The notes under the pieces: generated by a model
What the model saw: only the letters and a program-made list of their open reading frames with translations
Told to the model about the DNA's origin: nothing
The model's database searches: none
Made by a program: the position numbers and the translations under genes
NCBI GenBank assembly: GCA_027002825.1
Contig: JALWZG010000081.1
Span: 1 to 44,938, forward strand
Direction of reading: 5' to 3'
DNA: 44,938 nucleotides
Source of the DNA: Caldifarciminota bacterium
GTDB taxonomy: Bacteria > Hydrothermota > Hydrothermia > LBFQ01
Part shown: one piece after another, positions 1-44,938 of the stretch
Numbering within the stretch: position 1 is the first letter of the stretch
Layout of the letters: every line of letters starts with the position of its first letter

Positions 1-438
1 GTTCCTTGGGTCCCTGTCGGGGTCGTTCACCACTACAGGTGAGAGTATCCGGAAGGTGTCCTCCCCCCTGTACTCCCTCCATACGGGTGAGACTTCGGTT
101 AGCCTGAACTTCCTTATCTCCTCCTTGCGGATCCTATCCCATCCCATTCCCCGTTTGAGGCCCATCGCGAAGTTGAACATGGCCGTCAGGATTTCGGGGT
201 CGCCGCTGGAGAAGAGGAAGTCCATCCGTCCTATCCCCGTTATCTCGTTTTTGCCGAACTTGACCCCCCTGTTGAAGAGGACGGCGAAGGTGTAGGGTTT
301 CACGAGGCGGTTCTCAAAGATGTGGGGGAAGCGGGGCAGGAGGGCCGACTTTACGAAGGAGATGAAGATCCCCCTGTAATCAATCGGAAGGCTCTCCGGT
401 TGCCCTCCCGTAGGTTTGAACCTGATCTTAAGCCTCAT
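1..438 (-). CDS. cas6: Cas6 CRISPR RNA endonuclease (partial, C-terminus off the left edge)
   Basis: Cas6 cuts precursor CRISPR RNA within its repeats. Reading the minus strand from an ATG at 438 gives an open frame of 146 codons that runs off the window edge. It starts MRLKIRFKPTGG and continues through a typical RAMP-type beginning, with a later stretch GLKRGMGWDRIR. The start overlaps the end of cas5 by 11 bases, and GGAGG lies about 9 bases upstream. Being last in a cas3-cas8-cas11-cas7-cas5 series with no gap strongly supports Cas6. The catalytic and glycine-rich C-terminal parts are not visible. Family membership is inferred from the N-terminus, the pre-GLKRGMG region and the context. 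Confidence 0.82.
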   Translation of the reverse strand, partial: MRLKIRFKPTGGQPESLPIDYRGIFISFVKSALLPRFPHIFENRLVKPYTFAVLFNRGVKFGKNEITGIGRMDFLFSSGDPEILTAMFNFAMGLKRGMGWDRIRKEEIRKFRLTEVSPVWREYRGEDTFRILSPVVVNDPDRDPRN

Positions 439-1207
439 CTTGCCCTGCCTCCGTTAGGGTTGTGAGGAACACCGGCATATCGGCCTCCTCGTCAAAGCGA
501 GTTTTGACCTCGCCAGCGAACCCGGAGGAGACGAGGTAGGCCCGTACGAAGTCAAAGGTCCTTACGCCGTCTATGAGCCTGTAGAAGGTGGGCAGGCGGT
601 AGGCCAGTCCAACTCCGGGGGCCTTATCCTCCGGTACGTAGAAGAACCAATCGGGGTACCCACGGACGGGTTTCTCGGTGTCGCTAAGCGGAACTATGGC
701 AACGTCCTCAATCACCACCCAGTCCTCGGCCCGGCCGAGATGGAGGGGCGAGAGCCACCTTTCGGGGCTGTGAAGGGCGTCCTCTATGGTCTTTAGGAAG
801 CCAGCGTCGTCGTGATGGACGTATATAAGCAGATGGACGTCGTTTAAGATGTCTATGGACACGGGGGACTGACCGCCCGGATGCTCTATCAGGCCGTTTA
901 TCCTCCGGTTCGTCGCAGAGCCGAACCTGTCCCGATGGGATTTCTTACTCAAGTTCCTGAACCAGATGTACTCCGTCGTCTTGGCGGCGAACCTGCCGGC
1001 TACGGACAGTTTGATGCGCTTCAACTCCCTGAAGTTCCCGTCCTCCGGCTCACCTTCCCCCTTGAGGTTCCTTATGCCGAGGACGTTGCAGAGCATACCA
1101 ATAACGGTTGAGTAGGGGGGTATGGGGTAGGTGTGCCGACGCTTGTAGGTGAAGGGTAGGCGATAGTGGGCCTGGGGCTGGTAGAGTTTAAGGCGTAATA
1201 CCTTCAT
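428..1207 (-). CDS. cas5: Cas5 (type I-B, Cas5t-like) Cascade subunit
   Basis: Cas5 caps the 5' handle of the crRNA in Cascade and contacts Cas8 and the first Cas7. The 259-residue product opens MKVLRLKLYQPQAHYRLPF, then has YPIPPYSTVIGMLCNVLGI. That pattern (an N-terminal beta strand followed by the PPYSTVIGML helix) is typical of the Cas5 RAMP fold. The start lies 2 bases after the cas7 stop, and the end overlaps the cas6 start. The close spacing implies translational coupling, since no strong Shine-Dalgarno sequence is seen. The length is normal for Cas5. The I-B/Tneap assignment follows from its Cst2-like Cas7 neighbour. Confidence 0.9.
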   Translation of the reverse strand: MKVLRLKLYQPQAHYRLPFTYKRRHTYPIPPYSTVIGMLCNVLGIRNLKGEGEPEDGNFRELKRIKLSVAGRFAAKTTEYIWFRNLSKKSHRDRFGSATNRRINGLIEHPGGQSPVSIDILNDVHLLIYVHHDDAGFLKTIEDALHSPERWLSPLHLGRAEDWVVIEDVAIVPLSDTEKPVRGYPDWFFYVPEDKAPGVGLAYRLPTFYRLIDGVRTFDFVRAYLVSSGFAGEVKTRFDEEADMPVFLTTLTEAGQDEA

Positions 1208-1209
1208 GC

Positions 1210-2316
1210 TTATCCGGTGCTTTTAAGGCCTATGCCCTCAAGGAACTTTTCCCAGTCGGACTCGTAATCCAAGCCGGCGGCCTCGGCGCCGAGTCTCTCC
1301 GCCCACCAGACGAAGGCTTTTCTGCCCTCTTTGTACTCTTCCTGATACCAACTGTTGGCGAGGGCGTCCCTTATACCCTTTACGACGAGCTTACGCTTCT
1401 CCTCGTCCGGCTCAAGGTAGATGTAGGGGTGGAATACGGGGGACGGTACCCTGACGGCTCCGGCGATGATGAAGAGGGGTACGATGGTATTGGCCTCGTT
1501 GGAGGATTGGGCGTAAAGACCGTTCTTTATGGCGTCCAGGAGGTCTCTGATGCGTTTCTGCTTTTCTTTCTCATCTACAGTAAAGGTTATTTTTACGTGA
1601 TCGGATCCCTCCTCTCTCTCTACTCCTGCGCGAATAGGGTGGGTTACTACCTCAACCTTTTTGTTTTTGGAAACATAGGAAACTTTGATGATCCCGTTAT
1701 CTCTCTCTATCTGTAGGTTATAGGTTGCTTTGTTTTTCTTTATCGTAGTGGCAAAGATCCACTCGTCCCTTCCGAGCCTCTCGGCATCTATGGTGAAGGA
1801 TACCTTGTAGAAGGAGAGATGCTCCTCCTTCTGGTAGGGGTTGGGTGTGGCCTCACCGTGGGTGCGTCTGACCATATCGTGGTTGGCGTAGAAGGCCATA
1901 TCGCCAAGGTACGGCTCAAGGGAGACGGCCTTGGTTATACCTACGGGAGCTTTACGGATGATAGAAGGAGCGACAGCGCTTTCTCCTTTTTCTGACTTGG
2001 AGTTTTTCTTTTCCGGTGTATACATATACCCGAAGGCGTCCAGTTCCTCGCTGGTGATGATGTCGTCTTGAGTTATGTCAAACTGAATAACGTCCCCGTC
2101 CGCTTTCACCTTCGCCGGCCTCCAACCACTCGCCTTTACGAGTGTCTGGAACAGGTAGTGCCTTATGGCGGGTTTTCCGATGAAGGATAGGGTGCGGTTT
2201 CCCCGTGTTAGCTTCTTAACCGATAGGATGTTGCCTCCTATCTTCTCGTCCCTGTTGAGGGCGTTCCCCTCAAATATGAGGGTTACGGTGATGTTGGGAA
2301 TCTTCCTGTTGCTCAT
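1210..2316 (-). CDS. cas7: Cas7 (Cst2/DevR family) Cascade backbone subunit
   Basis: Cas7 polymerises along the crRNA spacer to form the Cascade backbone. The 368-residue protein starts MSNRKIPNITVTLIFEGNAL, with ALNRDE and GGNILSVKKLTRGNRT following, which is the typical Cst2/DevR start of type I-B systems. Later motifs (KAVSLEPYLGDMAFYANHDM; HPYIYLEPDEEKRKLVVKG) also fit the family. Its ATG overlaps the upstream stop in an ATGA junction, and AAAGGAGGTGAAGC precedes it, a strong ribosome binding site. Expression is therefore likely coupled to the small gene before it and boosted, in line with the many Cas7 copies per complex. The middle (about 1560-1740) is more AT-rich than the flanks. Confidence 0.93.
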   Translation of the reverse strand: MSNRKIPNITVTLIFEGNALNRDEKIGGNILSVKKLTRGNRTLSFIGKPAIRHYLFQTLVKASGWRPAKVKADGDVIQFDITQDDIITSEELDAFGYMYTPEKKNSKSEKGESAVAPSIIRKAPVGITKAVSLEPYLGDMAFYANHDMVRRTHGEATPNPYQKEEHLSFYKVSFTIDAERLGRDEWIFATTIKKNKATYNLQIERDNGIIKVSYVSKNKKVEVVTHPIRAGVEREEGSDHVKITFTVDEKEKQKRIRDLLDAIKNGLYAQSSNEANTIVPLFIIAGAVRVPSPVFHPYIYLEPDEEKRKLVVKGIRDALANSWYQEEYKEGRKAFVWWAERLGAEAAGLDYESDWEKFLEGIGLKSTG

Positions 2317-2834
2317 GCTTCACCTCCTTTGTTTTGACAACCTGTTTCAGATATAGCAGAGAACACCCCGCTAAGGAAGGAGTACAGAAGCGTACGGAAA
2401 ACGTCGTCCGGATAGACCGGTTGGAAGATCCTGCTTAGGTCCTCCGGGACCCCCTTGTTGGCGGCGAAGAAGATCCGCAGTATCATACCGAAGACGATAT
2501 CCCTGTGGCCGTGGCGGGCGAGTTCCATTATGCGGTATCCCATCTTCTCAAAGGAGGAACAGATGTCGGGGTTATCCCGCGCTATGGCGTAGCCCGTCCT
2601 CCTTAGGCCGTTGGCGAGGTCGCTGGTGTTCTTGAGGGTGAGGCGACGGTAGATGTTGTAGAGTTCCCTTCTGCTCTGGGGGTCGTTGGCTATCTCGTAG
2701 GCTAACTTTATAAGTCCTGCGGTATTCCGGTAAAGGCGACCCAGTTCCTTAATCCACTCCTCGGCCTCCCCTGGGGTCAGTTGCCCGCTCTCGGCCTTCC
2801 TCTTAAACTCCTCAAAGGTTATCATACCTGTCAT
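2313..2834 (-). CDS. Stand-alone small-subunit-like protein (Cas11b-like, Cas8b C-terminal piece)
   Basis: This predicted all-helical protein of 173 residues sits between cas8 and cas7. I start it at ATG 2834 rather than TTG 2840 because GGAGGAGG is 6 bases upstream of the ATG. It overlaps the end of cas8 by 23 bases. Its second half (GYRIMELARHGHRDIVFGMI, then KGVPEDLSRIF, then DVFRTLLYSFLSG) resembles, to my recollection, the C-terminal helical region of intact Cst1/Cas8b proteins. In known type I-B systems that region is made separately, as Cas11b, from an internal start within cas8b. Here it appears to be a separate gene. The likely role is the inner belly of Cascade, stabilising the R-loop. 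Function is inferred from position, fold pattern and remembered family features, not an alignment. Confidence 0.6.
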   Translation of the reverse strand: MTGMITFEEFKRKAESGQLTPGEAEEWIKELGRLYRNTAGLIKLAYEIANDPQSRRELYNIYRRLTLKNTSDLANGLRRTGYAIARDNPDICSSFEKMGYRIMELARHGHRDIVFGMILRIFFAANKGVPEDLSRIFQPVYPDDVFRTLLYSFLSGVFSAISETGCQNKGGEA

Positions 2835-4203
2835 ATTCAACCTCCTCCTTTAAAACGTCCGATATAGCGGCATAAAGTTGGAATAATCTTTGAGGCGTAT
2901 AAAAGTCTATCTTTTTCTTACCTTTCTTTTCCTTCTTGCTCTTTTCTTCTTCTTTCTCATCCTTGAGATTCATCCTCTCCCTTAGCATACGCTCCCCCAT
3001 ACGTAAAATGCCCTCAAAATCGCCCTTGAGGACGAGGTTGAGGACGTCGTATCGGTTAATTCTGCTCAACAGGGACGCCACCTTCCTGTTAGTTATAATT
3101 CTAACGACCTCGTAAGGTAGGGAGAAGAAATTTATTTCGTCCCCTCTCTTAAGGACAACCTCTATGTTCATCGCCGTCCAACGGGACAGCTCACGGTTGA
3201 GGCGTAGAGTCATTTCAATTAGGGACATACCGAGGATCTGCTCAACTCGTTTGGCCTTTTCCCTCCCATAAATCTCACGGGCGTATCTGTTAAGGTACCA
3301 CATAATTTTAAACGAGGGGGCGTTGATGAAGATAAGAGAATTTTTACCAAGATCAGTCATACCTATATGTCTATGTATTACAAAGAATTCGCATTTTTTG
3401 CAATAATATGACAAAGAACTAAGATTCCAAGCAGAATTTGGAAAACCATCCGCGGGAAACAGATCGGACGAGAACATATAATTTAGGGGATAAACTTTTC
3501 CTCTATGACCGCAAAATATACAAACACCCACTTTTGACTTATTTCTATTGGCAAATGGCTCAAGATTTTTGAAATCTTCAATAATTTTCCCAAGATCTCT
3601 CCATCTGGTGTTATTTATCATATTTTTGTATATATCATTTAAAGCCCCTAAACCTTGGCGTAAATATCTGTGAAGAAGGTAATCTCTCCATACATCCGGC
3701 GGGATGAAATCACAAATGTTAATAATTTCCTCCTTGTCATTACTGTTGTATATGGAGACCAGTTTATTTTCAATTTCCAAAATCTTGTAATTTCTTGAAT
3801 TTCCGTGAAAAATATCAACTTTCTTCTTTTTAATTCTTATTGGACTGTTTTTCTTTCTGCTATCACTTTGAATTTCACTTATTAAAAGATCCTTGATATC
3901 TGATACTTTTAATGGCTTACATACCTCCATAGAAAACTTTCTTCCAGTAGTTTGCTGTAAATACGACCACCAGTATGAAGGTAATCCCTCTAAAATCGTA
4001 CCCTTAAGATCATCAGAAGTTTTATTAAAATTTTCCTCTAAAATCTTCGTTTCCACCTCCACCCCTCCATCCTCCCTCAACATCCCCTCAACGTCCTCTC
4101 CCATGGCGTCCAACACCCTCAAGAACCCCACAACACCGGCGTTGTAGAGCCAGTTCGCAGGATAGAGCGTCAGCTTAGATGATGAAAGCGTCATCTTCGT
4201 CAT
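2812..4203 (-). CDS. cas8b: Cas8b (Cst1-type CXXC-CXXC) Cascade large subunit
   Basis: Cas8 recognises the PAM on target DNA and helps recruit Cas3. The protein has 463 residues. It starts near LTLYPANWLYNAGVVGFLRV, the usual Cst1 N-terminus, and has two CXXC pairs: C228/C231 (CIFCG) and C268/C271 (CKKC), a probable zinc site that defines the family. A very charged linker (about 415-431) precedes the last 30 residues. AAGGAGGT lies just upstream of the ATG, which overlaps the end of cas3 by 29 bases. The protein seems to lack the C-terminal helical section, which matches the separate gene at 2313-2834. Residues about 48-300 are encoded by DNA far more AT-rich than the flanks. Confidence 0.85.
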   Translation of the reverse strand: MTKMTLSSSKLTLYPANWLYNAGVVGFLRVLDAMGEDVEGMLREDGGVEVETKILEENFNKTSDDLKGTILEGLPSYWWSYLQQTTGRKFSMEVCKPLKVSDIKDLLISEIQSDSRKKNSPIRIKKKKVDIFHGNSRNYKILEIENKLVSIYNSNDKEEIINICDFIPPDVWRDYLLHRYLRQGLGALNDIYKNMINNTRWRDLGKIIEDFKNLEPFANRNKSKVGVCIFCGHRGKVYPLNYMFSSDLFPADGFPNSAWNLSSLSYYCKKCEFFVIHRHIGMTDLGKNSLIFINAPSFKIMWYLNRYAREIYGREKAKRVEQILGMSLIEMTLRLNRELSRWTAMNIEVVLKRGDEINFFSLPYEVVRIITNRKVASLLSRINRYDVLNLVLKGDFEGILRMGERMLRERMNLKDEKEEEKSKKEKKGKKKIDFYTPQRLFQLYAAISDVLKEEVEYDRYDNL

Positions 4204-6883
4204 CTTCTAACCTCCTTTTGGTATGTTCTAAACCTATCTCTTTTTCGTAGTCATCTTTCACCACAAAAATACCACTCAACCAACGTTTAAGTCTTCTTTT
4301 ACCCTCATCTTTGAGATTCTCTTCTCCTTCCTCTTCATAAATTTTCCTGTAAAGATGCTCATACTTCCCACCTTCCTCCATCGCTTTCATTTCAATAAAT
4401 CTTAAAATTCCATAACTTACCCACTTCCAAGGCACACTTACGATGTACTTTGACAGAACATCTCGTTTAAAGTGAGCGTAATTTTGATTGGGATCGTTGA
4501 GATCAAAACTTAAAACGGCGTTTATGAAATCTTCAAGGAGGTTCTCCGGTACGGCATCTACCTCGTATATCTCCCTGAATATCCTCTGGGCTTCGGCTTT
4601 CCTCCCGGATACCCATCCCTCGTCCAAAACTGCGAGGGTGTCGTAGAAGGTTCTTATGTATTTACTCTCATCAGCTAGGGCATCAAGAGTGGCGTAGAAG
4701 CCCCTGACTATGGCGTACTTGTCGTACTCGGAGAGGGGGAAGGACAGGGCGTCCTTGCCGTCCTTACGTTTCTTTGGCTTCAAGGTACTTAAAAGCTTAC
4801 TCTCAAAGGTGTCCGTATCGTAGTTGCCCTTTCTGGATTTGTATCCCACCGGTTCGTAGAAGTTCCGCCGTACGAAGTCCGGAGTTATACCCTCTTTAGG
4901 TACCTCTACCTCCCCCCACCTCCACAGCCACGCGAGGGACCACAGCATCAGGTCCTTCTCCTTCTGGTAGGGCGATGTGTGGGCGAGTTTGTTCTCTTTC
5001 TCCTTCACCCACACCCATACGAAGACGTTAGGCCCTGCGGTCAGGTCCAGACCCTCCTCCGGTATATCCATCTCCTCCCCACTGCTCTTATCCCACACTT
5101 TGCCGTCCCTGTAGAAGTACCTCCGCATCACCCTGCCCATCCTCTGGACGAGGGCGTCAAGCGGGGCGAGGTCCGTAAACAGGACGTCCCCATCTATATC
5201 AAGGGACGCCTCAACCACCTGCGTGGCTACGAGGATCTTGCCTTCGTCCTCGTCCTCCGGCTTCGGGTTCCCGAAGGCCTCCATCACCTCCCCCTCCCTC
5301 CTCCTGCGGTCCTCAAGGGTGAATCTGGAGTGGAGGAGATAGACGGGTACCCCCTCGTCCTTCAACCTCTTCTTCAACTCCTTATAGGTCTCCTGGGCGG
5401 AGACGACGGTGTTCCTTATCACTATTACCCTCTTGCCCTCCCTCGCGTGCCTCAAGATCTCCTCAATTTCCCTGCCAAACTCGGGGGCGATTTCCTGCTT
5501 CTTTTCTTCCCCCTTTTCTTTATCGTCCCTCTTGATCTTGATAAACCGCAGCTCTATGCTGTGCTTCCTTATCTGTCTGAAGTCCTCCTCGTTATCCTCG
5601 TAGATGTTGAGTATAGGGATCTCCCCGACCCTGTTTATGACCTCCTCCCTTACGAACTCCGGCAGGGTGGCCGTCATGAGGAGGAAGTTGCCGCCCATCT
5701 TTACGGTGTCCTCAAGGAACTTGACGATTATGGCCGCCGCCCTGGGGTCGTAGGCCTGCACCTCATCAACCGTCAGCCTTGAGTAGGAGATTACGGCGTA
5801 TATCTTCTCAAACGTGGGAGGTTTCAGGGCGTAGGGGAAGAACTGGTCCCCCGTTGAGACCAGGAACGGGTGCGCGAGTTGGCGGGCGAGGGCGTAGGAT
5901 GTGAAGTCTTCGCCCCTCTCAAGGTAGAAGACGTCGGCGTCGGAGTGGAGGAGGCCAAGCTTTTCCGTCCCGAATACGTCCTCCGCCCTTTGGAACATCT
6001 GATTCACGGCAGCCCTCAAGGGGAGGGTGTATATGGCCTTGGAGCCGGCGGACCAGAGGAAGGCGAACTCCGTTTTGCCATAGCCCGTGGGGGCGACGAG
6101 GATGAGGTTCCCGTTCGTTTCCTTCAACTTTGCAAACTGCCAAGCCCCCTCCCCTATCCTCTTCTTTATCGCCCCATGCACCTCATCCCTGTCCCTCGGC
6201 GGTATCTCAACATCGGAGAAGGAAACCCCCTCCTCTTCCTCAACCCAAGAGGCGAAGTGATCCGCCCTCTGGAGTAGGCCACGGATGAGTACGCCCCTCC
6301 TGTTCCTATCCGTTATCTCCCTGTCGGAGATCTGGGACAGGATGCCGTAGGGTGGCGGTGCGATGCGAAATAGATCCAAACCCCTGGCCAGAGATTCGGT
6401 TGTGTTCTCGTTCAACTTATAGGCCTTCCCCATCTCGTTTTTGAGGTTTTCAAGGAGGGCGTCCCTGAAATTCGTATCTTTCAACAGTCTCTTTGCCAGT
6501 TCGTTCAGGGCGCTCCAGCCCTTCCCGATTATCTCCTCAAACTTTTCCCTCCAGTGGTGATACGCAACGGCTACCCTAACGTCATCAGAAAAATCCCCCG
6601 GCACAAAGAGGAGGGAGACGAAGGAGTGGGGTACGTTTAAGGTGAGGTCAAAAGGCTCGTAGCCCGTATTCTTCAGGATGTATATCTGGAAGTAGGGGAG
6701 TACCTTACCCAAGTCGTGATACTCTATAGCCTTCAGGATCTCGTTCTCAATGCCCTCAAAGTCCTCAAGGGGGTTCCGGCCCGTGCGTTTGAGGTGAGAC
6801 TTCAGGGAGAGGAAAGTTTTTTTCACATCTTCGGTGTGTCTCTTGAGGGATACCCCGGTACTTTTGGCGAGGATTTTAGCCAT
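4175..6883 (-). CDS. cas3: Cas3 fused HD nuclease-helicase
   Basis: Cas3 is recruited by Cascade, unwinds target DNA 3'-5' and degrades it. Counting from ATG 6883 (902 residues), the HD nuclease residues are H16, H56-D57 (EYHDLGK), H86 and H109/H110, with D208 in RADHF. Helicase motifs follow: APTGYGKT at 264-271, DEVQ at 373-376, MTATLP near 403 and QRMGRVMR at 580-587. A Cas3 C-terminal domain completes it. An upstream ATG at 6895 would overlap a TATAAT box, so the fifth-codon ATG is preferred, giving a nearly leaderless mRNA. It is the first gene of the cas operon and begins 64 bases after the nosD stop. The last third is AT-rich, continuing into cas8. Confidence 0.95.
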   Translation of the reverse strand: MAKILAKSTGVSLKRHTEDVKKTFLSLKSHLKRTGRNPLEDFEGIENEILKAIEYHDLGKVLPYFQIYILKNTGYEPFDLTLNVPHSFVSLLFVPGDFSDDVRVAVAYHHWREKFEEIIGKGWSALNELAKRLLKDTNFRDALLENLKNEMGKAYKLNENTTESLARGLDLFRIAPPPYGILSQISDREITDRNRRGVLIRGLLQRADHFASWVEEEEGVSFSDVEIPPRDRDEVHGAIKKRIGEGAWQFAKLKETNGNLILVAPTGYGKTEFAFLWSAGSKAIYTLPLRAAVNQMFQRAEDVFGTEKLGLLHSDADVFYLERGEDFTSYALARQLAHPFLVSTGDQFFPYALKPPTFEKIYAVISYSRLTVDEVQAYDPRAAAIIVKFLEDTVKMGGNFLLMTATLPEFVREEVINRVGEIPILNIYEDNEEDFRQIRKHSIELRFIKIKRDDKEKGEEKKQEIAPEFGREIEEILRHAREGKRVIVIRNTVVSAQETYKELKKRLKDEGVPVYLLHSRFTLEDRRRREGEVMEAFGNPKPEDEDEGKILVATQVVEASLDIDGDVLFTDLAPLDALVQRMGRVMRRYFYRDGKVWDKSSGEEMDIPEEGLDLTAGPNVFVWVWVKEKENKLAHTSPYQKEKDLMLWSLAWLWRWGEVEVPKEGITPDFVRRNFYEPVGYKSRKGNYDTDTFESKLLSTLKPKKRKDGKDALSFPLSEYDKYAIVRGFYATLDALADESKYIRTFYDTLAVLDEGWVSGRKAEAQRIFREIYEVDAVPENLLEDFINAVLSFDLNDPNQNYAHFKRDVLSKYIVSVPWKWVSYGILRFIEMKAMEEGGKYEHLYRKIYEEEGEENLKDEGKRRLKRWLSGIFVVKDDYEKEIGLEHTKRRLEDDEDDAFII

Positions 6884-6893
6884 ACAAGGGAGC

Positions 6894-6899
6894 ATTATA
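6894..6899 (-). promoter_or_regulatory. cas operon -10 box
   Basis: TATAAT on the minus strand, 10 bases before ATG 6883. No clear TTGACA sits at the usual distance. It supports a start about 3-4 bases ahead of the cas3 ATG. Confidence 0.6.
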
Positions 6900-6947
6900 A
6901 GGTAGGAGGTTTAATACACTTTGTGGATGAAAACGGAAAAACTTACA

Positions 6948-8210
6948 CTATGAACGGTTTATCTCCACCTTCGGCCTCAGCCTTGGAGGCACTTTCAAAG
7001 GAAACGGCCTCATGGCCGGCCTCTCGTCCTTTATGGCCTCAGGTATAAGCGAGGGCAGGACCTTCTCCGTTAGGTCCATTATCTGGACCAGAGGACTCCT
7101 TATGAGGACCATGAGGGCGGGAACCCGTGTGGAAATGACAGAAAAGAGTTTAACGGGCCTGAAGGGGACATCTCCAACGCCGTCCTTGTCCACGTCGTAC
7201 CCTCTGTACGCACTCCAGTAGTTCCCGTTTATGTCGTTGAAACTGCTGAAGTTGTTCGTAACGAAGTCAAACGTGTTCCCCACGATGTTGTTGCGGGTTA
7301 TCACGTTGTCGGTTGAATTCGCCCACAGCCTTATGGCTATACCGTTTTCCTTCAAAATGTTATCGTGAATTTTATTCCTCACGGAACCCTCAAGATAAAA
7401 GCCGTAGGTGTTGCGGTAGAGGTAATTGCCGTAGATTTCGCTGTCGTAAATCTCCTTGAGAAGGAAGCCGAAGGTCGCCCCTCCCCAGTGGTGTTCAAAC
7501 CTGTTGTACCGCACCGTCACCCTCTTGGAGTACATCACGGCTATACCCACACCGTTGTTCACGAAGGTGTTGTACTCGTACAGGTCGTCGTGGGAGAACA
7601 TGAAGTGTATGCCGTAGCGCACGTTCTTGGTTGAGTGGTTATAACGAAAAACGGAATTCGTCACAAATTCAAGGTATATCCCGTCCCTGTGGCCCTGAAG
7701 GTGGTTGTTCTCCACCAACATGCTGTCGCAGTTCCACATGTGTATGGCGTTTCCCGTAGTCGTCTCCACCTTTGCAAAACCCACGACAACGTTATCCCTC
7801 ACCACACCCCCCTTTGACTTCTCATAGTATATCGCCCAGAAGTTGTCCCAGAACTCATTTCCCTCCACCCTGCAGCCCGTACACTGCGTGATCTTCACGG
7901 CGGCGATATCCCTCGTCATACTCCTGCCGCTGTTCTTAAACACAAAACCCCTTATCAGTACACTGTCCGCTTTTAAAACGTGAAACATCTGATATTTGTA
8001 TTCACCGTCAATCACGGGCTTGTTGATGCCTATGAGAGATATTCCGGACTTTTCAACAACGATCTCCCCCTCGCGGTACACCCCACCCTTCACGAAGATG
8101 GTATCCCCAGATTTTACGTTCTGAAGTGCAGCTTTTATGCTTTTGTAGGTGCATCCATCCTCGCAGACGCTGACGCTTGTAGCAAACAGGAATAAAGCGG
8201 GCGCAGACAT
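6948..8210 (-). CDS. nosD: NosD, periplasmic copper-site maturation protein
   Basis: NosD works with the NosFY ABC transporter to supply sulfur for the CuZ centre of nitrous oxide reductase. The 420-residue protein has a short hydrophobic N-terminus (MSAPALFLFATSVSV) serving as an export signal. A right-handed beta-helix of CASH type follows, with repeated units such as NGVGIAVMYSKRVTVRYNRF and GNYLYRNTYGFYLEG. It starts 6 bases after the nosL stop and ends the minus-strand nos arm. The signal sequence lacks the usual basic residues. The helix repeats and the neighbours nosL and nosZ make the assignment secure. Confidence 0.95.
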   Translation of the reverse strand: MSAPALFLFATSVSVCEDGCTYKSIKAALQNVKSGDTIFVKGGVYREGEIVVEKSGISLIGINKPVIDGEYKYQMFHVLKADSVLIRGFVFKNSGRSMTRDIAAVKITQCTGCRVEGNEFWDNFWAIYYEKSKGGVVRDNVVVGFAKVETTTGNAIHMWNCDSMLVENNHLQGHRDGIYLEFVTNSVFRYNHSTKNVRYGIHFMFSHDDLYEYNTFVNNGVGIAVMYSKRVTVRYNRFEHHWGGATFGFLLKEIYDSEIYGNYLYRNTYGFYLEGSVRNKIHDNILKENGIAIRLWANSTDNVITRNNIVGNTFDFVTNNFSSFNDINGNYWSAYRGYDVDKDGVGDVPFRPVKLFSVISTRVPALMVLIRSPLVQIMDLTEKVLPSLIPEAIKDERPAMRPFPLKVPPRLRPKVEINRS

Positions 8211-8216
8211 GGCGTT

Positions 8217-8705
8217 TCATCTCATCTGCATCTGGTGGTTGTGTCCCTTTTGCATGGGGTTCTGTTTGCGCACCAGGTCTATCACCTTGGACCAGTTGAG
8301 GATTTCCCCTCCGAACTTCCTCAGAAAGGCCTCGGCGTCCTCCGTACTCTCAAAGGCGGCCACGTCGGAGGCCATGGGACTGTGGATCTTGTCGCTCTGT
8401 ATGTATACGGCCTTGGTGGCGTCTATGAGTTTGCCGGGATGGGCGTAGTCCACGACCAGGAAGAAGGCCACGTCCTTCTCGGAGAGTTCGGGATCCTCCC
8501 AGAAGTGGTTTATCATACAGGCGACGTCGTCGTACTTGTAGACCTTGCCCTTCTTGGTGACCAGCTCCGCTCCGAAGCGTTGGTCGGTTATGGTCATCTT
8601 GCACCAGTAGCAGGCGTCCTTTCCGAACTCAATAGGGACGGGCTTTGGTTCGGATACGCAACCGGCAAGGAAGAGAAGTACCGCGAACAGGATAGGCCTA
8701 CCCAT
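8217..8705 (-). CDS. nosL: NosL, outer copper chaperone lipoprotein
   Basis: NosL binds Cu(I) and delivers it to nitrous oxide reductase. I start it at ATG 8705, where AAAGGAGAGGAA precedes the codon, giving 162 residues. The N-terminus MGRPILFAVLLFLAGC is a lipoprotein signal with the lipidated cysteine at 16. The family copper motif CYWCKM follows at about 40. The C-terminal tail HNHQMQMR is rich in His and Met and could hold extra copper. The start overlaps the stop of the preceding membrane-protein gene by 8 bases. Downstream is nosD. Expression depends on readthrough of the terminator at 9293-9319 or on a promoter I could not identify. Confidence 0.95.
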   Translation of the reverse strand: MGRPILFAVLLFLAGCVSEPKPVPIEFGKDACYWCKMTITDQRFGAELVTKKGKVYKYDDVACMINHFWEDPELSEKDVAFFLVVDYAHPGKLIDATKAVYIQSDKIHSPMASDVAAFESTEDAEAFLRKFGGEILNWSKVIDLVRKQNPMQKGHNHQMQMR

Positions 8706-9273
8706 TTCCTCTCCTTTTAACGTAGAGCCAGTCAAGGACGATAACCAAGAAGACTATGACACCGGCCGCTATGGCAAGCCAGCCGCCTACGTCGGGCATG
8801 GACCACACGACGAAGTTAAGGAGGACCTTCTTACCTATGAGGGGAGGGGTGAAGGGGTCTATCTTCAGGGGAGCGTTGGGGTCCAGGTCGTGGCCGTAGT
8901 GGTACAGCCATTTGTAGAAGTCGGCCATGGCTATGATGCCGAAGGCGGCGTAGAGGATGAACCACGTCCAGATGAGCTTACGCTTGTACCAGATAGCGAG
9001 GATGATGGCCGTTATGGCGAAGAACCAGAAGGCTATGGGGAGTATGGTGAACTCGGGTATATGCTCCGGTAGAGGGTGCATCCCAACGTAATGGTTGAGG
9101 TCGTCTATGATCTTCTTCTGCTGGAGGTCTCCCCAACCACCCGTCAGGATGACCAGACGCAGGCCCTCCGGATACTGGGGGGCTATCAGGTCTATGTACC
9201 ACAGCCGCACGAAGTTGACGGCTGCGAGGAGCAGACCTGCCACGAAGAGGAGGATGCGGTTAAGCGTTTTCAT
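8698..9273 (-). CDS. Four-helix membrane protein of the nos locus (NosB-like position)
   Basis: The ATG at 9273 (MKTLNRILLFVAGLLLAAV) is preferred to the longer frame starting at 9330, because the extra 19 residues are encoded by the terminator hairpin region. The 191-residue protein has about four membrane segments: LLFVAGLLLAAVNFV, then one near FTILPIAFWFFAITAIILAI, one near WTWFILYAAFGIIAM, and a last one near WLAIAAGVIVFLVIVL. Clade II nos clusters commonly encode a membrane protein (NosB in epsilonproteobacteria) next to nosZ, so a role in nosZ electron supply or maturation is plausible. I do not see heme or metal motifs. Sequence identity to NosB is not established here. Confidence 0.65.
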   Translation of the reverse strand: MKTLNRILLFVAGLLLAAVNFVRLWYIDLIAPQYPEGLRLVILTGGWGDLQQKKIIDDLNHYVGMHPLPEHIPEFTILPIAFWFFAITAIILAIWYKRKLIWTWFILYAAFGIIAMADFYKWLYHYGHDLDPNAPLKIDPFTPPLIGKKVLLNFVVWSMPDVGGWLAIAAGVIVFLVIVLDWLYVKRRGNG

Positions 9274-9292
9274 GGTTTTTTTCCATCCGGTT

Positions 9293-9319
9293 AAAAAAAG
9301 GGGGGGCTTTAGCCCCCCC
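9293..9319 (-). terminator. Intrinsic terminator after nosZ
   Basis: On the minus strand, GGGGGGGC-TAAA-GCCCCCCC forms a perfect 8-base-pair stem with a 4-base loop (9300-9319), followed by seven T residues (9293-9299). It lies 14 bases after the nosZ stop and before the membrane-protein start, so it divides the nos operon. It is the only clear rho-independent terminator seen in the window. Confidence 0.9.
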
Positions 9320-9333
9320 GACCTTTTCATGCG

Positions 9334-11331
9334 TTAGAGCGCTTTGTCCAGTCCCCACTTGAGGGGTACGTTGGAGCCTTTGGGTGAGACACGGATATAA
9401 CCCTGCATCTCCTGGTGCAGGGCTGAACAGAAGTCCGTGCAGTAGAAGGGATACACGCCGGGCTTCTTGGGCACCCACCTGATGGTGAGGGTCTGACCGG
9501 GCATTATGAGGGCGTTGGGAACCTCGGCGCCGAGTATGGCGAAGCCGTGCGGGATGTCCCAATCCTGCTCTATGTTCGTGACGTGGAAGTAGACGGTATC
9601 GCCGACCCTGATACCCTCTATGTTGTCGGGGTTGAAGTGGGACCTGATGGCCGTCATGTAGATGTGGACGACGTTGCCCTTGCGCTCAACCTTCACCTCG
9701 TTCTCGCTCTTTACGGCGTAAGGATGCTCGTTCTCGTCCAGCTTGTAGATCTTTACGATCTTGTCCTTTATGAGGTCGGCCGCCAAGGCCTGGGCGTAGT
9801 GAGGCTCACCTACGGTCGGGAAGTCAAGGAGCATCTCCATCTTCTCACCGCTGATGTCTATGAGCTGGGCGGAGTGGTTGAGCTCGGGACCGACGGGCAG
9901 GTACCTGTCCTTGGTTATCTTGTTCAGGGCGACGACGTACTTACCCCAAGGCTTACGGGAGTCTCCACCGGGTACCAGGAGGTGACCTATGGAGTAGTAG
10001 ACGGGTATACGGTCCACGACCTCGCACTTCTCGTAGTCGTACTTGATGACCTCGGAGGAGATGAAGCAGGAGGTGTACGCGTAGCCCTTGCCGTCAAACT
10101 CCGTGTGCAGGGGACCGATACAGGCCTTGGGGACCAAGCAGTGGTTCACGGACTCAAACTTCAGCACGGGGATACCCTCTATGACCTTCTCAAACTCCTT
10201 GTTCTCTATGGCCTTCATCATTTTGGAGAAGGAGTGGATGGGTATGTCGGCGGAGAGCTTACCACCACCTATGATGTACTCACCCGTGGGGTCTACGTCC
10301 ACGCCGTGCGGAGACTTGGGCGTGGGCAGGAAGTAGGCCAGACCCTCGCACTCGCTGGGGAATATGACCTTGACCTTGTCTCCGACCTTGGAGAAGGCCA
10401 TGTGCTTCTTTTCATCGTAGTAGTTGTGGTAGTACTTGGCGGGGAACTCGTGATACTTACCCTCGTTTATGCACTGCTCGGCCCTCTTCCAGTTGATGGC
10501 TATGATGTAGTCCTTGTCGTTCTGGGAGGCGTTCTTCTCAAGCAGGGTGTGGGCCTGCTCGGTGTTGTAGGAGGTGAAGAAGCACCAGCCGTGGCTGGGC
10601 CCCTTACCGCAGTGGGCGAGGTCGTAGTCGTATCCGGGGACGAGGATCTGGAAGGCGATCTCCATCCTGTCCTCACCCTCGTAGTTGGGGTCGTTGTTCA
10701 CCTTGATGAAGGTGATGGTTCCCTTGAACTCCTTGGCGTAGTCCTTGATGGGTACGTCCTTGAAGGTACCCTTCTGGATGTCTATGGGTACGGAGAAGCG
10801 GGTGGCGGCCGTAACGTACTCGGTGTTCATGGTTATGAAGGTGGAGGGGTGGTTTCCACCGCTGTTGGGTATCTCAAGGATCTCACGGGTCTCCATGGTG
10901 GCCAGGTCTATACGGGCAACACGAGGGGTGTTGTTGGCGTTGATGAAGATCCAGCGGCCGTCCACCTCACCGTTCGTCTGGGAGAGCTCGGGGTGGTGGG
11001 TGTCATCCCACGGTATGAAGCCGTGGGACGTCATGAGCATCGCCTTCGTCTCCTCCGTGTAGCCGTAGCCGTTGCGCGGGAATACGGAGAACACCGGGAT
11101 GATCTTCAGAAGCCTACCGGAGGGGAGACCGTAGACCATCAACTGGCCGTTGAACCCTCCGGAGAGGAAGGCGTAGAACTCGTCGTACTCGCCGGGGGCC
11201 ACGTAGACCTTCTCGGCCGCGGTGCCGCCGGCCTTCGCCGCTCCCTTCTCCTTAGGCGGGCACCCCATGAAGAGGGCGCCTGCCCCCAGTATTCCCACCA
11301 ATCCCGCAAATACAAGGGTGCGTTTACTCAT
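9334..11331 (-). CDS. nosZ: NosZ, nitrous oxide reductase (clade II, Sec-exported)
   Basis: NosZ reduces N2O to N2. The start is ATG 11331, with AAAAGGAGGTGATT directly upstream, a nearly complete match to the 16S rRNA tail. The 665-residue protein begins MSKRTLVFAGLVGILGAGAL, a Sec-type signal rather than the twin-arginine signal of clade I. Cys24 after FMG could be lipid-modified. The CuZ histidine regions are present (DTHHPE, GGNHPS, SPHGVD, PLHTEF, IGHLLVP, ELNHSAQ, GEPHYAQ). The C-terminal cupredoxin domain has the CuA site CTDFCSALHQEM with C631, C635, H639 and M642. A cytochrome c lipoprotein precedes it and a terminator follows. Confidence 0.98.
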   Translation of the reverse strand: MSKRTLVFAGLVGILGAGALFMGCPPKEKGAAKAGGTAAEKVYVAPGEYDEFYAFLSGGFNGQLMVYGLPSGRLLKIIPVFSVFPRNGYGYTEETKAMLMTSHGFIPWDDTHHPELSQTNGEVDGRWIFINANNTPRVARIDLATMETREILEIPNSGGNHPSTFITMNTEYVTAATRFSVPIDIQKGTFKDVPIKDYAKEFKGTITFIKVNNDPNYEGEDRMEIAFQILVPGYDYDLAHCGKGPSHGWCFFTSYNTEQAHTLLEKNASQNDKDYIIAINWKRAEQCINEGKYHEFPAKYYHNYYDEKKHMAFSKVGDKVKVIFPSECEGLAYFLPTPKSPHGVDVDPTGEYIIGGGKLSADIPIHSFSKMMKAIENKEFEKVIEGIPVLKFESVNHCLVPKACIGPLHTEFDGKGYAYTSCFISSEVIKYDYEKCEVVDRIPVYYSIGHLLVPGGDSRKPWGKYVVALNKITKDRYLPVGPELNHSAQLIDISGEKMEMLLDFPTVGEPHYAQALAADLIKDKIVKIYKLDENEHPYAVKSENEVKVERKGNVVHIYMTAIRSHFNPDNIEGIRVGDTVYFHVTNIEQDWDIPHGFAILGAEVPNALIMPGQTLTIRWVPKKPGVYPFYCTDFCSALHQEMQGYIRVSPKGSNVPLKWGLDKAL

Positions 11332-11343
11332 AATCACCTCCTT

Positions 11344-11835
11344 TTATTTCTTTTCCCTTGCGGCTTTTCTCAAAAACTCAAGTATGGCCCTCGCCTCCTC
11401 CACGCTCACGTTCTGGTTGGTCATGGGGACGCCGTACTCCTCAAGGAGCTTCTTCGCCACAGGGTCCTTCAGGATCATCTCCTCCGGATTCACTATCATG
11501 TTCATGATCCACTCCGGGGGTCTCTGGTTTACGACATCCCTGAGAGGGGGTCCCACCAGGCGGTCGTCCAGTTTGTGGCAGGAGGTGCACTGCTTCTTCT
11601 CAAACAGCTCCTCACCCTTCTTCGCCAGGGCCTCGTCTATGGTCTCGGGGAGGTTCAGGGGCTCCTGCACCGGACCTACACCGAACTCGCTGACCTGCTC
11701 CGAAGCCTTCTCGGTCTCGGCCACGACCTTCTCCTTCTCGGCCGGGGTTTCCTTCGTCTCGCCTTTACTCCCCCCTCCGCAGCTGACAAGGGCCAGGGGA
11801 GTTATCAGCAGCCCTAAAAGGATAACCCTTCTCAT
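11344..11835 (-). CDS. Monoheme cytochrome c lipoprotein of the nos locus
   Basis: This is a likely electron donor to NosZ in the periplasm. The 163-residue precursor has a lipoprotein signal MRRVILLGLLITPLALVSC with Cys19. A Glu/Lys-rich linker to about residue 50 follows, then a class I cytochrome domain. Heme attaches at C83-TS-C86-H87. M138 in GVPMTN is the likely sixth ligand. It is the first gene of the minus nos arm and is followed 12 bases later by nosZ. The start codon lies 9 bases downstream of a TATAAT box with no ribosome binding site. In clade II clusters such cytochromes stand in for the NosR route, which is not seen here. Confidence 0.93.
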   Translation of the reverse strand: MRRVILLGLLITPLALVSCGGGSKGETKETPAEKEKVVAETEKASEQVSEFGVGPVQEPLNLPETIDEALAKKGEELFEKKQCTSCHKLDDRLVGPPLRDVVNQRPPEWIMNMIVNPEEMILKDPVAKKLLEEYGVPMTNQNVSVEEARAILEFLRKAAREKK

Positions 11836-11844
11836 AAGGTAGGT

Positions 11845-11850
11845 ATTATA
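11845..11850 (-). promoter_or_regulatory. nos minus-arm -10 box
   Basis: TATAAT on the minus strand ends 9 bases before the cytochrome ATG at 11835. It implies a leaderless transcript for cytochrome c-nosZ. Confidence 0.65.
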
Positions 11851-11871
11851 CTATGGCAAAAAAACTTTTTA

Positions 11872-11887
11872 TGCAAGGGTTTTTGCA
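11872..11887. promoter_or_regulatory. Inverted repeat in the divergent nos control region
   Basis: TGCAA, six bases, then TTGCA: perfect 5-base arms about 22 bases upstream of the minus -10 box and about 45 bases before the plus -10 box. Its size fits a dimeric regulator site, such as one of the Crp/FNR superfamily, but it is not the standard TTGAT-N4-ATCAA. Candidate only. Confidence 0.35.
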
Positions 11888-11932
11888 AACCGTTCTCAGG
11901 AATGTTCCCCAAAACATCCCGTCTTACCATTA

Positions 11933-11938
11933 TAGAAT
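11933..11938 (+). promoter_or_regulatory. -10 box of the lipoprotein gene in the nos plus arm
   Basis: TAGAAT ends 6 bases before ATG 11945, which would place the transcription start at or next to the ATG. Confidence 0.55.
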
Positions 11939-11944
11939 TGAAAG

Positions 11945-12391
11945 ATGAGGGTGTTAAAGGTAGGGTGGTTGCTCCCAGCTATACTCGTCGTCGGATGTGG
12001 CGAGGTGAAGGAGGACGAACACAAAGTCGCAAAGGGAGGCGCAAAGGTTCTGAGCATGGATATGGGGGATTACGACGAGGTCGCCGCCACCCTTCCGCGT
12101 TATCCGAAGTCCTATGTGGAACACTCCGAAAGGGTTCCCCCGAAAGGGGATTTCGTGGCCCTCCTGAGGGTTCACCTGCAGACGAGGGACCCATTTGATG
12201 AAGTCAAGGAGTTCTACCGTTCGGAGTTTCGCAAACGCTATGGAAACCCCACGAGGGAGGTGGAAAAGGAGGGGTACTACCACGTTGAAAAGTCCTCCTC
12301 ACCGGATGCCGATCCCTTCTTTCAGGTGGACGTCGTGGACCTGGGAGAGGTGCGCCGTATAACCATCGTGAGGAGCGACAGGAACAGATAA
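11945..12391 (+). CDS. Unknown lipoprotein divergent from nosZ operon
   Basis: I do not recognise this 148-residue protein. It has a lipoprotein signal (MRVLKVGWLLPAILVVGC, Cys18), then a short linker. The domain of about 115 residues contains LPRYPKSYVEHSER, VALLRVHLQTRDPFDEVKEF, YYHVEKSS and a final strand pair VDVVDLGEVRRITIV. The pattern DPFDEVKEFYRSEF, followed by a strand-rich end, resembles small alpha/beta lipoproteins that test peptide or protein stability. Its gene shares a control region with cytochrome c-nosZ and precedes nosF, so a role in NosZ maturation or copper/sulfur trafficking is possible. No metal motif is evident. It has its own -10 box and no Shine-Dalgarno sequence. 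Confidence 0.8.
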   Translation: MRVLKVGWLLPAILVVGCGEVKEDEHKVAKGGAKVLSMDMGDYDEVAATLPRYPKSYVEHSERVPPKGDFVALLRVHLQTRDPFDEVKEFYRSEFRKRYGNPTREVEKEGYYHVEKSSSPDADPFFQVDVVDLGEVRRITIVRSDRNR

Positions 12392-12400
12392 CGGCACCTT

Positions 12401-12406
12401 TAGAAT
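12401..12406 (+). promoter_or_regulatory. nosF -10 box
   Basis: TAGAAT, 6 bases before TTG 12413 and 15 bases before an in-frame GTG at 12422. It would let nosFY be transcribed separately from the lipoprotein gene. Confidence 0.5.
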
Positions 12407-12412
12407 GAAGAC

Positions 12413-13138
12413 TTGTTCAGCGTGGAAATTGAGGACCTCCACAAGAGGTTTGGCAGAAACCGTGTTCTAAAAGGTGTGAACCTGAGGATCAAGAAGGGGG
12501 AGATAACGGCCATCCTTGGGCCCAACGCATCCGGAAAGACCACGCTCATAAAGTGTATACTCGGTCTGGTAATACCCACCTCCGGTAGGATAACCGTTAT
12601 GGGGTACGATACGCGCAGGGGCGTGGAGTACAGACGTCTCATAGGGTACATGCCCCAGATAGCACGATTTCCGGAGAACCTGACCGTCAGGGAGCTCATA
12701 AACATGGTAAAGGACATAAGGGGGGAAGGGGCCAGCGAGGAGTATTACATAAACCTTTTTGGACTTGAAAGATTTCTAGATAAACCCCTAAGCGTACTCT
12801 CCGGTGGGACGCGTCAGAAGGTGAACGCAACCCTCGCCTTCATGTTTGACAACGCCATGTACATACTTGACGAACCGACCGTCGGCTTTGACCCCGTGGC
12901 CAGCACCCACTTCAAGGATGAACTCATAAAACTCAAGAACAGGGGGAAAAGCATAGTGTTCACATCCCATATCATGGGTGAGGTTGAGGACCTCGCGGAC
13001 CGCGTGGTCTTCCTCCTGGGAGGTAGGATAAGGTTTGACGGAACACCACAGCAGTTCAAGGAGCAAACCGGCGAGAACACGCTGGAGAGGGCGATAGCCA
13101 GACTCATGGAGGAGGCGGGGATTGAAAACGGCGTTTAA
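12413..13138 (+). CDS. nosF: NosF, ABC transporter ATPase
   Basis: NosF is the ATPase of the NosDFY assembly machine. The 241-residue protein has Walker A GPNASGKTT at 36-44, the signature LSGGTRQKV, Walker B MYILDEPTVGFDP and a switch histidine in VFTSHIMGE. DEPTVGFDP is typical of the NosF/CcmA-like group. The start is TTG 12413 (leaderless, 6 bases after TAGAAT) or possibly GTG 12422. The end overlaps nosY by 17 bases. Location beside nosZ, nosL and nosD, plus the partner permease, fixes the function. Confidence 0.93.
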   Translation: MFSVEIEDLHKRFGRNRVLKGVNLRIKKGEITAILGPNASGKTTLIKCILGLVIPTSGRITVMGYDTRRGVEYRRLIGYMPQIARFPENLTVRELINMVKDIRGEGASEEYYINLFGLERFLDKPLSVLSGGTRQKVNATLAFMFDNAMYILDEPTVGFDPVASTHFKDELIKLKNRGKSIVFTSHIMGEVEDLADRVVFLLGGRIRFDGTPQQFKEQTGENTLERAIARLMEEAGIENGV

Positions 13139-13901
13139 GCTCTTCAAATACGAGGCTTACAACACCCTGCGCAGCAGGTTCATATCGGGGTACTTCCTGT
13201 TCTTCCTCCTGTTCACGTCTGCCCTCTCCTACTTCACAGGTGATGTCTCAAAGGTTCTCATAAGCCTTTTAAACGTGGTGATACTCTTTGTTCCACTCGT
13301 CTCCCTCGTTTTCTCATCCCTTTTCTTCTACTCCTCAAGGGAGTTTACGGAGATCGTCCTCGTCCAACCCGTGGGTAGGAGGGTGGTGTACCTGAGTAAG
13401 GTGGCGGGTATCTCTTTACCCCTCTCGCTTTCCGTGGGTCTGGGCATAGCCCTACCCCTCCTGATCTTCAGGGCATCTCCGGTTCAAACCGCCCTCCTCA
13501 CCCTATCCGCCATGTACCTGACGGTTATATTCTCGGCGATCGCCCTCATGTTCTCCGTCATGCACGACGACAGGGTCAGGGGCCTGGCTCTGGGACTGGC
13601 CGTCTGGATATACGCGAGCGTCCTTTACGACGCCTTTATCCTTTTTGTTGGTATGGCCTTTTACGATTACCCCATAGAGGGCCTCGTCATACTGCTCTCC
13701 GTCCTGAACCCGGTTGACCTCGCCCGCATCCTGATGGTCATGAACCTGGACATAGCCGCCCTGATGGGATACACTGGGGCGCTCTTTACGGAGTTCGCAT
13801 CCTCCCTTAAGGGGTACGCCCTGATCTTCCTGAGCCTGACCCTCTGGTTCCTCCTACCCCTGATGGTGGGTATGGAGGTTTTCAACAGGAAGGACTTCTG
13901 A
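13122..13901 (+). CDS. nosY: NosY, ABC-2-type permease
   Basis: NosY is the membrane half of NosDFY. The 259-residue protein starts at TTG 13122 with GGAGGAGGCGGGG just upstream. A short cytoplasmic beginning (LKTAFKLFKYEAYNTLRSRF, initiated with Met) is followed by about six membrane segments, such as GYFLFFLLFTSALSYF and VVILFVPLVSLVFSSLFFY. The motif REFTEIVLVQPVGRR between segments is characteristic of NosY and related ABC-2 permeases. It overlaps nosF by 17 bases, so translation is likely coupled. It ends 6 bases from the convergent rpoD stop, with no terminator between. Confidence 0.9.
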   Translation: MKTAFKLFKYEAYNTLRSRFISGYFLFFLLFTSALSYFTGDVSKVLISLLNVVILFVPLVSLVFSSLFFYSSREFTEIVLVQPVGRRVVYLSKVAGISLPLSLSVGLGIALPLLIFRASPVQTALLTLSAMYLTVIFSAIALMFSVMHDDRVRGLALGLAVWIYASVLYDAFILFVGMAFYDYPIEGLVILLSVLNPVDLARILMVMNLDIAALMGYTGALFTEFASSLKGYALIFLSLTLWFLLPLMVGMEVFNRKDF

Positions 13902-13907
13902 CGGGGA

Positions 13908-15617
13908 TCACAGCTCTTCCATATCCCTGAACCTTCCGAGCTTGTGGATACGTATGGGGTTTTTCAGCTTCTCAAGGGCGGATATCTCAAGCTGGCGCAC
14001 CCTCTCACGTGTTAGCCCCAGCTCCTTTCCCGTCTCCTCAAGTGTTCTGGGCTTTTTCCCGTCAAGTCCGTACCTCAGCTCTATGACCTTCCTCTCACGG
14101 GGTGTCAGCATGGAAAGGGCCTCTTCCAGTTTTTCCCTTAGGGTTAACAGCTTCACCTCTTCCTCCGTCGGCAGTCTCCTCGTATCCGAGAGTATCTCAC
14201 CGAAGGAGGCGTCCTCGTCCTTACCTATGGGCTTGTCCATGCTTATGGGTTCTTTTGCCACGCTTATCGCCCTCTCCACCTTCTCTATGGGCATCTCAAG
14301 GTACTCGGCTATCTCCTCTATGGACGGCTCCCTACCCTTCTCCTGAAGCAGAGCCTTCTGGGCCTTGTTTATCTTGGTTATGGTCTCTATCATGTGGATG
14401 GGGATGCGGATGGTGCGGGAGTGGTCCGCCACCGCCCTCGTTATGGCCTGCCTTATCCACCACGTGGCGTAGGTGGAAAACTTGAAGCCCCTCTTCCAGT
14501 CGTACTTGTCTATGGCCTTCAGGAGGCCGAGGTTCCCCTCCTGTATTAGGTCTCCGAAGTCAAGGCCGCGGTTCATGTACCTCTTGGCCTCGCTTATCAC
14601 CAACCTGACGTTCCCCTCGGCGAGCTTCTCCCTCGCCCACTGGTAGCGGCGGTAGATCTTTACGAGTTTTTCGGCCATGGGTTTCGCCGTATCGTAGCTT
14701 TCACCCAGCTCCTCCTCAAGACGCTTTATGCGACTCCTTATGCTCTCCTCAAGGGCCCTGTACTCGTCTACAAAGCTGACAGCACCGATGTCCTCAAACA
14801 TCTTCCTCTCGTTCTCTATCCTCTCCAGCTCCTCGTAAAGACCCTTGAGCTTCTGAACCTTTTTGTAGTACTCCTGGTATATCTCAACTATGCGGGTGAA
14901 GATGGGTCCCATGTCAAGGACCTTGTCCACGATCTCCTTAAAGGCTATCTCGGCCTCCCGCAGATCCTTCTCCGAGAGGCTCTCCCTCTCCAAAAAGTAC
15001 CTCCTCGCGAGCGGCCAGCGCGACAGGAGGTACTCTATCCCCCTCGCCAACCTCTTCCTCTCCCTCTGGTTTTTTACGCGGTTGGTCCAGTAGCCGGGGT
15101 CCACCTGAAAGATCTCCTCGGCCTGTATCAGGCCCTTTTGGGCCATCTGAACCAAACGCATAAACCTTGATAGACCGTAAAACGTGGATATCAGGTTGCG
15201 TGTCAGCTCGGTGCGGGACTCGTCTATGGTCTTTGCCAGCTCAAGCTCCTCCTGACGGGAGAGAAGCCTCATCTCCGCCACCTGTTTGAGGTATATCCTG
15301 ACGGGATCGTCCCGGTACTCGGACGTCAGCTTGTCCTCCTCCGCCTGAAGGATGTTGTCTATGTCCTGTTTCCTCTTGCTCTTCTTCCGTTTCGTCGTGT
15401 GTTCCGTCAGGTCCTTGTCAAACTCCACGCCCTTTTCCATCAGGGCTATGACGATCTGCTCCAAAAGCTCGGCGTTCTGGACGTACTCCGCAGGAAGCCT
15501 TTTCAGGAGCTCGTCAAAGGTGTAAGCCCCCTTTTTTTCTTTGGCCTCCTGCACTATCCTCTCTATTATCTCAAGGATGCTCTCTCTACGCTCCTTCATC
15601 TTTGCATCCTTCATCAA
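13908..15617 (-). CDS. rpoD: RpoD, primary sigma factor
   Basis: This is the housekeeping sigma factor that directs RNA polymerase to -10/-35 promoters. The 569-residue protein has a region 1.1-like N-terminus (DELLKRLPAEYV), region 1.2 (DPVRIYLKQVAEMRLLSRQE) and a long non-conserved insert. Region 2 follows (GLDFGDLIQEGNLGLLKAID, FSTYATWWIRQAI), then region 3 and region 4 (TPRERKVIELRYGL, LGLTRERVRQLE). Region 2.4 is the part that should read the TANAAT boxes noted here. AGGAGG lies upstream of the ATG, and the gene overlaps dnaG by 4 bases. It is the last gene of recA-PUR-dnaG-rpoD. Confidence 0.97.
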   Translation of the reverse strand: MMKDAKMKERRESILEIIERIVQEAKEKKGAYTFDELLKRLPAEYVQNAELLEQIVIALMEKGVEFDKDLTEHTTKRKKSKRKQDIDNILQAEEDKLTSEYRDDPVRIYLKQVAEMRLLSRQEELELAKTIDESRTELTRNLISTFYGLSRFMRLVQMAQKGLIQAEEIFQVDPGYWTNRVKNQRERKRLARGIEYLLSRWPLARRYFLERESLSEKDLREAEIAFKEIVDKVLDMGPIFTRIVEIYQEYYKKVQKLKGLYEELERIENERKMFEDIGAVSFVDEYRALEESIRSRIKRLEEELGESYDTAKPMAEKLVKIYRRYQWAREKLAEGNVRLVISEAKRYMNRGLDFGDLIQEGNLGLLKAIDKYDWKRGFKFSTYATWWIRQAITRAVADHSRTIRIPIHMIETITKINKAQKALLQEKGREPSIEEIAEYLEMPIEKVERAISVAKEPISMDKPIGKDEDASFGEILSDTRRLPTEEEVKLLTLREKLEEALSMLTPRERKVIELRYGLDGKKPRTLEETGKELGLTRERVRQLEISALEKLKNPIRIHKLGRFRDMEEL

Positions 15618-17221
15618 ACCTTTACCTCCTTTCCTTTGACCTCTTCCGCCCTACGCCTGTAAAGCTCAAGCAGGGACTGGACGTCCCCCGTATAGGCGCT
15701 CTCCTTTATGTTTTTCGCCTCAAGCTCTTCCAGAATGCGCGCCAGGGTCTCCCTTACCCTCTCCTCCGAAGGCACATCTCCGTGAACGGCCGCCGCCTCC
15801 TCCGGCTTCAGCATCTCGTAAAAGTCGGCGAAGTCAAGTCCCTCTTTAAGGGCCATACCCAGGCGGTGGACGAAGTCGTTTTTAACGTCAAGCCTGCTCA
15901 CAATACCCTCAAGCATATCCCTCAGGCCGTAGTAGTATCCGAGTATGAGAAACCTGTCTATCTCCCTGATACCCCTCCTTCCCCTCCGCATCACCACGGG
16001 CACATCGGCCGAGACGCGGAAACCCGCCCATTTTGACACCTTTTCCACGTAGTAGTGGTAGAGCATCTCATCGGAGGTCCTGAAGGCCCTCAGAAGGGGT
16101 AGGACGAGGTTCAGCTTTTCCTTCAGTTCCACGGGATCCGATGTCCTCTCCCCGAGAAGGAAGTCCACTATATCCATCGGTGGGGGGAGCTCCTTCCCTC
16201 CGGAGATGTGGTCGGCCGGATCCTCACCCCTCGGCAGCAGGATCACCTGCGGGACAATACCCAGCCTCGCGAGGACTACTGCGCTTTTGAAGGCGGATTT
16301 CCTACCGGCCTCATCGCTGTCCGGTATGAGTATCACCTTGGGTGCAAACCTGTAAAGGGTTTTGGCATGCTCCTCCGTGAAGGATGTGCCGAGCGGGGCG
16401 ACGGCCGTATCGTACCCCCTCTGATGCATGAGGATGACGTCAAAGTAGCCCTCAACCAAGTAGAAATAACCCTTTTCCCTCGCCTTAACCTTCGCCCTGT
16501 GGAGACCGTAAAGGGTTCTGGACTTGTTGAACACCACCGTATCCCTTCCGTTCAGGTATTTCGGTGTGCCTTCCCTCAGGGATCTTCCACCGAAGGAGAC
16601 CACCCTTCCCGCCACGTCGTATATGGGGAAGACCACCCTTCCGGCCATCATATCCCTCAGATCCCCCCTGCTCATGTATCCCACACCGCTGGCGAGGATC
16701 TGGTGGGAGGTGAAACCCTCCTTGAGCAAGAACCTTATGAGGGAGGTGGGATCGGGTGAATATCCTATCTCCCACCTGGCCATGCTCTCGGCCGTCAGGC
16801 CACGGGATTTCAGGTAATCCATCACATCCCTGTTGCGCAGGAGGTTTGACTTGTAGAACTGTTTTGCCGCCGCGAGGAGCCTGTAGAGCGTGTCCCTTTT
16901 CTCCCCTTTGCGCTCCACATCAAAACCCTCAACTTCAAGGCCGAACATGTCGGCGAGCAGCCTTACGGCCTCCCCCTTGGTTATCCCCTCTATCTCGGAA
17001 AGGAAGGTTATGGCGTTTCCGGATGCCCCACAACCGAAGCAGTGGTATACACCCTTTTCCGGATCCACGTAAAAGCTCGGTGTCCTCTCCTTGTGAAAGG
17101 GGCAAAGCCCCACGTACTCCCTCCCCCTCCTCCTAAGCTTCGTGTACCTACCAACAACCTCCAAAATATCTATCTTCTCCAACAAACCTCCCAATAATGG
17201 CAAAATTTTGGACTTTGTCAA
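15614..17221 (-). CDS. dnaG: DnaG, DNA primase
   Basis: DnaG makes RNA primers for replication. The 535-residue frame has the CHC2 zinc site C40, H43, C61, C64 (CPFH, CFGC), followed by the primase core. The TOPRIM domain has LVEGYFDVILMHQ and IPDSDEAGRKSA. A divergent C-terminal helical region would bind DnaB. The start is uncertain. TTG 17221 gives MTKSKILPLL before the family-typical EKIDILEVVGRYTKL. A GGGAGG inside codons 10-12 sits too close to the next TTGs to decide the matter. The gene ends with a 4-base overlap with rpoD. Confidence 0.95.
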   Translation of the reverse strand: MTKSKILPLLGGLLEKIDILEVVGRYTKLRRRGREYVGLCPFHKERTPSFYVDPEKGVYHCFGCGASGNAITFLSEIEGITKGEAVRLLADMFGLEVEGFDVERKGEKRDTLYRLLAAAKQFYKSNLLRNRDVMDYLKSRGLTAESMARWEIGYSPDPTSLIRFLLKEGFTSHQILASGVGYMSRGDLRDMMAGRVVFPIYDVAGRVVSFGGRSLREGTPKYLNGRDTVVFNKSRTLYGLHRAKVKAREKGYFYLVEGYFDVILMHQRGYDTAVAPLGTSFTEEHAKTLYRFAPKVILIPDSDEAGRKSAFKSAVVLARLGIVPQVILLPRGEDPADHISGGKELPPPMDIVDFLLGERTSDPVELKEKLNLVLPLLRAFRTSDEMLYHYYVEKVSKWAGFRVSADVPVVMRRGRRGIREIDRFLILGYYYGLRDMLEGIVSRLDVKNDFVHRLGMALKEGLDFADFYEMLKPEEAAAVHGDVPSEERVRETLARILEELEAKNIKESAYTGDVQSLLELYRRRAEEVKGKEVKV

Positions 17222-17240
17222 CTACGCGGTCTCGTCCGCC

Positions 17241-17525
17241 CTACCTGCCGCCCTCGCTCAACCTCTTCTTCATGTCCACCAGAACCTCGTTGAAGGCGTC
17301 CTCAAACTTCAGGAGGTCCTCCTGAAAGACTATCACCCGCGTCCTCTTAACCGAGCCGTCTTTCATCCTCCGCTTCTCGGATATCGCCATGTAGAGATCC
17401 CCCTTCCTGTTTCTCTTCACGTCTATGAAGTACACGCGCTTCCCGGCCTTCACCCTCTTCGTGAAGAGGGAATCATCCGCTCTCTGCTCGTCCTGGAACT
17501 CATGCTCCATCATGTTTTCCATCAT
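17241..17525 (-). CDS. PUR-family (DUF3276) DNA/RNA-binding protein
   Basis: The protein of 94 residues contains [32 protein letters not shown] and [18 protein letters not shown]. This is the PUR-repeat fold seen in Bacteroidetes DUF3276 proteins and spirochaete BpuR, which bind single-stranded nucleic acid. The ATG at 17525 has AAGGAGGGGAAAG before it and overlaps the recA end by 26 bases. Position between recA and dnaG suggests a role with single-stranded DNA or in RNA control of this operon. The family call rests on the recognised pattern, and the specific role is inference. Confidence 0.85.
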
Positions 17526-18564
17526 CTTTCCCCTCCTTCTTTTGTTCTCCTTCTAAACCCAAAGCCTCTTTCACCCTACCCTCTATCTCCTCGTAAACCT
17601 CCCTTCTCTCCTTGAGGGTTTCAATAGCCCTCTCCTTTCCCTGACCCAGCTGGTTTCCCCCATAGGAGTACCATGACCCGGACTTCTTTATCACTCCGAG
17701 GGATACGGCCAGGTCAAACACCTCAAGCGTGCGGTCAACCCCCCTCCCGTATATGAGTGGCACCACGGCCTCCCTGTACGGAGGGGCGACCTTGTTTTTG
17801 ACGACCTTTATCCTGAGCATGTGTCCCACAACCTGCCCATCCCTGTTCTTCAGGACCTCACCCCGTCTCACCTCCAACCTTACGGAGGAGAAGAACTTCA
17901 GCGCCCTGCCACCGGGCGTGGTCTCTGGGTTGCCGAACATCACACCTATCTTCTCCCTCACCTGGTTTATGAATATGACCACGGCGTTCGTCTTGGAAAC
18001 CTCCGCGGCGAGCATCCGCAGGGCCTTTGACATGAGGCGGGCCTGGAGACCCACCTGCTGGTCCTCCACCGTTCCCTCAAGCTCGGCCTTTGGAACAAGG
18101 GCGGCGACGGAGTCTATGACGACTATGTCCACCGCGCCGCTCCTTATGAACTGGGAGGCGATGTCTATGGCCTGCTCTCCGTAATCGGGTTGGCTTACCA
18201 AGAAGTTCTCCCTCGTATCTATTCCCAACGCCCGTGCGTAAGGCTCACTGAAGGCGTGTTCGGCGTCTATGAAAAGGGCCGCACCGCCCAACTTCTGGGC
18301 CTGGGCGACCGCCATCAAGGCCAGGGTCGTCTTACCCGAAGCCTCAGCCCCGTATATCTCCACTATCCTCCCCCTCGGATATCCCCCAACCCCAAGGGCG
18401 TGATCCAGGGCGAGGGAACCGGAGGGGATGACCTCTATTCTCAGGGGCCGGTCCTCGCTGAGCTTCATCACGGCCCCCTCACCGTAGAGTTTTTGAACCC
18501 TTTTGAGGGTCTCGTCAAGTAGCCTCCTCCTCACCTCTGCTACGCTCTCCTTTCTCTTTGCCAT
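17500..18564 (-). CDS. recA: RecA recombinase
   Basis: RecA forms filaments on single-stranded DNA for strand exchange and the SOS response. The 354-residue protein has Walker A GAEASGKT at 72-79. It also has the core motifs [37 protein letters not shown] and [20 protein letters not shown]-type loop 1/loop 2 segments. The C-terminus is charged. AGGAGG is 5 bases before the ATG, and a TAGAAT box lies 23 bases upstream of it. This is one of few operon-leading genes with a normal leader. No LexA-type palindrome is seen in the short upstream region. Confidence 0.98.
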
Positions 18565-18587
18565 CAGCGCCTCCTAAAGAAGAGGGT

Positions 18588-18593
18588 ATTCTA
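18588..18593 (-). promoter_or_regulatory. recA operon -10 box
   Basis: TAGAAT on the minus strand, 23 bases before the recA ATG. The leader holds AGGAGG. Back to back with the gatA box at 18634. Confidence 0.55.
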
Positions 18594-18633
18594 CAGCAGA
18601 ACTCAAACCGGAAGGCGGAGGGTGTTTCGCGGG

Positions 18634-18639
18634 TATAAT
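18634..18639 (+). promoter_or_regulatory. gatA -10 box
   Basis: TATAAT, 12 bases before ATG 18652. No Shine-Dalgarno sequence in the short leader. Confidence 0.6.
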
Positions 18640-18651
18640 TAACCGCTCAAA

Positions 18652-19911
18652 ATGGACGCGTTGAACGCCGTTTTGACCCTCAACGAATCGCCGGAGGAGG
18701 GAAAGGGGAGGTTGAGCGGTGTTGAAGTGGCCGTAAAGGACAACATAACGACAAAGGGTCTGAGAACCACGGCCGGATCGCGCATGCTTGAGAACTACGT
18801 TCCCCCCTTTGACGCCACGGTTGTGAGGAGGCTAAAGGATGCGGGTGCGGTCATAAGGGCAAAAACCAACCTTGACGAGTTCGGGATGGGTTCAACGGGT
18901 GAAAACTCGGCCTTCGGTCCCACCAAAAACCCCCACGACCCCTCCCTCGTTCCGGGCGGTTCCTCCTCCGGCTCGGCGGCCGTTGTGGGAGGTGGAATAT
19001 TCCCCCTCGCCTTGGGCAGCGATACAGGTGGATCGATAAGGCTTCCCGCGGCCTTTTGCAACATCTGGGGGTTTAAACCCACGTACGGCAGGGTCTCCCG
19101 CTACGGCCTCATAGCCTTCGCCTCCTCCCTTGACGTCATAGGCCCAATGGCGGGGGATGTGGGTCTGATAGCCGACGTCATGGAGGTGATCTCCGGTGAG
19201 GATCCGAGGGATGCCACAACACTTGACAGGCCACCCTTTTCCACGGGGAAAGCCCATGAGTTTTCACGGAAGGGTGGGTTCAAGGTTGGGGTTGTGAGGG
19301 GACATCTGGAGATGGTTTCGGAGGCCGTAAGGGAGAGGTTTGAACCCTTTGTGGACCTCCTGGCAAAGGCCGGGAACGACATAGTGGACGTCAACCTGAA
19401 CAGCACGAGGTACGCACTCGCCGCATATTACGTGATAGCAACGGCCGAGGCCTCTTCCAACCTCGCCAGATACGACGGTGTGAGGTACGGTACGAGCGTA
19501 AGGGGTGAGAACCTGTTTGAGACCTATGTCGCGACGAGGTCCCTCTTTGGGGATGAGGTGAAGAGGCGTATACTCATGGGAACTTTTGTCCTCTCCCACG
19601 GGTATTACGAGGCCTATTACCTCAGGGCCTTGAGGGCCAGAAGGATAATATACGAGGAGGTCCTCTCGTGGTTTTCTGATGTGGACGTCGTGATAACACC
19701 CACCGCCCCGGTCCTGCCCCCGAAGCTGGGGGCGGGGTTCTCCCCAGTTGACTACTACAGGTTGGACACCTTGACCGTCCCCTTCAGCCTCGCGGGTGTT
19801 CCCGTCCTGAACGTTCCCCTTGGTGGGTTCGTCGGGGTACAAGTGGTTGCCCCCTTTGGAGAAGACGAGCGCGCCGTGGGGTTCGGGTTTTATGTTTCAG
19901 AGCTCCTATAA
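18652..19911 (+). CDS. gatA: GatA, Glu-tRNA(Gln)/Asp-tRNA(Asn) amidotransferase subunit A (N-terminally short)
   Basis: GatA releases ammonia from glutamine for amidation of mischarged tRNA. The 419-residue protein has the amidase triad K29 (AVKDN), S104 (PGGSSSGS) and S128 (GSDTGGS). In Staphylococcus aureus GatA these are K79, S154 and S178, so this protein keeps exact spacing but lacks 50 residues at the start. An in-frame TAA sits four codons before the ATG, and TATAAT lies 12 bases upstream, so the short form is probably real. The end overlaps the M50 protease gene by 20 bases. gatB and gatC are not in the window. Confidence 0.93.
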   Translation: MDALNAVLTLNESPEEGKGRLSGVEVAVKDNITTKGLRTTAGSRMLENYVPPFDATVVRRLKDAGAVIRAKTNLDEFGMGSTGENSAFGPTKNPHDPSLVPGGSSSGSAAVVGGGIFPLALGSDTGGSIRLPAAFCNIWGFKPTYGRVSRYGLIAFASSLDVIGPMAGDVGLIADVMEVISGEDPRDATTLDRPPFSTGKAHEFSRKGGFKVGVVRGHLEMVSEAVRERFEPFVDLLAKAGNDIVDVNLNSTRYALAAYYVIATAEASSNLARYDGVRYGTSVRGENLFETYVATRSLFGDEVKRRILMGTFVLSHGYYEAYYLRALRARRIIYEEVLSWFSDVDVVITPTAPVLPPKLGAGFSPVDYYRLDTLTVPFSLAGVPVLNVPLGGFVGVQVVAPFGEDERAVGFGFYVSELL

Positions 19912-20953
19912 ACTCCCCCTCTTCTTGGAGAACTACGTCTACGGTAGGTTTTCCCTTGTAGACTTCAGGATTTACAACACGGGAAGGGAAGGGGGGTACA
20001 TACTCCTACTTGAGGGGGATTACACGGATGAGGATGTGAAGGTTATTGAGAGGAACAGGCTGTTTGAAAAGACCGTGGTCTATCTCGATGATGGAAGGTT
20101 GGCCGTCCACCTCCTGGCCTACAGGAAGAGGGATTTCCCGTGGGTTAACGTCTTAATGTTTGTCCTGACCCTGATCTCAACCTTTTTCGCCGGTGCGATA
20201 AACCTCGGTGAGAACCCGTTCGGTCCCGGTATACTGAAGGGGTGGGTTTTCGCCCTCCCCCTCCTCGCAATACTTGGGGCGCACGAGTTCGGACACTACT
20301 TCGTGGCGAGGAAGTACCTCATACCTGCATCTCCGCCCTACTTCATACCCTTCCCGTCCCTCATAGGCACCATGGGTGCCGTTATAAGGCTCAGGGGAAT
20401 ACTACCCAGCCGTAGGACGCTTTTGTACATGGCCGTCGCCGGGCCGATAGCCGGTTTTGTGGTCGCCATCCCCGTCCTCTTCTGGGGTTTGAAGATGAGC
20501 GTTTTTGTGGATACCACACCCGTCGGTGTTAGACTCATCTTCGGAGAACCCCTTGTGTTCAAGGCCGTATCGCTGCTCGCCCTCGGTCCCGCGCCCAAGG
20601 GAAAGGACCTGTTAATACACCCCATGGCCTTTGCCGGATGGGTGGGTATATTCGTGACCGCCCTGAACCTACTACCCCTGGGGCAGCTGGACGGGGGACA
20701 TATCCTGTACTCCCTACTCGGAAGGTGGCACAAAGTGATAGGATGGGCGGTTATACTCCTCATGCTACCTGCGGGCCTACTGTGGAACGGCTGGTGGGTA
20801 TGGGCGTTTATAGGGCTGCTCATGGGACCGGGGCATCCACCTCCGGTCTTCAGCGAGAGGAGGGTTTTGGGTCTTGAGAAGGCCTTGGGAATCCTCTCCC
20901 TGCTGATGCTCCTCCTGTGTTTTACGCCTGTCCCCATAAAGGTCGTCATGTGA
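19892..20953 (+). CDS. M50-family site-2-like membrane metalloprotease
   Basis: This intramembrane zinc protease has 353 residues, starting at ATG 19892 inside the end of gatA. A longer in-frame start at 19820 would add residues encoded by gatA and is not favoured. About 80 soluble residues precede the membrane part. The zinc motif is HEFGH at 131-135. The third ligand region LGQLDGGHILYSLLG lies near 265. Between them are FIPFPSLIGTMGAVIRLRG and RRTLLYMAVAGPIAGFVVA, typical of the M50B group. Substrates cannot be read from the sequence. The neighbour gatA is probably only co-transcribed. Confidence 0.92.
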   Translation: MFQSSYKLPLFLENYVYGRFSLVDFRIYNTGREGGYILLLEGDYTDEDVKVIERNRLFEKTVVYLDDGRLAVHLLAYRKRDFPWVNVLMFVLTLISTFFAGAINLGENPFGPGILKGWVFALPLLAILGAHEFGHYFVARKYLIPASPPYFIPFPSLIGTMGAVIRLRGILPSRRTLLYMAVAGPIAGFVVAIPVLFWGLKMSVFVDTTPVGVRLIFGEPLVFKAVSLLALGPAPKGKDLLIHPMAFAGWVGIFVTALNLLPLGQLDGGHILYSLLGRWHKVIGWAVILLMLPAGLLWNGWWVWAFIGLLMGPGHPPPVFSERRVLGLEKALGILSLLMLLLCFTPVPIKVVM

Positions 20954-20958
20954 TCACA
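20949..20958. promoter_or_regulatory. Palindrome in the -35 region of glmL-hutI
   Basis: TGTGATCACA is a perfect 10-base palindrome overlapping the M50 stop codon and ending 13 bases before TATAAT. Position suits a repressor or activator site for the amino-acid-degradation operon. It could be chance. Confidence 0.3.
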
Positions 20959-20971
20959 CGGTTTTCCACCC

Positions 20972-20977
20972 TATAAT
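20972..20977 (+). promoter_or_regulatory. glmL-hutI -10 box
   Basis: TATAAT, 9 bases before ATG 20987. Confidence 0.6.
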
Positions 20978-20986
20978 CCCCTTCCG

Positions 20987-22816
20987 ATGCCCAGGAGGTA
21001 CATAGCAACGGATTGTGGAAGCACCACGACAAAGGCCATAATGGTTGAGAAGAGGGAGGAGGGGTGGAGGCTCGTGGCCCGCGGAGAGGCCCCGACTACG
21101 GTTGAGAAACCGTTTGAGGACGTCACGATAGGTGTGTTCAACGCCCTGAGGGAGCTGGAGGAGATAACGGGTATAAGGCTGACGGACGAGGAGGGGAGGA
21201 TCCTGAAGACGCCAAATCCGGGCGAGAAAGAGGGTGTGAACATGTACGTCTCCACGTCCTCGGCGGGTGGAGGCCTGCAGATGCTGGTGGTGGGTGTGGT
21301 CAGAAACATGACGGCGGAGTCCGCCGCCAGGGCAGCCCTGGGTGCGGGTGCTATTGTGATGGAGATAATATCCGTTGATGACGGCAGGAAACCCTACGAG
21401 AAGGTGGAGCTCATAAGGAGGTTGAGGCCGGATATGATCCTCTTGGCGGGAGGGGTTGAGGGGGGAACGGTAAAACACGTCGTGGAGCTCGCAGAGCTCA
21501 TCGCCGCCGCCGAGCCTAAGCCAAGATTCGGGGCTACCTACAAGATGCCCGTGATATACGCGGGGAACTCCCAGGCGAGGGAGGAGATAGAGAAGATCCT
21601 GGGGGAGAAGGTCGCCCTCTACATAGTGGACAACATCCGACCCACCCTTGACACGGAGAACCTCCACCCCGCGAGGGAGAAGATACACGACCTCTTCCTT
21701 GAACACGTTATGCAGCAGGCTCCCGGCTATTCCAAGCTCATGAAACTCGTTGACGCTCCCATAGTTCCAACACCTGGGGCCGTGGGAATGCTCATAGAGA
21801 GGGTGGCGAGAAAGGAGCAAATAGAGGTGTTGGGGGTGGACATAGGCGGGGCGACAACGGACGTCTTCTCCGTATTTCGCAACTCCGCCGGCAAACTGGT
21901 CTTCAACAGGACGGTCTCGGCCAACCTCGGGATGAGCTACTCCATCTCCAACGTTATGGTTGAGGCCGGTATAGAGAACGTCCTGCGGTGGGTGCCGTTC
22001 AGGATAAGTGAATCCGACCTGAAGAACCGAATACGCAACAAGATGATCCGTCCGACGACAATACCCATGACCGTGGAGAGCCTGATAATAGAACAGGCCA
22101 TAGCGAGGGAGGCCCTTAGGCTATCCTTGGAGCAGCACAAGATGTTCGCAACCGAGCTCAAGGGTGTCCAGAAGGGGGGAGACATATCCAGGGCAATAGG
22201 TGGAGGCGAAGAGGAGACTCTGGTGAACATGATGAACCTGGACCTGATCATAGGCTCAGGGGGTGTCCTCTCCCACGCCCCACGCCGTGTCCAGTCCGCC
22301 CTCATGATGTTGGACGCCTTCCAGCCGGAAGGTATAACCCGTTTGGCCGTGGACAGCATATTCATGATGCCCCACCTCGGCGTAATATCAACCGTGGACG
22401 AGGAGGCGGCATGGGAGGTCTTTGACAGGGACTGTTTGATACGTCTTGGGACGGCCATAGCCCCAAAGGTGGTGTCAAAGGAGGGCAAACTCGTCCTGAG
22501 GGCAAGGGTGGAATACCCGGACGGACACACCCAGCACGTTGACCTCCACTTCGGCCAGATACTCCGACTTGACCTACCCCTTGGTGTCAGGGCAAAGGTT
22601 TACCTTGAACCTGTCAGAGGTGCGGACGTCGGTGAGGGGAGTGGAAAGAAGACGGTTGCGGAGGTGGAAGGAGGTGTCGTGGGGCTGATCCTTGACGGCA
22701 GGGGAAGGCCCATACACATACCTGACGAGGAGAACCGGAGGGTACAGAAGCTCCTTGAATGGTTCAGCAGCCTTGACGTTTACCCCTCAACCGAATCCTT
22801 AAAGGTGGCGGCATGA
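20987..22816 (+). CDS. glmL: GlmL/MutL-family mutase-associated ATPase
   Basis: Proteins of this family are encoded with coenzyme-B12 glutamate mutase (GlmES) and are thought to reactivate or chaperone the mutase. They are unrelated to mismatch-repair MutL. The 609-residue protein has an actin-like ATPase fold. Motifs are phosphate 1 at TDCGSTTTKA (near residue 8), phosphate 2 at GVDIGGATTDVFSVF (near 285), and the family stretch YVSTSSAGGGLQMLVVGVV. The downstream hutI overlaps by 4 bases (ATGA). The mutase itself is not in this window. A reactivase for another B12 enzyme is the main alternative. Confidence 0.8.
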   Translation: MPRRYIATDCGSTTTKAIMVEKREEGWRLVARGEAPTTVEKPFEDVTIGVFNALRELEEITGIRLTDEEGRILKTPNPGEKEGVNMYVSTSSAGGGLQMLVVGVVRNMTAESAARAALGAGAIVMEIISVDDGRKPYEKVELIRRLRPDMILLAGGVEGGTVKHVVELAELIAAAEPKPRFGATYKMPVIYAGNSQAREEIEKILGEKVALYIVDNIRPTLDTENLHPAREKIHDLFLEHVMQQAPGYSKLMKLVDAPIVPTPGAVGMLIERVARKEQIEVLGVDIGGATTDVFSVFRNSAGKLVFNRTVSANLGMSYSISNVMVEAGIENVLRWVPFRISESDLKNRIRNKMIRPTTIPMTVESLIIEQAIAREALRLSLEQHKMFATELKGVQKGGDISRAIGGGEEETLVNMMNLDLIIGSGGVLSHAPRRVQSALMMLDAFQPEGITRLAVDSIFMMPHLGVISTVDEEAAWEVFDRDCLIRLGTAIAPKVVSKEGKLVLRARVEYPDGHTQHVDLHFGQILRLDLPLGVRAKVYLEPVRGADVGEGSGKKTVAEVEGGVVGLILDGRGRPIHIPDEENRRVQKLLEWFSSLDVYPSTESLKVAA

Positions 22817-23955
22817 CCGGTGGGAGGACGGTTGTAAAAGGTCTCAGGGCGGTGTTCAACGGGAGGGAGGTTTTGGAGGGGGTTGACGTGGCCGTAGAGG
22901 ACGGCAGGGTGGTGGAGGTCGGCAGGGATCTGGAGGGGGATAGGAGTGTTATCCTGCGGGATAAGGTTCTCTACCCCGCCTTCGTGGACGCCCACACCCA
23001 CCTCATTTACCAGGGTGACCGTTTAAACGAGTTCAGGATGAAGGTGAGGGGTGCATCCTACCTCTCCATTCTCGCCGCCGGTGGTGGAATACGTTCAACG
23101 GTCAGGGCGACGTCCGGGGCCTCGGACGAGGAGATAGTATCCTCAACCCTGAAGAGGGTTGAGAGGTTGAGGGAAAAGGGAGTGGGTGCGGTTGAGATAA
23201 AAACGGGCTACGGCATATCTTACGATCAGGAGATCAGGCTTTTGAGACTGATAGGCGAGGTTTCCAAGAGGACGGACGTGGAGGTTGTGCCAACCCTCCT
23301 CTTCCACGTCCCACCCGAAGGGGAAGACGTAAAGGACTACCTCCGGGGGTTCTTTGAGAGGTACGAGGAGTACGCCCACCTCTTGAAGTTCGTGGACGTC
23401 TTCGCCGACGAGGGGGCCTTCGGACCGGAGGAGACGGAGATGATCCTCTCCTTCTACCGCGGCAAGGGGGTGCCCTGCAGGCTTCACGCCGACGAGTTCA
23501 GACCCTTTGCGTCCGATCTCGCCGCTAAGTACGGGTGCGTCTCCGCCGATCACCTCCTCAGGACACCCGATGAAAACGTGGGCAAACTCGCACGGGCGGG
23601 AGTCATAGCCGTCCTCTGCCCGACGACCGGCTTTTTCCTCGGAGGGGATAAGCCACCGATTGAAAGCCTGATCTCACGCGGCGTAAAGGTAGCCCTCTCC
23701 TCGGATCACAACCCCGGAACCGCCCCCTTTTTGAACCCCTTCCTGACCGTCCTACTCGGCGTCTTCCATTACGGTATACCACCCGAAGAGGCCTTTAAGG
23801 CCCATACCCTTCATGCCGCCGATTCCCTCCTCCTTTACGATATGGGTAGGATAGAACCGGGGGCGAGGGCGGTGTTCTTCAGCCTGGACCTCACGCCGGA
23901 TGAGGTGGCCTACTGGGGCGCCGTAGACGTGTCCCCCCAACTCGTCCGACTTTAG
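22813..23955 (+). CDS. hutI: HutI, imidazolonepropionase
   Basis: HutI hydrolyses imidazolone propionate to N-formimino-glutamate, the third step of histidine breakdown. The 380-residue amidohydrolase has the metal site H61-T-H63 in VDAHTHLIYQ. The family loop RGASYLSILAAGGGIRSTV is present. A third histidine lies in LLFHVPPEG, a fourth region in RLHADEF, and the aspartate in LSSDHNPGTAP. It overlaps glmL by ATGA. Its TAG stop forms the first bases of the next promoter. hutH, hutU and the last step are not in the window, so the pathway is only partly shown. Confidence 0.94.
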   Translation: MTGGRTVVKGLRAVFNGREVLEGVDVAVEDGRVVEVGRDLEGDRSVILRDKVLYPAFVDAHTHLIYQGDRLNEFRMKVRGASYLSILAAGGGIRSTVRATSGASDEEIVSSTLKRVERLREKGVGAVEIKTGYGISYDQEIRLLRLIGEVSKRTDVEVVPTLLFHVPPEGEDVKDYLRGFFERYEEYAHLLKFVDVFADEGAFGPEETEMILSFYRGKGVPCRLHADEFRPFASDLAAKYGCVSADHLLRTPDENVGKLARAGVIAVLCPTTGFFLGGDKPPIESLISRGVKVALSSDHNPGTAPFLNPFLTVLLGVFHYGIPPEEAFKAHTLHAADSLLLYDMGRIEPGARAVFFSLDLTPDEVAYWGAVDVSPQLVRL

Positions 23956-23958
23956 AAT
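23953..23958 (+). promoter_or_regulatory. rfaE1 -10 box overlapping the hutI stop codon
   Basis: TAGAAT whose TAG is the hutI stop, 10 bases before ATG 23969. Confidence 0.5.
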
Positions 23959-23968
23959 CTAAGAACTC

Positions 23969-24871
23969 ATGAAGGTTGCCGTAATAGGCGATGTGATGTT
24001 GGACGAATACGCCTTGGGGAGGGTTGAGAGGATCTCCCCTGAGGCCCCCGTTCCCATATTCAACTACATAAGCAGCAAATACCTACCGGGAGGTGCGGCG
24101 AACGTTGCCCTCAACCTCGCCCGTCTCGGTCTGACCGTCCACCTCTACGGAATAATCGGCGAGGATACGGAGGGTGAGGAGGTGGAGCTTCTGTGCAAGA
24201 GCGTGAACATAACCCCCTTCTTTCTGAAAAGCAAGCTCAGAACCCTGAAGAAGACGAGGTTGATATCAAAGTACCATCAGGTTCTGAGGATTGACTACGA
24301 GGAGAAATTCCTCAGGAGGGAGGCCCTCGATCTCCTCAACCTGATAAAGCATCGGGATTACGAGGCGGTGATCGTGTCCAACTACGATAAGGGTACGGTG
24401 GTTGAGGAAACCCTAAGCTTCGTCAGGGAAAACTTCACGGCCTCACTCAAGGCCGTAGATCCAAAGTCCCTCTTCTGGAAGTCCCACGGCTTCAACCTCG
24501 TAAAACCCAACCTGAGCGAGCTCAGGAAGGCCATGAACCTACCCCTTGAGGGTACGGACGAGGTGAGGGAGGCCACCAAGAGGGCGTTTGAGGAGCTGGA
24601 TGTGGAGGCGGTGGTTTCAACCATGGGGGACAGGGGGATGTGGATAGTCTCAAGAGAGGGTGAGTATTACGTGCCTGCGCTGAAGAGGGAGGTTATAGAC
24701 ATAACGGGGGCCGGAGACACCGTCCTGGCGTGGATGGTCTGGGGTAGGCTCCAGGGATACGGGTGGAGGGAGGCGGGGGAGATAGCGGCGAAGGCGGCAT
24801 CCCTAACGGTTTCCCATCTCGGCGCCTACGCCCCCACGTACGAGGAGGTTTTCAGCGTATACCCCGTTTGA
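23969..24871 (+). CDS. rfaE1: RfaE1-type heptose-7-phosphate kinase (PfkB family)
   Basis: This enzyme phosphorylates heptose-7-phosphate on the path to ADP-heptose for lipopolysaccharide. The 300-residue protein begins MKVAVIGDVMLDEYALGRVE, has ISPEAPVPIF and LPGGAANVALNLARLG (substrate-site motifs), and the PfkB signature DITGAGDTVLAWM with the catalytic Asp. The single kinase domain lacks the nucleotidyltransferase half of HldE, so a separate partner is expected elsewhere. The last 20 bases overlap the convergent ftsW-like gene. Other PfkB sugar kinases remain possible, though the N-terminus favours RfaE. Confidence 0.87.
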   Translation: MKVAVIGDVMLDEYALGRVERISPEAPVPIFNYISSKYLPGGAANVALNLARLGLTVHLYGIIGEDTEGEEVELLCKSVNITPFFLKSKLRTLKKTRLISKYHQVLRIDYEEKFLRREALDLLNLIKHRDYEAVIVSNYDKGTVVEETLSFVRENFTASLKAVDPKSLFWKSHGFNLVKPNLSELRKAMNLPLEGTDEVREATKRAFEELDVEAVVSTMGDRGMWIVSREGEYYVPALKREVIDITGAGDTVLAWMVWGRLQGYGWREAGEIAAKAASLTVSHLGAYAPTYEEVFSVYPV

Positions 24872-25961
24872 GATGGGACCTGGACGCGTCCAGCACGGCC
24901 CTGAACACGTATCCGAGGGCGAAGGCGTTGGCCACAAGGGCTGAGCCACCGTAGGACACAAAGGGGAGAGGTAGGCCGGTGGGTGGAAGCACACCGAGGT
25001 TGACGGCTATGTGGACAAACGAAAACGTGAAGAAGGTGATGGTGAAGCCCACGACCACAAACCTCCTGAAGGGATCCGGATTCCTCTGGGCGGCCCAAAG
25101 CCCGATCCATGTGATGAGTAGGACGGACAGGACTATCCAGAGCGCCCCTCCGGGTATACCCAGCAAACCGTACTCCTCAACGAGGTTGGAAAAGGCGTAA
25201 TCCTTATCCGCCGAGGGCAGATATCCGAGCTTTTGTAGGCCCATCCCGGGCCCCTTTCCGAAAACCCCTCCTCTGACTATTGAAACCTTCGCCTGCACCA
25301 CCTGTTGTGCCTTGTAGGTGTACTGCTTTGCTCCGAGGAATATGGCGATCCTCTCCCTGACGTGTTCAAACCTGAAATAACCCACAACCGAAATCAGAAC
25401 GGCGATAAAGGTCGTCGCGCCTATCTGCAGGGGTGTTGCACCGAGCAGGAAGAGCGTTACCATAACGCTGAAGAGCAGGACGATGGCCGTTGAAAAGTTG
25501 GGCTGGGCGAAGACGATGGAAACAACGCCTACGGTTATGAAGATGGACTTCCAGAAAACCCTGACCATGTTGGTTTTACCCTCCAACACGTAGAGCTTTG
25601 CCAGGTACATGATCAGGCTGTACTTCACCACCTCGGAGGGCTGGAAGGTGAACCCCCCCACCCTTATCCAACGCGTGGCCCCTCCGAAGCTTTCACCCGC
25701 CAGAAGTGAGAACAGGAGAAGGGCTACGGAACCGTAAAAGAGTAAGTCCACGAAGAGCGTCCCCTTCCACCTGTAGGCCCACATGCCGAACCCAAACGCC
25801 AGGACGCCCAAAAAGATCCTCAGGACGTTGTTGATGGCGAACGTCGTGATCTCCAGGTCGTAGACCACGACCTTGTACATGAAAACGCTCCACTGCAAAA
25901 GCATCCCCGCACTCACCAACCACACAAGCGCGAAGAGGTAGAGGGTGACCCTCCGGCTCAA
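24852..25961 (-). CDS. SEDS peptidoglycan polymerase (FtsW/RodA family)
   Basis: This integral membrane glycosyltransferase polymerises lipid II with a partner class B penicillin-binding protein. The 369-residue protein has about ten membrane segments. Signature stretches are FQPSEVVKYSLIMYLAKLYV, VFAQPNFSTAIVLLFSVMV, KGPGMGLQKLGYLPSADKDY and PPTGLPLPFVSYGGSALV. The PTG-PLPFVSYGG form and ADKDYAFS lean to FtsW/SpoVE, but RodA cannot be excluded. The start is TTG 25961, 6 bases after a TAAAAT box. The C-terminus overlaps the rfaE1 end on the other strand by 20 bases. Confidence 0.93.
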   Translation of the reverse strand: MSRRVTLYLFALVWLVSAGMLLQWSVFMYKVVVYDLEITTFAINNVLRIFLGVLAFGFGMWAYRWKGTLFVDLLFYGSVALLLFSLLAGESFGGATRWIRVGGFTFQPSEVVKYSLIMYLAKLYVLEGKTNMVRVFWKSIFITVGVVSIVFAQPNFSTAIVLLFSVMVTLFLLGATPLQIGATTFIAVLISVVGYFRFEHVRERIAIFLGAKQYTYKAQQVVQAKVSIVRGGVFGKGPGMGLQKLGYLPSADKDYAFSNLVEEYGLLGIPGGALWIVLSVLLITWIGLWAAQRNPDPFRRFVVVGFTITFFTFSFVHIAVNLGVLPPTGLPLPFVSYGGSALVANAFALGYVFRAVLDASRSHLKRGIR

Positions 25962-25967
25962 GCTGGG

Positions 25968-25973
25968 ATTTTA
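25968..25973 (-). promoter_or_regulatory. ftsW-like gene -10 box
   Basis: TAAAAT on the minus strand, 6 bases before TTG 25961. It mirrors the plus box at 26008, forming an inverted GGATTTTA/TAAAATCC pair. Confidence 0.5.
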
Positions 25974-26007
25974 CGGAAGTTTTGACCTAAACCTTCGTGT
26001 TCACTCT

Positions 26008-26013
26008 TAAAAT
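26008..26013 (+). promoter_or_regulatory. -10 box of the 26 kb secreted protein
   Basis: TAAAAT, 8 bases before ATG 26022. ATG 26016 is only 2 bases away and is therefore not favoured. Confidence 0.5.
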
Positions 26014-26021
26014 CCATGGGT

Positions 26022-27452
26022 ATGCCGGTGTTGGTTTCCCTACTCCCCTTCGCCAAGGGTTACGGTCTGGGTGCGGACGTGGTGGACGCCCCTAGTTTCT
26101 TGGTACAGGCCTTGGACGGCGGGTACGCCGTAAGGGCGGCCCGGTATTGGAGCTCCTCTTCACAGTACGACGGCGCCCTTATCCTGATGGACACGGCCGG
26201 TGGCCTTCGGTGGGCGAAGAGCTACGGTTGGGGTGCGGATCACGAGTACTTCTACGATATAGCGGCCGTCCCGGATGGTTATATCCTCGTGGGCTACACC
26301 CAAAGCGTGAGCAGCAGCTACGATATGTTCATCCTGAAGGTCGATCCCACGGGGGGTGTTGTGTGGTACAAGGTGATAGGTACACCAAGCGCGGACATGG
26401 CCCATCACGTCCTGCCCACATCGGACGGTGGACTCCTGATCACGGGTTTCACCTATTCCTCCGGCTCCGGAGATGCCCTTGCCGTGAAGCTGGATTCCTA
26501 TGGAAACCTGCTGTGGGCGAGGAGGTGGGGGACGGATAACTTGGACAAGGCTTACACCGCCGTGGAAACACCCTCAGGTTATGCCATAACCGGTTTTTAC
26601 GATTACTTTTCCCCTCAGGTCTTCCTCATGGAGATCCGGACGGACGGTTCACTCGCCTGGGCGAAATCCTACGATCTCGGAAACGATTCCAAAGGCTACG
26701 GGCTGGCCTACTCCGGTTCCGAGTTCTACATCACCGGACAGTTCGGCTCGTACGGTTCGGCCGACGCCCTTGTCGTGCGCGTGGACAACGGTGGCAACCC
26801 GGTTTCCGCCAAGTCCTACGATTTCTCAGGGGATGAGGACCTCTTCTACGGGGCGACGTTTGACGGCAACCTCGTCATCACCGGTACGGGTCGCTTCGGC
26901 TCCTACGATATGCTCCTTGTAAAGCTCTCACCCTCCCTTTCCCCCGTATGGGCGAAAACCTTTGACTACGGATGGGATGAGGGGTACGAGGTCATACCCG
27001 TATCCGGTGGTTATGCCGTGGGTTTTGGTGCGGGTTCTTACAACTCCGTCCTCGTTACGGACTCCGACGCCTCCTCATCCTGTTTGTCGGACGTGAGCCC
27101 CTCTGAGAGCGTTCTCTCCTTCAACTCCGACACGCTTCCGGCTGATTTCACCTACGGGACTCTATCCCTAACCGAATTCACACCTCCGCCCCTGTCGGAC
27201 AGCACACTCACACCCTCTCAGCAGGACCTCTGCCCCGCCGTTGGGTCCCAGGAGTGCGCCTACGGAAACGGAGGGTTGAGGTGGGAGGTTGTTGAGGGTG
27301 GTATAAGGTTTTCCTCCGAGAAACCCGTAGTCCTCCGTGTGTACTCCCCGGACGGCAGAGAGGTGTACAGAGGCGAGGTGAAGGGGGAAGTCCTTCTCCC
27401 CCTGAAGCGGGGGGTATACCTCTGGAGGGGTGGAAGGGCGGTGGTCAGGTAA
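26022..27452 (+). CDS. Secreted beta-propeller-like protein with T9SS C-terminal tag
   Basis: The protein of 476 residues begins MPVLVSLLPFAKGYG, a very short signal sequence. About seven repeats of roughly 50 residues follow. Each has a WAKSYG-like strand, a GY-I-V-GYT strand and an LVKLD-P-G strand (YILVGYT, LLITGFT, YAITGFY, FYITGQF, NLVITGT), suggesting a seven-bladed propeller. The last 55 residues (VVLRVYSPDGREVYRGEVKG, then a GVYLWRGG strand) form a type IX sorting domain. ATG 26022 is chosen over 26016 from the -10 position. A surface or shed protein is likely. The binding partner is unknown. Confidence 0.8.
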   Translation: MPVLVSLLPFAKGYGLGADVVDAPSFLVQALDGGYAVRAARYWSSSSQYDGALILMDTAGGLRWAKSYGWGADHEYFYDIAAVPDGYILVGYTQSVSSSYDMFILKVDPTGGVVWYKVIGTPSADMAHHVLPTSDGGLLITGFTYSSGSGDALAVKLDSYGNLLWARRWGTDNLDKAYTAVETPSGYAITGFYDYFSPQVFLMEIRTDGSLAWAKSYDLGNDSKGYGLAYSGSEFYITGQFGSYGSADALVVRVDNGGNPVSAKSYDFSGDEDLFYGATFDGNLVITGTGRFGSYDMLLVKLSPSLSPVWAKTFDYGWDEGYEVIPVSGGYAVGFGAGSYNSVLVTDSDASSSCLSDVSPSESVLSFNSDTLPADFTYGTLSLTEFTPPPLSDSTLTPSQQDLCPAVGSQECAYGNGGLRWEVVEGGIRFSSEKPVVLRVYSPDGREVYRGEVKGEVLLPLKRGVYLWRGGRAVVR

Positions 27453-27459
27453 AAGACCG

Positions 27460-30400
27460 CTAACGTACCACGGAGAACCAGACCTCAACCTTTTGATCCC
27501 TCGCCCTTATCCTCAGGAGGTAAAGACCGGGGGGAAGGGTGGGGAGGTTGATGACGTGGGTCTTAAAGCCCTCAAAGACACGTGAGGTTGAGAACACACG
27601 CCTCGCCTTCAGATCGAACACCTCCACCGTGGCCAGGGCGTCCCCTCCGAGGACAAATCGGACCTTCGCCTGTCCTCTTGCCGGGTTTGGATATACCACC
27701 ACGTTTTCCCTGCTGAGGAACGGAACACGCAACACGTAGAACCTCGCCTCAGGTGAGATGCCTGAGTCATAGGCGTTGTATCCCCTGATGACGAGCGTGT
27801 GAACGCCTTCCCTCTCCGTGTACACCTTTACGGCTACGGTCTCCTCCACCTCATCGTAGCTACCGTCAAGGGCGGACATGCCCAGCGTGTTCTCACCGTC
27901 CAGGACGATTTCCGCCCCCGTTATGGGATAGGTGGAGAGGATCACCCCCACCACCTCAACGCTGTCCCCGGAGCCCACGTACACGGTGTCCGGTGATACG
28001 GAGAGGACCTTGGCGGAGACCGAGGCGTTGGATACTATGCGGAAGGAGAAGCTGTCGGGTAGCATTCGGTTGCCGGAGAGGTCTGCGAAGGAGTCCACCC
28101 TTACCCTTACGGTGCTGTCATAGGGGAAGGGTGAGGAAGGGATGACGCGGAGTATGTTCACGTCCTCCCACACCTGCGAGTAGGTGTAGGTGGTGGAGCC
28201 GACGCTTATGTGGACACCGCCGGGGGTAGTCGTATCCATCTCCTCGGAGAAGACGAGTCTTATGTCCGTATGGGGTGAAACCCCGACATCTCCGTCAGAA
28301 GGCTCACTCAGGAGTAGGTGGGGACGCACGGTGTCGTTGAAGGCCACCCATACGCTATCGTACCCCACGTTGTTGCTCCGGTCGTAGGCGAAGGCCTTCA
28401 GGAGGTACACACCTGTGGGTACACCCGGCATGGCCATGCAGGAGGTGTCGGGATCGGTGTACAGGTTGCCGTCACAGTTGGTGGGCTTGCTGTAGGTCTG
28501 GTCCAAAAGCACCCAGTCCACCCTCTGAACACCTCCGGGATCGCTCACGTGCGCCCTGATCACATCTCCGGCGTTGTAAAGCGCCACGGTATCGTTCGCG
28601 GGTGAAATTATGTACACGTCCGGAGGCGTGTTGTCCTGACCGCTGCCCACCGTGAAGTTCACCGTTTTTGGAACCAGCCTCCTACCGTCCTCATCCAAAA
28701 CGGCGTCCGTAAACTCAACGCTCACCTCCTCTCCGGCCGTGAAGTCGGGGTACGGGTCAAGCGTGCAGTAGTCGGGCGTGGGGCAGCTGTAAAAGTAGCC
28801 GTGTGAACCTGAGATGCTTCCCGTTATGAGGACGTTCCCGGAGAGGGTTGTGGTGTCCATGTCCCTGGAGAACTGTACGGCGATGTTGGTGTTGGTGGGG
28901 ACTCCGGTCGCACCGCTGTCGGGTACGGTGAAGACCACAACCGGTCTGAGCGTGTCAACCTCCTGCGTGTGGAACGTTATGACCCTTGGCGTGAGGGGAA
29001 CGGTTCCGCTGAGATCCCTTACGCTGTCCGTAAACTCAACCGTCACCAGTTCCGAAGGGCGGAAGAGAAATGAGGGGTCAAGGACGCAGAACAGGTTGGT
29101 GGGACAGGTCACGGAGAAGGGGTAGTTCCGCACAGAGGAGCCGTCCCACCCGCGTACGCTTATTGACCCGACGTTTACGGATGAAGTGTCCACCTCGTCG
29201 GAGAACCACACACCGATGTTGGCGTTGAGCGGAACGTTGATCTCACCGCTGTCGGGTGATGTCAGGACTACGAAAAGTGTGCCGGGGGGTGGAAGCGGGG
29301 CCGTGCGGAAGGAGAAGGTGTACGGCACGAGGCCGTTCCCGGCCGTGTCCGTAATACCGGCGCTCAGCCTTACCGTTATGAGGGTGTCGTTTGGGAAGGG
29401 GGAATGGTTTATCACGCACGTGTCCGGAGCGGTACAGGAGGTCGTGAAGTAAACCGGAGGTGTTATGGAGACCGTAGAGGTGTTGAAGGTGGCCGGATCG
29501 ACGGGTTCGCTGAAGGCCACCCATACGGTGGTCGTCTCCGGAACACCTGTGGCGCCGTCGGGCGGATACGTGGAGGAGACGGTGGGGGAGAGCGTGTCAA
29601 TCAGGGCGACGGATGTGGAGCAGTTCACGGATACACTGGGAGGTGTTGTGGGGGAGAGGGGGTAGGACGTGTTGTTGTACAGGATTGGGGATGAGGAGGT
29701 CATCAGGTTGAAACCTGATGTTGAGACGGGAAGGGTTGCGGTGTCCATGGGTACGGAGGCGGTATCACACGGCCCGAAGCCCGGAGACTGTCTTAGGAAC
29801 ACGGCGGACGTAGCCGTGAAGGATTTTCCGACCAGGACGTGGTTGGAAGGTGTGGAGGAGATAGCGGCGATGTAAGAGGAGGACGTAAAGGTGTAAGAGG
29901 AGAGCACCCTACCGGACGTGTCCACCACGGCAACCCCACCGTATGTCCCCGGAGCGGATAATGAGCCGAACAGGATGAACCTCTCGTTGTCCAAGACCCT
30001 GACGCCGCGCACGTAGTGGTGGGATGTGGGTGAGGAGGTGGGGTAGAGCATAGACGTCCTTATGTGGTTTCCACCCGGAGAGAAAAGGGTGTAGGCCCAA
30101 CGTGCGTAGGAGGCGCTGTCCACCGTATAGGCCACCACGATCTTGCCATCGGGTAGGACGTCAAGGTACACACCGTTCTGGGAAAAGTTAAAGGGAAATG
30201 AGACCTCAACCACCCTCCTCCAGGATATGCTGTTCAGATCAACGCTCATGCTCATCACGTAGAGGTTGTTCTCATCTACGAGAAAGGCGGCCACAACGGC
30301 CGCAGGCGGGATAAAACCCAAATCCCCAAGGGCGTATCCGTTGTCCGGCGCGATGTTGCCCATGTTCAACACCTTTACGGTATCACCACCGACGATGACT

Positions 30401-30792
30401 ATCAGCCTGTAGAAATCGTTGAAAAAGTCGAACAGGAGGGCCACGGCCGTATCACCACCGACGGGTAGAACGGCCACCACCGTATCGTTTGTAAAACCAA
30501 CACCCGTCGCGTTGTTGGGCCAGGATATGGAAAAAACGTTGTGGTCGGTAATCCCCCATAGCGCGTTGCCCCGCAGTTTCAACCTTTTGACGTTGCCGAC
30601 AGATGTCGGTAAGTTCACGACCTCCAACACGTTTCCCACACTGTCGGTGGCCATCAGTATGGATACACCTGGCTGTGCTACGGAGTGTACAAAGCGATCG
30701 CCGTACCGGACGGCGTCAAGGACATCCACGGTGTAGATCCCAAACCGGTACTCCCTCGTGAGAAACACATCCGAGAGGAGCAACACCAACAT
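27460..30792 (-). CDS. Large secreted protein with Ig-like repeats and T9SS tag
   Basis: The 1110-residue protein has a short hydrophobic start (MLVLLLSDVFL). An approximately 370-residue propeller-like N-terminal part follows. Then come four SbsA-like Ig repeats marked by YPPDGATGVPE, SPDSGEINVPLN, VPDSGATGVPTN and EPSDGDVGVSPH. Each is followed by a W/R-V/L-FS-E-VDT motif. Two other Ig-like domains follow (AYDRSNNVGYDSVWVAF; VSPDTVYVGSGDSVEVV). The type IX tag includes VVYPNPARGQAKVRF and a GLYLLRI strand. AAAGGAGG precedes the ATG, one base after the stop of the barrel-protein gene, so the two are one operon. It is likely a surface adhesin or structural protein. Confidence 0.8.
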   Translation of the reverse strand: MLVLLLSDVFLTREYRFGIYTVDVLDAVRYGDRFVHSVAQPGVSILMATDSVGNVLEVVNLPTSVGNVKRLKLRGNALWGITDHNVFSISWPNNATGVGFTNDTVVAVLPVGGDTAVALLFDFFNDFYRLIVIVGGDTVKVLNMGNIAPDNGYALGDLGFIPPAAVVAAFLVDENNLYVMSMSVDLNSISWRRVVEVSFPFNFSQNGVYLDVLPDGKIVVAYTVDSASYARWAYTLFSPGGNHIRTSMLYPTSSPTSHHYVRGVRVLDNERFILFGSLSAPGTYGGVAVVDTSGRVLSSYTFTSSSYIAAISSTPSNHVLVGKSFTATSAVFLRQSPGFGPCDTASVPMDTATLPVSTSGFNLMTSSSPILYNNTSYPLSPTTPPSVSVNCSTSVALIDTLSPTVSSTYPPDGATGVPETTTVWVAFSEPVDPATFNTSTVSITPPVYFTTSCTAPDTCVINHSPFPNDTLITVRLSAGITDTAGNGLVPYTFSFRTAPLPPPGTLFVVLTSPDSGEINVPLNANIGVWFSDEVDTSSVNVGSISVRGWDGSSVRNYPFSVTCPTNLFCVLDPSFLFRPSELVTVEFTDSVRDLSGTVPLTPRVITFHTQEVDTLRPVVVFTVPDSGATGVPTNTNIAVQFSRDMDTTTLSGNVLITGSISGSHGYFYSCPTPDYCTLDPYPDFTAGEEVSVEFTDAVLDEDGRRLVPKTVNFTVGSGQDNTPPDVYIISPANDTVALYNAGDVIRAHVSDPGGVQRVDWVLLDQTYSKPTNCDGNLYTDPDTSCMAMPGVPTGVYLLKAFAYDRSNNVGYDSVWVAFNDTVRPHLLLSEPSDGDVGVSPHTDIRLVFSEEMDTTTPGGVHISVGSTTYTYSQVWEDVNILRVIPSSPFPYDSTVRVRVDSFADLSGNRMLPDSFSFRIVSNASVSAKVLSVSPDTVYVGSGDSVEVVGVILSTYPITGAEIVLDGENTLGMSALDGSYDEVEETVAVKVYTEREGVHTLVIRGYNAYDSGISPEARFYVLRVPFLSRENVVVYPNPARGQAKVRFVLGGDALATVEVFDLKARRVFSTSRVFEGFKTHVINLPTLPPGLYLLRIRARDQKVEVWFSVVR

Positions 30793-30793
30793 C

Positions 30794-32395
30794 TCAATCC
30801 TCCTTTAAGGCGGTCTTCAACCTGAAGTACACGTTCCTGTAGCGCTCGTTTTTCGGGTCAAGGAGATAGGCCTCCTTGATGTGGGCGAACGCCCCGACTA
30901 TGTCCCCCTTTTGGTAAAGCTCAAGGGCCTTCAGGTAGTGCAGGTGGGCGCTTTTCTTCATCTTACCCTCAACGTACGATAGGAGGGCGGAGGCCTCGGT
31001 CAGGGGGTAAACCTTGAGGGACTTCTCAAGGTAGTATTTGGCCCTCGCCCAGTCCTCCTTCTTTATGTGTCCTTTTGCCGTCTCAACGTACCTCTGGGCC
31101 GCCTCCCTGAGCTCCTTCATGAGGCGGATTTTCTCGGCATCCGTGGGGAGGGTGTTCAGGATTCTGGCCGCTTCAACGTACCTACCCCGCTCTATCAGCT
31201 TTTTCGCCCTCTCAAGCTTGCCCTCGCTGTACTTCTTTTCGGCCTTCCTCTTTATGTTCTCGGCGTTCTTCCGGGATTCAACCGCCCTTTTTACCCTCCT
31301 GTAGAGGGCGAGCACCTCCGGGTCGTCGGGGAACTCCTCAAGGAGGAGTAGGGTGTTGGCAAGGGCGTCCGAGTAGAGGCCGTTCTTCATGAGAACTTCA
31401 ACCCTCCTGATCCCGGACATCTTCTTCCTGTCAACCACCCTCTGCTTCAGGGCCATTATCCTCCTCTGGACGTTCAGGGTGGTGTCAAAGGCGTACGCTA
31501 TCTCCAGTTTTTGCAGGGCTATGGCCGGATCTTCCTCCTGTTCCGCCTGTTTGACGAGGTTTCGGGCGTAGGTCCGCGCCTGTCCCTCAAGCTTCTCTAT
31601 CTTCCCCTTGAGGTTTCTGATCTCCCTCTCCTGTGATGCTATACGTCTCTCGTGTTCCTCCAGTTTCCTCTCATGTTCCCTTATCTTTTCCTCAAGGGCC
31701 TTCTGCCTACCCCAGGATATGTTGAAACCTATGCGATGGGTTGAATAACCTATCCAGTAGTAGGAGTAATCGTAAGCGAAGGTCAAAGGTCCCACCTCCA
31801 AGGACATGCCCACAAGGGCGTTTTTCAGGGAGGGGGATACCCTCATGTTCAGGATGGAAAACGTACCCGAGAAGATAAAACCGCCGTCTATGTCCCTGTC
31901 CCCGAACAGTCTGAGGAAGGGGCCGAACCGGAAGTTGTCGTTCCGGGTCATCCCGCGCACGTAGAGCTCCGGTGTGGGTAGCACCCTACCGTAACCTATG
32001 TTCTGGAGTAGGAGAAGCACATCCCCACCCTTCAGGTTTCCCACAACCGCCGCGTTGAGGGTGAAGGCGTAATCCGTGTAGTTGTATATGCGCGAGGAGA
32101 GAACACCCGGTCCTATGCCGAAACTCCATCCCGCGGACCCCAGGGGTGCGTTCATGAATATGAGGTTCGCTCCGACGAAGACGGCATCGTAATCCCCGAC
32201 AATATCGCCGTTCTCATCCGTGCGCTGTATACCCGTCAGGTAGCCCGCCTTGAGGTTTCCCATGATCCTGTCGGTGGCGAAGGATACCTCCTCCTGTCTG
32301 AATCCCACGAAATACTCCCTGTGGTATATACCCACGCTCTTCGGATGAAGAGCGTACTCCGCGCCGTTTCCGAGATACCAGAACACAAAACCCAT
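30794..32395 (-). CDS. Outer-membrane barrel with coiled coil and TPR domain (PorV/PorQ-like N-terminus)
   Basis: The 533-residue protein has three parts. Residues 1 to about 230 hold alternating beta strands (PFLRLFGDRDIDGGFIF, FAYDYSYYWIGYSTHRIGF) of an outer-membrane barrel of the PorV/PorQ or UPF0164 kind. Residues 232-290 form a coiled coil (ALEEKIREHERKLEEHERRI). From about 300 to the end are TPR-like helices such as EDWARAKYYLEKSLKVYP and DIVGAFAHIKEAYLLDPKN. It is in an operon with a T9SS-tagged protein, which fits a role in export or anchoring. No typical signal peptide is seen at MGFVFWYLG. The PorV/PorQ match is judged by pattern only. Confidence 0.65.
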   Translation of the reverse strand: MGFVFWYLGNGAEYALHPKSVGIYHREYFVGFRQEEVSFATDRIMGNLKAGYLTGIQRTDENGDIVGDYDAVFVGANLIFMNAPLGSAGWSFGIGPGVLSSRIYNYTDYAFTLNAAVVGNLKGGDVLLLLQNIGYGRVLPTPELYVRGMTRNDNFRFGPFLRLFGDRDIDGGFIFSGTFSILNMRVSPSLKNALVGMSLEVGPLTFAYDYSYYWIGYSTHRIGFNISWGRQKALEEKIREHERKLEEHERRIASQEREIRNLKGKIEKLEGQARTYARNLVKQAEQEEDPAIALQKLEIAYAFDTTLNVQRRIMALKQRVVDRKKMSGIRRVEVLMKNGLYSDALANTLLLLEEFPDDPEVLALYRRVKRAVESRKNAENIKRKAEKKYSEGKLERAKKLIERGRYVEAARILNTLPTDAEKIRLMKELREAAQRYVETAKGHIKKEDWARAKYYLEKSLKVYPLTEASALLSYVEGKMKKSAHLHYLKALELYQKGDIVGAFAHIKEAYLLDPKNERYRNVYFRLKTALKED

Positions 32396-32409
32396 AACCC
32401 GCAGCCCGT

Positions 32410-32415
32410 ATTGTA
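32410..32415 (-). promoter_or_regulatory. -10 box of the barrel/TPR operon
   Basis: TACAAT on the minus strand, 14 bases before ATG 32395. Weaker case than the other boxes. Confidence 0.4.
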
Positions 32416-32448
32416 CAGCTGCGGCCGAAACAGTTCAAGCGGACGGGT

Positions 32449-34785
32449 CTATCTGACCACCATCCGCTTTACCCCTCTGCCGGTCCGCACGAAGTACACG
32501 CCCCTCTTAAGCCTCAGACCTTCCGCCTTTCCCTCGTATACCTTCCTCCCGGTTATATCGTAAACCGTTATACGACCGTCCTTTAGATCCGCGGGTGAGA
32601 TCTCATCCGCACCCAGACCGTCCTCGCCCACGAGCGGTGAGTCAAGCGATCCCATGAAACCATCAACGATAAGGCTATCTCCGGGAGGTATACAGGAAGG
32701 TGGCTCCCAGAAGTAGACGAAGGCGTTGTCCGAGCCTGAACCTACGCTTATATCTTCGCTTGAGAGGGTATAGGTCCAGGTGTTGCCGTGGGCGTACGGG
32801 CTGGGCCAACGGGCGTGGTAGACGAAGTCGGGAGGTGTGACGGTCGTACCGTCCCCTCCGACGGAGAAGAGGTGGTACTTGCTGCCGGAAGGGGGATCCG
32901 TATCGGACTCCCTCAGGAAGTCAAACGTAGCCGGGAGAGGGGGTCCGACCTGAACGGGTGTGGTTATCTGGGGGCCGCAGCTCAGGGAGTAGGCCGGGTA
33001 GTAATCGCACTGATAATGGGCGGGGTGATCCGTGGCGTCCACGTGTGTGTCGTAAAGCCACCTGACGCCCACACTCGCACAGGAGGAGGAGTTGTTTATT
33101 ACGACCGTCTTGTGCCACAGACGTGATGTGTTCGTGGAGCTGCCCGTTATCCAGAAGATCTCCTTCACCGTCAGGCTATCGGCACCGTTGACTATATCGT
33201 ATACGAAGGTCACCCTCGGAACGGAAGGTTCACATATGACCTGGGAAACGTATTTCTTGAGATATTCCTGTGTGAAACCGGCGGGTGGTGTGGCGGTGTC
33301 ATTCTTCCCCGTGTAATCCGTGTTGGTGTTGAGGGAGTGTATCGTGGTCCAGCTGCTCCAGGCATCGGGGGTTGAGAACTGCGCGCCGTACAGGAGGGTT
33401 ATGCCGGGATACGTGTGGGATGTTCCGGTGCGGGCGGTATAGGTTCCGAGCTCGTTGGTGGGGTCTATGTCAAGCCACCACTCAAGGTAGTCGTTCGTTA
33501 TGCTGTAGTGGGAAACTGTCGGATGGATAGTGGCCGTAAAGCCACCGTCGCTGGCGTTGAAATCGTAGGAGGTCAAAGTGACCGCTGGGCCGTAGGTTTC
33601 CCCTCTTACGCTCACGGAGTCTATGTACCAGCCCGAGTACACGACGGAGCCGTCGCTCTGGAACCTGAACCTGAAGAGTACGCTGCTCCCGGCATAAGGT
33701 GTCAGATCAAGGCGCGCAGCGCTCCAGCCGGTACTCTGCCCCCTGTAGGAGGGGGATATTTGGTTCCACGTTGCACCCCCATCGGTTGAAATCTCAACCC
33801 ATCCGGAGTCATAACCCGTCTCGGTATCGTACCAGTGGTAGAACTTCAAGGTGTACGTGGAGAAGCCTCCGGTTAGGGCCACGGGGGTTTGTTTTTGTAT
33901 CGCCTCGTCCGCGTTGGTGTTGTAATCTCCAGCGAGGTTTGTGGCCCAAACGTTGCTTCCGAAGAGGGCGGACCCTGGGCCGGACGTGGGCGCGCCGCGC
34001 TGCCAAGGGGCGCTTCCACCTCCCGTTGATACGGGGATGAGGTCACCGTCGTCCAGACCCTCAAAGGAGGAGGAGTAGAGGATGGTTTGGGAAACCAGAT
34101 CCCGTCCTATAACCGTCACATCGTCTATGTACCAACCGTCATATGTGGTGGAAGCATCACTCTGAAAGACGAAGGCTATCCTGAGGTTGGGGGAGTTTCC
34201 ACAGTCGCTTATGTCAAGGGTCTCGGATGTCCAACCCACCGGTCCCCCCGTGTACGGCCCCCCCACGACGCTCCACGTGTTTCCGCCATCGGGGGAGCAT
34301 AACACGTATCCCTCGTCAAAACCGGACTCGGTGTAGTAGTAGTGGTTGAAGGTGAGGGAGAGGGCGTCATATCCGGAGGCGTTTATAACGGGTGAGTAGA
34401 GCGTATCGTTCATGTTGTTGTTATAGCTCCCTCCGAGGACGGTTCCCCAACAGCGATCCGCTCCGTCGCACCCGGCCGGTATCGTGGCGTCCGTTCCCCA
34501 CTGCCAGTATTGAACCGTAGAGCCGCAACCAACATACGTCAGGAAGGGACTAACACCGTCTGAAGGGGACTTGTCCTTTCCCAACAGGAGGGAGCGCTTC
34601 ACCTTCCGGGCGTAGTGTAGGGCGTCTTTGTAGGGCAGGTTGAAGGTCCTTGATATCTCCTCGGCCAGCTTCTCATCCGGTTCGGAAAGCACAACACCCT
34701 TCGCCTCCTCTTTGCCGAGGGAGTATTTTTTCTGGAAGATGTACACAACCTTCTCCTCCAACGAAAAAGCCAAAATCCATAGCAT
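32449..34785 (-). CDS. Secreted protein with two MAM-like jelly-roll domains and T9SS tag
   Basis: The 778-residue protein begins MLWILAFSLEEKVV. A helical propeptide-like part to about residue 95 follows. Then come two related domains that carry SGFDEGYVLCSPDGGNTW and TGYDSGWVEISTDGGATW, each ending in DGWYIDDVTV or SGWYIDSVSV. These resemble the MAM-like domains of immune-inhibitor-A-type proteases, but no HEXXH metal motif is seen, so peptidase activity is not supported. The end (ITVYDITGRKVYEGKAEG, then GVYFVRTG) is a type IX sorting domain. It sits between adk and the barrel gene with its own -10 box. Function is unknown; binding is likely. Confidence 0.78.
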   Translation of the reverse strand: MLWILAFSLEEKVVYIFQKKYSLGKEEAKGVVLSEPDEKLAEEISRTFNLPYKDALHYARKVKRSLLLGKDKSPSDGVSPFLTYVGCGSTVQYWQWGTDATIPAGCDGADRCWGTVLGGSYNNNMNDTLYSPVINASGYDALSLTFNHYYYTESGFDEGYVLCSPDGGNTWSVVGGPYTGGPVGWTSETLDISDCGNSPNLRIAFVFQSDASTTYDGWYIDDVTVIGRDLVSQTILYSSSFEGLDDGDLIPVSTGGGSAPWQRGAPTSGPGSALFGSNVWATNLAGDYNTNADEAIQKQTPVALTGGFSTYTLKFYHWYDTETGYDSGWVEISTDGGATWNQISPSYRGQSTGWSAARLDLTPYAGSSVLFRFRFQSDGSVVYSGWYIDSVSVRGETYGPAVTLTSYDFNASDGGFTATIHPTVSHYSITNDYLEWWLDIDPTNELGTYTARTGTSHTYPGITLLYGAQFSTPDAWSSWTTIHSLNTNTDYTGKNDTATPPAGFTQEYLKKYVSQVICEPSVPRVTFVYDIVNGADSLTVKEIFWITGSSTNTSRLWHKTVVINNSSSCASVGVRWLYDTHVDATDHPAHYQCDYYPAYSLSCGPQITTPVQVGPPLPATFDFLRESDTDPPSGSKYHLFSVGGDGTTVTPPDFVYHARWPSPYAHGNTWTYTLSSEDISVGSGSDNAFVYFWEPPSCIPPGDSLIVDGFMGSLDSPLVGEDGLGADEISPADLKDGRITVYDITGRKVYEGKAEGLRLKRGVYFVRTGRGVKRMVVR

Positions 34786-34793
34786 GACATTTT

Positions 34794-34799
34794 ATTTTA
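34794..34799 (-). promoter_or_regulatory. -10 box of the 34 kb T9SS protein
   Basis: TAAAAT on the minus strand, 8 bases before ATG 34785. Confidence 0.5.
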
Positions 34800-34819
34800 A
34801 GGCTGCCCACCACGGGATT

Positions 34820-35479
34820 TCAAGTGCGTTGTACCTTCAACACCTCTTCAATTCTACTTAGAACATCCTCAACCCTTCCCAAGCCGTTTACCTCGTAGAA
34901 GATACCCTTTCCCCTGTAATAGTCTATCAGAGTAGCGGTGTTCTCGGCGTAAACCCTGAGCCTGTTCCTTATGACGTCCTCTCGGTCGTCCGACCTCTGC
35001 ACCAGGGGAGTGCCGCAGACGTCGCAGAGCTCGTCCCTCTTTGGGGGACTGTAAACCATGTTGTAAACCGCACCGCAGTTGGGGCAAATCCGGCGGGCCG
35101 TCAACCTCCTGACGATTTCCTCGTCCGGAACGCTCACGAAGACGACGTGGGTGAGGGGTTTCCCCCTCTCGGCGAGGAGGTCGTCCAGGGCCTCGGCCTG
35201 CCTTATGGTGCGGGGAAAACCGTCAAGGATGAAGGAGTCTATCCCCTCTATCTGCTCCTCTATTAGCCCTATTATGATGTCGTCGGGGACCAGCTCCCCG
35301 GCGTCCATGTACTTTTTGGCCTTCTTCCCCAGCTCACTGCCCCTCCTGACGGCCTCCCGCAGGATGTCCCCGGTTGAGATCTTCTTTATACCGTACTTCT
35401 GCGAGAGGAGGGAGGCCTGCGTACCCTTCCCCGCACCGGGGGGACCCAGAAAGACTATCCTATACCCGTTGTGCGCCAT
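34820..35479 (-). CDS. adk: Adenylate kinase (zinc-lid type)
   Basis: Adk interconverts ATP, AMP and ADP. The 219-residue enzyme has the P-loop GPPGAGKGT at 12-20, the AMP-site motif FILDGFPRTIRQAEAL, and a long lid with two cysteine pairs (CPNCG and CDVCG), which hold zinc in Gram-positive and many thermophile enzymes. The start overlaps the secY end by 25 bases, with AAGGTGAGG ahead of the ATG. Position after secY matches the standard spc-operon order. Confidence 0.96.
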   Translation of the reverse strand: MAHNGYRIVFLGPPGAGKGTQASLLSQKYGIKKISTGDILREAVRRGSELGKKAKKYMDAGELVPDDIIIGLIEEQIEGIDSFILDGFPRTIRQAEALDDLLAERGKPLTHVVFVSVPDEEIVRRLTARRICPNCGAVYNMVYSPPKRDELCDVCGTPLVQRSDDREDVIRNRLRVYAENTATLIDYYRGKGIFYEVNGLGRVEDVLSRIEEVLKVQRT

Positions 35480-36795
35480 GACCTCACCTTCGCCTTTCCG
35501 AGGAGGCTATCGTACCTGTACATCACGAGGTAGGAGTTGATCTTCTGCAGCAGGTCTAGGGCCACACCCACAATTATGAGCAGCCTCGTCCCACCGTAGT
35601 AAATGGGGACGTTCATGGCCTTGGATATGTGATAGGGGACTATGGCGACGAGGGCGAAGAAGACGGCCGCGGGGAAGATTATGCGGGTGAGTATTCGGTC
35701 AATGTACTCCGCCGTCTCCTCTCCCGCCCTCACTCCGGGTATGAAGGCGCCGCTGCGCTGGAGGTTGTCGGCCACATCCTTGGGGTTGAACATGATGGAT
35801 GTGTAGAGGTAGGCGAAGAAGATTATGAGGAGGGCGTAGGTTATATCGTAGAGCCAGGTGCCGGGCTGGAACATGGCCGCCAAACCCGACATGAACTCCA
35901 ACCTTCCACCCCCTCCGGTAAGGAAGGTCTGGGGGAACAGCAGTATACTCTGGGCGAAGATTATGGGCATGACGCCGGCCGTATTCACGGTTAAGGGGAG
36001 GTATCCCGTCTGGGTGGTGGGTCCCAGCCCCACCGTCCTCCTGGCGTAGCTTATGGGAACCCTCCTCTGGACCTCCGTGACGGCGACGACCGCTCCGGTT
36101 ATGAGGAGGAAGAAGGCGAGGGCGAATATCAAAGAGGGCGTCTCTATCGCGCCGTTCTTCCACAGGGTGTAGGTGGATATGATCTCGTTGGGTATGGACT
36201 CAAGTGAGCCGGCGAATATGAGGACGGAGGCGCCGTTCCCTATGCCCCTGTCCGTTATCTGCTCTCCCATCCACATCAGGAGTATCGCACCCCCCACAAG
36301 GGATATGACCGTGGAGATCACGAACAGGGGCCCGGGGTTGGGTACTATGAGCTGGCCGGAGGGACTGGGGGGGAGGTTCGTGAGGAAGGTGGTTATACCT
36401 ATGGCCTGGATGGTGGAGATGGCTACGGTGAGCCAACGGGTGTATCGGGTTAGGACCCTCCTTCCGGCCTCGCCTTCCCTCTGGAGCCTCTCAAAGTAGG
36501 GGACGGTGGCGGCGAGGAGTTGTATGACGATGGAGGCGGAGATGTAGGGCATTATACCGAGGCCGAAGATGGCGGCACGCGATAGCGCTCCACCGGCGAA
36601 GATGTCAAACATCCCGAAGGCCGTGTTGGCGAGGGCCTGCCTGAAGTACTCAACCAGGGCGTGGGAGTTCACACCGGGTACGGGTATGTGCGTTCCCACA
36701 CGGTAGAAGAAGAGGACTACGAGTGTGAAGAGTATCCTCTCCCTCAGCTCCTTTATCTCCCACAGACCGCTAAGGGACCTCCAAAGCCTTTCCAT
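35455..36795 (-). CDS. secY: SecY, protein translocase channel
   Basis: SecY is the pore of the Sec export system that would carry the lipoproteins and secreted proteins seen here. The 446-residue protein has ten expected membrane segments. It shows the plug and pore-ring start FYRVGTHIPVPGVN, AGGALSRAAIFGLGIMPYIS, and late SecY stretches FNPKDVADNLQRSGAFIPGV and GTRLLIIVGVALD. The ATG directly follows the rplO stop. GGGAGG lies upstream within rplO. Confidence 0.97.
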   Translation of the reverse strand: MERLWRSLSGLWEIKELRERILFTLVVLFFYRVGTHIPVPGVNSHALVEYFRQALANTAFGMFDIFAGGALSRAAIFGLGIMPYISASIVIQLLAATVPYFERLQREGEAGRRVLTRYTRWLTVAISTIQAIGITTFLTNLPPSPSGQLIVPNPGPLFVISTVISLVGGAILLMWMGEQITDRGIGNGASVLIFAGSLESIPNEIISTYTLWKNGAIETPSLIFALAFFLLITGAVVAVTEVQRRVPISYARRTVGLGPTTQTGYLPLTVNTAGVMPIIFAQSILLFPQTFLTGGGGRLEFMSGLAAMFQPGTWLYDITYALLIIFFAYLYTSIMFNPKDVADNLQRSGAFIPGVRAGEETAEYIDRILTRIIFPAAVFFALVAIVPYHISKAMNVPIYYGGTRLLIIVGVALDLLQKINSYLVMYRYDSLLGKAKVRSWRTTGIG

Positions 36796-37245
36796 TTACT
36801 CTATCCTCCCACCCGCCTTTTCAACCTTCTCACGGGCGGTCCTGGAGAAGGCGTGAATACCTTTAAAAACCAAAGCCTTTGTAATCTCCCCCTTTGCCAG
36901 GATTTTTATCAGTTTACCCTCAAGTCTTCCCTTTATCAACCCCCTTTCCTTCAAGGTCTGCGGGTTGACCTCCTCCCCTTCGGAGAACTTGGCGTCTATC
37001 TGGTACAGGTTTACAACCTCGTAAACCTTTGCAAAGGGGTTTTTGAAACCCCTCTTGGGTATCCTCCTGTAAATGGGTGTCTGGCCGCCTTCAAACCATA
37101 CGGGTTTCGTTCCGCCGGCACGCGACTTCTGCCCCTTGTGGCCCCGTCCGGCCGTCTTGCCGTGGCCGGAGCCGGGACCCCGTCCCACCCTCTTCCTTCT
37201 CTTCTTGGCCCCCGGATTCGGACTCAGATTGGAGAGCGTAAACAT
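36796..37245 (-). CDS. rplO: Ribosomal protein uL15
   Basis: L15 is a large-subunit ribosomal protein. The 149-residue protein has the typical beginning [20 protein letters not shown], then [20 protein letters not shown], and the [15 protein letters not shown] signature. It is the first gene of an rplO-secY-adk unit. In most bacteria it follows rpsE and rpmD. Here a TATAAT box 9 bases upstream of the ATG and the unrelated tolC-like gene show that the spc operon is cut at this point. Confidence 0.97.
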
Positions 37246-37254
37246 AGACCGGGT

Positions 37255-37260
37255 ATTATA
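37255..37260 (-). promoter_or_regulatory. rplO-secY-adk -10 box
   Basis: TATAAT on the minus strand, 9 bases before the rplO ATG at 37245. Confidence 0.6.
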
Positions 37261-37277
37261 CGGGTGAAGTTGCCGCC

Positions 37278-38420
37278 CTACCTTGCGAGGGGTCCGAACT
37301 GGGTGGAGCAGAGGGACCTTCTGAGGTGTTCCACGTTCTGTCGCACGTGTTCCGCCTGCAGGGAAAACCTCTCATACCTTATCGCGAAAAGGGTTGGAAA
37401 ATCCAACCTACCCGCTTCGTAAAGCCTTTTGGCCTCCTCGTAAAGCGAATCCGCCCTCTCTAGGAGGTCGCTCTTCGGGTGTGTCTCCACCCTTTCCCTA
37501 CGGCTCCCTCCGGGGGACAGCATCTCCAGCTCCCGCTTCTTTGCCAGAAACCTCAGCCTTCCGGTCTCGTCAAACCTCATAACGACCCTTAGGCCGTAAA
37601 CAGCACCCGAGTTGAGGGAGAGGAGAGAGGGTGTGGAATACCCATCCCACACCTCACCGAAGAGGAGGACCTTGGGCATCCACCACAACGCCTCCGCCCT
37701 CATCTCCCATACCTTGGAGTGGTAGAGGAGGGTTGAGTCGTAGGTGAGGCAGTATATGTCTTCGCCCGAGAGTTCCACGTCGTCCACCTCCACCCCCGTC
37801 AACTCCACCAGGGTATCCCTTATGCGTCTGAGCTCCCCTTCAACCCTTTCCTTAAGGCCTTCTACCCTGAGGAGCCTCATCTTCAGGCTTACGATCTCCC
37901 CCCTTGATATCCTACCGGTTTCAAAGAGGGTATCGGTGTACTCCGCAAGGGTGTGGGCATCGCTCAAGAGGGAGTCAAGCGAGAGGTAGAGGGCTTTGAG
38001 GGCGAGGTATATCCTCAGGAGGATACGGAGGTTCGTTTTGGCGTTGTGCTTTTCTATCTCCGCGTTTTTAACGACGTGGAGGAAACGGTAGCGGGAGGCC
38101 ATGTTCACGGAGAGAATCTGGGGATCGAACAGCGGCCACATCACTCCGAGACCGTACCTCCTCGTGTAGGTGGGGATGAGGTCCGACTCCCTGATCTCAA
38201 GCCTTAGGTTGACGGTGTCAAGGTACTGGTAGGAGAACCTAACGCCCGGAGAGAGGTTCAAACCCTCGTAAAAGGTGTAAAAGTTCGGGAAAAGGTATCC
38301 CTTTGGAAGGTCCGCCTGGGATTTGGCGTAGCGCACGAGGTTGTGGAGTTTGCGTAGGTGTCTCTCTTCAAACAGCTTTAGGAGGGTGTCCTCCTTTAAG
38401 GCGCCTAAGAGGAAAAGCAC
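37278..38420 (-). CDS. TolC-family outer-membrane protein
   Basis: TolC-type proteins form channels from periplasm to outside and work with export pumps. The 380-residue protein has long helices ([36 protein letters not shown]) and a repeat structure with two similar halves, which fits the helical barrel of the family. It is shorter than the usual 420-480. The start is GTG 38420, giving [13 protein letters not shown], a minimal signal. A TAAAAT box lies 5 bases before. No pump genes are nearby. The gene follows the epimerase on the same strand. The family call is from overall pattern, so moderate. Confidence 0.7.
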
Positions 38421-38425
38421 ATGGG

Positions 38426-38431
38426 ATTTTA
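38426..38431 (-). promoter_or_regulatory. tolC-like gene -10 box
   Basis: TAAAAT on the minus strand, 5 bases before GTG 38420. A +1 start codon is implied. Confidence 0.4.
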
Positions 38432-38439
38432 ACCGTGAT

Positions 38440-39417
38440 TCAGATGTCGGGCATAGCCGGAAATATACCCCTTATGCTCTCCCAATTCTCCTCAAACCAA
38501 CGCGCCGTTCTCTCAATCCCCTCCTCCAAGGTTGTCTCAGGTCTCCACCCCAGAAGCCTCTCGGCTTTCTCCGTGTTCGCCTCCGTCTCCGGTATGTCCG
38601 CCCTGTTGGGAGGCATCCTCCTCAACCTGACCTCCCTGCCGGAGTACCTCTCAACGAGGGAGATCACCCTGCGCAGGGAGTGTCTACGGGGGTTGCCCAC
38701 GTTTATTATCTCGTAGCCTTTAACGTTTTGAAAGGCCAAGAAGGTGGCCTTCGCAACGTCCTCTATGTAGGTAAACCCCCTTTTCTGCTCTCCGTCGCCG
38801 TAAAGGGGAAACTCCTCCCCCGAGAAGGCAGCGTAGAGGAGTTTGAAAACGCTCATATCCGGTCTGCCCTCCGGACCGTAGACCGTGAAGTACCTGAGGA
38901 TGAAGAAGTCCATCCCGTGCAGGTGGTGGTATGTGTAGAGGAGGTTTTCAGCGGCCTTTTTGCTGGCGGCGTAGGGGGATATGGGGTTGTCCGTCTTCAT
39001 GTCCTCCGTGAAGGGGGGTGTGTGTCCGGCGTAAACCGAGGAGGTGGAGGCCATCACCATCCTCCGAACCCCTTTCCTCCTCATGGTTTCAACTATCCTC
39101 AGGGTTCCTATGGTGTTGGTCCGGAAGTAGGATTCCGGATCCCTTATGCTCGCCCTTACACCCGCCTTCGCCCCGATATGCACAACACCGGCAACACCTT
39201 CCATCAGGTCGTCCAGGGGATCCTCCGAGAAGTCCCTCCTGAAAAAGCGAAAGCCGGGGAAATCCGTCAACCTCTTCAGGTGGACCTTCTTGTACTCAAG
39301 CGGGTAGTAGGGGTCAAGGTTGTCAACACCCAAAACGGAGAACCCCTTTCTGAGAAAGGTTTCGGCCACGTAGCTTCCGATAAAGCCCGCCACACCCGTT
39401 ATGAGAACCCTTTCCAT
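38440..39417 (-). CDS. NAD-dependent sugar-nucleotide epimerase (UDP-glucuronate 4-epimerase-like)
   Basis: This is a short-chain dehydrogenase/reductase acting on nucleotide sugars, probably for surface polysaccharide. The 325-residue protein has the NAD site GVAGFIG near residue 8, the VDNLDPYYPLEYKKVHL segment typical of UDP-glucuronate epimerases, STSSVYAG and the catalytic SPYAASK (Tyr, Lys). It also has RYFTVYGPEGRPDMS. I start it at ATG 39417, 2 bases after the sppA stop. A longer in-frame start at 39447 lies inside sppA. Exact substrate is not settled. Confidence 0.87.
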   Translation of the reverse strand: MERVLITGVAGFIGSYVAETFLRKGFSVLGVDNLDPYYPLEYKKVHLKRLTDFPGFRFFRRDFSEDPLDDLMEGVAGVVHIGAKAGVRASIRDPESYFRTNTIGTLRIVETMRRKGVRRMVMASTSSVYAGHTPPFTEDMKTDNPISPYAASKKAAENLLYTYHHLHGMDFFILRYFTVYGPEGRPDMSVFKLLYAAFSGEEFPLYGDGEQKRGFTYIEDVAKATFLAFQNVKGYEIINVGNPRRHSLRRVISLVERYSGREVRLRRMPPNRADIPETEANTEKAERLLGWRPETTLEEGIERTARWFEENWESIRGIFPAMPDI

Positions 39418-39419
39418 GT

Positions 39420-40283
39420 TCAAAAGTTCGCCCTCGGTATCATCCAATCGACCACGTGGTCCCCCAAAAGTCCTCCCCCTTCAAGGATCTGTTGCAGAAG
39501 TCTTTTCTTTTTCTTCTTTTTTACGAACCTGACCTTCTTCAGTCCGAGGTCCCTTTTGAGGATCTCAACGGCCGTGTGCTTTGTACCAAGTGTATCCACG
39601 AGTCCCCACTTCAGGGCTTCGCTCGCGGTCAACAGCCTTCCGTCGGCTATGGGCAGGAGATCCTCCTCACCCTTTCCCCTGCCCTCGGCAACCCTTTTCA
39701 GGAAGACCCTCCAGATCTCCTTCGCCAACTCCGTCAGCAGGACGCTGTCCTCCTCCGTTCTCCTTTTGAAGGGTTGGGTCAGGTCCTTGTTCTTACCCGA
39801 CTTGTATATATCCCAGGATACGCCCAGCTTCTCCGAGAGCTTCGTTATCTCCGGTATGACGATTATCGCACCTATGGAACCCGTAAGGGCGGCCGGGTTG
39901 GCCACGATCCTGTCCGCAGCAGAGGCAACAAAGTATCCCCCTGAGGCGCCGATGGAGTGTATGTACGCCACCACCTTCCTGCCGCTCTTGCTCGCCGCCT
40001 TTAGGGCCTGGTACACCTCTTCGCTTGACGCCGCGCTCCCTCCCGGACTGTTTATGTACACGAATACACCTTTGATGCGGTTAAACCTGTCCCTTTCAAG
40101 GGTCGTGTATATCCACTCGGCCACCTCGGGTACCCTCTTGTCGTCTATGGGGCCGTCTATCTCCACGTAGAGGACGTTCCCCCCTGTACCCGTGAGTCCG
40201 AGTTTGACGGTGAGGCGGACGGCCACAAGCACACCGCTCAGGAGGAGCAGAAACAAAAACACCCACAACAGCACGTTCCTCAT
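39420..40283 (-). CDS. sppA: SppA, signal peptide peptidase (protease IV family)
   Basis: SppA breaks down cleaved signal peptides in the membrane. The 287-residue short-form protein has an N-terminal membrane anchor (LLWVFLFLLLLSGVLVAV). A Ser-Lys protease domain follows, with VFVYINSPGGSAASSEEVY and the nucleophile motif SIGASGGYFVAS. LTGSIGAIIV comes next. A Lys-rich end KKKKKKRLLQ is near 265. Only 6 bases separate the TAGAAT box and the ATG. The downstream epimerase starts 2 bases after its stop. Confidence 0.95.
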   Translation of the reverse strand: MRNVLLWVFLFLLLLSGVLVAVRLTVKLGLTGTGGNVLYVEIDGPIDDKRVPEVAEWIYTTLERDRFNRIKGVFVYINSPGGSAASSEEVYQALKAASKSGRKVVAYIHSIGASGGYFVASAADRIVANPAALTGSIGAIIVIPEITKLSEKLGVSWDIYKSGKNKDLTQPFKRRTEEDSVLLTELAKEIWRVFLKRVAEGRGKGEEDLLPIADGRLLTASEALKWGLVDTLGTKHTAVEILKRDLGLKKVRFVKKKKKKRLLQQILEGGGLLGDHVVDWMIPRANF

Positions 40284-40289
40284 CCGGGT

Positions 40290-40295
40290 ATTCTA
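40290..40295 (-). promoter_or_regulatory. sppA -10 box overlapping the memo stop codon
   Basis: TAGAAT on the minus strand whose TAG is the stop of the upstream MEMO gene, 6 bases before ATG 40283. Confidence 0.5.
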
Positions 40296-41096
40296 AGCCA
40301 GAGGGGTTCGGGGAACGTCATAGCGCAAGGCCGCGTACCCCACAACGGAACGGGGGTCCCCCGCCGTATCCGCGCTTGTGCCGTACGCCAAAAGCGTGGG
40401 CTTCCAGCCCTTTTCACGGGCCATCGCGGCGAGGGTGGACCACGGGTACCTGCCGCAGGCCTCCCGCTCAAGCAGGGTTTCCGCGTCGTTTTCAAGGGCA
40501 ACCCGGAGAGTCTCACCGTCCAGGCGACGGGCGACGGGGTCGGGATGGTAATGGGAAAGGTCGGTGGACACCACTATCAGGTCCCCTTCCCTCAGGACAC
40601 CCAAAAGCCTTCTGGCCACCAACAGGGGGTTGACTATGCCGAAGGCGAGGGGGACGAGGTTGAAGTCGCCGAGGACAACCTGAAGGAAGGGGAGCTCCAC
40701 CTCAAGGGAGTGTTCGGGGAGGAGGGGATCGGCCACGTCCGTGAAGGGATGCCCAAGGGATAGGAGCTCCTCAACCCTCCCCACGTCCACGGCGACCTCG
40801 CCGAGAGGGGTTTCCCACACATCAAACGGCCCCGTGCTGACCCCGTTGAAGGCCACAAAGTGGGCCGGGCCCAAAAGGAAAACGGTGGGTGTCCTTCCCC
40901 TCGCCGGCATCAGGGCTTTAAAGGCGTAGGCCGCAAACGGCCCGGAGTACACATAACCCGCGTGCGGGGATACCACTGCCTTCGGTGGGATTTCGGCCAC
41001 CACTTCTGCCCCTTCCAGCAGGTCCAAAACCGTCCTTTTCAAAACCTCGGGATCCTCGGGATAGAACGTCCCGGCAACGGCAGGTTTTCGCGTCAT
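40293..41096 (-). CDS. MEMO-family protein (AmmeMemoRadiSam system protein B)
   Basis: MEMO proteins resemble class III extradiol dioxygenases and are often found with AMMECR1 and a radical SAM protein, a system of unsettled function. I start it at ATG 41096 (MTRKPAVAGTFYPEDPEVL), which overlaps the amrS stop as ATGA. The 267-residue protein has VVSPHAGYVYSGPFAAYAF, LLGPAHF, EHSLEVELPFLQ and STDLSHYHP, the conserved metal-site-like histidines. The 41153 start would add residues from inside amrS. Confidence 0.93.
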   Translation of the reverse strand: MTRKPAVAGTFYPEDPEVLKRTVLDLLEGAEVVAEIPPKAVVSPHAGYVYSGPFAAYAFKALMPARGRTPTVFLLGPAHFVAFNGVSTGPFDVWETPLGEVAVDVGRVEELLSLGHPFTDVADPLLPEHSLEVELPFLQVVLGDFNLVPLAFGIVNPLLVARRLLGVLREGDLIVVSTDLSHYHPDPVARRLDGETLRVALENDAETLLEREACGRYPWSTLAAMAREKGWKPTLLAYGTSADTAGDPRSVVGYAALRYDVPRTPLA

Positions 41097-42151
41097 TTCC
41101 AAACCCCCGGTATCCTTTCGCCACACCTGTGGCACACACCTCTCTCCTTCCAAACCTCAACCACCCTGTACCCCATCCGTCCTATCAGGAGTGTACCGCA
41201 CTTCGGGCAGTAGGTGCTGGACCTCTCCGGATCGTAGACGTTCCCGACGTAGACGAACTTCAGGCCCTCCTCCTTCCCTATCTCGTAGGCCCTTATCAGG
41301 GTGGAGTGAGGGGTGGGTCTTATGTGGAGCATCTTGTAATCGGGGTGGGCGGCCGTGACGTGCCAGGGGATGTTGGGATTCACGGATGCCAGAAACCTCG
41401 CTATACCCCTCAGCTCTTCCTCCGAGTCGTTGTATCCGTCTATCACGAGGGTGGTGACCTCTATCCAAACCTTCGGCCAGATCTCACCGCCGAGGTACTC
41501 TATGTTCCGTAGGACGGGTTTGAGCCTACCCCCGGTTATATTCCTGTAGAACCCCTCGTTGAAACCCTTGAGGTCCAGGTTTACCGCGTGCAAAAGCCCG
41601 TCCATGTAATCCCAGGCGTGGTGTGTCTCAAAGCCGGAGGAGACGAAGACGTTCCTCATACCCCGCTCAACGGCGAGGACGGATATATCGCGGGCGTACT
41701 CCACCCAGACCACGGGTTCGTTATAGGTGTAGGCTATGAGACGGACGCCGTAGCTCTCGGCTGTGCGCACCACCCTTTCAGGTGGCCAATCGTAACCGAT
41801 AAACCTGTCGGCCTCACCGCTTTCAGGGTTCACGTAAAACTCCCTCAGCTGGCTTATCTCCCAGTTCTGGCAGAAGAGACATCGGAAGTTGCACCCCACC
41901 GTACCCAAGGAGAGTATACCCTCACCCGGTAGGAAGTGGTACAGGGGCTTCTTCTCCACGGGGTCCACGTGTACGGCCGCCGCCTTTCCGTAGGTGACGA
42001 GGTAGAGCTTGCCATCGTAGTTCCTCCTGACCCCGCACTTCCCCGATTCCCCCGGTTTTACGGCACACCAGTGGTGGCAGGCCACACACTGAACCCCACC
42101 CCCCCTCAGGGGTCTGTAGAGGTCGCACTCCCTCAGGGACGAAGATACCAT
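41093..42151 (-). CDS. amrS: AmrS radical SAM protein (AmmeMemoRadiSam)
   Basis: This is the radical-SAM member of the AmmeMemoRadiSam set. The 352-residue enzyme has the cluster motif C87-NFR-C91-LF-C94, an N-terminal pair of cysteine groups (CVACHHWC) and a C-terminal zinc-like CPKCG and CHRCG. GVRLIAYTYNEPVVWVEYAR and WHVTAAHPDYKM are family stretches. It is coupled to memo by an ATGA overlap. The AMMECR1 domain gene is not in the window. A TAAAAT box lies 9 bases before the ATG. Its substrate is unknown. Confidence 0.93.
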   Translation of the reverse strand: MVSSSLRECDLYRPLRGGGVQCVACHHWCAVKPGESGKCGVRRNYDGKLYLVTYGKAAAVHVDPVEKKPLYHFLPGEGILSLGTVGCNFRCLFCQNWEISQLREFYVNPESGEADRFIGYDWPPERVVRTAESYGVRLIAYTYNEPVVWVEYARDISVLAVERGMRNVFVSSGFETHHAWDYMDGLLHAVNLDLKGFNEGFYRNITGGRLKPVLRNIEYLGGEIWPKVWIEVTTLVIDGYNDSEEELRGIARFLASVNPNIPWHVTAAHPDYKMLHIRPTPHSTLIRAYEIGKEEGLKFVYVGNVYDPERSSTYCPKCGTLLIGRMGYRVVEVWKERGVCHRCGERIPGVWK

Positions 42152-42160
42152 CTGCTGCGT

Positions 42161-42166
42161 ATTTTA
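42161..42166 (-). promoter_or_regulatory. amrS-memo -10 box
   Basis: TAAAAT on the minus strand, 9 bases before ATG 42151. Confidence 0.55.
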
Positions 42167-42180
42167 AAGCCGTGGGGGTA

Positions 42181-43587
42181 TCACCTTTCGTGTTCCACCT
42201 TCAAAACCTCTATGTTCAGCAAACCTATTACGGCCATTATGGTGGCCTGCTTTTCTATGCTACCCCTCTGTAGGGCTATCCTGTAGGGACGGGCCGGAAA
42301 CTCACCGTAAACGGGGTCAACGGGAATCCAGCCGTTCCCCAGCCAGGATATGTTCCAGGCGTGGTAGTAGAACCCATCACCCTGATAGACGAGGCCTACG
42401 ACTATATCCGTCGGTATTCCGGCGGCTCTGGCGAGGGCTGCGTACAGGGTCGCATGCTCGTTGCAATCCCCGTACCTGTCCCTGAGAACCTGTTTTGCCG
42501 TGGGTATGGTCACGGAGCCCCTCTTCTCCAGGTTTGTGTAGACCCAGTCCATTATGGCCTTGGCCTTGTCAAACGGTGTCTCCTTACCCGAGGTTATCTC
42601 CTGTGCCAACCGGCGCACCTCCGGGTCGTCCACCTCCAAGAACTGTGTGGGTTGTAGGTAAACCCTCAGGCTGTCCGGTACCCTCCAGGGCATACCCTTA
42701 AAGTGTTTCTTAACCCTTTCCCAGTAGGAGTGGAAACCCTTGGGGTAGAGTACGGTTATCGCGTAGGTGTCGGCCCTGTACCACAGGATTCTCTGATTCG
42801 CTATCTCAAGACGTAGGTTTCCCTTCACCGGATAAAGCTTTATGTCAAGGCGGGTCAACCTTTTGAGGTCCCTTATCGGTTCACCCTTCGGCCTTATGGC
42901 GTAGAGGGAGAGTACGTTGAAGGGTTGGAAGGGCGCCTTTGCCCTTTCAGGAGGCTCCGCCACTATGTCCATCTTCAAGGGTTGGTTTTGGAGGACGAGT
43001 TTGCCGTCCTCCGTGTGCGCCCTGACGATTATACCCTGTGCGTCCAACTTCCAAACCCCCTCCCTCTCGGCCTCAACCTTCGCTGGCATAAAGGAGGCCA
43101 CGGATGGGTCAAAGTAGGAGTAATCCCCCTCTTTCAGAAGACCTACGGTGGCGGCGAAGACAAAGGTCTGCGGGGTTAAAAGCGGCCCGTGGAGGGGGTA
43201 TTTGAAGCTTTGGGGTGTTCCCCTTATGGGTTTGTAAGATACGTAAAAGGTGTCGTTTTTAACCTTTCCCTGTGCCTCAACCGTGGCGTCTTGTGTGGTC
43301 ATGAGGAAGGTCAAGTCCTCCACACCTCCGTTCCGGTCGATCTCGGCCCTCAGCTGGGTTCTCATCTCCTTGACCAGGCCGAGCATTATAACCTTTATGT
43401 ACATCTCCTCCTGAAACCTCCACCCGTCTGCTTTCCTGTAGGCCTTTATCTCCTCCCAACCCGCCCGTTTTCCCATCATGTAGACGCTTCCGATGAAATG
43501 GAAATCCGGTTTTTTCTCAGGTTTTTTGCCCTCTTGCGGCGTGCTGGTGCAGGAGAGCAGGATTGCGCCCAAAAGGATCTTTCGCAT
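42181..43587 (-). CDS. Transglutaminase-like lipoprotein
   Basis: The 468-residue protein has a short lipoprotein signal (MRKILLGAILLSC, Cys13). About 300 residues of strand-rich sequence of unknown role follow, then a transglutaminase-like cysteine-protease domain. Cys is in RYGDCNEHATLYAALARAAG (about 375), His in FYYHAWN, and Asp in IPVDPVYGEF. This triad usually gives proteolytic or crosslinking activity on surface proteins. It is on the opposite strand from accA, with a shared short control region. A GGAGG lies between the -10 box and the ATG but would barely be inside the transcript. Substrate is unknown. Confidence 0.88.
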   Translation of the reverse strand: MRKILLGAILLSCTSTPQEGKKPEKKPDFHFIGSVYMMGKRAGWEEIKAYRKADGWRFQEEMYIKVIMLGLVKEMRTQLRAEIDRNGGVEDLTFLMTTQDATVEAQGKVKNDTFYVSYKPIRGTPQSFKYPLHGPLLTPQTFVFAATVGLLKEGDYSYFDPSVASFMPAKVEAEREGVWKLDAQGIIVRAHTEDGKLVLQNQPLKMDIVAEPPERAKAPFQPFNVLSLYAIRPKGEPIRDLKRLTRLDIKLYPVKGNLRLEIANQRILWYRADTYAITVLYPKGFHSYWERVKKHFKGMPWRVPDSLRVYLQPTQFLEVDDPEVRRLAQEITSGKETPFDKAKAIMDWVYTNLEKRGSVTIPTAKQVLRDRYGDCNEHATLYAALARAAGIPTDIVVGLVYQGDGFYYHAWNISWLGNGWIPVDPVYGEFPARPYRIALQRGSIEKQATIMAVIGLLNIEVLKVEHER

Positions 43588-43593
43588 GCCTCC

Positions 43594-43599
43594 ATTTTA
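43594..43599 (-). promoter_or_regulatory. Transglutaminase gene -10 box
   Basis: TAAAAT on the minus strand, 6 bases before ATG 43587. Confidence 0.5.
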
Positions 43600-43600
43600 A

Positions 43601-43610
43601 GGTTGCAACC
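43601..43610. promoter_or_regulatory. Palindrome beside the transglutaminase promoter
   Basis: GGTTGCAACC, a perfect 10-base palindrome 1 base upstream of the minus -10 box. Possible operator. Confidence 0.35.
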
Positions 43611-43620
43611 GGCCATTCTC

Positions 43621-43634
43621 CCGGTGCGCACCGG
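43621..43634. promoter_or_regulatory. 14-base palindrome beside the accA promoter
   Basis: CCGGTGCGCACCGG is a perfect palindrome lying 3 bases before the accA -10 box, in the spacer and -35 area. A dimeric repressor bound here would block accA. No known operator was matched. Confidence 0.45.
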
Positions 43635-43637
43635 CGT

Positions 43638-43643
43638 TAAAAT
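43638..43643 (+). promoter_or_regulatory. accA -10 box
   Basis: TAAAAT, 10 bases before ATG 43654. Confidence 0.5.
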
Positions 43644-43653
43644 CCCTCCCCAA

Positions 43654-44613
43654 ATGAGGTACCTTGACTTTGAAAAACCCATAGGTCTTCTGGAGGAGGA
43701 GATTGAGAGGCTCAAGAAGAGGTACGAGGAGGAGCAGAACGAGGAGATTCTCCAGAGGATAAAATCCCTGGAAAAGGAGGTGAAGAGGCTGAAACACGAC
43801 ATCTTCTCCAACCTGACACGGTGGCAGATCGTCCAGCTCGCCCGTCATCCGGAAAGGCCCAAACCCCTTGACCTCATACCCTACATCTGCGAGGACTTTG
43901 TGGAGCTCCACGGGGACAGGCTTTTCGGAGACGATTCGGCCGTGGTAGCGGGTCTTGCCAAGGTGGAGGAGTACGGTGTTGTGCTTGTAGGTATACAGAA
44001 GGGAAGGGATACGGAGGAGAACCTCAAAAGGAACTTCGGCATGGCCCACCCAGAAGGGTACAGAAAGGCCATAAGGCTGTTCAACCTCGCCGACAAGCTC
44101 AAACTTCCGGTTTTAACCCTTGTCGATACGCCTGGGGCTTACCCCGGCATAGGGGCGGAGGAGAGGGGGCAGTTTTCCGCCATCGCCTACAGCATAAAGA
44201 GAATGCTTGAGCTCAGCGTTCCGAGCGTGGCCTTCATAACGGGTGAGGGGGGAAGCGGTGGGGCCCTGGCGCTCGCGGCGGCCGACAGGGTTTACATGTT
44301 GGAGTACTCCATATACTCGGTGATCTCACCGGAGGGGGCGGCCAGCATACTGTTCAAGGATGCGGGTAAGAACAAGGAAGCGGCCGAGGCCCTGAAGATA
44401 ACCGCCCAGGACCTTTACGAATTCGGCGTGATTGACGGGATAATAAAGGAACCCCTTGGAGGGGCGCACAGGGATCCCAAGACCGTGGCCCTCAGGATCA
44501 AGAGGACGTTCCTGAAGGCCTTAAAGGAGCTGAAACGGAAGTCGGCCTTCACACTTCAGAGACAAAGGTTTAAGAAATACGTCTCCATGGGTAGGTGGTT
44601 GGAGACACGCTGA
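43654..44613 (+). CDS. accA: AccA, acetyl-CoA carboxylase carboxyltransferase alpha subunit
   Basis: AccA with AccD moves the carboxyl group from biotin to acetyl-CoA, the first step of fatty-acid synthesis. The 319-residue protein has the typical coiled N-terminus (YLDFEKPIGLLEEEIERLKK) and LARHPERPKPLDLI. Crotonase-fold motifs are ELHGDRLFGDDSAVVAGLA, VDTPGAYPGIGAEERGQ and ITGEGGSGGALALAAADRVY. SPEGAASILFKDA follows. A longer in-frame start at 43189 is rejected because it crosses the opposing gene and the promoter. accD is not in the window. Confidence 0.97.
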   Translation: MRYLDFEKPIGLLEEEIERLKKRYEEEQNEEILQRIKSLEKEVKRLKHDIFSNLTRWQIVQLARHPERPKPLDLIPYICEDFVELHGDRLFGDDSAVVAGLAKVEEYGVVLVGIQKGRDTEENLKRNFGMAHPEGYRKAIRLFNLADKLKLPVLTLVDTPGAYPGIGAEERGQFSAIAYSIKRMLELSVPSVAFITGEGGSGGALALAAADRVYMLEYSIYSVISPEGAASILFKDAGKNKEAAEALKITAQDLYEFGVIDGIIKEPLGGAHRDPKTVALRIKRTFLKALKELKRKSAFTLQRQRFKKYVSMGRWLETR

Positions 44614-44632
44614 TCGGCCGAACGCTCAGGGG

Positions 44633-44638
44633 TAGAAT
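44633..44638 (+). promoter_or_regulatory. -10 box of the inositol-monophosphatase-family gene
   Basis: TAGAAT, 7 bases before ATG 44646. Confidence 0.5.
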
Positions 44639-44645
44639 CACGGCT

Positions 44646-44938
44646 ATGGATTTCAAGGAGCTGGGGGATACCGTAAAGGGAGTGATCCCGGTGGCCGAAG
44701 GGGCTGGGAGAATACTTCTGGACCACTTCGGAAGGCGGCTGAGGGTTGAGAGGAAGGGTGTGCGGGACATAGTCACGGATGCGGATATAGCGGCGGAGGA
44801 GTACATAAAGGTTGAACTACAAAGGAGGTTTCCCGGAATCCCTTTCTTCGGTGAGGGGACGGGAGGGGCGGAGGGGGGGACGAGGTGGGTGGTGGATCCG
44901 CTGGACGGCACAAAGAACTTCGCCAGGGGGCTGGAGGT
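44646..44938 (+). CDS. Inositol-monophosphatase-family protein (partial, runs off the right edge)
   Basis: Mg-dependent sugar-phosphate phosphatases of this family include SuhB, FBPase IV and PAP phosphatase. The visible 97 residues begin MDFKELGDTVKGVIPVAEGA. They hold DIVTDAD (41-47), E70 in FFGEG, and WVVDPLDGTKNF (81-92), where D84 and D87 bind metal. The C-terminal half is missing, so the exact substrate cannot be named. Translated from the sequence directly, with an ATG 7 bases after a -10 box. Confidence 0.9.
   Translation, partial: MDFKELGDTVKGVIPVAEGAGRILLDHFGRRLRVERKGVRDIVTDADIAAEEYIKVELQRRFPGIPFFGEGTGGAEGGTRWVVDPLDGTKNFARGLE

What the first reader, a model, noticed from the sequence alone, without database searches (positions are those of the whole stretch)
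2313..4203. Cas8b split into a large subunit and a separate Cas11-like gene
The Cst1-like Cas8 keeps its start and CXXC-CXXC site but ends at 463 residues. A separate 173-residue helical protein with its own strong ribosome site follows, overlapping by 23 bases. Its second half looks like the C-terminal end of intact Cas8b. In described type I-B systems the small subunit is made from an internal start in cas8b. A genetic split would let the cell set the small-subunit dose independently.
Basis: partly seen in the sequence, partly recalled or inferred. Interest (0 to 1): 0.65.

Follow-up and report, generated by a model that had tools for sequence, protein, structure and literature searches.

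The report
Stand-alone small-subunit gene, type I-B CRISPR
This CRISPR immune system makes the small subunit of its DNA-surveillance complex from a gene of its own instead of from inside the large-subunit gene; this real but already catalogued arrangement recurs in other bacteria, where one relative has the two genes fused with a start signal kept inside.

Summary
On the minus strand, a 463-residue Cas8b/Cst1-type large subunit (4203-2812) is followed, with a 23-base overlap, by a separate 173-residue gene (2834-2313) with a strong ribosome site. That gene is Cas11b. It matches two PADLOC small-subunit models, one labelled "Small subunit of some of I-B systems". A profile built only from split copies hits the C-terminus of fused Cas8b proteins.

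The split is no local accident. Of 21 related loci in the window's phylum (WOR-3) and Bacteroidota, 19 are split, one has a broken cas8 plus a separate cas11, and one (G099) is a single frame that keeps a Shine-Dalgarno site and ATG at the junction.

Internal starts in fused genes already decouple dose, and the cas11 ribosome site is about as strong as that of cas8 and weaker than that of cas7. The split form is database-known, although recent I-B papers overlook it. Structure prediction failed because the permitted alignment was too shallow.

Less expected: the Cas8b centre is exchanged as a cassette between close relatives, with synonymous sites saturated inside it and little changed outside.

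The parts
2313..2834 (-). cas11b, stand-alone small subunit, 173 aa
   Evidence: PADLOC PDLC01193 E 1e-38 and PDLC01190 E 6e-26; homology to fused Cas8b C-termini; dN/dS about 0.3
2812..4203 (-). cas8b (Cst1-type) large subunit without the Cas11-like tail, 463 aa
   Evidence: PDLC01204 E 2e-97 over its whole length, TIGR01908 above cut-off, PF09706 at the cut-off
2812..2834 (-). 23-base overlap of the end of cas8b and the start of cas11b
   Evidence: same overlap in L002
2835..2854 (-). ribosome-binding stretch of cas11b (TTTAAAGGAGGAGGTTGAAT), inside the last codons of cas8b
   Evidence: Shine-Dalgarno duplex -14.3 kcal/mol
1210..2316 (-). cas7 (Cst2/DevR type)
   Evidence: TIGR02585 172.5 bits
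428..1207 (-). cas5 (Cas5t)
   Evidence: TIGR01895 127 bits
1..438 (-). start of cas6, cut by the contig end
   Evidence: open frame to the end of the contig, same N-terminus as the complete cas6 of L002
4175..6895 (-). cas3 helicase-nuclease
   Evidence: TIGR01587 and TIGR01596 above cut-off; PDLC01757 E 4e-138
3320..4050 (-). central cassette of cas8b, replaced relative to L002
   Evidence: no DNA similarity inside, 92-100% in the flanks; synonymous sites saturated inside

Best explanation
The 173-residue protein is Cas11b, the small subunit of a type I-B (Cst1/Cst2/Cas5t) Cascade, encoded by a stand-alone gene just behind a cas8b that lacks the usual Cas11-like tail. Shown: homology to I-B small subunits and to fused Cas8b C-termini, operon context, an own ribosome site, purifying selection, and recurrence in many relatives. 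Inferred: ribosomes initiate at the ATG at 2834 within the end of cas8b and make several Cas11b per Cas8b; the Cas11b copies line the belly of Cascade and hold the displaced DNA strand during R-loop formation so that Cas3 can act, as in solved type I complexes. In the fused relative G099 the same junction carries an internal ribosome site and ATG, so the separate gene probably does what internal initiation does elsewhere.
For: PADLOC Cas11b hits E 1e-38 and 6e-26, and a large-subunit model without tail E 2e-97. The fused Cas8b model PDLC02050 is divided between the two proteins: Cas8 matches positions 3-357, the small protein 401-488 at E 0.003; a short stand-alone homologue and a Bacteroidota one match the same tail at E 1.3e-6 and 7e-5. 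An HMM from split copies only hits fused G099 (E 8e-35) and the last 100 residues of a 645-aa fused Cas8b (E 3e-5), against 0.19 for the best of 1,000 shuffles. 19 intact split loci in two phyla. Ribosome site at the junction of the WOR-3 split loci and of fused G099. dN/dS about 0.3. Role of Cas11b in Cascade from PMC11096372 and PMC11899642.
Against: No structural confirmation: the AlphaFold model is poor (pLDDT 51.6) and its fold matches are generic helical bundles. The first ~70 residues have no counterpart in short stand-alone forms or in fused G099, so their role is unexplained. No expression, binding or interference data. No CRISPR array was seen in the window or in L002.
Confidence: 0.93

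Rival explanations
1. A recent frameshift or assembly error split an intact fused cas8b-cas11b gene, and the second frame is only a remnant.
For: The two frames overlap and the second encodes the missing C-terminal part; a fused relative, G099, exists.
Against: The same overlap and ribosome site occur in an independent assembly (L002), separate genes occur in 19 loci with differing overlaps and gaps, the small protein is under purifying selection, and it carries ~70 extra N-terminal residues not present in fused G099.
Confidence: 0.02
2. The split exists to set Cas11b dose independently of Cas8b.
For: A strong own ribosome site (-14.3 kcal/mol); several Cas11b per Cas8b are needed in I-B Cascade (PMC11096372).
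Against: Fused genes with an internal start do the same; G099's internal site is equally strong (-13.6), the cas8 site is similar (-13.4), the cas7 site stronger (-18.0), and several Bacteroidota split genes have weak sites (-0.9 to -8.8). Same operon, overlapping genes.
Confidence: 0.15
3. The small protein is an unrelated accessory helical protein, for example an inhibitor or regulator, that lies next to cas8b.
For: Its first ~70 residues lack homology to fused Cas8b; the fold is not confirmed.
Against: Profile matches to I-B small subunits, tail homology to fused Cas8b, and the cas8b beside it lacks the tail.
Confidence: 0.03

Closest known systems
PADLOC Cas11b families PDLC01193, PDLC01190 ('Small subunit of some of I-B systems') and PDLC01541
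   Same: I-B small subunit as a protein of its own; the window protein matches the first two at E 1e-38 and 6e-26
   Different: Nothing essential; the window is a new member. I found no experimental work on these families.
Type I-B Cas11b made by internal initiation in cas8b (Haloferax volcanii, PMC11899642; Synechocystis, PMC11096372; predicted for Thermotoga maritima, PMC13199841)
   Same: Same kind of subunit, by homology to the C-terminus of fused Cas8b proteins; a ribosome site at the junction
   Different: Here a separate reading frame; cas8b stops first, so no single protein carries both parts
Stand-alone Cas11 of types I-A (Csa5) and I-E (Cse2)
   Same: Small subunit from its own gene (PMC11899642)
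   Different: Different subtypes; no match to them was seen here, and all other effector genes of the operon are I-B

Membership tests
Type I-B effector operon (Cst1/Cst2/Cas5t) | Cas8b/Cst1 large subunit with CXXC-CXXC | tested here: met
   TIGR01908 36.5 bits (cut-off 19.4); PF09706 21.3 (cut-off 21); PDLC01204 E 1.6e-97
Type I-B effector operon (Cst1/Cst2/Cas5t) | Cas7 of Cst2/DevR type and Cas5t | tested here: met
   TIGR02585 172.5 bits (cut-off 72.75); TIGR01895 127 bits (cut-off 96.7)
Type I-B effector operon (Cst1/Cst2/Cas5t) | Cas3, Cas6 and Cas1 in the genome | tested here: met
   cas3 in the window; cas6 start at the contig end, complete in L002; cas1 on contig C88, in DNA 96% identical to the stretch downstream of cas6 in L002
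Type I-B effector operon (Cst1/Cst2/Cas5t) | CRISPR array | tested here: inconclusive
   None in the window or L002; the contig ends inside cas6 and the rest of the genome was not scanned for arrays
Cas11b small subunit (stand-alone) | Match to I-B small-subunit profiles | tested here: met
   PDLC01193 and PDLC01190
Cas11b small subunit (stand-alone) | Homology to the C-terminal domain of fused Cas8b | tested here: met
   Split-only HMM: E 8e-35 (G099), 3e-5 (G039); hhalign with the single G034 tail is weak (probability 13.5)
Cas11b small subunit (stand-alone) | Helical-bundle fold like solved Cas11b (8H67) | tested here: inconclusive
   Model all-helical but pLDDT 51.6; VIA matches generic
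Cas11b small subunit (stand-alone) | Present in purified Cascade in several copies and needed for DNA binding or interference | not testable with these tools
   Needs biochemistry

The most novel reading that the evidence does not exclude
Split-cas11 I-B systems are built from exchangeable parts. The Cas8b centre (the part with the zinc site, expected to belong to the PAM-reading half), with pieces of Cas7 and the Cas8-end/Cas11-start block, is replaced as cassettes between relatives and across phyla, and the cas8/cas11 junction can switch between a fused gene with internal start and two genes in few steps. Cassette exchange would change PAM choice or escape anti-CRISPR proteins while the rest of Cascade is kept.
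Probability: 0.35. Interest if true: 0.62.

Novelty: new member of a known kind. Interest (0 to 1): 0.36.

Why it matters
A recent paper states that type I-B lacks a separate small-subunit gene (PMC13199841), yet profile libraries and the loci here show that a branch of I-B has one. For anyone reconstituting I-B Cascade this is practical: such systems supply Cas11 as a natural gene, whereas T. maritima Cas11 had to be added by hand. The G099 locus, fused with the junction ribosome site retained, is a natural comparison for how a gene within a gene becomes two genes, or the reverse. The cassette exchange in Cas8b, if functional, offers matched pairs of nearly identical Cascades that differ in the probable PAM-reading part.

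Tried and rejected
VIA-align of the Cas11 model against PDB gave generic helical bundles with best Z 7.5, below the tool's own noise level for helical proteins; no Cas11 chain was listed, which is not evidence against it. Sequence searches of PDB with the protein or the profile gave chance or low-complexity helical matches only. Pfam and NCBIfam gave no significant match to the small protein. The viral contig scan found no relatives; the genome-contig scan found two. A recent frameshift or assembly split was considered and rejected. The direction of change, fusion or fission, could not be decided: the Cas7 tree needs one change but with 50/0 support, and in G098, the closest relative of G099, the contig ends before the junction. 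No CRISPR array was found in the window or in L002. For the Cas8b cassettes, holding the window and L002 together in the centre tree was not rejected (p 0.39), so for that pair the evidence is the synonymous-site contrast, not the tree. Rfam found nothing in the window. Literature searches for Cas8 domain exchange found nothing relevant.

Full report
What is there. The window is one whole contig (C81) of a 1.72-Mb, 113-contig genome; its nearest named relative is a candidate division WOR-3 bacterium (L002). The minus strand carries, in order, cas3 (6895-4175), cas8b (4203-2812), a small gene (2834-2313), cas7 (2316-1210), cas5 (1207-428) and the start of cas6, which runs off the contig end. 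Curated profiles place the set in type I-B of the Cst1/Cst2/Cas5t kind. The genome's cas1 lies on another contig, in DNA 96% identical to the stretch that follows cas6 in L002, so the locus is probably complete and only cut by assembly (the last step is inference).

The observation. The duplex energy of the site is -14.3 kcal/mol, at about the 1% quantile of random positions. The overlap and the site are the same in L002, an independent assembly with a 69%-identical protein. Nonsynonymous change is held back (dN 0.21, dS 0.70).

Identity of the small protein. It matches PADLOC Cas11b models PDLC01193 (E 1e-38) and PDLC01190, 'Small subunit of some of I-B systems' (E 6e-26). The large subunit matches PDLC01204, a 337-position model, from end to end (E 2e-97). 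The fused-type model PDLC02050 (496 positions) is divided between the two window proteins, 3-357 and 401-488. A profile built only from stand-alone copies finds the C-terminus of G099 (E 8e-35) and residues 540-635 of a 645-residue fused Cas8b (E 3e-5); the best of 1,000 shuffled sequences reached 0.19. The first half (about 70 residues) is an extra part, absent from short stand-alone forms of about 100 residues in G033, G067 and G121 and from fused G099.

Survey. Searches covered 147 genomes of the window's phylum, 395 Bacteroidota genomes, and three orders around Bacteroidota hits. Twenty-one loci show the junction. In 19 both genes are intact and separate, in one (G029) cas8 is broken but cas11 is separate, and one (G099) is a single frame of 469 residues. 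The junctions range from a 23-base overlap to gaps of a few bases. In the split loci of the window's phylum a clear ribosome site lies at the junction, mostly inside the last codons of cas8; G099 keeps AGAAAGGGAGGTCAAG-ATG (-13.6 kcal/mol) inside its fused frame. Longer, more distant fused Cas8b proteins (609-645 residues) also occur in the phylum. Fused and split states are thus mechanically close; which came first is not resolved.

How it works. In I-B complexes studied elsewhere, Cas11b forms the belly of Cascade with the Cas8b C-terminal domain and supports the displaced strand (PMC11096372: one Cas8b, seven Cas7b, one Cas5b, one Cas6b, three Cas11b). In Haloferax it is needed for efficient interference (PMC11899642). 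In T. [quoted passage not shown] The separate gene most likely supplies this subunit. That it is translated and enters the complex is inferred. One structural consequence, also inferred, is that Cas8b here has no tail of its own, so all belly positions would be filled by free Cas11b.

Dose. The claim that a split allows independent dosing adds little. Internal initiation in fused genes already gives extra Cas11; fused G099 has an equally strong site; the cas11 site is similar to that of cas8 (-13.4) and weaker than that of cas7 (-18.0); and several Bacteroidota split genes have weak sites.

Novelty. PADLOC-DB of 2023 carries three I-B small-subunit models, so the arrangement is known to annotators. 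The papers found here describe I-B Cas11 as internally translated (PMC13199841, PMC11899642, PMC11096372). I found no experimental work on a stand-alone I-B cas11 in the open library, which misses most subscription journals.

A side result. Against L002 the operon is about 94-99% identical in DNA over most of its length, but the Cas8b centre (window about 3320-4050) shows no DNA similarity, and the Cas8-end/Cas11-start block, parts of Cas7 and a part of Cas3 are also divergent. Synonymous differences are saturated inside the Cas8 centre (pS 0.65-0.95) and low outside it (0.04-0.18 in the flanking blocks), which points to replacement by recombination and not only to fast protein change. Across 17 relatives the tree of the centre conflicts with that of the rest of Cas8b: G098 and G099, together at 100/100 in the C-terminal tree, are rejected as a pair in the centre tree (AU p 0.0005); G336, G218 and G931, a C-terminal clade at 96/96, are rejected in the centre (p 0.002); G098, G303 and G942, a clade of the centre at 100/99, are rejected in the C-terminal tree (p 1e-75). 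The trees are small, some branches are long, and the last group was named after seeing a tree. In the Synechocystis I-B complex the Cas8b N-terminal domain and Cas5b read the PAM (PMC11096372), so PAM switching is a natural hypothesis, untested here.

Noticed in passing
window 3320-4050 against L002 about 6850-7570; also G098/G099 and G218/G931: The Cas8b central region with the CXXC-CXXC site is exchanged as a cassette between close relatives, with saturated synonymous sites inside and near-identical flanks; about four cassette types are shared between the window's phylum and Bacteroidota.
   Followed up: partly
window 1570-2040, 2520-3020 and 4720-4960 against L002: Further divergent blocks in Cas7, in the Cas8-end/Cas11-start stretch and in the C-terminal part of Cas3 within an otherwise highly similar operon. 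The Cas7 tree also conflicts with the Cas8 tree: G222 groups with G336 in Cas7 but with G934 in Cas8.
   Followed up: partly
L022 (G099), internal ATG of the 469-aa frame: Single-frame Cas8b-Cas11b with a ribosome site and ATG kept inside the frame: a natural fused counterpart of the window's split genes.
   Followed up: yes
L012/L028 (G029): cas8 is broken into pieces while a separate short cas11 frame remains; decay or sequencing error not distinguished.
   Followed up: no
window 6948-11835: Just upstream of cas3 the minus strand encodes what look like nitrous oxide reductase genes (a large NosZ-like protein, NosD-like and NosL-like proteins, a c-type cytochrome), judged by eye from the ORF list.
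   Followed up: no

Follow-up and report, generated by a model that had tools for sequence, protein, structure and literature searches.

The window, that is, the whole 44,938-nt stretch of contig JALWZG010000081.1 (GCA_027002825.1) from an uncultured Caldifarciminota bacterium, was read with the gene names of a first-pass annotation. Family searches on 17 of its proteins support cas3, nosD, nosZ, rpoD, recA, gatA, the GlmL-like gene, secY, an outer-membrane efflux (TolC-like) gene, an S49 peptidase gene and a radical-SAM gene. RecA matches among the loci listed from named genomes (at least 80) reached only 54–60% identity and came from mixed phyla, and a secretion-tail domain may hint at an uncultured FCB-like phylum. 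The annotation had named 18 genes with a TANAAT hexamer right before the start codon, and an exact box, ending 5–14 bases upstream, was confirmed at all 18 (Table 1). All 18 also carry a C at promoter position −18, a second fixed element that the first reading had overlooked. Its view that these genes begin transcription units is certain for seven, where the strand changes (cytochrome c, lipoprotein, gatA, ftsW-like, 26022, transglutaminase and accA); the remaining 11 lie 9–64 bases behind a same-strand gene. Boxed genes had been said to have almost no usable GGAGG, and 17 of the 18 indeed have none between box and start, the exception being the gene starting at 43587, where GGAGG lies within the six-base gap.

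Table 1. Putative boxed promoters of the window and the gene of the sigma factor presumed to read them
Feature	Coordinates	Strand	Box	C at −18	Start codon	Gap (bases)	Remarks
cas3 promoter	6894..6905	-	TATAAT 6894-6899	6905	ATG 6883	10	
cytochrome c gene promoter	11845..11856	-	TATAAT 11845-11850	11856	ATG 11835	9	
lipoprotein gene promoter	11927..11938	+	TAGAAT 11933-11938	11927	ATG 11945	6	
nosF promoter	12395..12406	+	TAGAAT 12401-12406	12395	TTG 12413	6	
rpoD	13908..15614	-					sigma factor; own start has Shine-Dalgarno AAAGGAGG, no box
recA promoter	18588..18599	-	TAGAAT 18588-18593	18599	ATG 18564	23	leadered exception; AGGAGG in leader
gatA promoter	18628..18639	+	TATAAT 18634-18639	18628	ATG 18652	12	
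glmL-like gene promoter	20966..20977	+	TATAAT 20972-20977	20966	ATG 20987	9	
rfaE1 promoter	23947..23958	+	TAGAAT 23953-23958	23947	ATG 23969	10	
ftsW-like gene promoter	25968..25979	-	TAAAAT 25968-25973	25979	TTG 25961	6	
gene 26022 promoter	26002..26013	+	TAAAAT 26008-26013	26002	ATG 26022	8	
gene 32395 promoter	32410..32421	-	TACAAT 32410-32415	32421	ATG	14	
gene 34785 promoter	34794..34805	-	TAAAAT 34794-34799	34805		8	
rplO promoter	37255..37266	-	TATAAT 37255-37260	37266	ATG 37245	9	
tolC-like gene promoter	38426..38437	-	TAAAAT 38426-38431	38437	GTG 38420	5	
sppA (S49 peptidase) promoter	40290..40301	-	TAGAAT 40290-40295	40301		6	
amrS (radical SAM) promoter	42161..42172	-	TAAAAT 42161-42166	42172		9	
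transglutaminase gene promoter	43594..43605	-	TAAAAT 43594-43599	43605	ATG 43587	6	
accA promoter	43632..43643	+	TAAAAT 43638-43643	43632		10	
phosphatase gene promoter	44627..44638	+	TAGAAT 44633-44638	44627		7	

The analysis was extended to a sample made up of the window and 20 further stretches of the genome (388,936 bases, 389 kb; 365 genes with a usable start), in which a box was counted when TANAAT ended 5–12 bases before the start codon. By this criterion 159 of the 365 genes were boxed: 89 of 118 divergent-first genes, 4 of 4 contig-edge genes, and, among genes preceded by a same-strand neighbor, 5 of 18 with an upstream gap above 100 bases, 20 of 40 with 30–100 bases and 41 of 185 with less than 30 bases. 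Control ATGs inside genes were boxed in 4 of 3,409 cases (2 of 2,130 in frame and 2 of 1,279 out of frame), shuffled upstream sequences in 0.9%, and the reverse-complement motif was present at 2 of the 118 divergent-first genes; Fisher tests were applied to the counts for first genes, closely packed genes and internal ATGs. The reversed hexamer TAANAT scored high (33/118) because TAAAAT fits both readings. Across the whole genome, TANAAT-N7-ATG occurs 119 times, against 9 for the reversed pattern. The motif is strict, with no mismatch at 90 of the 118 first genes and one mismatch at 6, and the gap to the start ranges from 5 to 13 bases in 160 boxed starts, with a mode of 8 for ATG and 6 for TTG. 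When alternative in-frame starts were allowed, 96 of the 118 fitted, against 1 of 118 in a reversed-segment control, by a scoring matrix trained on the same sample; no scoring site was found at 13 of the 118. The presence of TANAAT boxes before starts is therefore confirmed far above chance, and the enrichment over shuffled sequence that the first-pass annotation had proposed as a check is plainly present in the sample. Two of its generalizations hold in part: first genes are favored, but the 41 boxed genes among the closely packed ones mean that there is no clean division between first and internal genes; and recA is alone within the window in having a box and an ordinary leader, whereas in the sample the nearest strong site of 9 of the 118 first genes lies 13–250 bases upstream, four of these directly behind a tRNA gene.

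The C at −18 is found in 89% of the 160 boxed starts of the sample, and is preceded by T's in the dominant promoter type. The claim that no steady TTGACA occurs at −35 was upheld: matches of at least 4/6 at a spacer of 15–19 were present at 23% of boxed starts in this genome, against 18% in shuffled sequence. An extended −10 TG was likewise not seen at these starts (T in 9% at −15, G in 17% at −14), the commonest base at both positions being C (56% and 45%).

Box and −18 C also precede all nine first-in-cluster stable-RNA genes of the sample (eight tRNA, one tmRNA), which marks the box as a promoter and not a ribosome signal; on sequence evidence it appears to act in transcription, not translation. 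An AU-rich ribosome or S1 site serving as a translation-initiation signal would suit the Shine-Dalgarno-like distance of the box from start codons, its replacement of the Shine-Dalgarno sequence at those genes and the presence of an S1-like protein, but such a signal is very improbable given the stable-RNA genes, the preference of the box for first genes and the recA box, which lies upstream of a separate Shine-Dalgarno sequence. Still less credible is an artefact of mis-called starts, with boxes nearby by chance or through AT-rich intergenic composition: starts were picked by coding score alone, and some look wrong (10 of the 118 first genes fit better at another in-frame start), but controls gave 0.1–0.9%, the gap peak is sharp, and of the seven ortholog pairs with the sister species that are boxed in this genome, six align from residue 1 of both proteins. 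A subtler alternative accepts the box as a −10 element and has transcripts begin slightly before the codon, with very short leaders of 1–7 bases instead of none. The ATG gap mode of 8 would allow this, and 42 of the 160 boxed genes have a preferred YR start site 1–7 bases upstream of the codon; against it, in 88 of the 160 the preferred YR site coincides exactly with the start codon, where 54 are expected with the intervening bases shuffled, and between box and codon purines are scarce in the very zone from which such transcripts would have to start. At the 35 ATG genes with a gap of 8, purines account for 17% and 6% of the bases at the two positions just before the codon, and a purine stands at −1 in 24% of boxed starts versus 51% of unboxed ones. 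Short leaders as the general case are thus unlikely. At most unit-first genes transcription appears to begin on the start codon itself, and leaderless transcription as the rule for such genes, as the first-pass annotation had suggested, is the best reading, supported by the stable-RNA genes and the YR coincidence.

Translation signals are distributed in keeping with the annotation's remark that many genes inside operons have Shine-Dalgarno sequences. With at least GGAG, GAGG or AGGA required, a Shine-Dalgarno sequence was found at 3 of 89 boxed divergent genes (shuffled about 8%) and at 85 of 144 unboxed genes less than 30 bases behind a same-strand neighbor (shuffled about 28%), and rpoD itself has one. 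Full-length 16S genes from eight relatives have an intact anti-Shine-Dalgarno sequence in all 8 cases; the genome's own 16S gene was searched for and not found. IF3 is present above its model cut-off, and the S1-like protein scores 490 bits, below the rpsA model cut-off of 577, which it fails to reach in each of the 40 class genomes. These results give no support to a loss of translation factors as the cause.

These observations very probably reflect one dominant housekeeping promoter type that is leaderless at most unit-opening genes, with Shine-Dalgarno initiation mostly downstream. Such a promoter would consist of a nearly invariant −10 hexamer TANAAT and a C at −18 after T's, with no clear −35 element. 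RpoD would read the box, and the −18 C may be read or supported by the RNA polymerase beta' zipper region with the 13-residue insertion of its order. Polymerase would start at the first base of the start codon at most unit-opening genes, yielding leaderless mRNAs that the ribosome must initiate from the 5' end, and the downstream genes of a unit would mostly be initiated through Shine-Dalgarno sequences by ribosomes with an intact anti-Shine-Dalgarno.

There are strong signs that the promoter pattern extends beyond this genome to its order, to which a weak or absent −35 is common. Among 17 ortholog pairs with a sister species (G038), 6 are boxed in both, 10 in neither and 1 is discordant; the glmL-like ortholog keeps its box and a gap of 9 despite a different arrangement of upstream neighbors. 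Of the 12 pairs with the other genus of the family (G037), one has the box on both sides, eight have it on neither side and three are discordant, two of the last with misaligned starts; samples from two further genomes (G043 and G116) held only four divergent genes each. The −18 C marks the family: it is found in 91% of 35 and 91% of 23 boxed starts in two relatives. TTC-N5-TANAAT occurs 293 times in this genome versus 31 in the control, with ratios of 218/29, 275/74, 303/44, 230/55 and 315/46 in the five other species of the genus; it is also in excess in genus g4 (81/26, 75/23), where the aligned promoters lack a −18 C, and beyond the order in some genomes, G077 (131/37) among them. Among 39 boxed starts from four genomes that belong to the class but not to the order, 62% match TTGACA, against 22% in shuffled sequence. 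A small excess of TTG-N20-TANAAT persists in this genome (46/18), and an excess also in g4 (57/22, 66/33). Genus g11 of family f7 shows little genome-wide −35 excess (230/161, 304/262, 355/294), so that order and remaining class do not differ uniformly.

Beside the beta' zipper, a 13-residue insertion was found in all 10 genomes read of the order's 12 (G033 gave no match and G036 is fragmentary), and in none of 55 others, comprising 26 of 28 other genomes of the class and 29 of 30 further genomes of the phylum (14 read by motif script, 15 by eye with a looser motif; G116 was unreadable). The zipper residues are NYKT in 7 of 7 members of the family and NYRT in the remainder. In one genome, G102, a shorter insertion of another kind lies close by. 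On the tree the 13-residue insertion looks like a single event, and its link to the promoter change therefore amounts to a single correlation, from which we infer a connection. There is no support for an altered sigma factor as the only cause: the −35 helix keeps TRERVRQ and, like region 3.0 (PIHMIETI), looks ordinary, with G022, taken in a wrong frame, left out of that comparison, although RpoD of the family scores lower against its model (332–337 bits) than RpoD elsewhere (up to 374). The same ordinary sigma regions would suit a separate global factor that binds the −18 C and T-run in place of the polymerase zipper or sigma region 3, CarD- and RbpA-like proteins being examples of such factors, and zipper residues touch the backbone in the known structure. 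Some 90% of boxed starts and all nine stable-RNA promoters, however, carry the element, −18 is the position described as the zipper/sigma3 contact, and the order-specific insertion adjoins the zipper, all of which make a separate factor rather unlikely. Recognition by the polymerase itself is the basis of a wider proposal, which we advance tentatively as a possible account. The order would largely have given up the −35 element; in this family a base-specific −18 element, read by a remodelled beta' zipper (the 13-residue insertion, R to K), would have replaced it as the near-universal housekeeping promoter, with C at −15 instead in the sister family; and the promoter would lie directly on the start codon, so that leaderless translation became the default way to open an operon. 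If true, this would be, to our knowledge, the first genome-wide case in which core polymerase, not sigma, gives the upstream promoter contact.

Leaderless initiation in bacteria is often regarded as a minority route. For the first genes of this genome it looks like the principal one, and strong signs point to the same elsewhere in the uncultured order; annotation of start codons in genomes of this kind has to take this into account. Whether the core polymerase zipper is able to recognize sequence specifically without a −35 element can be tested naturally on this promoter, and within the genus TTC-N5-TANAAT is also of practical use for picking out promoters and correct start codons from raw sequence.

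The classical sigma-70 promoter combines a −35 TTGACA, a spacer of 17 and a −10 TATAAT. The boxed promoters share its −10 hexamer, which in other families of the class occurs together with a −35 (in nine boxed promoters of G050 the TTG positions are T 100%, T 89% and G 67%), whereas those of this order lack −35 conservation, some members keeping a residual excess genome-wide. Actinobacterial leaderless genes have TANNNT: across 139 kb of named loci it precedes 9 of 30 divergent genes at a gap of 4–13, mostly 6–7; unlike in this genome, TANAAT is found at 0 of the 30 and no −18 C appears in 17 aligned sites. Literature searches on leaderless genes in uncultured lineages or with zipper contacts, and one using a guessed phylum name, showed no title on such a lineage among those listed (10 of 469 for the guessed name). 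That leaderless genes with a −10-like box just before the start codon are known from Deinococcus, as the first-pass annotation stated, agrees with the available parts of the Deinococcus-Thermus reports, which describe a TANNNT motif, most often TACACT, 6–7 bases before about 30% of ORFs as a phylum average (PMC12340547, PMC3160421). Judged from those parts, both systems have the box just before the start, a ribosome-binding motif at other genes and a promoter working without −35; here, by contrast, the motif is a strict TANAAT, with a gap mode of 8 for ATG starts, above the 6–7 reported there, and of 6 for TTG starts; it stands at 159 of the 365 genes, among them 89 of the 118 divergent-first ones, and has a −18 C, an element that the available text of those papers does not mention. 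The base biases reported upstream of non-Shine-Dalgarno genes in 260 prokaryotes (PMC5397173) are, in the part of that paper available, averages over such genes, neither aligned on a −10 box nor tied to one fixed base. The Z-element at −17/−18, with which the beta' zipper and sigma region 3.0 make contact (PMC5101437, PMC4593229), coincides in position with the −18 C; in the text available, the published zipper-residue contacts are to the backbone phosphate, not to a base, and the Z-element is a supporting backbone contact, whereas here the same position holds a near-invariant base on most promoters. Leaderless genes are thus already known, and what is new is the strict promoter with a fixed −18 C.

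The TANAAT hexamer (box) that the first-pass annotation had read before 18 named genes was recovered exactly in 18/18, with 5-14 bases between box and start codon (gap) and, as claimed, mostly 6-10 (15/18). The placement of these genes at the head of apparent transcription units held in part: seven are certain by strand change, and the other 11 sit 9-64 bases after a same-strand gene. Genes were then called with a coding-score method that is blind to upstream signals, in the window and 20 further stretches (388,936 bases, ~23% of the genome, which is fragmented into 113 contigs totalling 1,720,098 bases). At 5-12 bases before the start, TANAAT was present in 89/118 divergent genes (upstream neighbour on the other strand) versus 41/185 genes lying <30 bases from a same-strand neighbour; the motif was found at 4/3,409 ATGs inside genes and in 0.9% of shuffled upstreams. 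The remaining classes gave 20/40 (same-strand neighbour at 30-100 bases), 5/18 (>100 bases) and 4/4 (contig edges). Mismatches to TANAAT among the 118 divergent genes were bimodal (90 with none, six with one and 22 with two to four), and the box is stricter than we would expect of a -10 box. When in-frame alternative starts were allowed, 96/118 were boxed (86 at the called start and 10 at other starts), and a further nine, including four immediately after a tRNA gene, had a strong site farther upstream; a reversed-segment control yielded 1 and 3 instead of 96 and 9. No strong site was found for 13/118. Genome-wide, TANAAT-N7-ATG occurred 119 times versus 9 for the reversed pattern.

Stable-RNA genes and ribosome-binding sequences bear on the role of the box. 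The 20 stretches contain 10 tRNA genes and one tmRNA gene; none was found in the window. All nine that are solitary or open a cluster are preceded by the motif, 9-13 bases from the mature 5' end except for Pro (21) and tmRNA (27). A Shine-Dalgarno sequence was present in only 3/89 boxed first genes versus 85/144 unboxed genes that closely follow one on the same strand (shuffled, ~28%), in agreement with the earlier remark that hardly any boxed gene has a usable site whereas many internal genes do. CACCTCC was kept at the 16S 3' end in 8/8 copies examined. On these sequence patterns, the box is a promoter and not a ribosome site. At the 16S 3' end, four of the five own-family copies (L273, L274, L275 and L276) carry TGGAACACCTCC instead of TGGATCACCTCC; the fifth, L269, belongs to a genome whose listed contamination is 7%, and the usual base is found at that site in three copies from the sister family.

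If the box occupies -12 to -7, transcription is expected to start 6-9 bases after it. A purine occupied -1 in 24% of boxed versus 51% of unboxed genes, and in the 35 ATG genes with a gap of 8, the final two bases before the codon were purines in 17% and 6%. The preferred pyrimidine-purine start coincided with the first codon base in 88/160 boxed genes (54 after shuffling the intervening bases), lay 1-7 bases upstream in 42 and two bases inside the codon in 27, and was missing in three. Among 17 ortholog pairs with the sister species, six shared the box, 10 lacked it in both species and one was discordant, a start-call effect in which the box lies just upstream of an ATG neighbouring the called start; gaps were equal in four of the six shared boxes (11, 9, 6 and 9) and unequal in two (9/12 and 7/9). 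The family's other genus supplied 12 pairs, of which one was boxed in both members, eight in neither and three were discordant, two of the latter with misaligned starts.

Alignment of 160 promoters on the box revealed a feature overlooked in the first-pass annotation, a C at -18 (89%, 1.27 bits), immediately preceded by T-rich positions. This C is present in all 18 window promoters and in that of recA; in two family relatives, with 35 and 23 sites, it reaches 91%. TTC-N5-TANAAT occurred 293 times in the genome versus 31 for the control, and in excess in the five other species of the genus (218/29, 275/74, 303/44, 230/55 and 315/46); the sister genus gave 187/131 and 570/232. The sister family gave 249/347 and 431/557 in one genus (g3) and 81/26 and 75/23 in the other (g4), and the 135 genomes outside the order mostly fell at ~0.7:1 to 2:1, as judged by eye, with exceptions that include G077 (131/37), G072 (67/26), G043 (19/4) and G113 (23/3). 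Similar repeats with a box-like TAGAATGGAGG or TAAAATCAAAGG were seen in two loci (L097 at 2139, 3585, 4340, 6865 and 7614; L096 at 18231 / L097 at 10925), at least one inside coding sequence; they look like a paralogous gene array.

The adjacent box extends beyond the genome under study. At a gap of 4-13, TANAAT preceded 90/118 divergent genes in the own genome, 16/24 in the genus, 12/20 in the family, and 24/34 and 8/16 in two genomes of the same order (23/54 when the second was sampled more widely); the rest of the class gave 1/12, 0/4, 8/16, 3/12 and 7/20 and the rest of the phylum 0/4, 3/10 and 1/12, with a background of 0-3.4% at internal ATGs. In sister-family promoters the core is a C at -15 followed by TT (86% of 36 and 61% of 46 sites in two genomes), and the -18 C was not found in those aligned. 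Nothing was conserved at -35 in the 160 aligned promoters, in line with the earlier remark that no steady TTGACA was seen. At least 4/6 matches to a -35 were present in 62% of 39 promoters of boxed genes in the class outside the order (shuffled, 22%), versus 23% in the own genome (18%), 16% in two own-family relatives (18%), and 37% (27%) and 26% (21%) in the sister family. Genome-wide counts of TTG-N20-TANAAT broadly point the same way, with an excess in other class families (G043 114/7, G022 152/24, family f10 244-313 versus 72-116) and values near control in three own-genus genomes (18/13, 53/35 and 52/40). The picture is uneven: an excess persists in the own genome (46/18) and in sister-family genus g4 (57/22 and 66/33), and is small in g11, a class genus outside the order (230/161, 304/262 and 355/294). 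The -35 of the order is thus weak or absent, and its loss is not proven.

Own-family RpoD, at 332-337 bits against its model where other class members reach up to 374, retains region 3.0 as well as the -35 helix, TRERVRQ. More tellingly, beta' carries 13 extra residues in front of the zipper strand, between the conserved WS and GEV, in 10/10 genomes read of the 12 in the order, and in 0/26 other class genomes and 0/29 genomes read from elsewhere in the phylum; among the latter, G102 bears a short insertion of another kind close by, and one further locus could not be read. Five solved-structure alignments are listed, four with a gap at the site and a fifth that begins after it. The zipper itself reads NYKT in 7/7 own-family genomes and NYRT in the others read. 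According to the portions consulted of PMC5101437 and PMC4593229, zipper residues Tyr34 and Arg35, here taken to be the YR of NYRT, lie at the -17 phosphate in a Thermus open complex, and -17/-18 is the described Z-element. A zipper that reads the -18 C would be one explanation; the known contact, however, is to the backbone and not to a base. The correlation between insertion and promoter change is suggestive, but it probably represents one evolutionary event. The conserved C differs between the two families of the order (-18 versus -15; L241, L237 and L238) despite the common insertion. G077, of family f22, has its TTC-N5-TANAAT excess yet a beta' without the insertion; other f22 genomes are also in excess, possibly an independent promoter change.

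Two window features were seen beside the promoters. The GatA-like gene has no earlier in-frame start, and because its model match also begins late, the protein seems to lack ~40 N-terminal residues. Since nosZ is of the Sec type and accompanied by nosD, the organism is a potential N2O reducer.

Window features seen beside the promoters
Feature	Position	Strand	Remark
GatA-like gene	18652-19911	+	family-model match begins only at model position 54
Sec-type nosZ with nosD, adjoining CRISPR cas3 gene	4175-11337	-	

The promoter appears to drive a novel form of leaderless expression in which the -10 adjoins the ORF, similar in this to the Deinococcus type and unlike a classical -35/-10 promoter. 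In the portions consulted of the respective sources, a -10 motif adjoins ~30% of ORFs on average in Deinococcus-Thermus (PMC12340547), D. radiodurans ranks highest, at 46.1%, among 953 bacterial genomes (PMC3160421), and a review puts D. deserti at around 60% of genes. With 159/365 of all genes boxed, the genome lies within the Deinococcus range and not above it; the share among first genes stands out, the Deinococcus figures covering all ORFs or genes. What sets it apart from Deinococcus is the strictness of the box and the C at -18.
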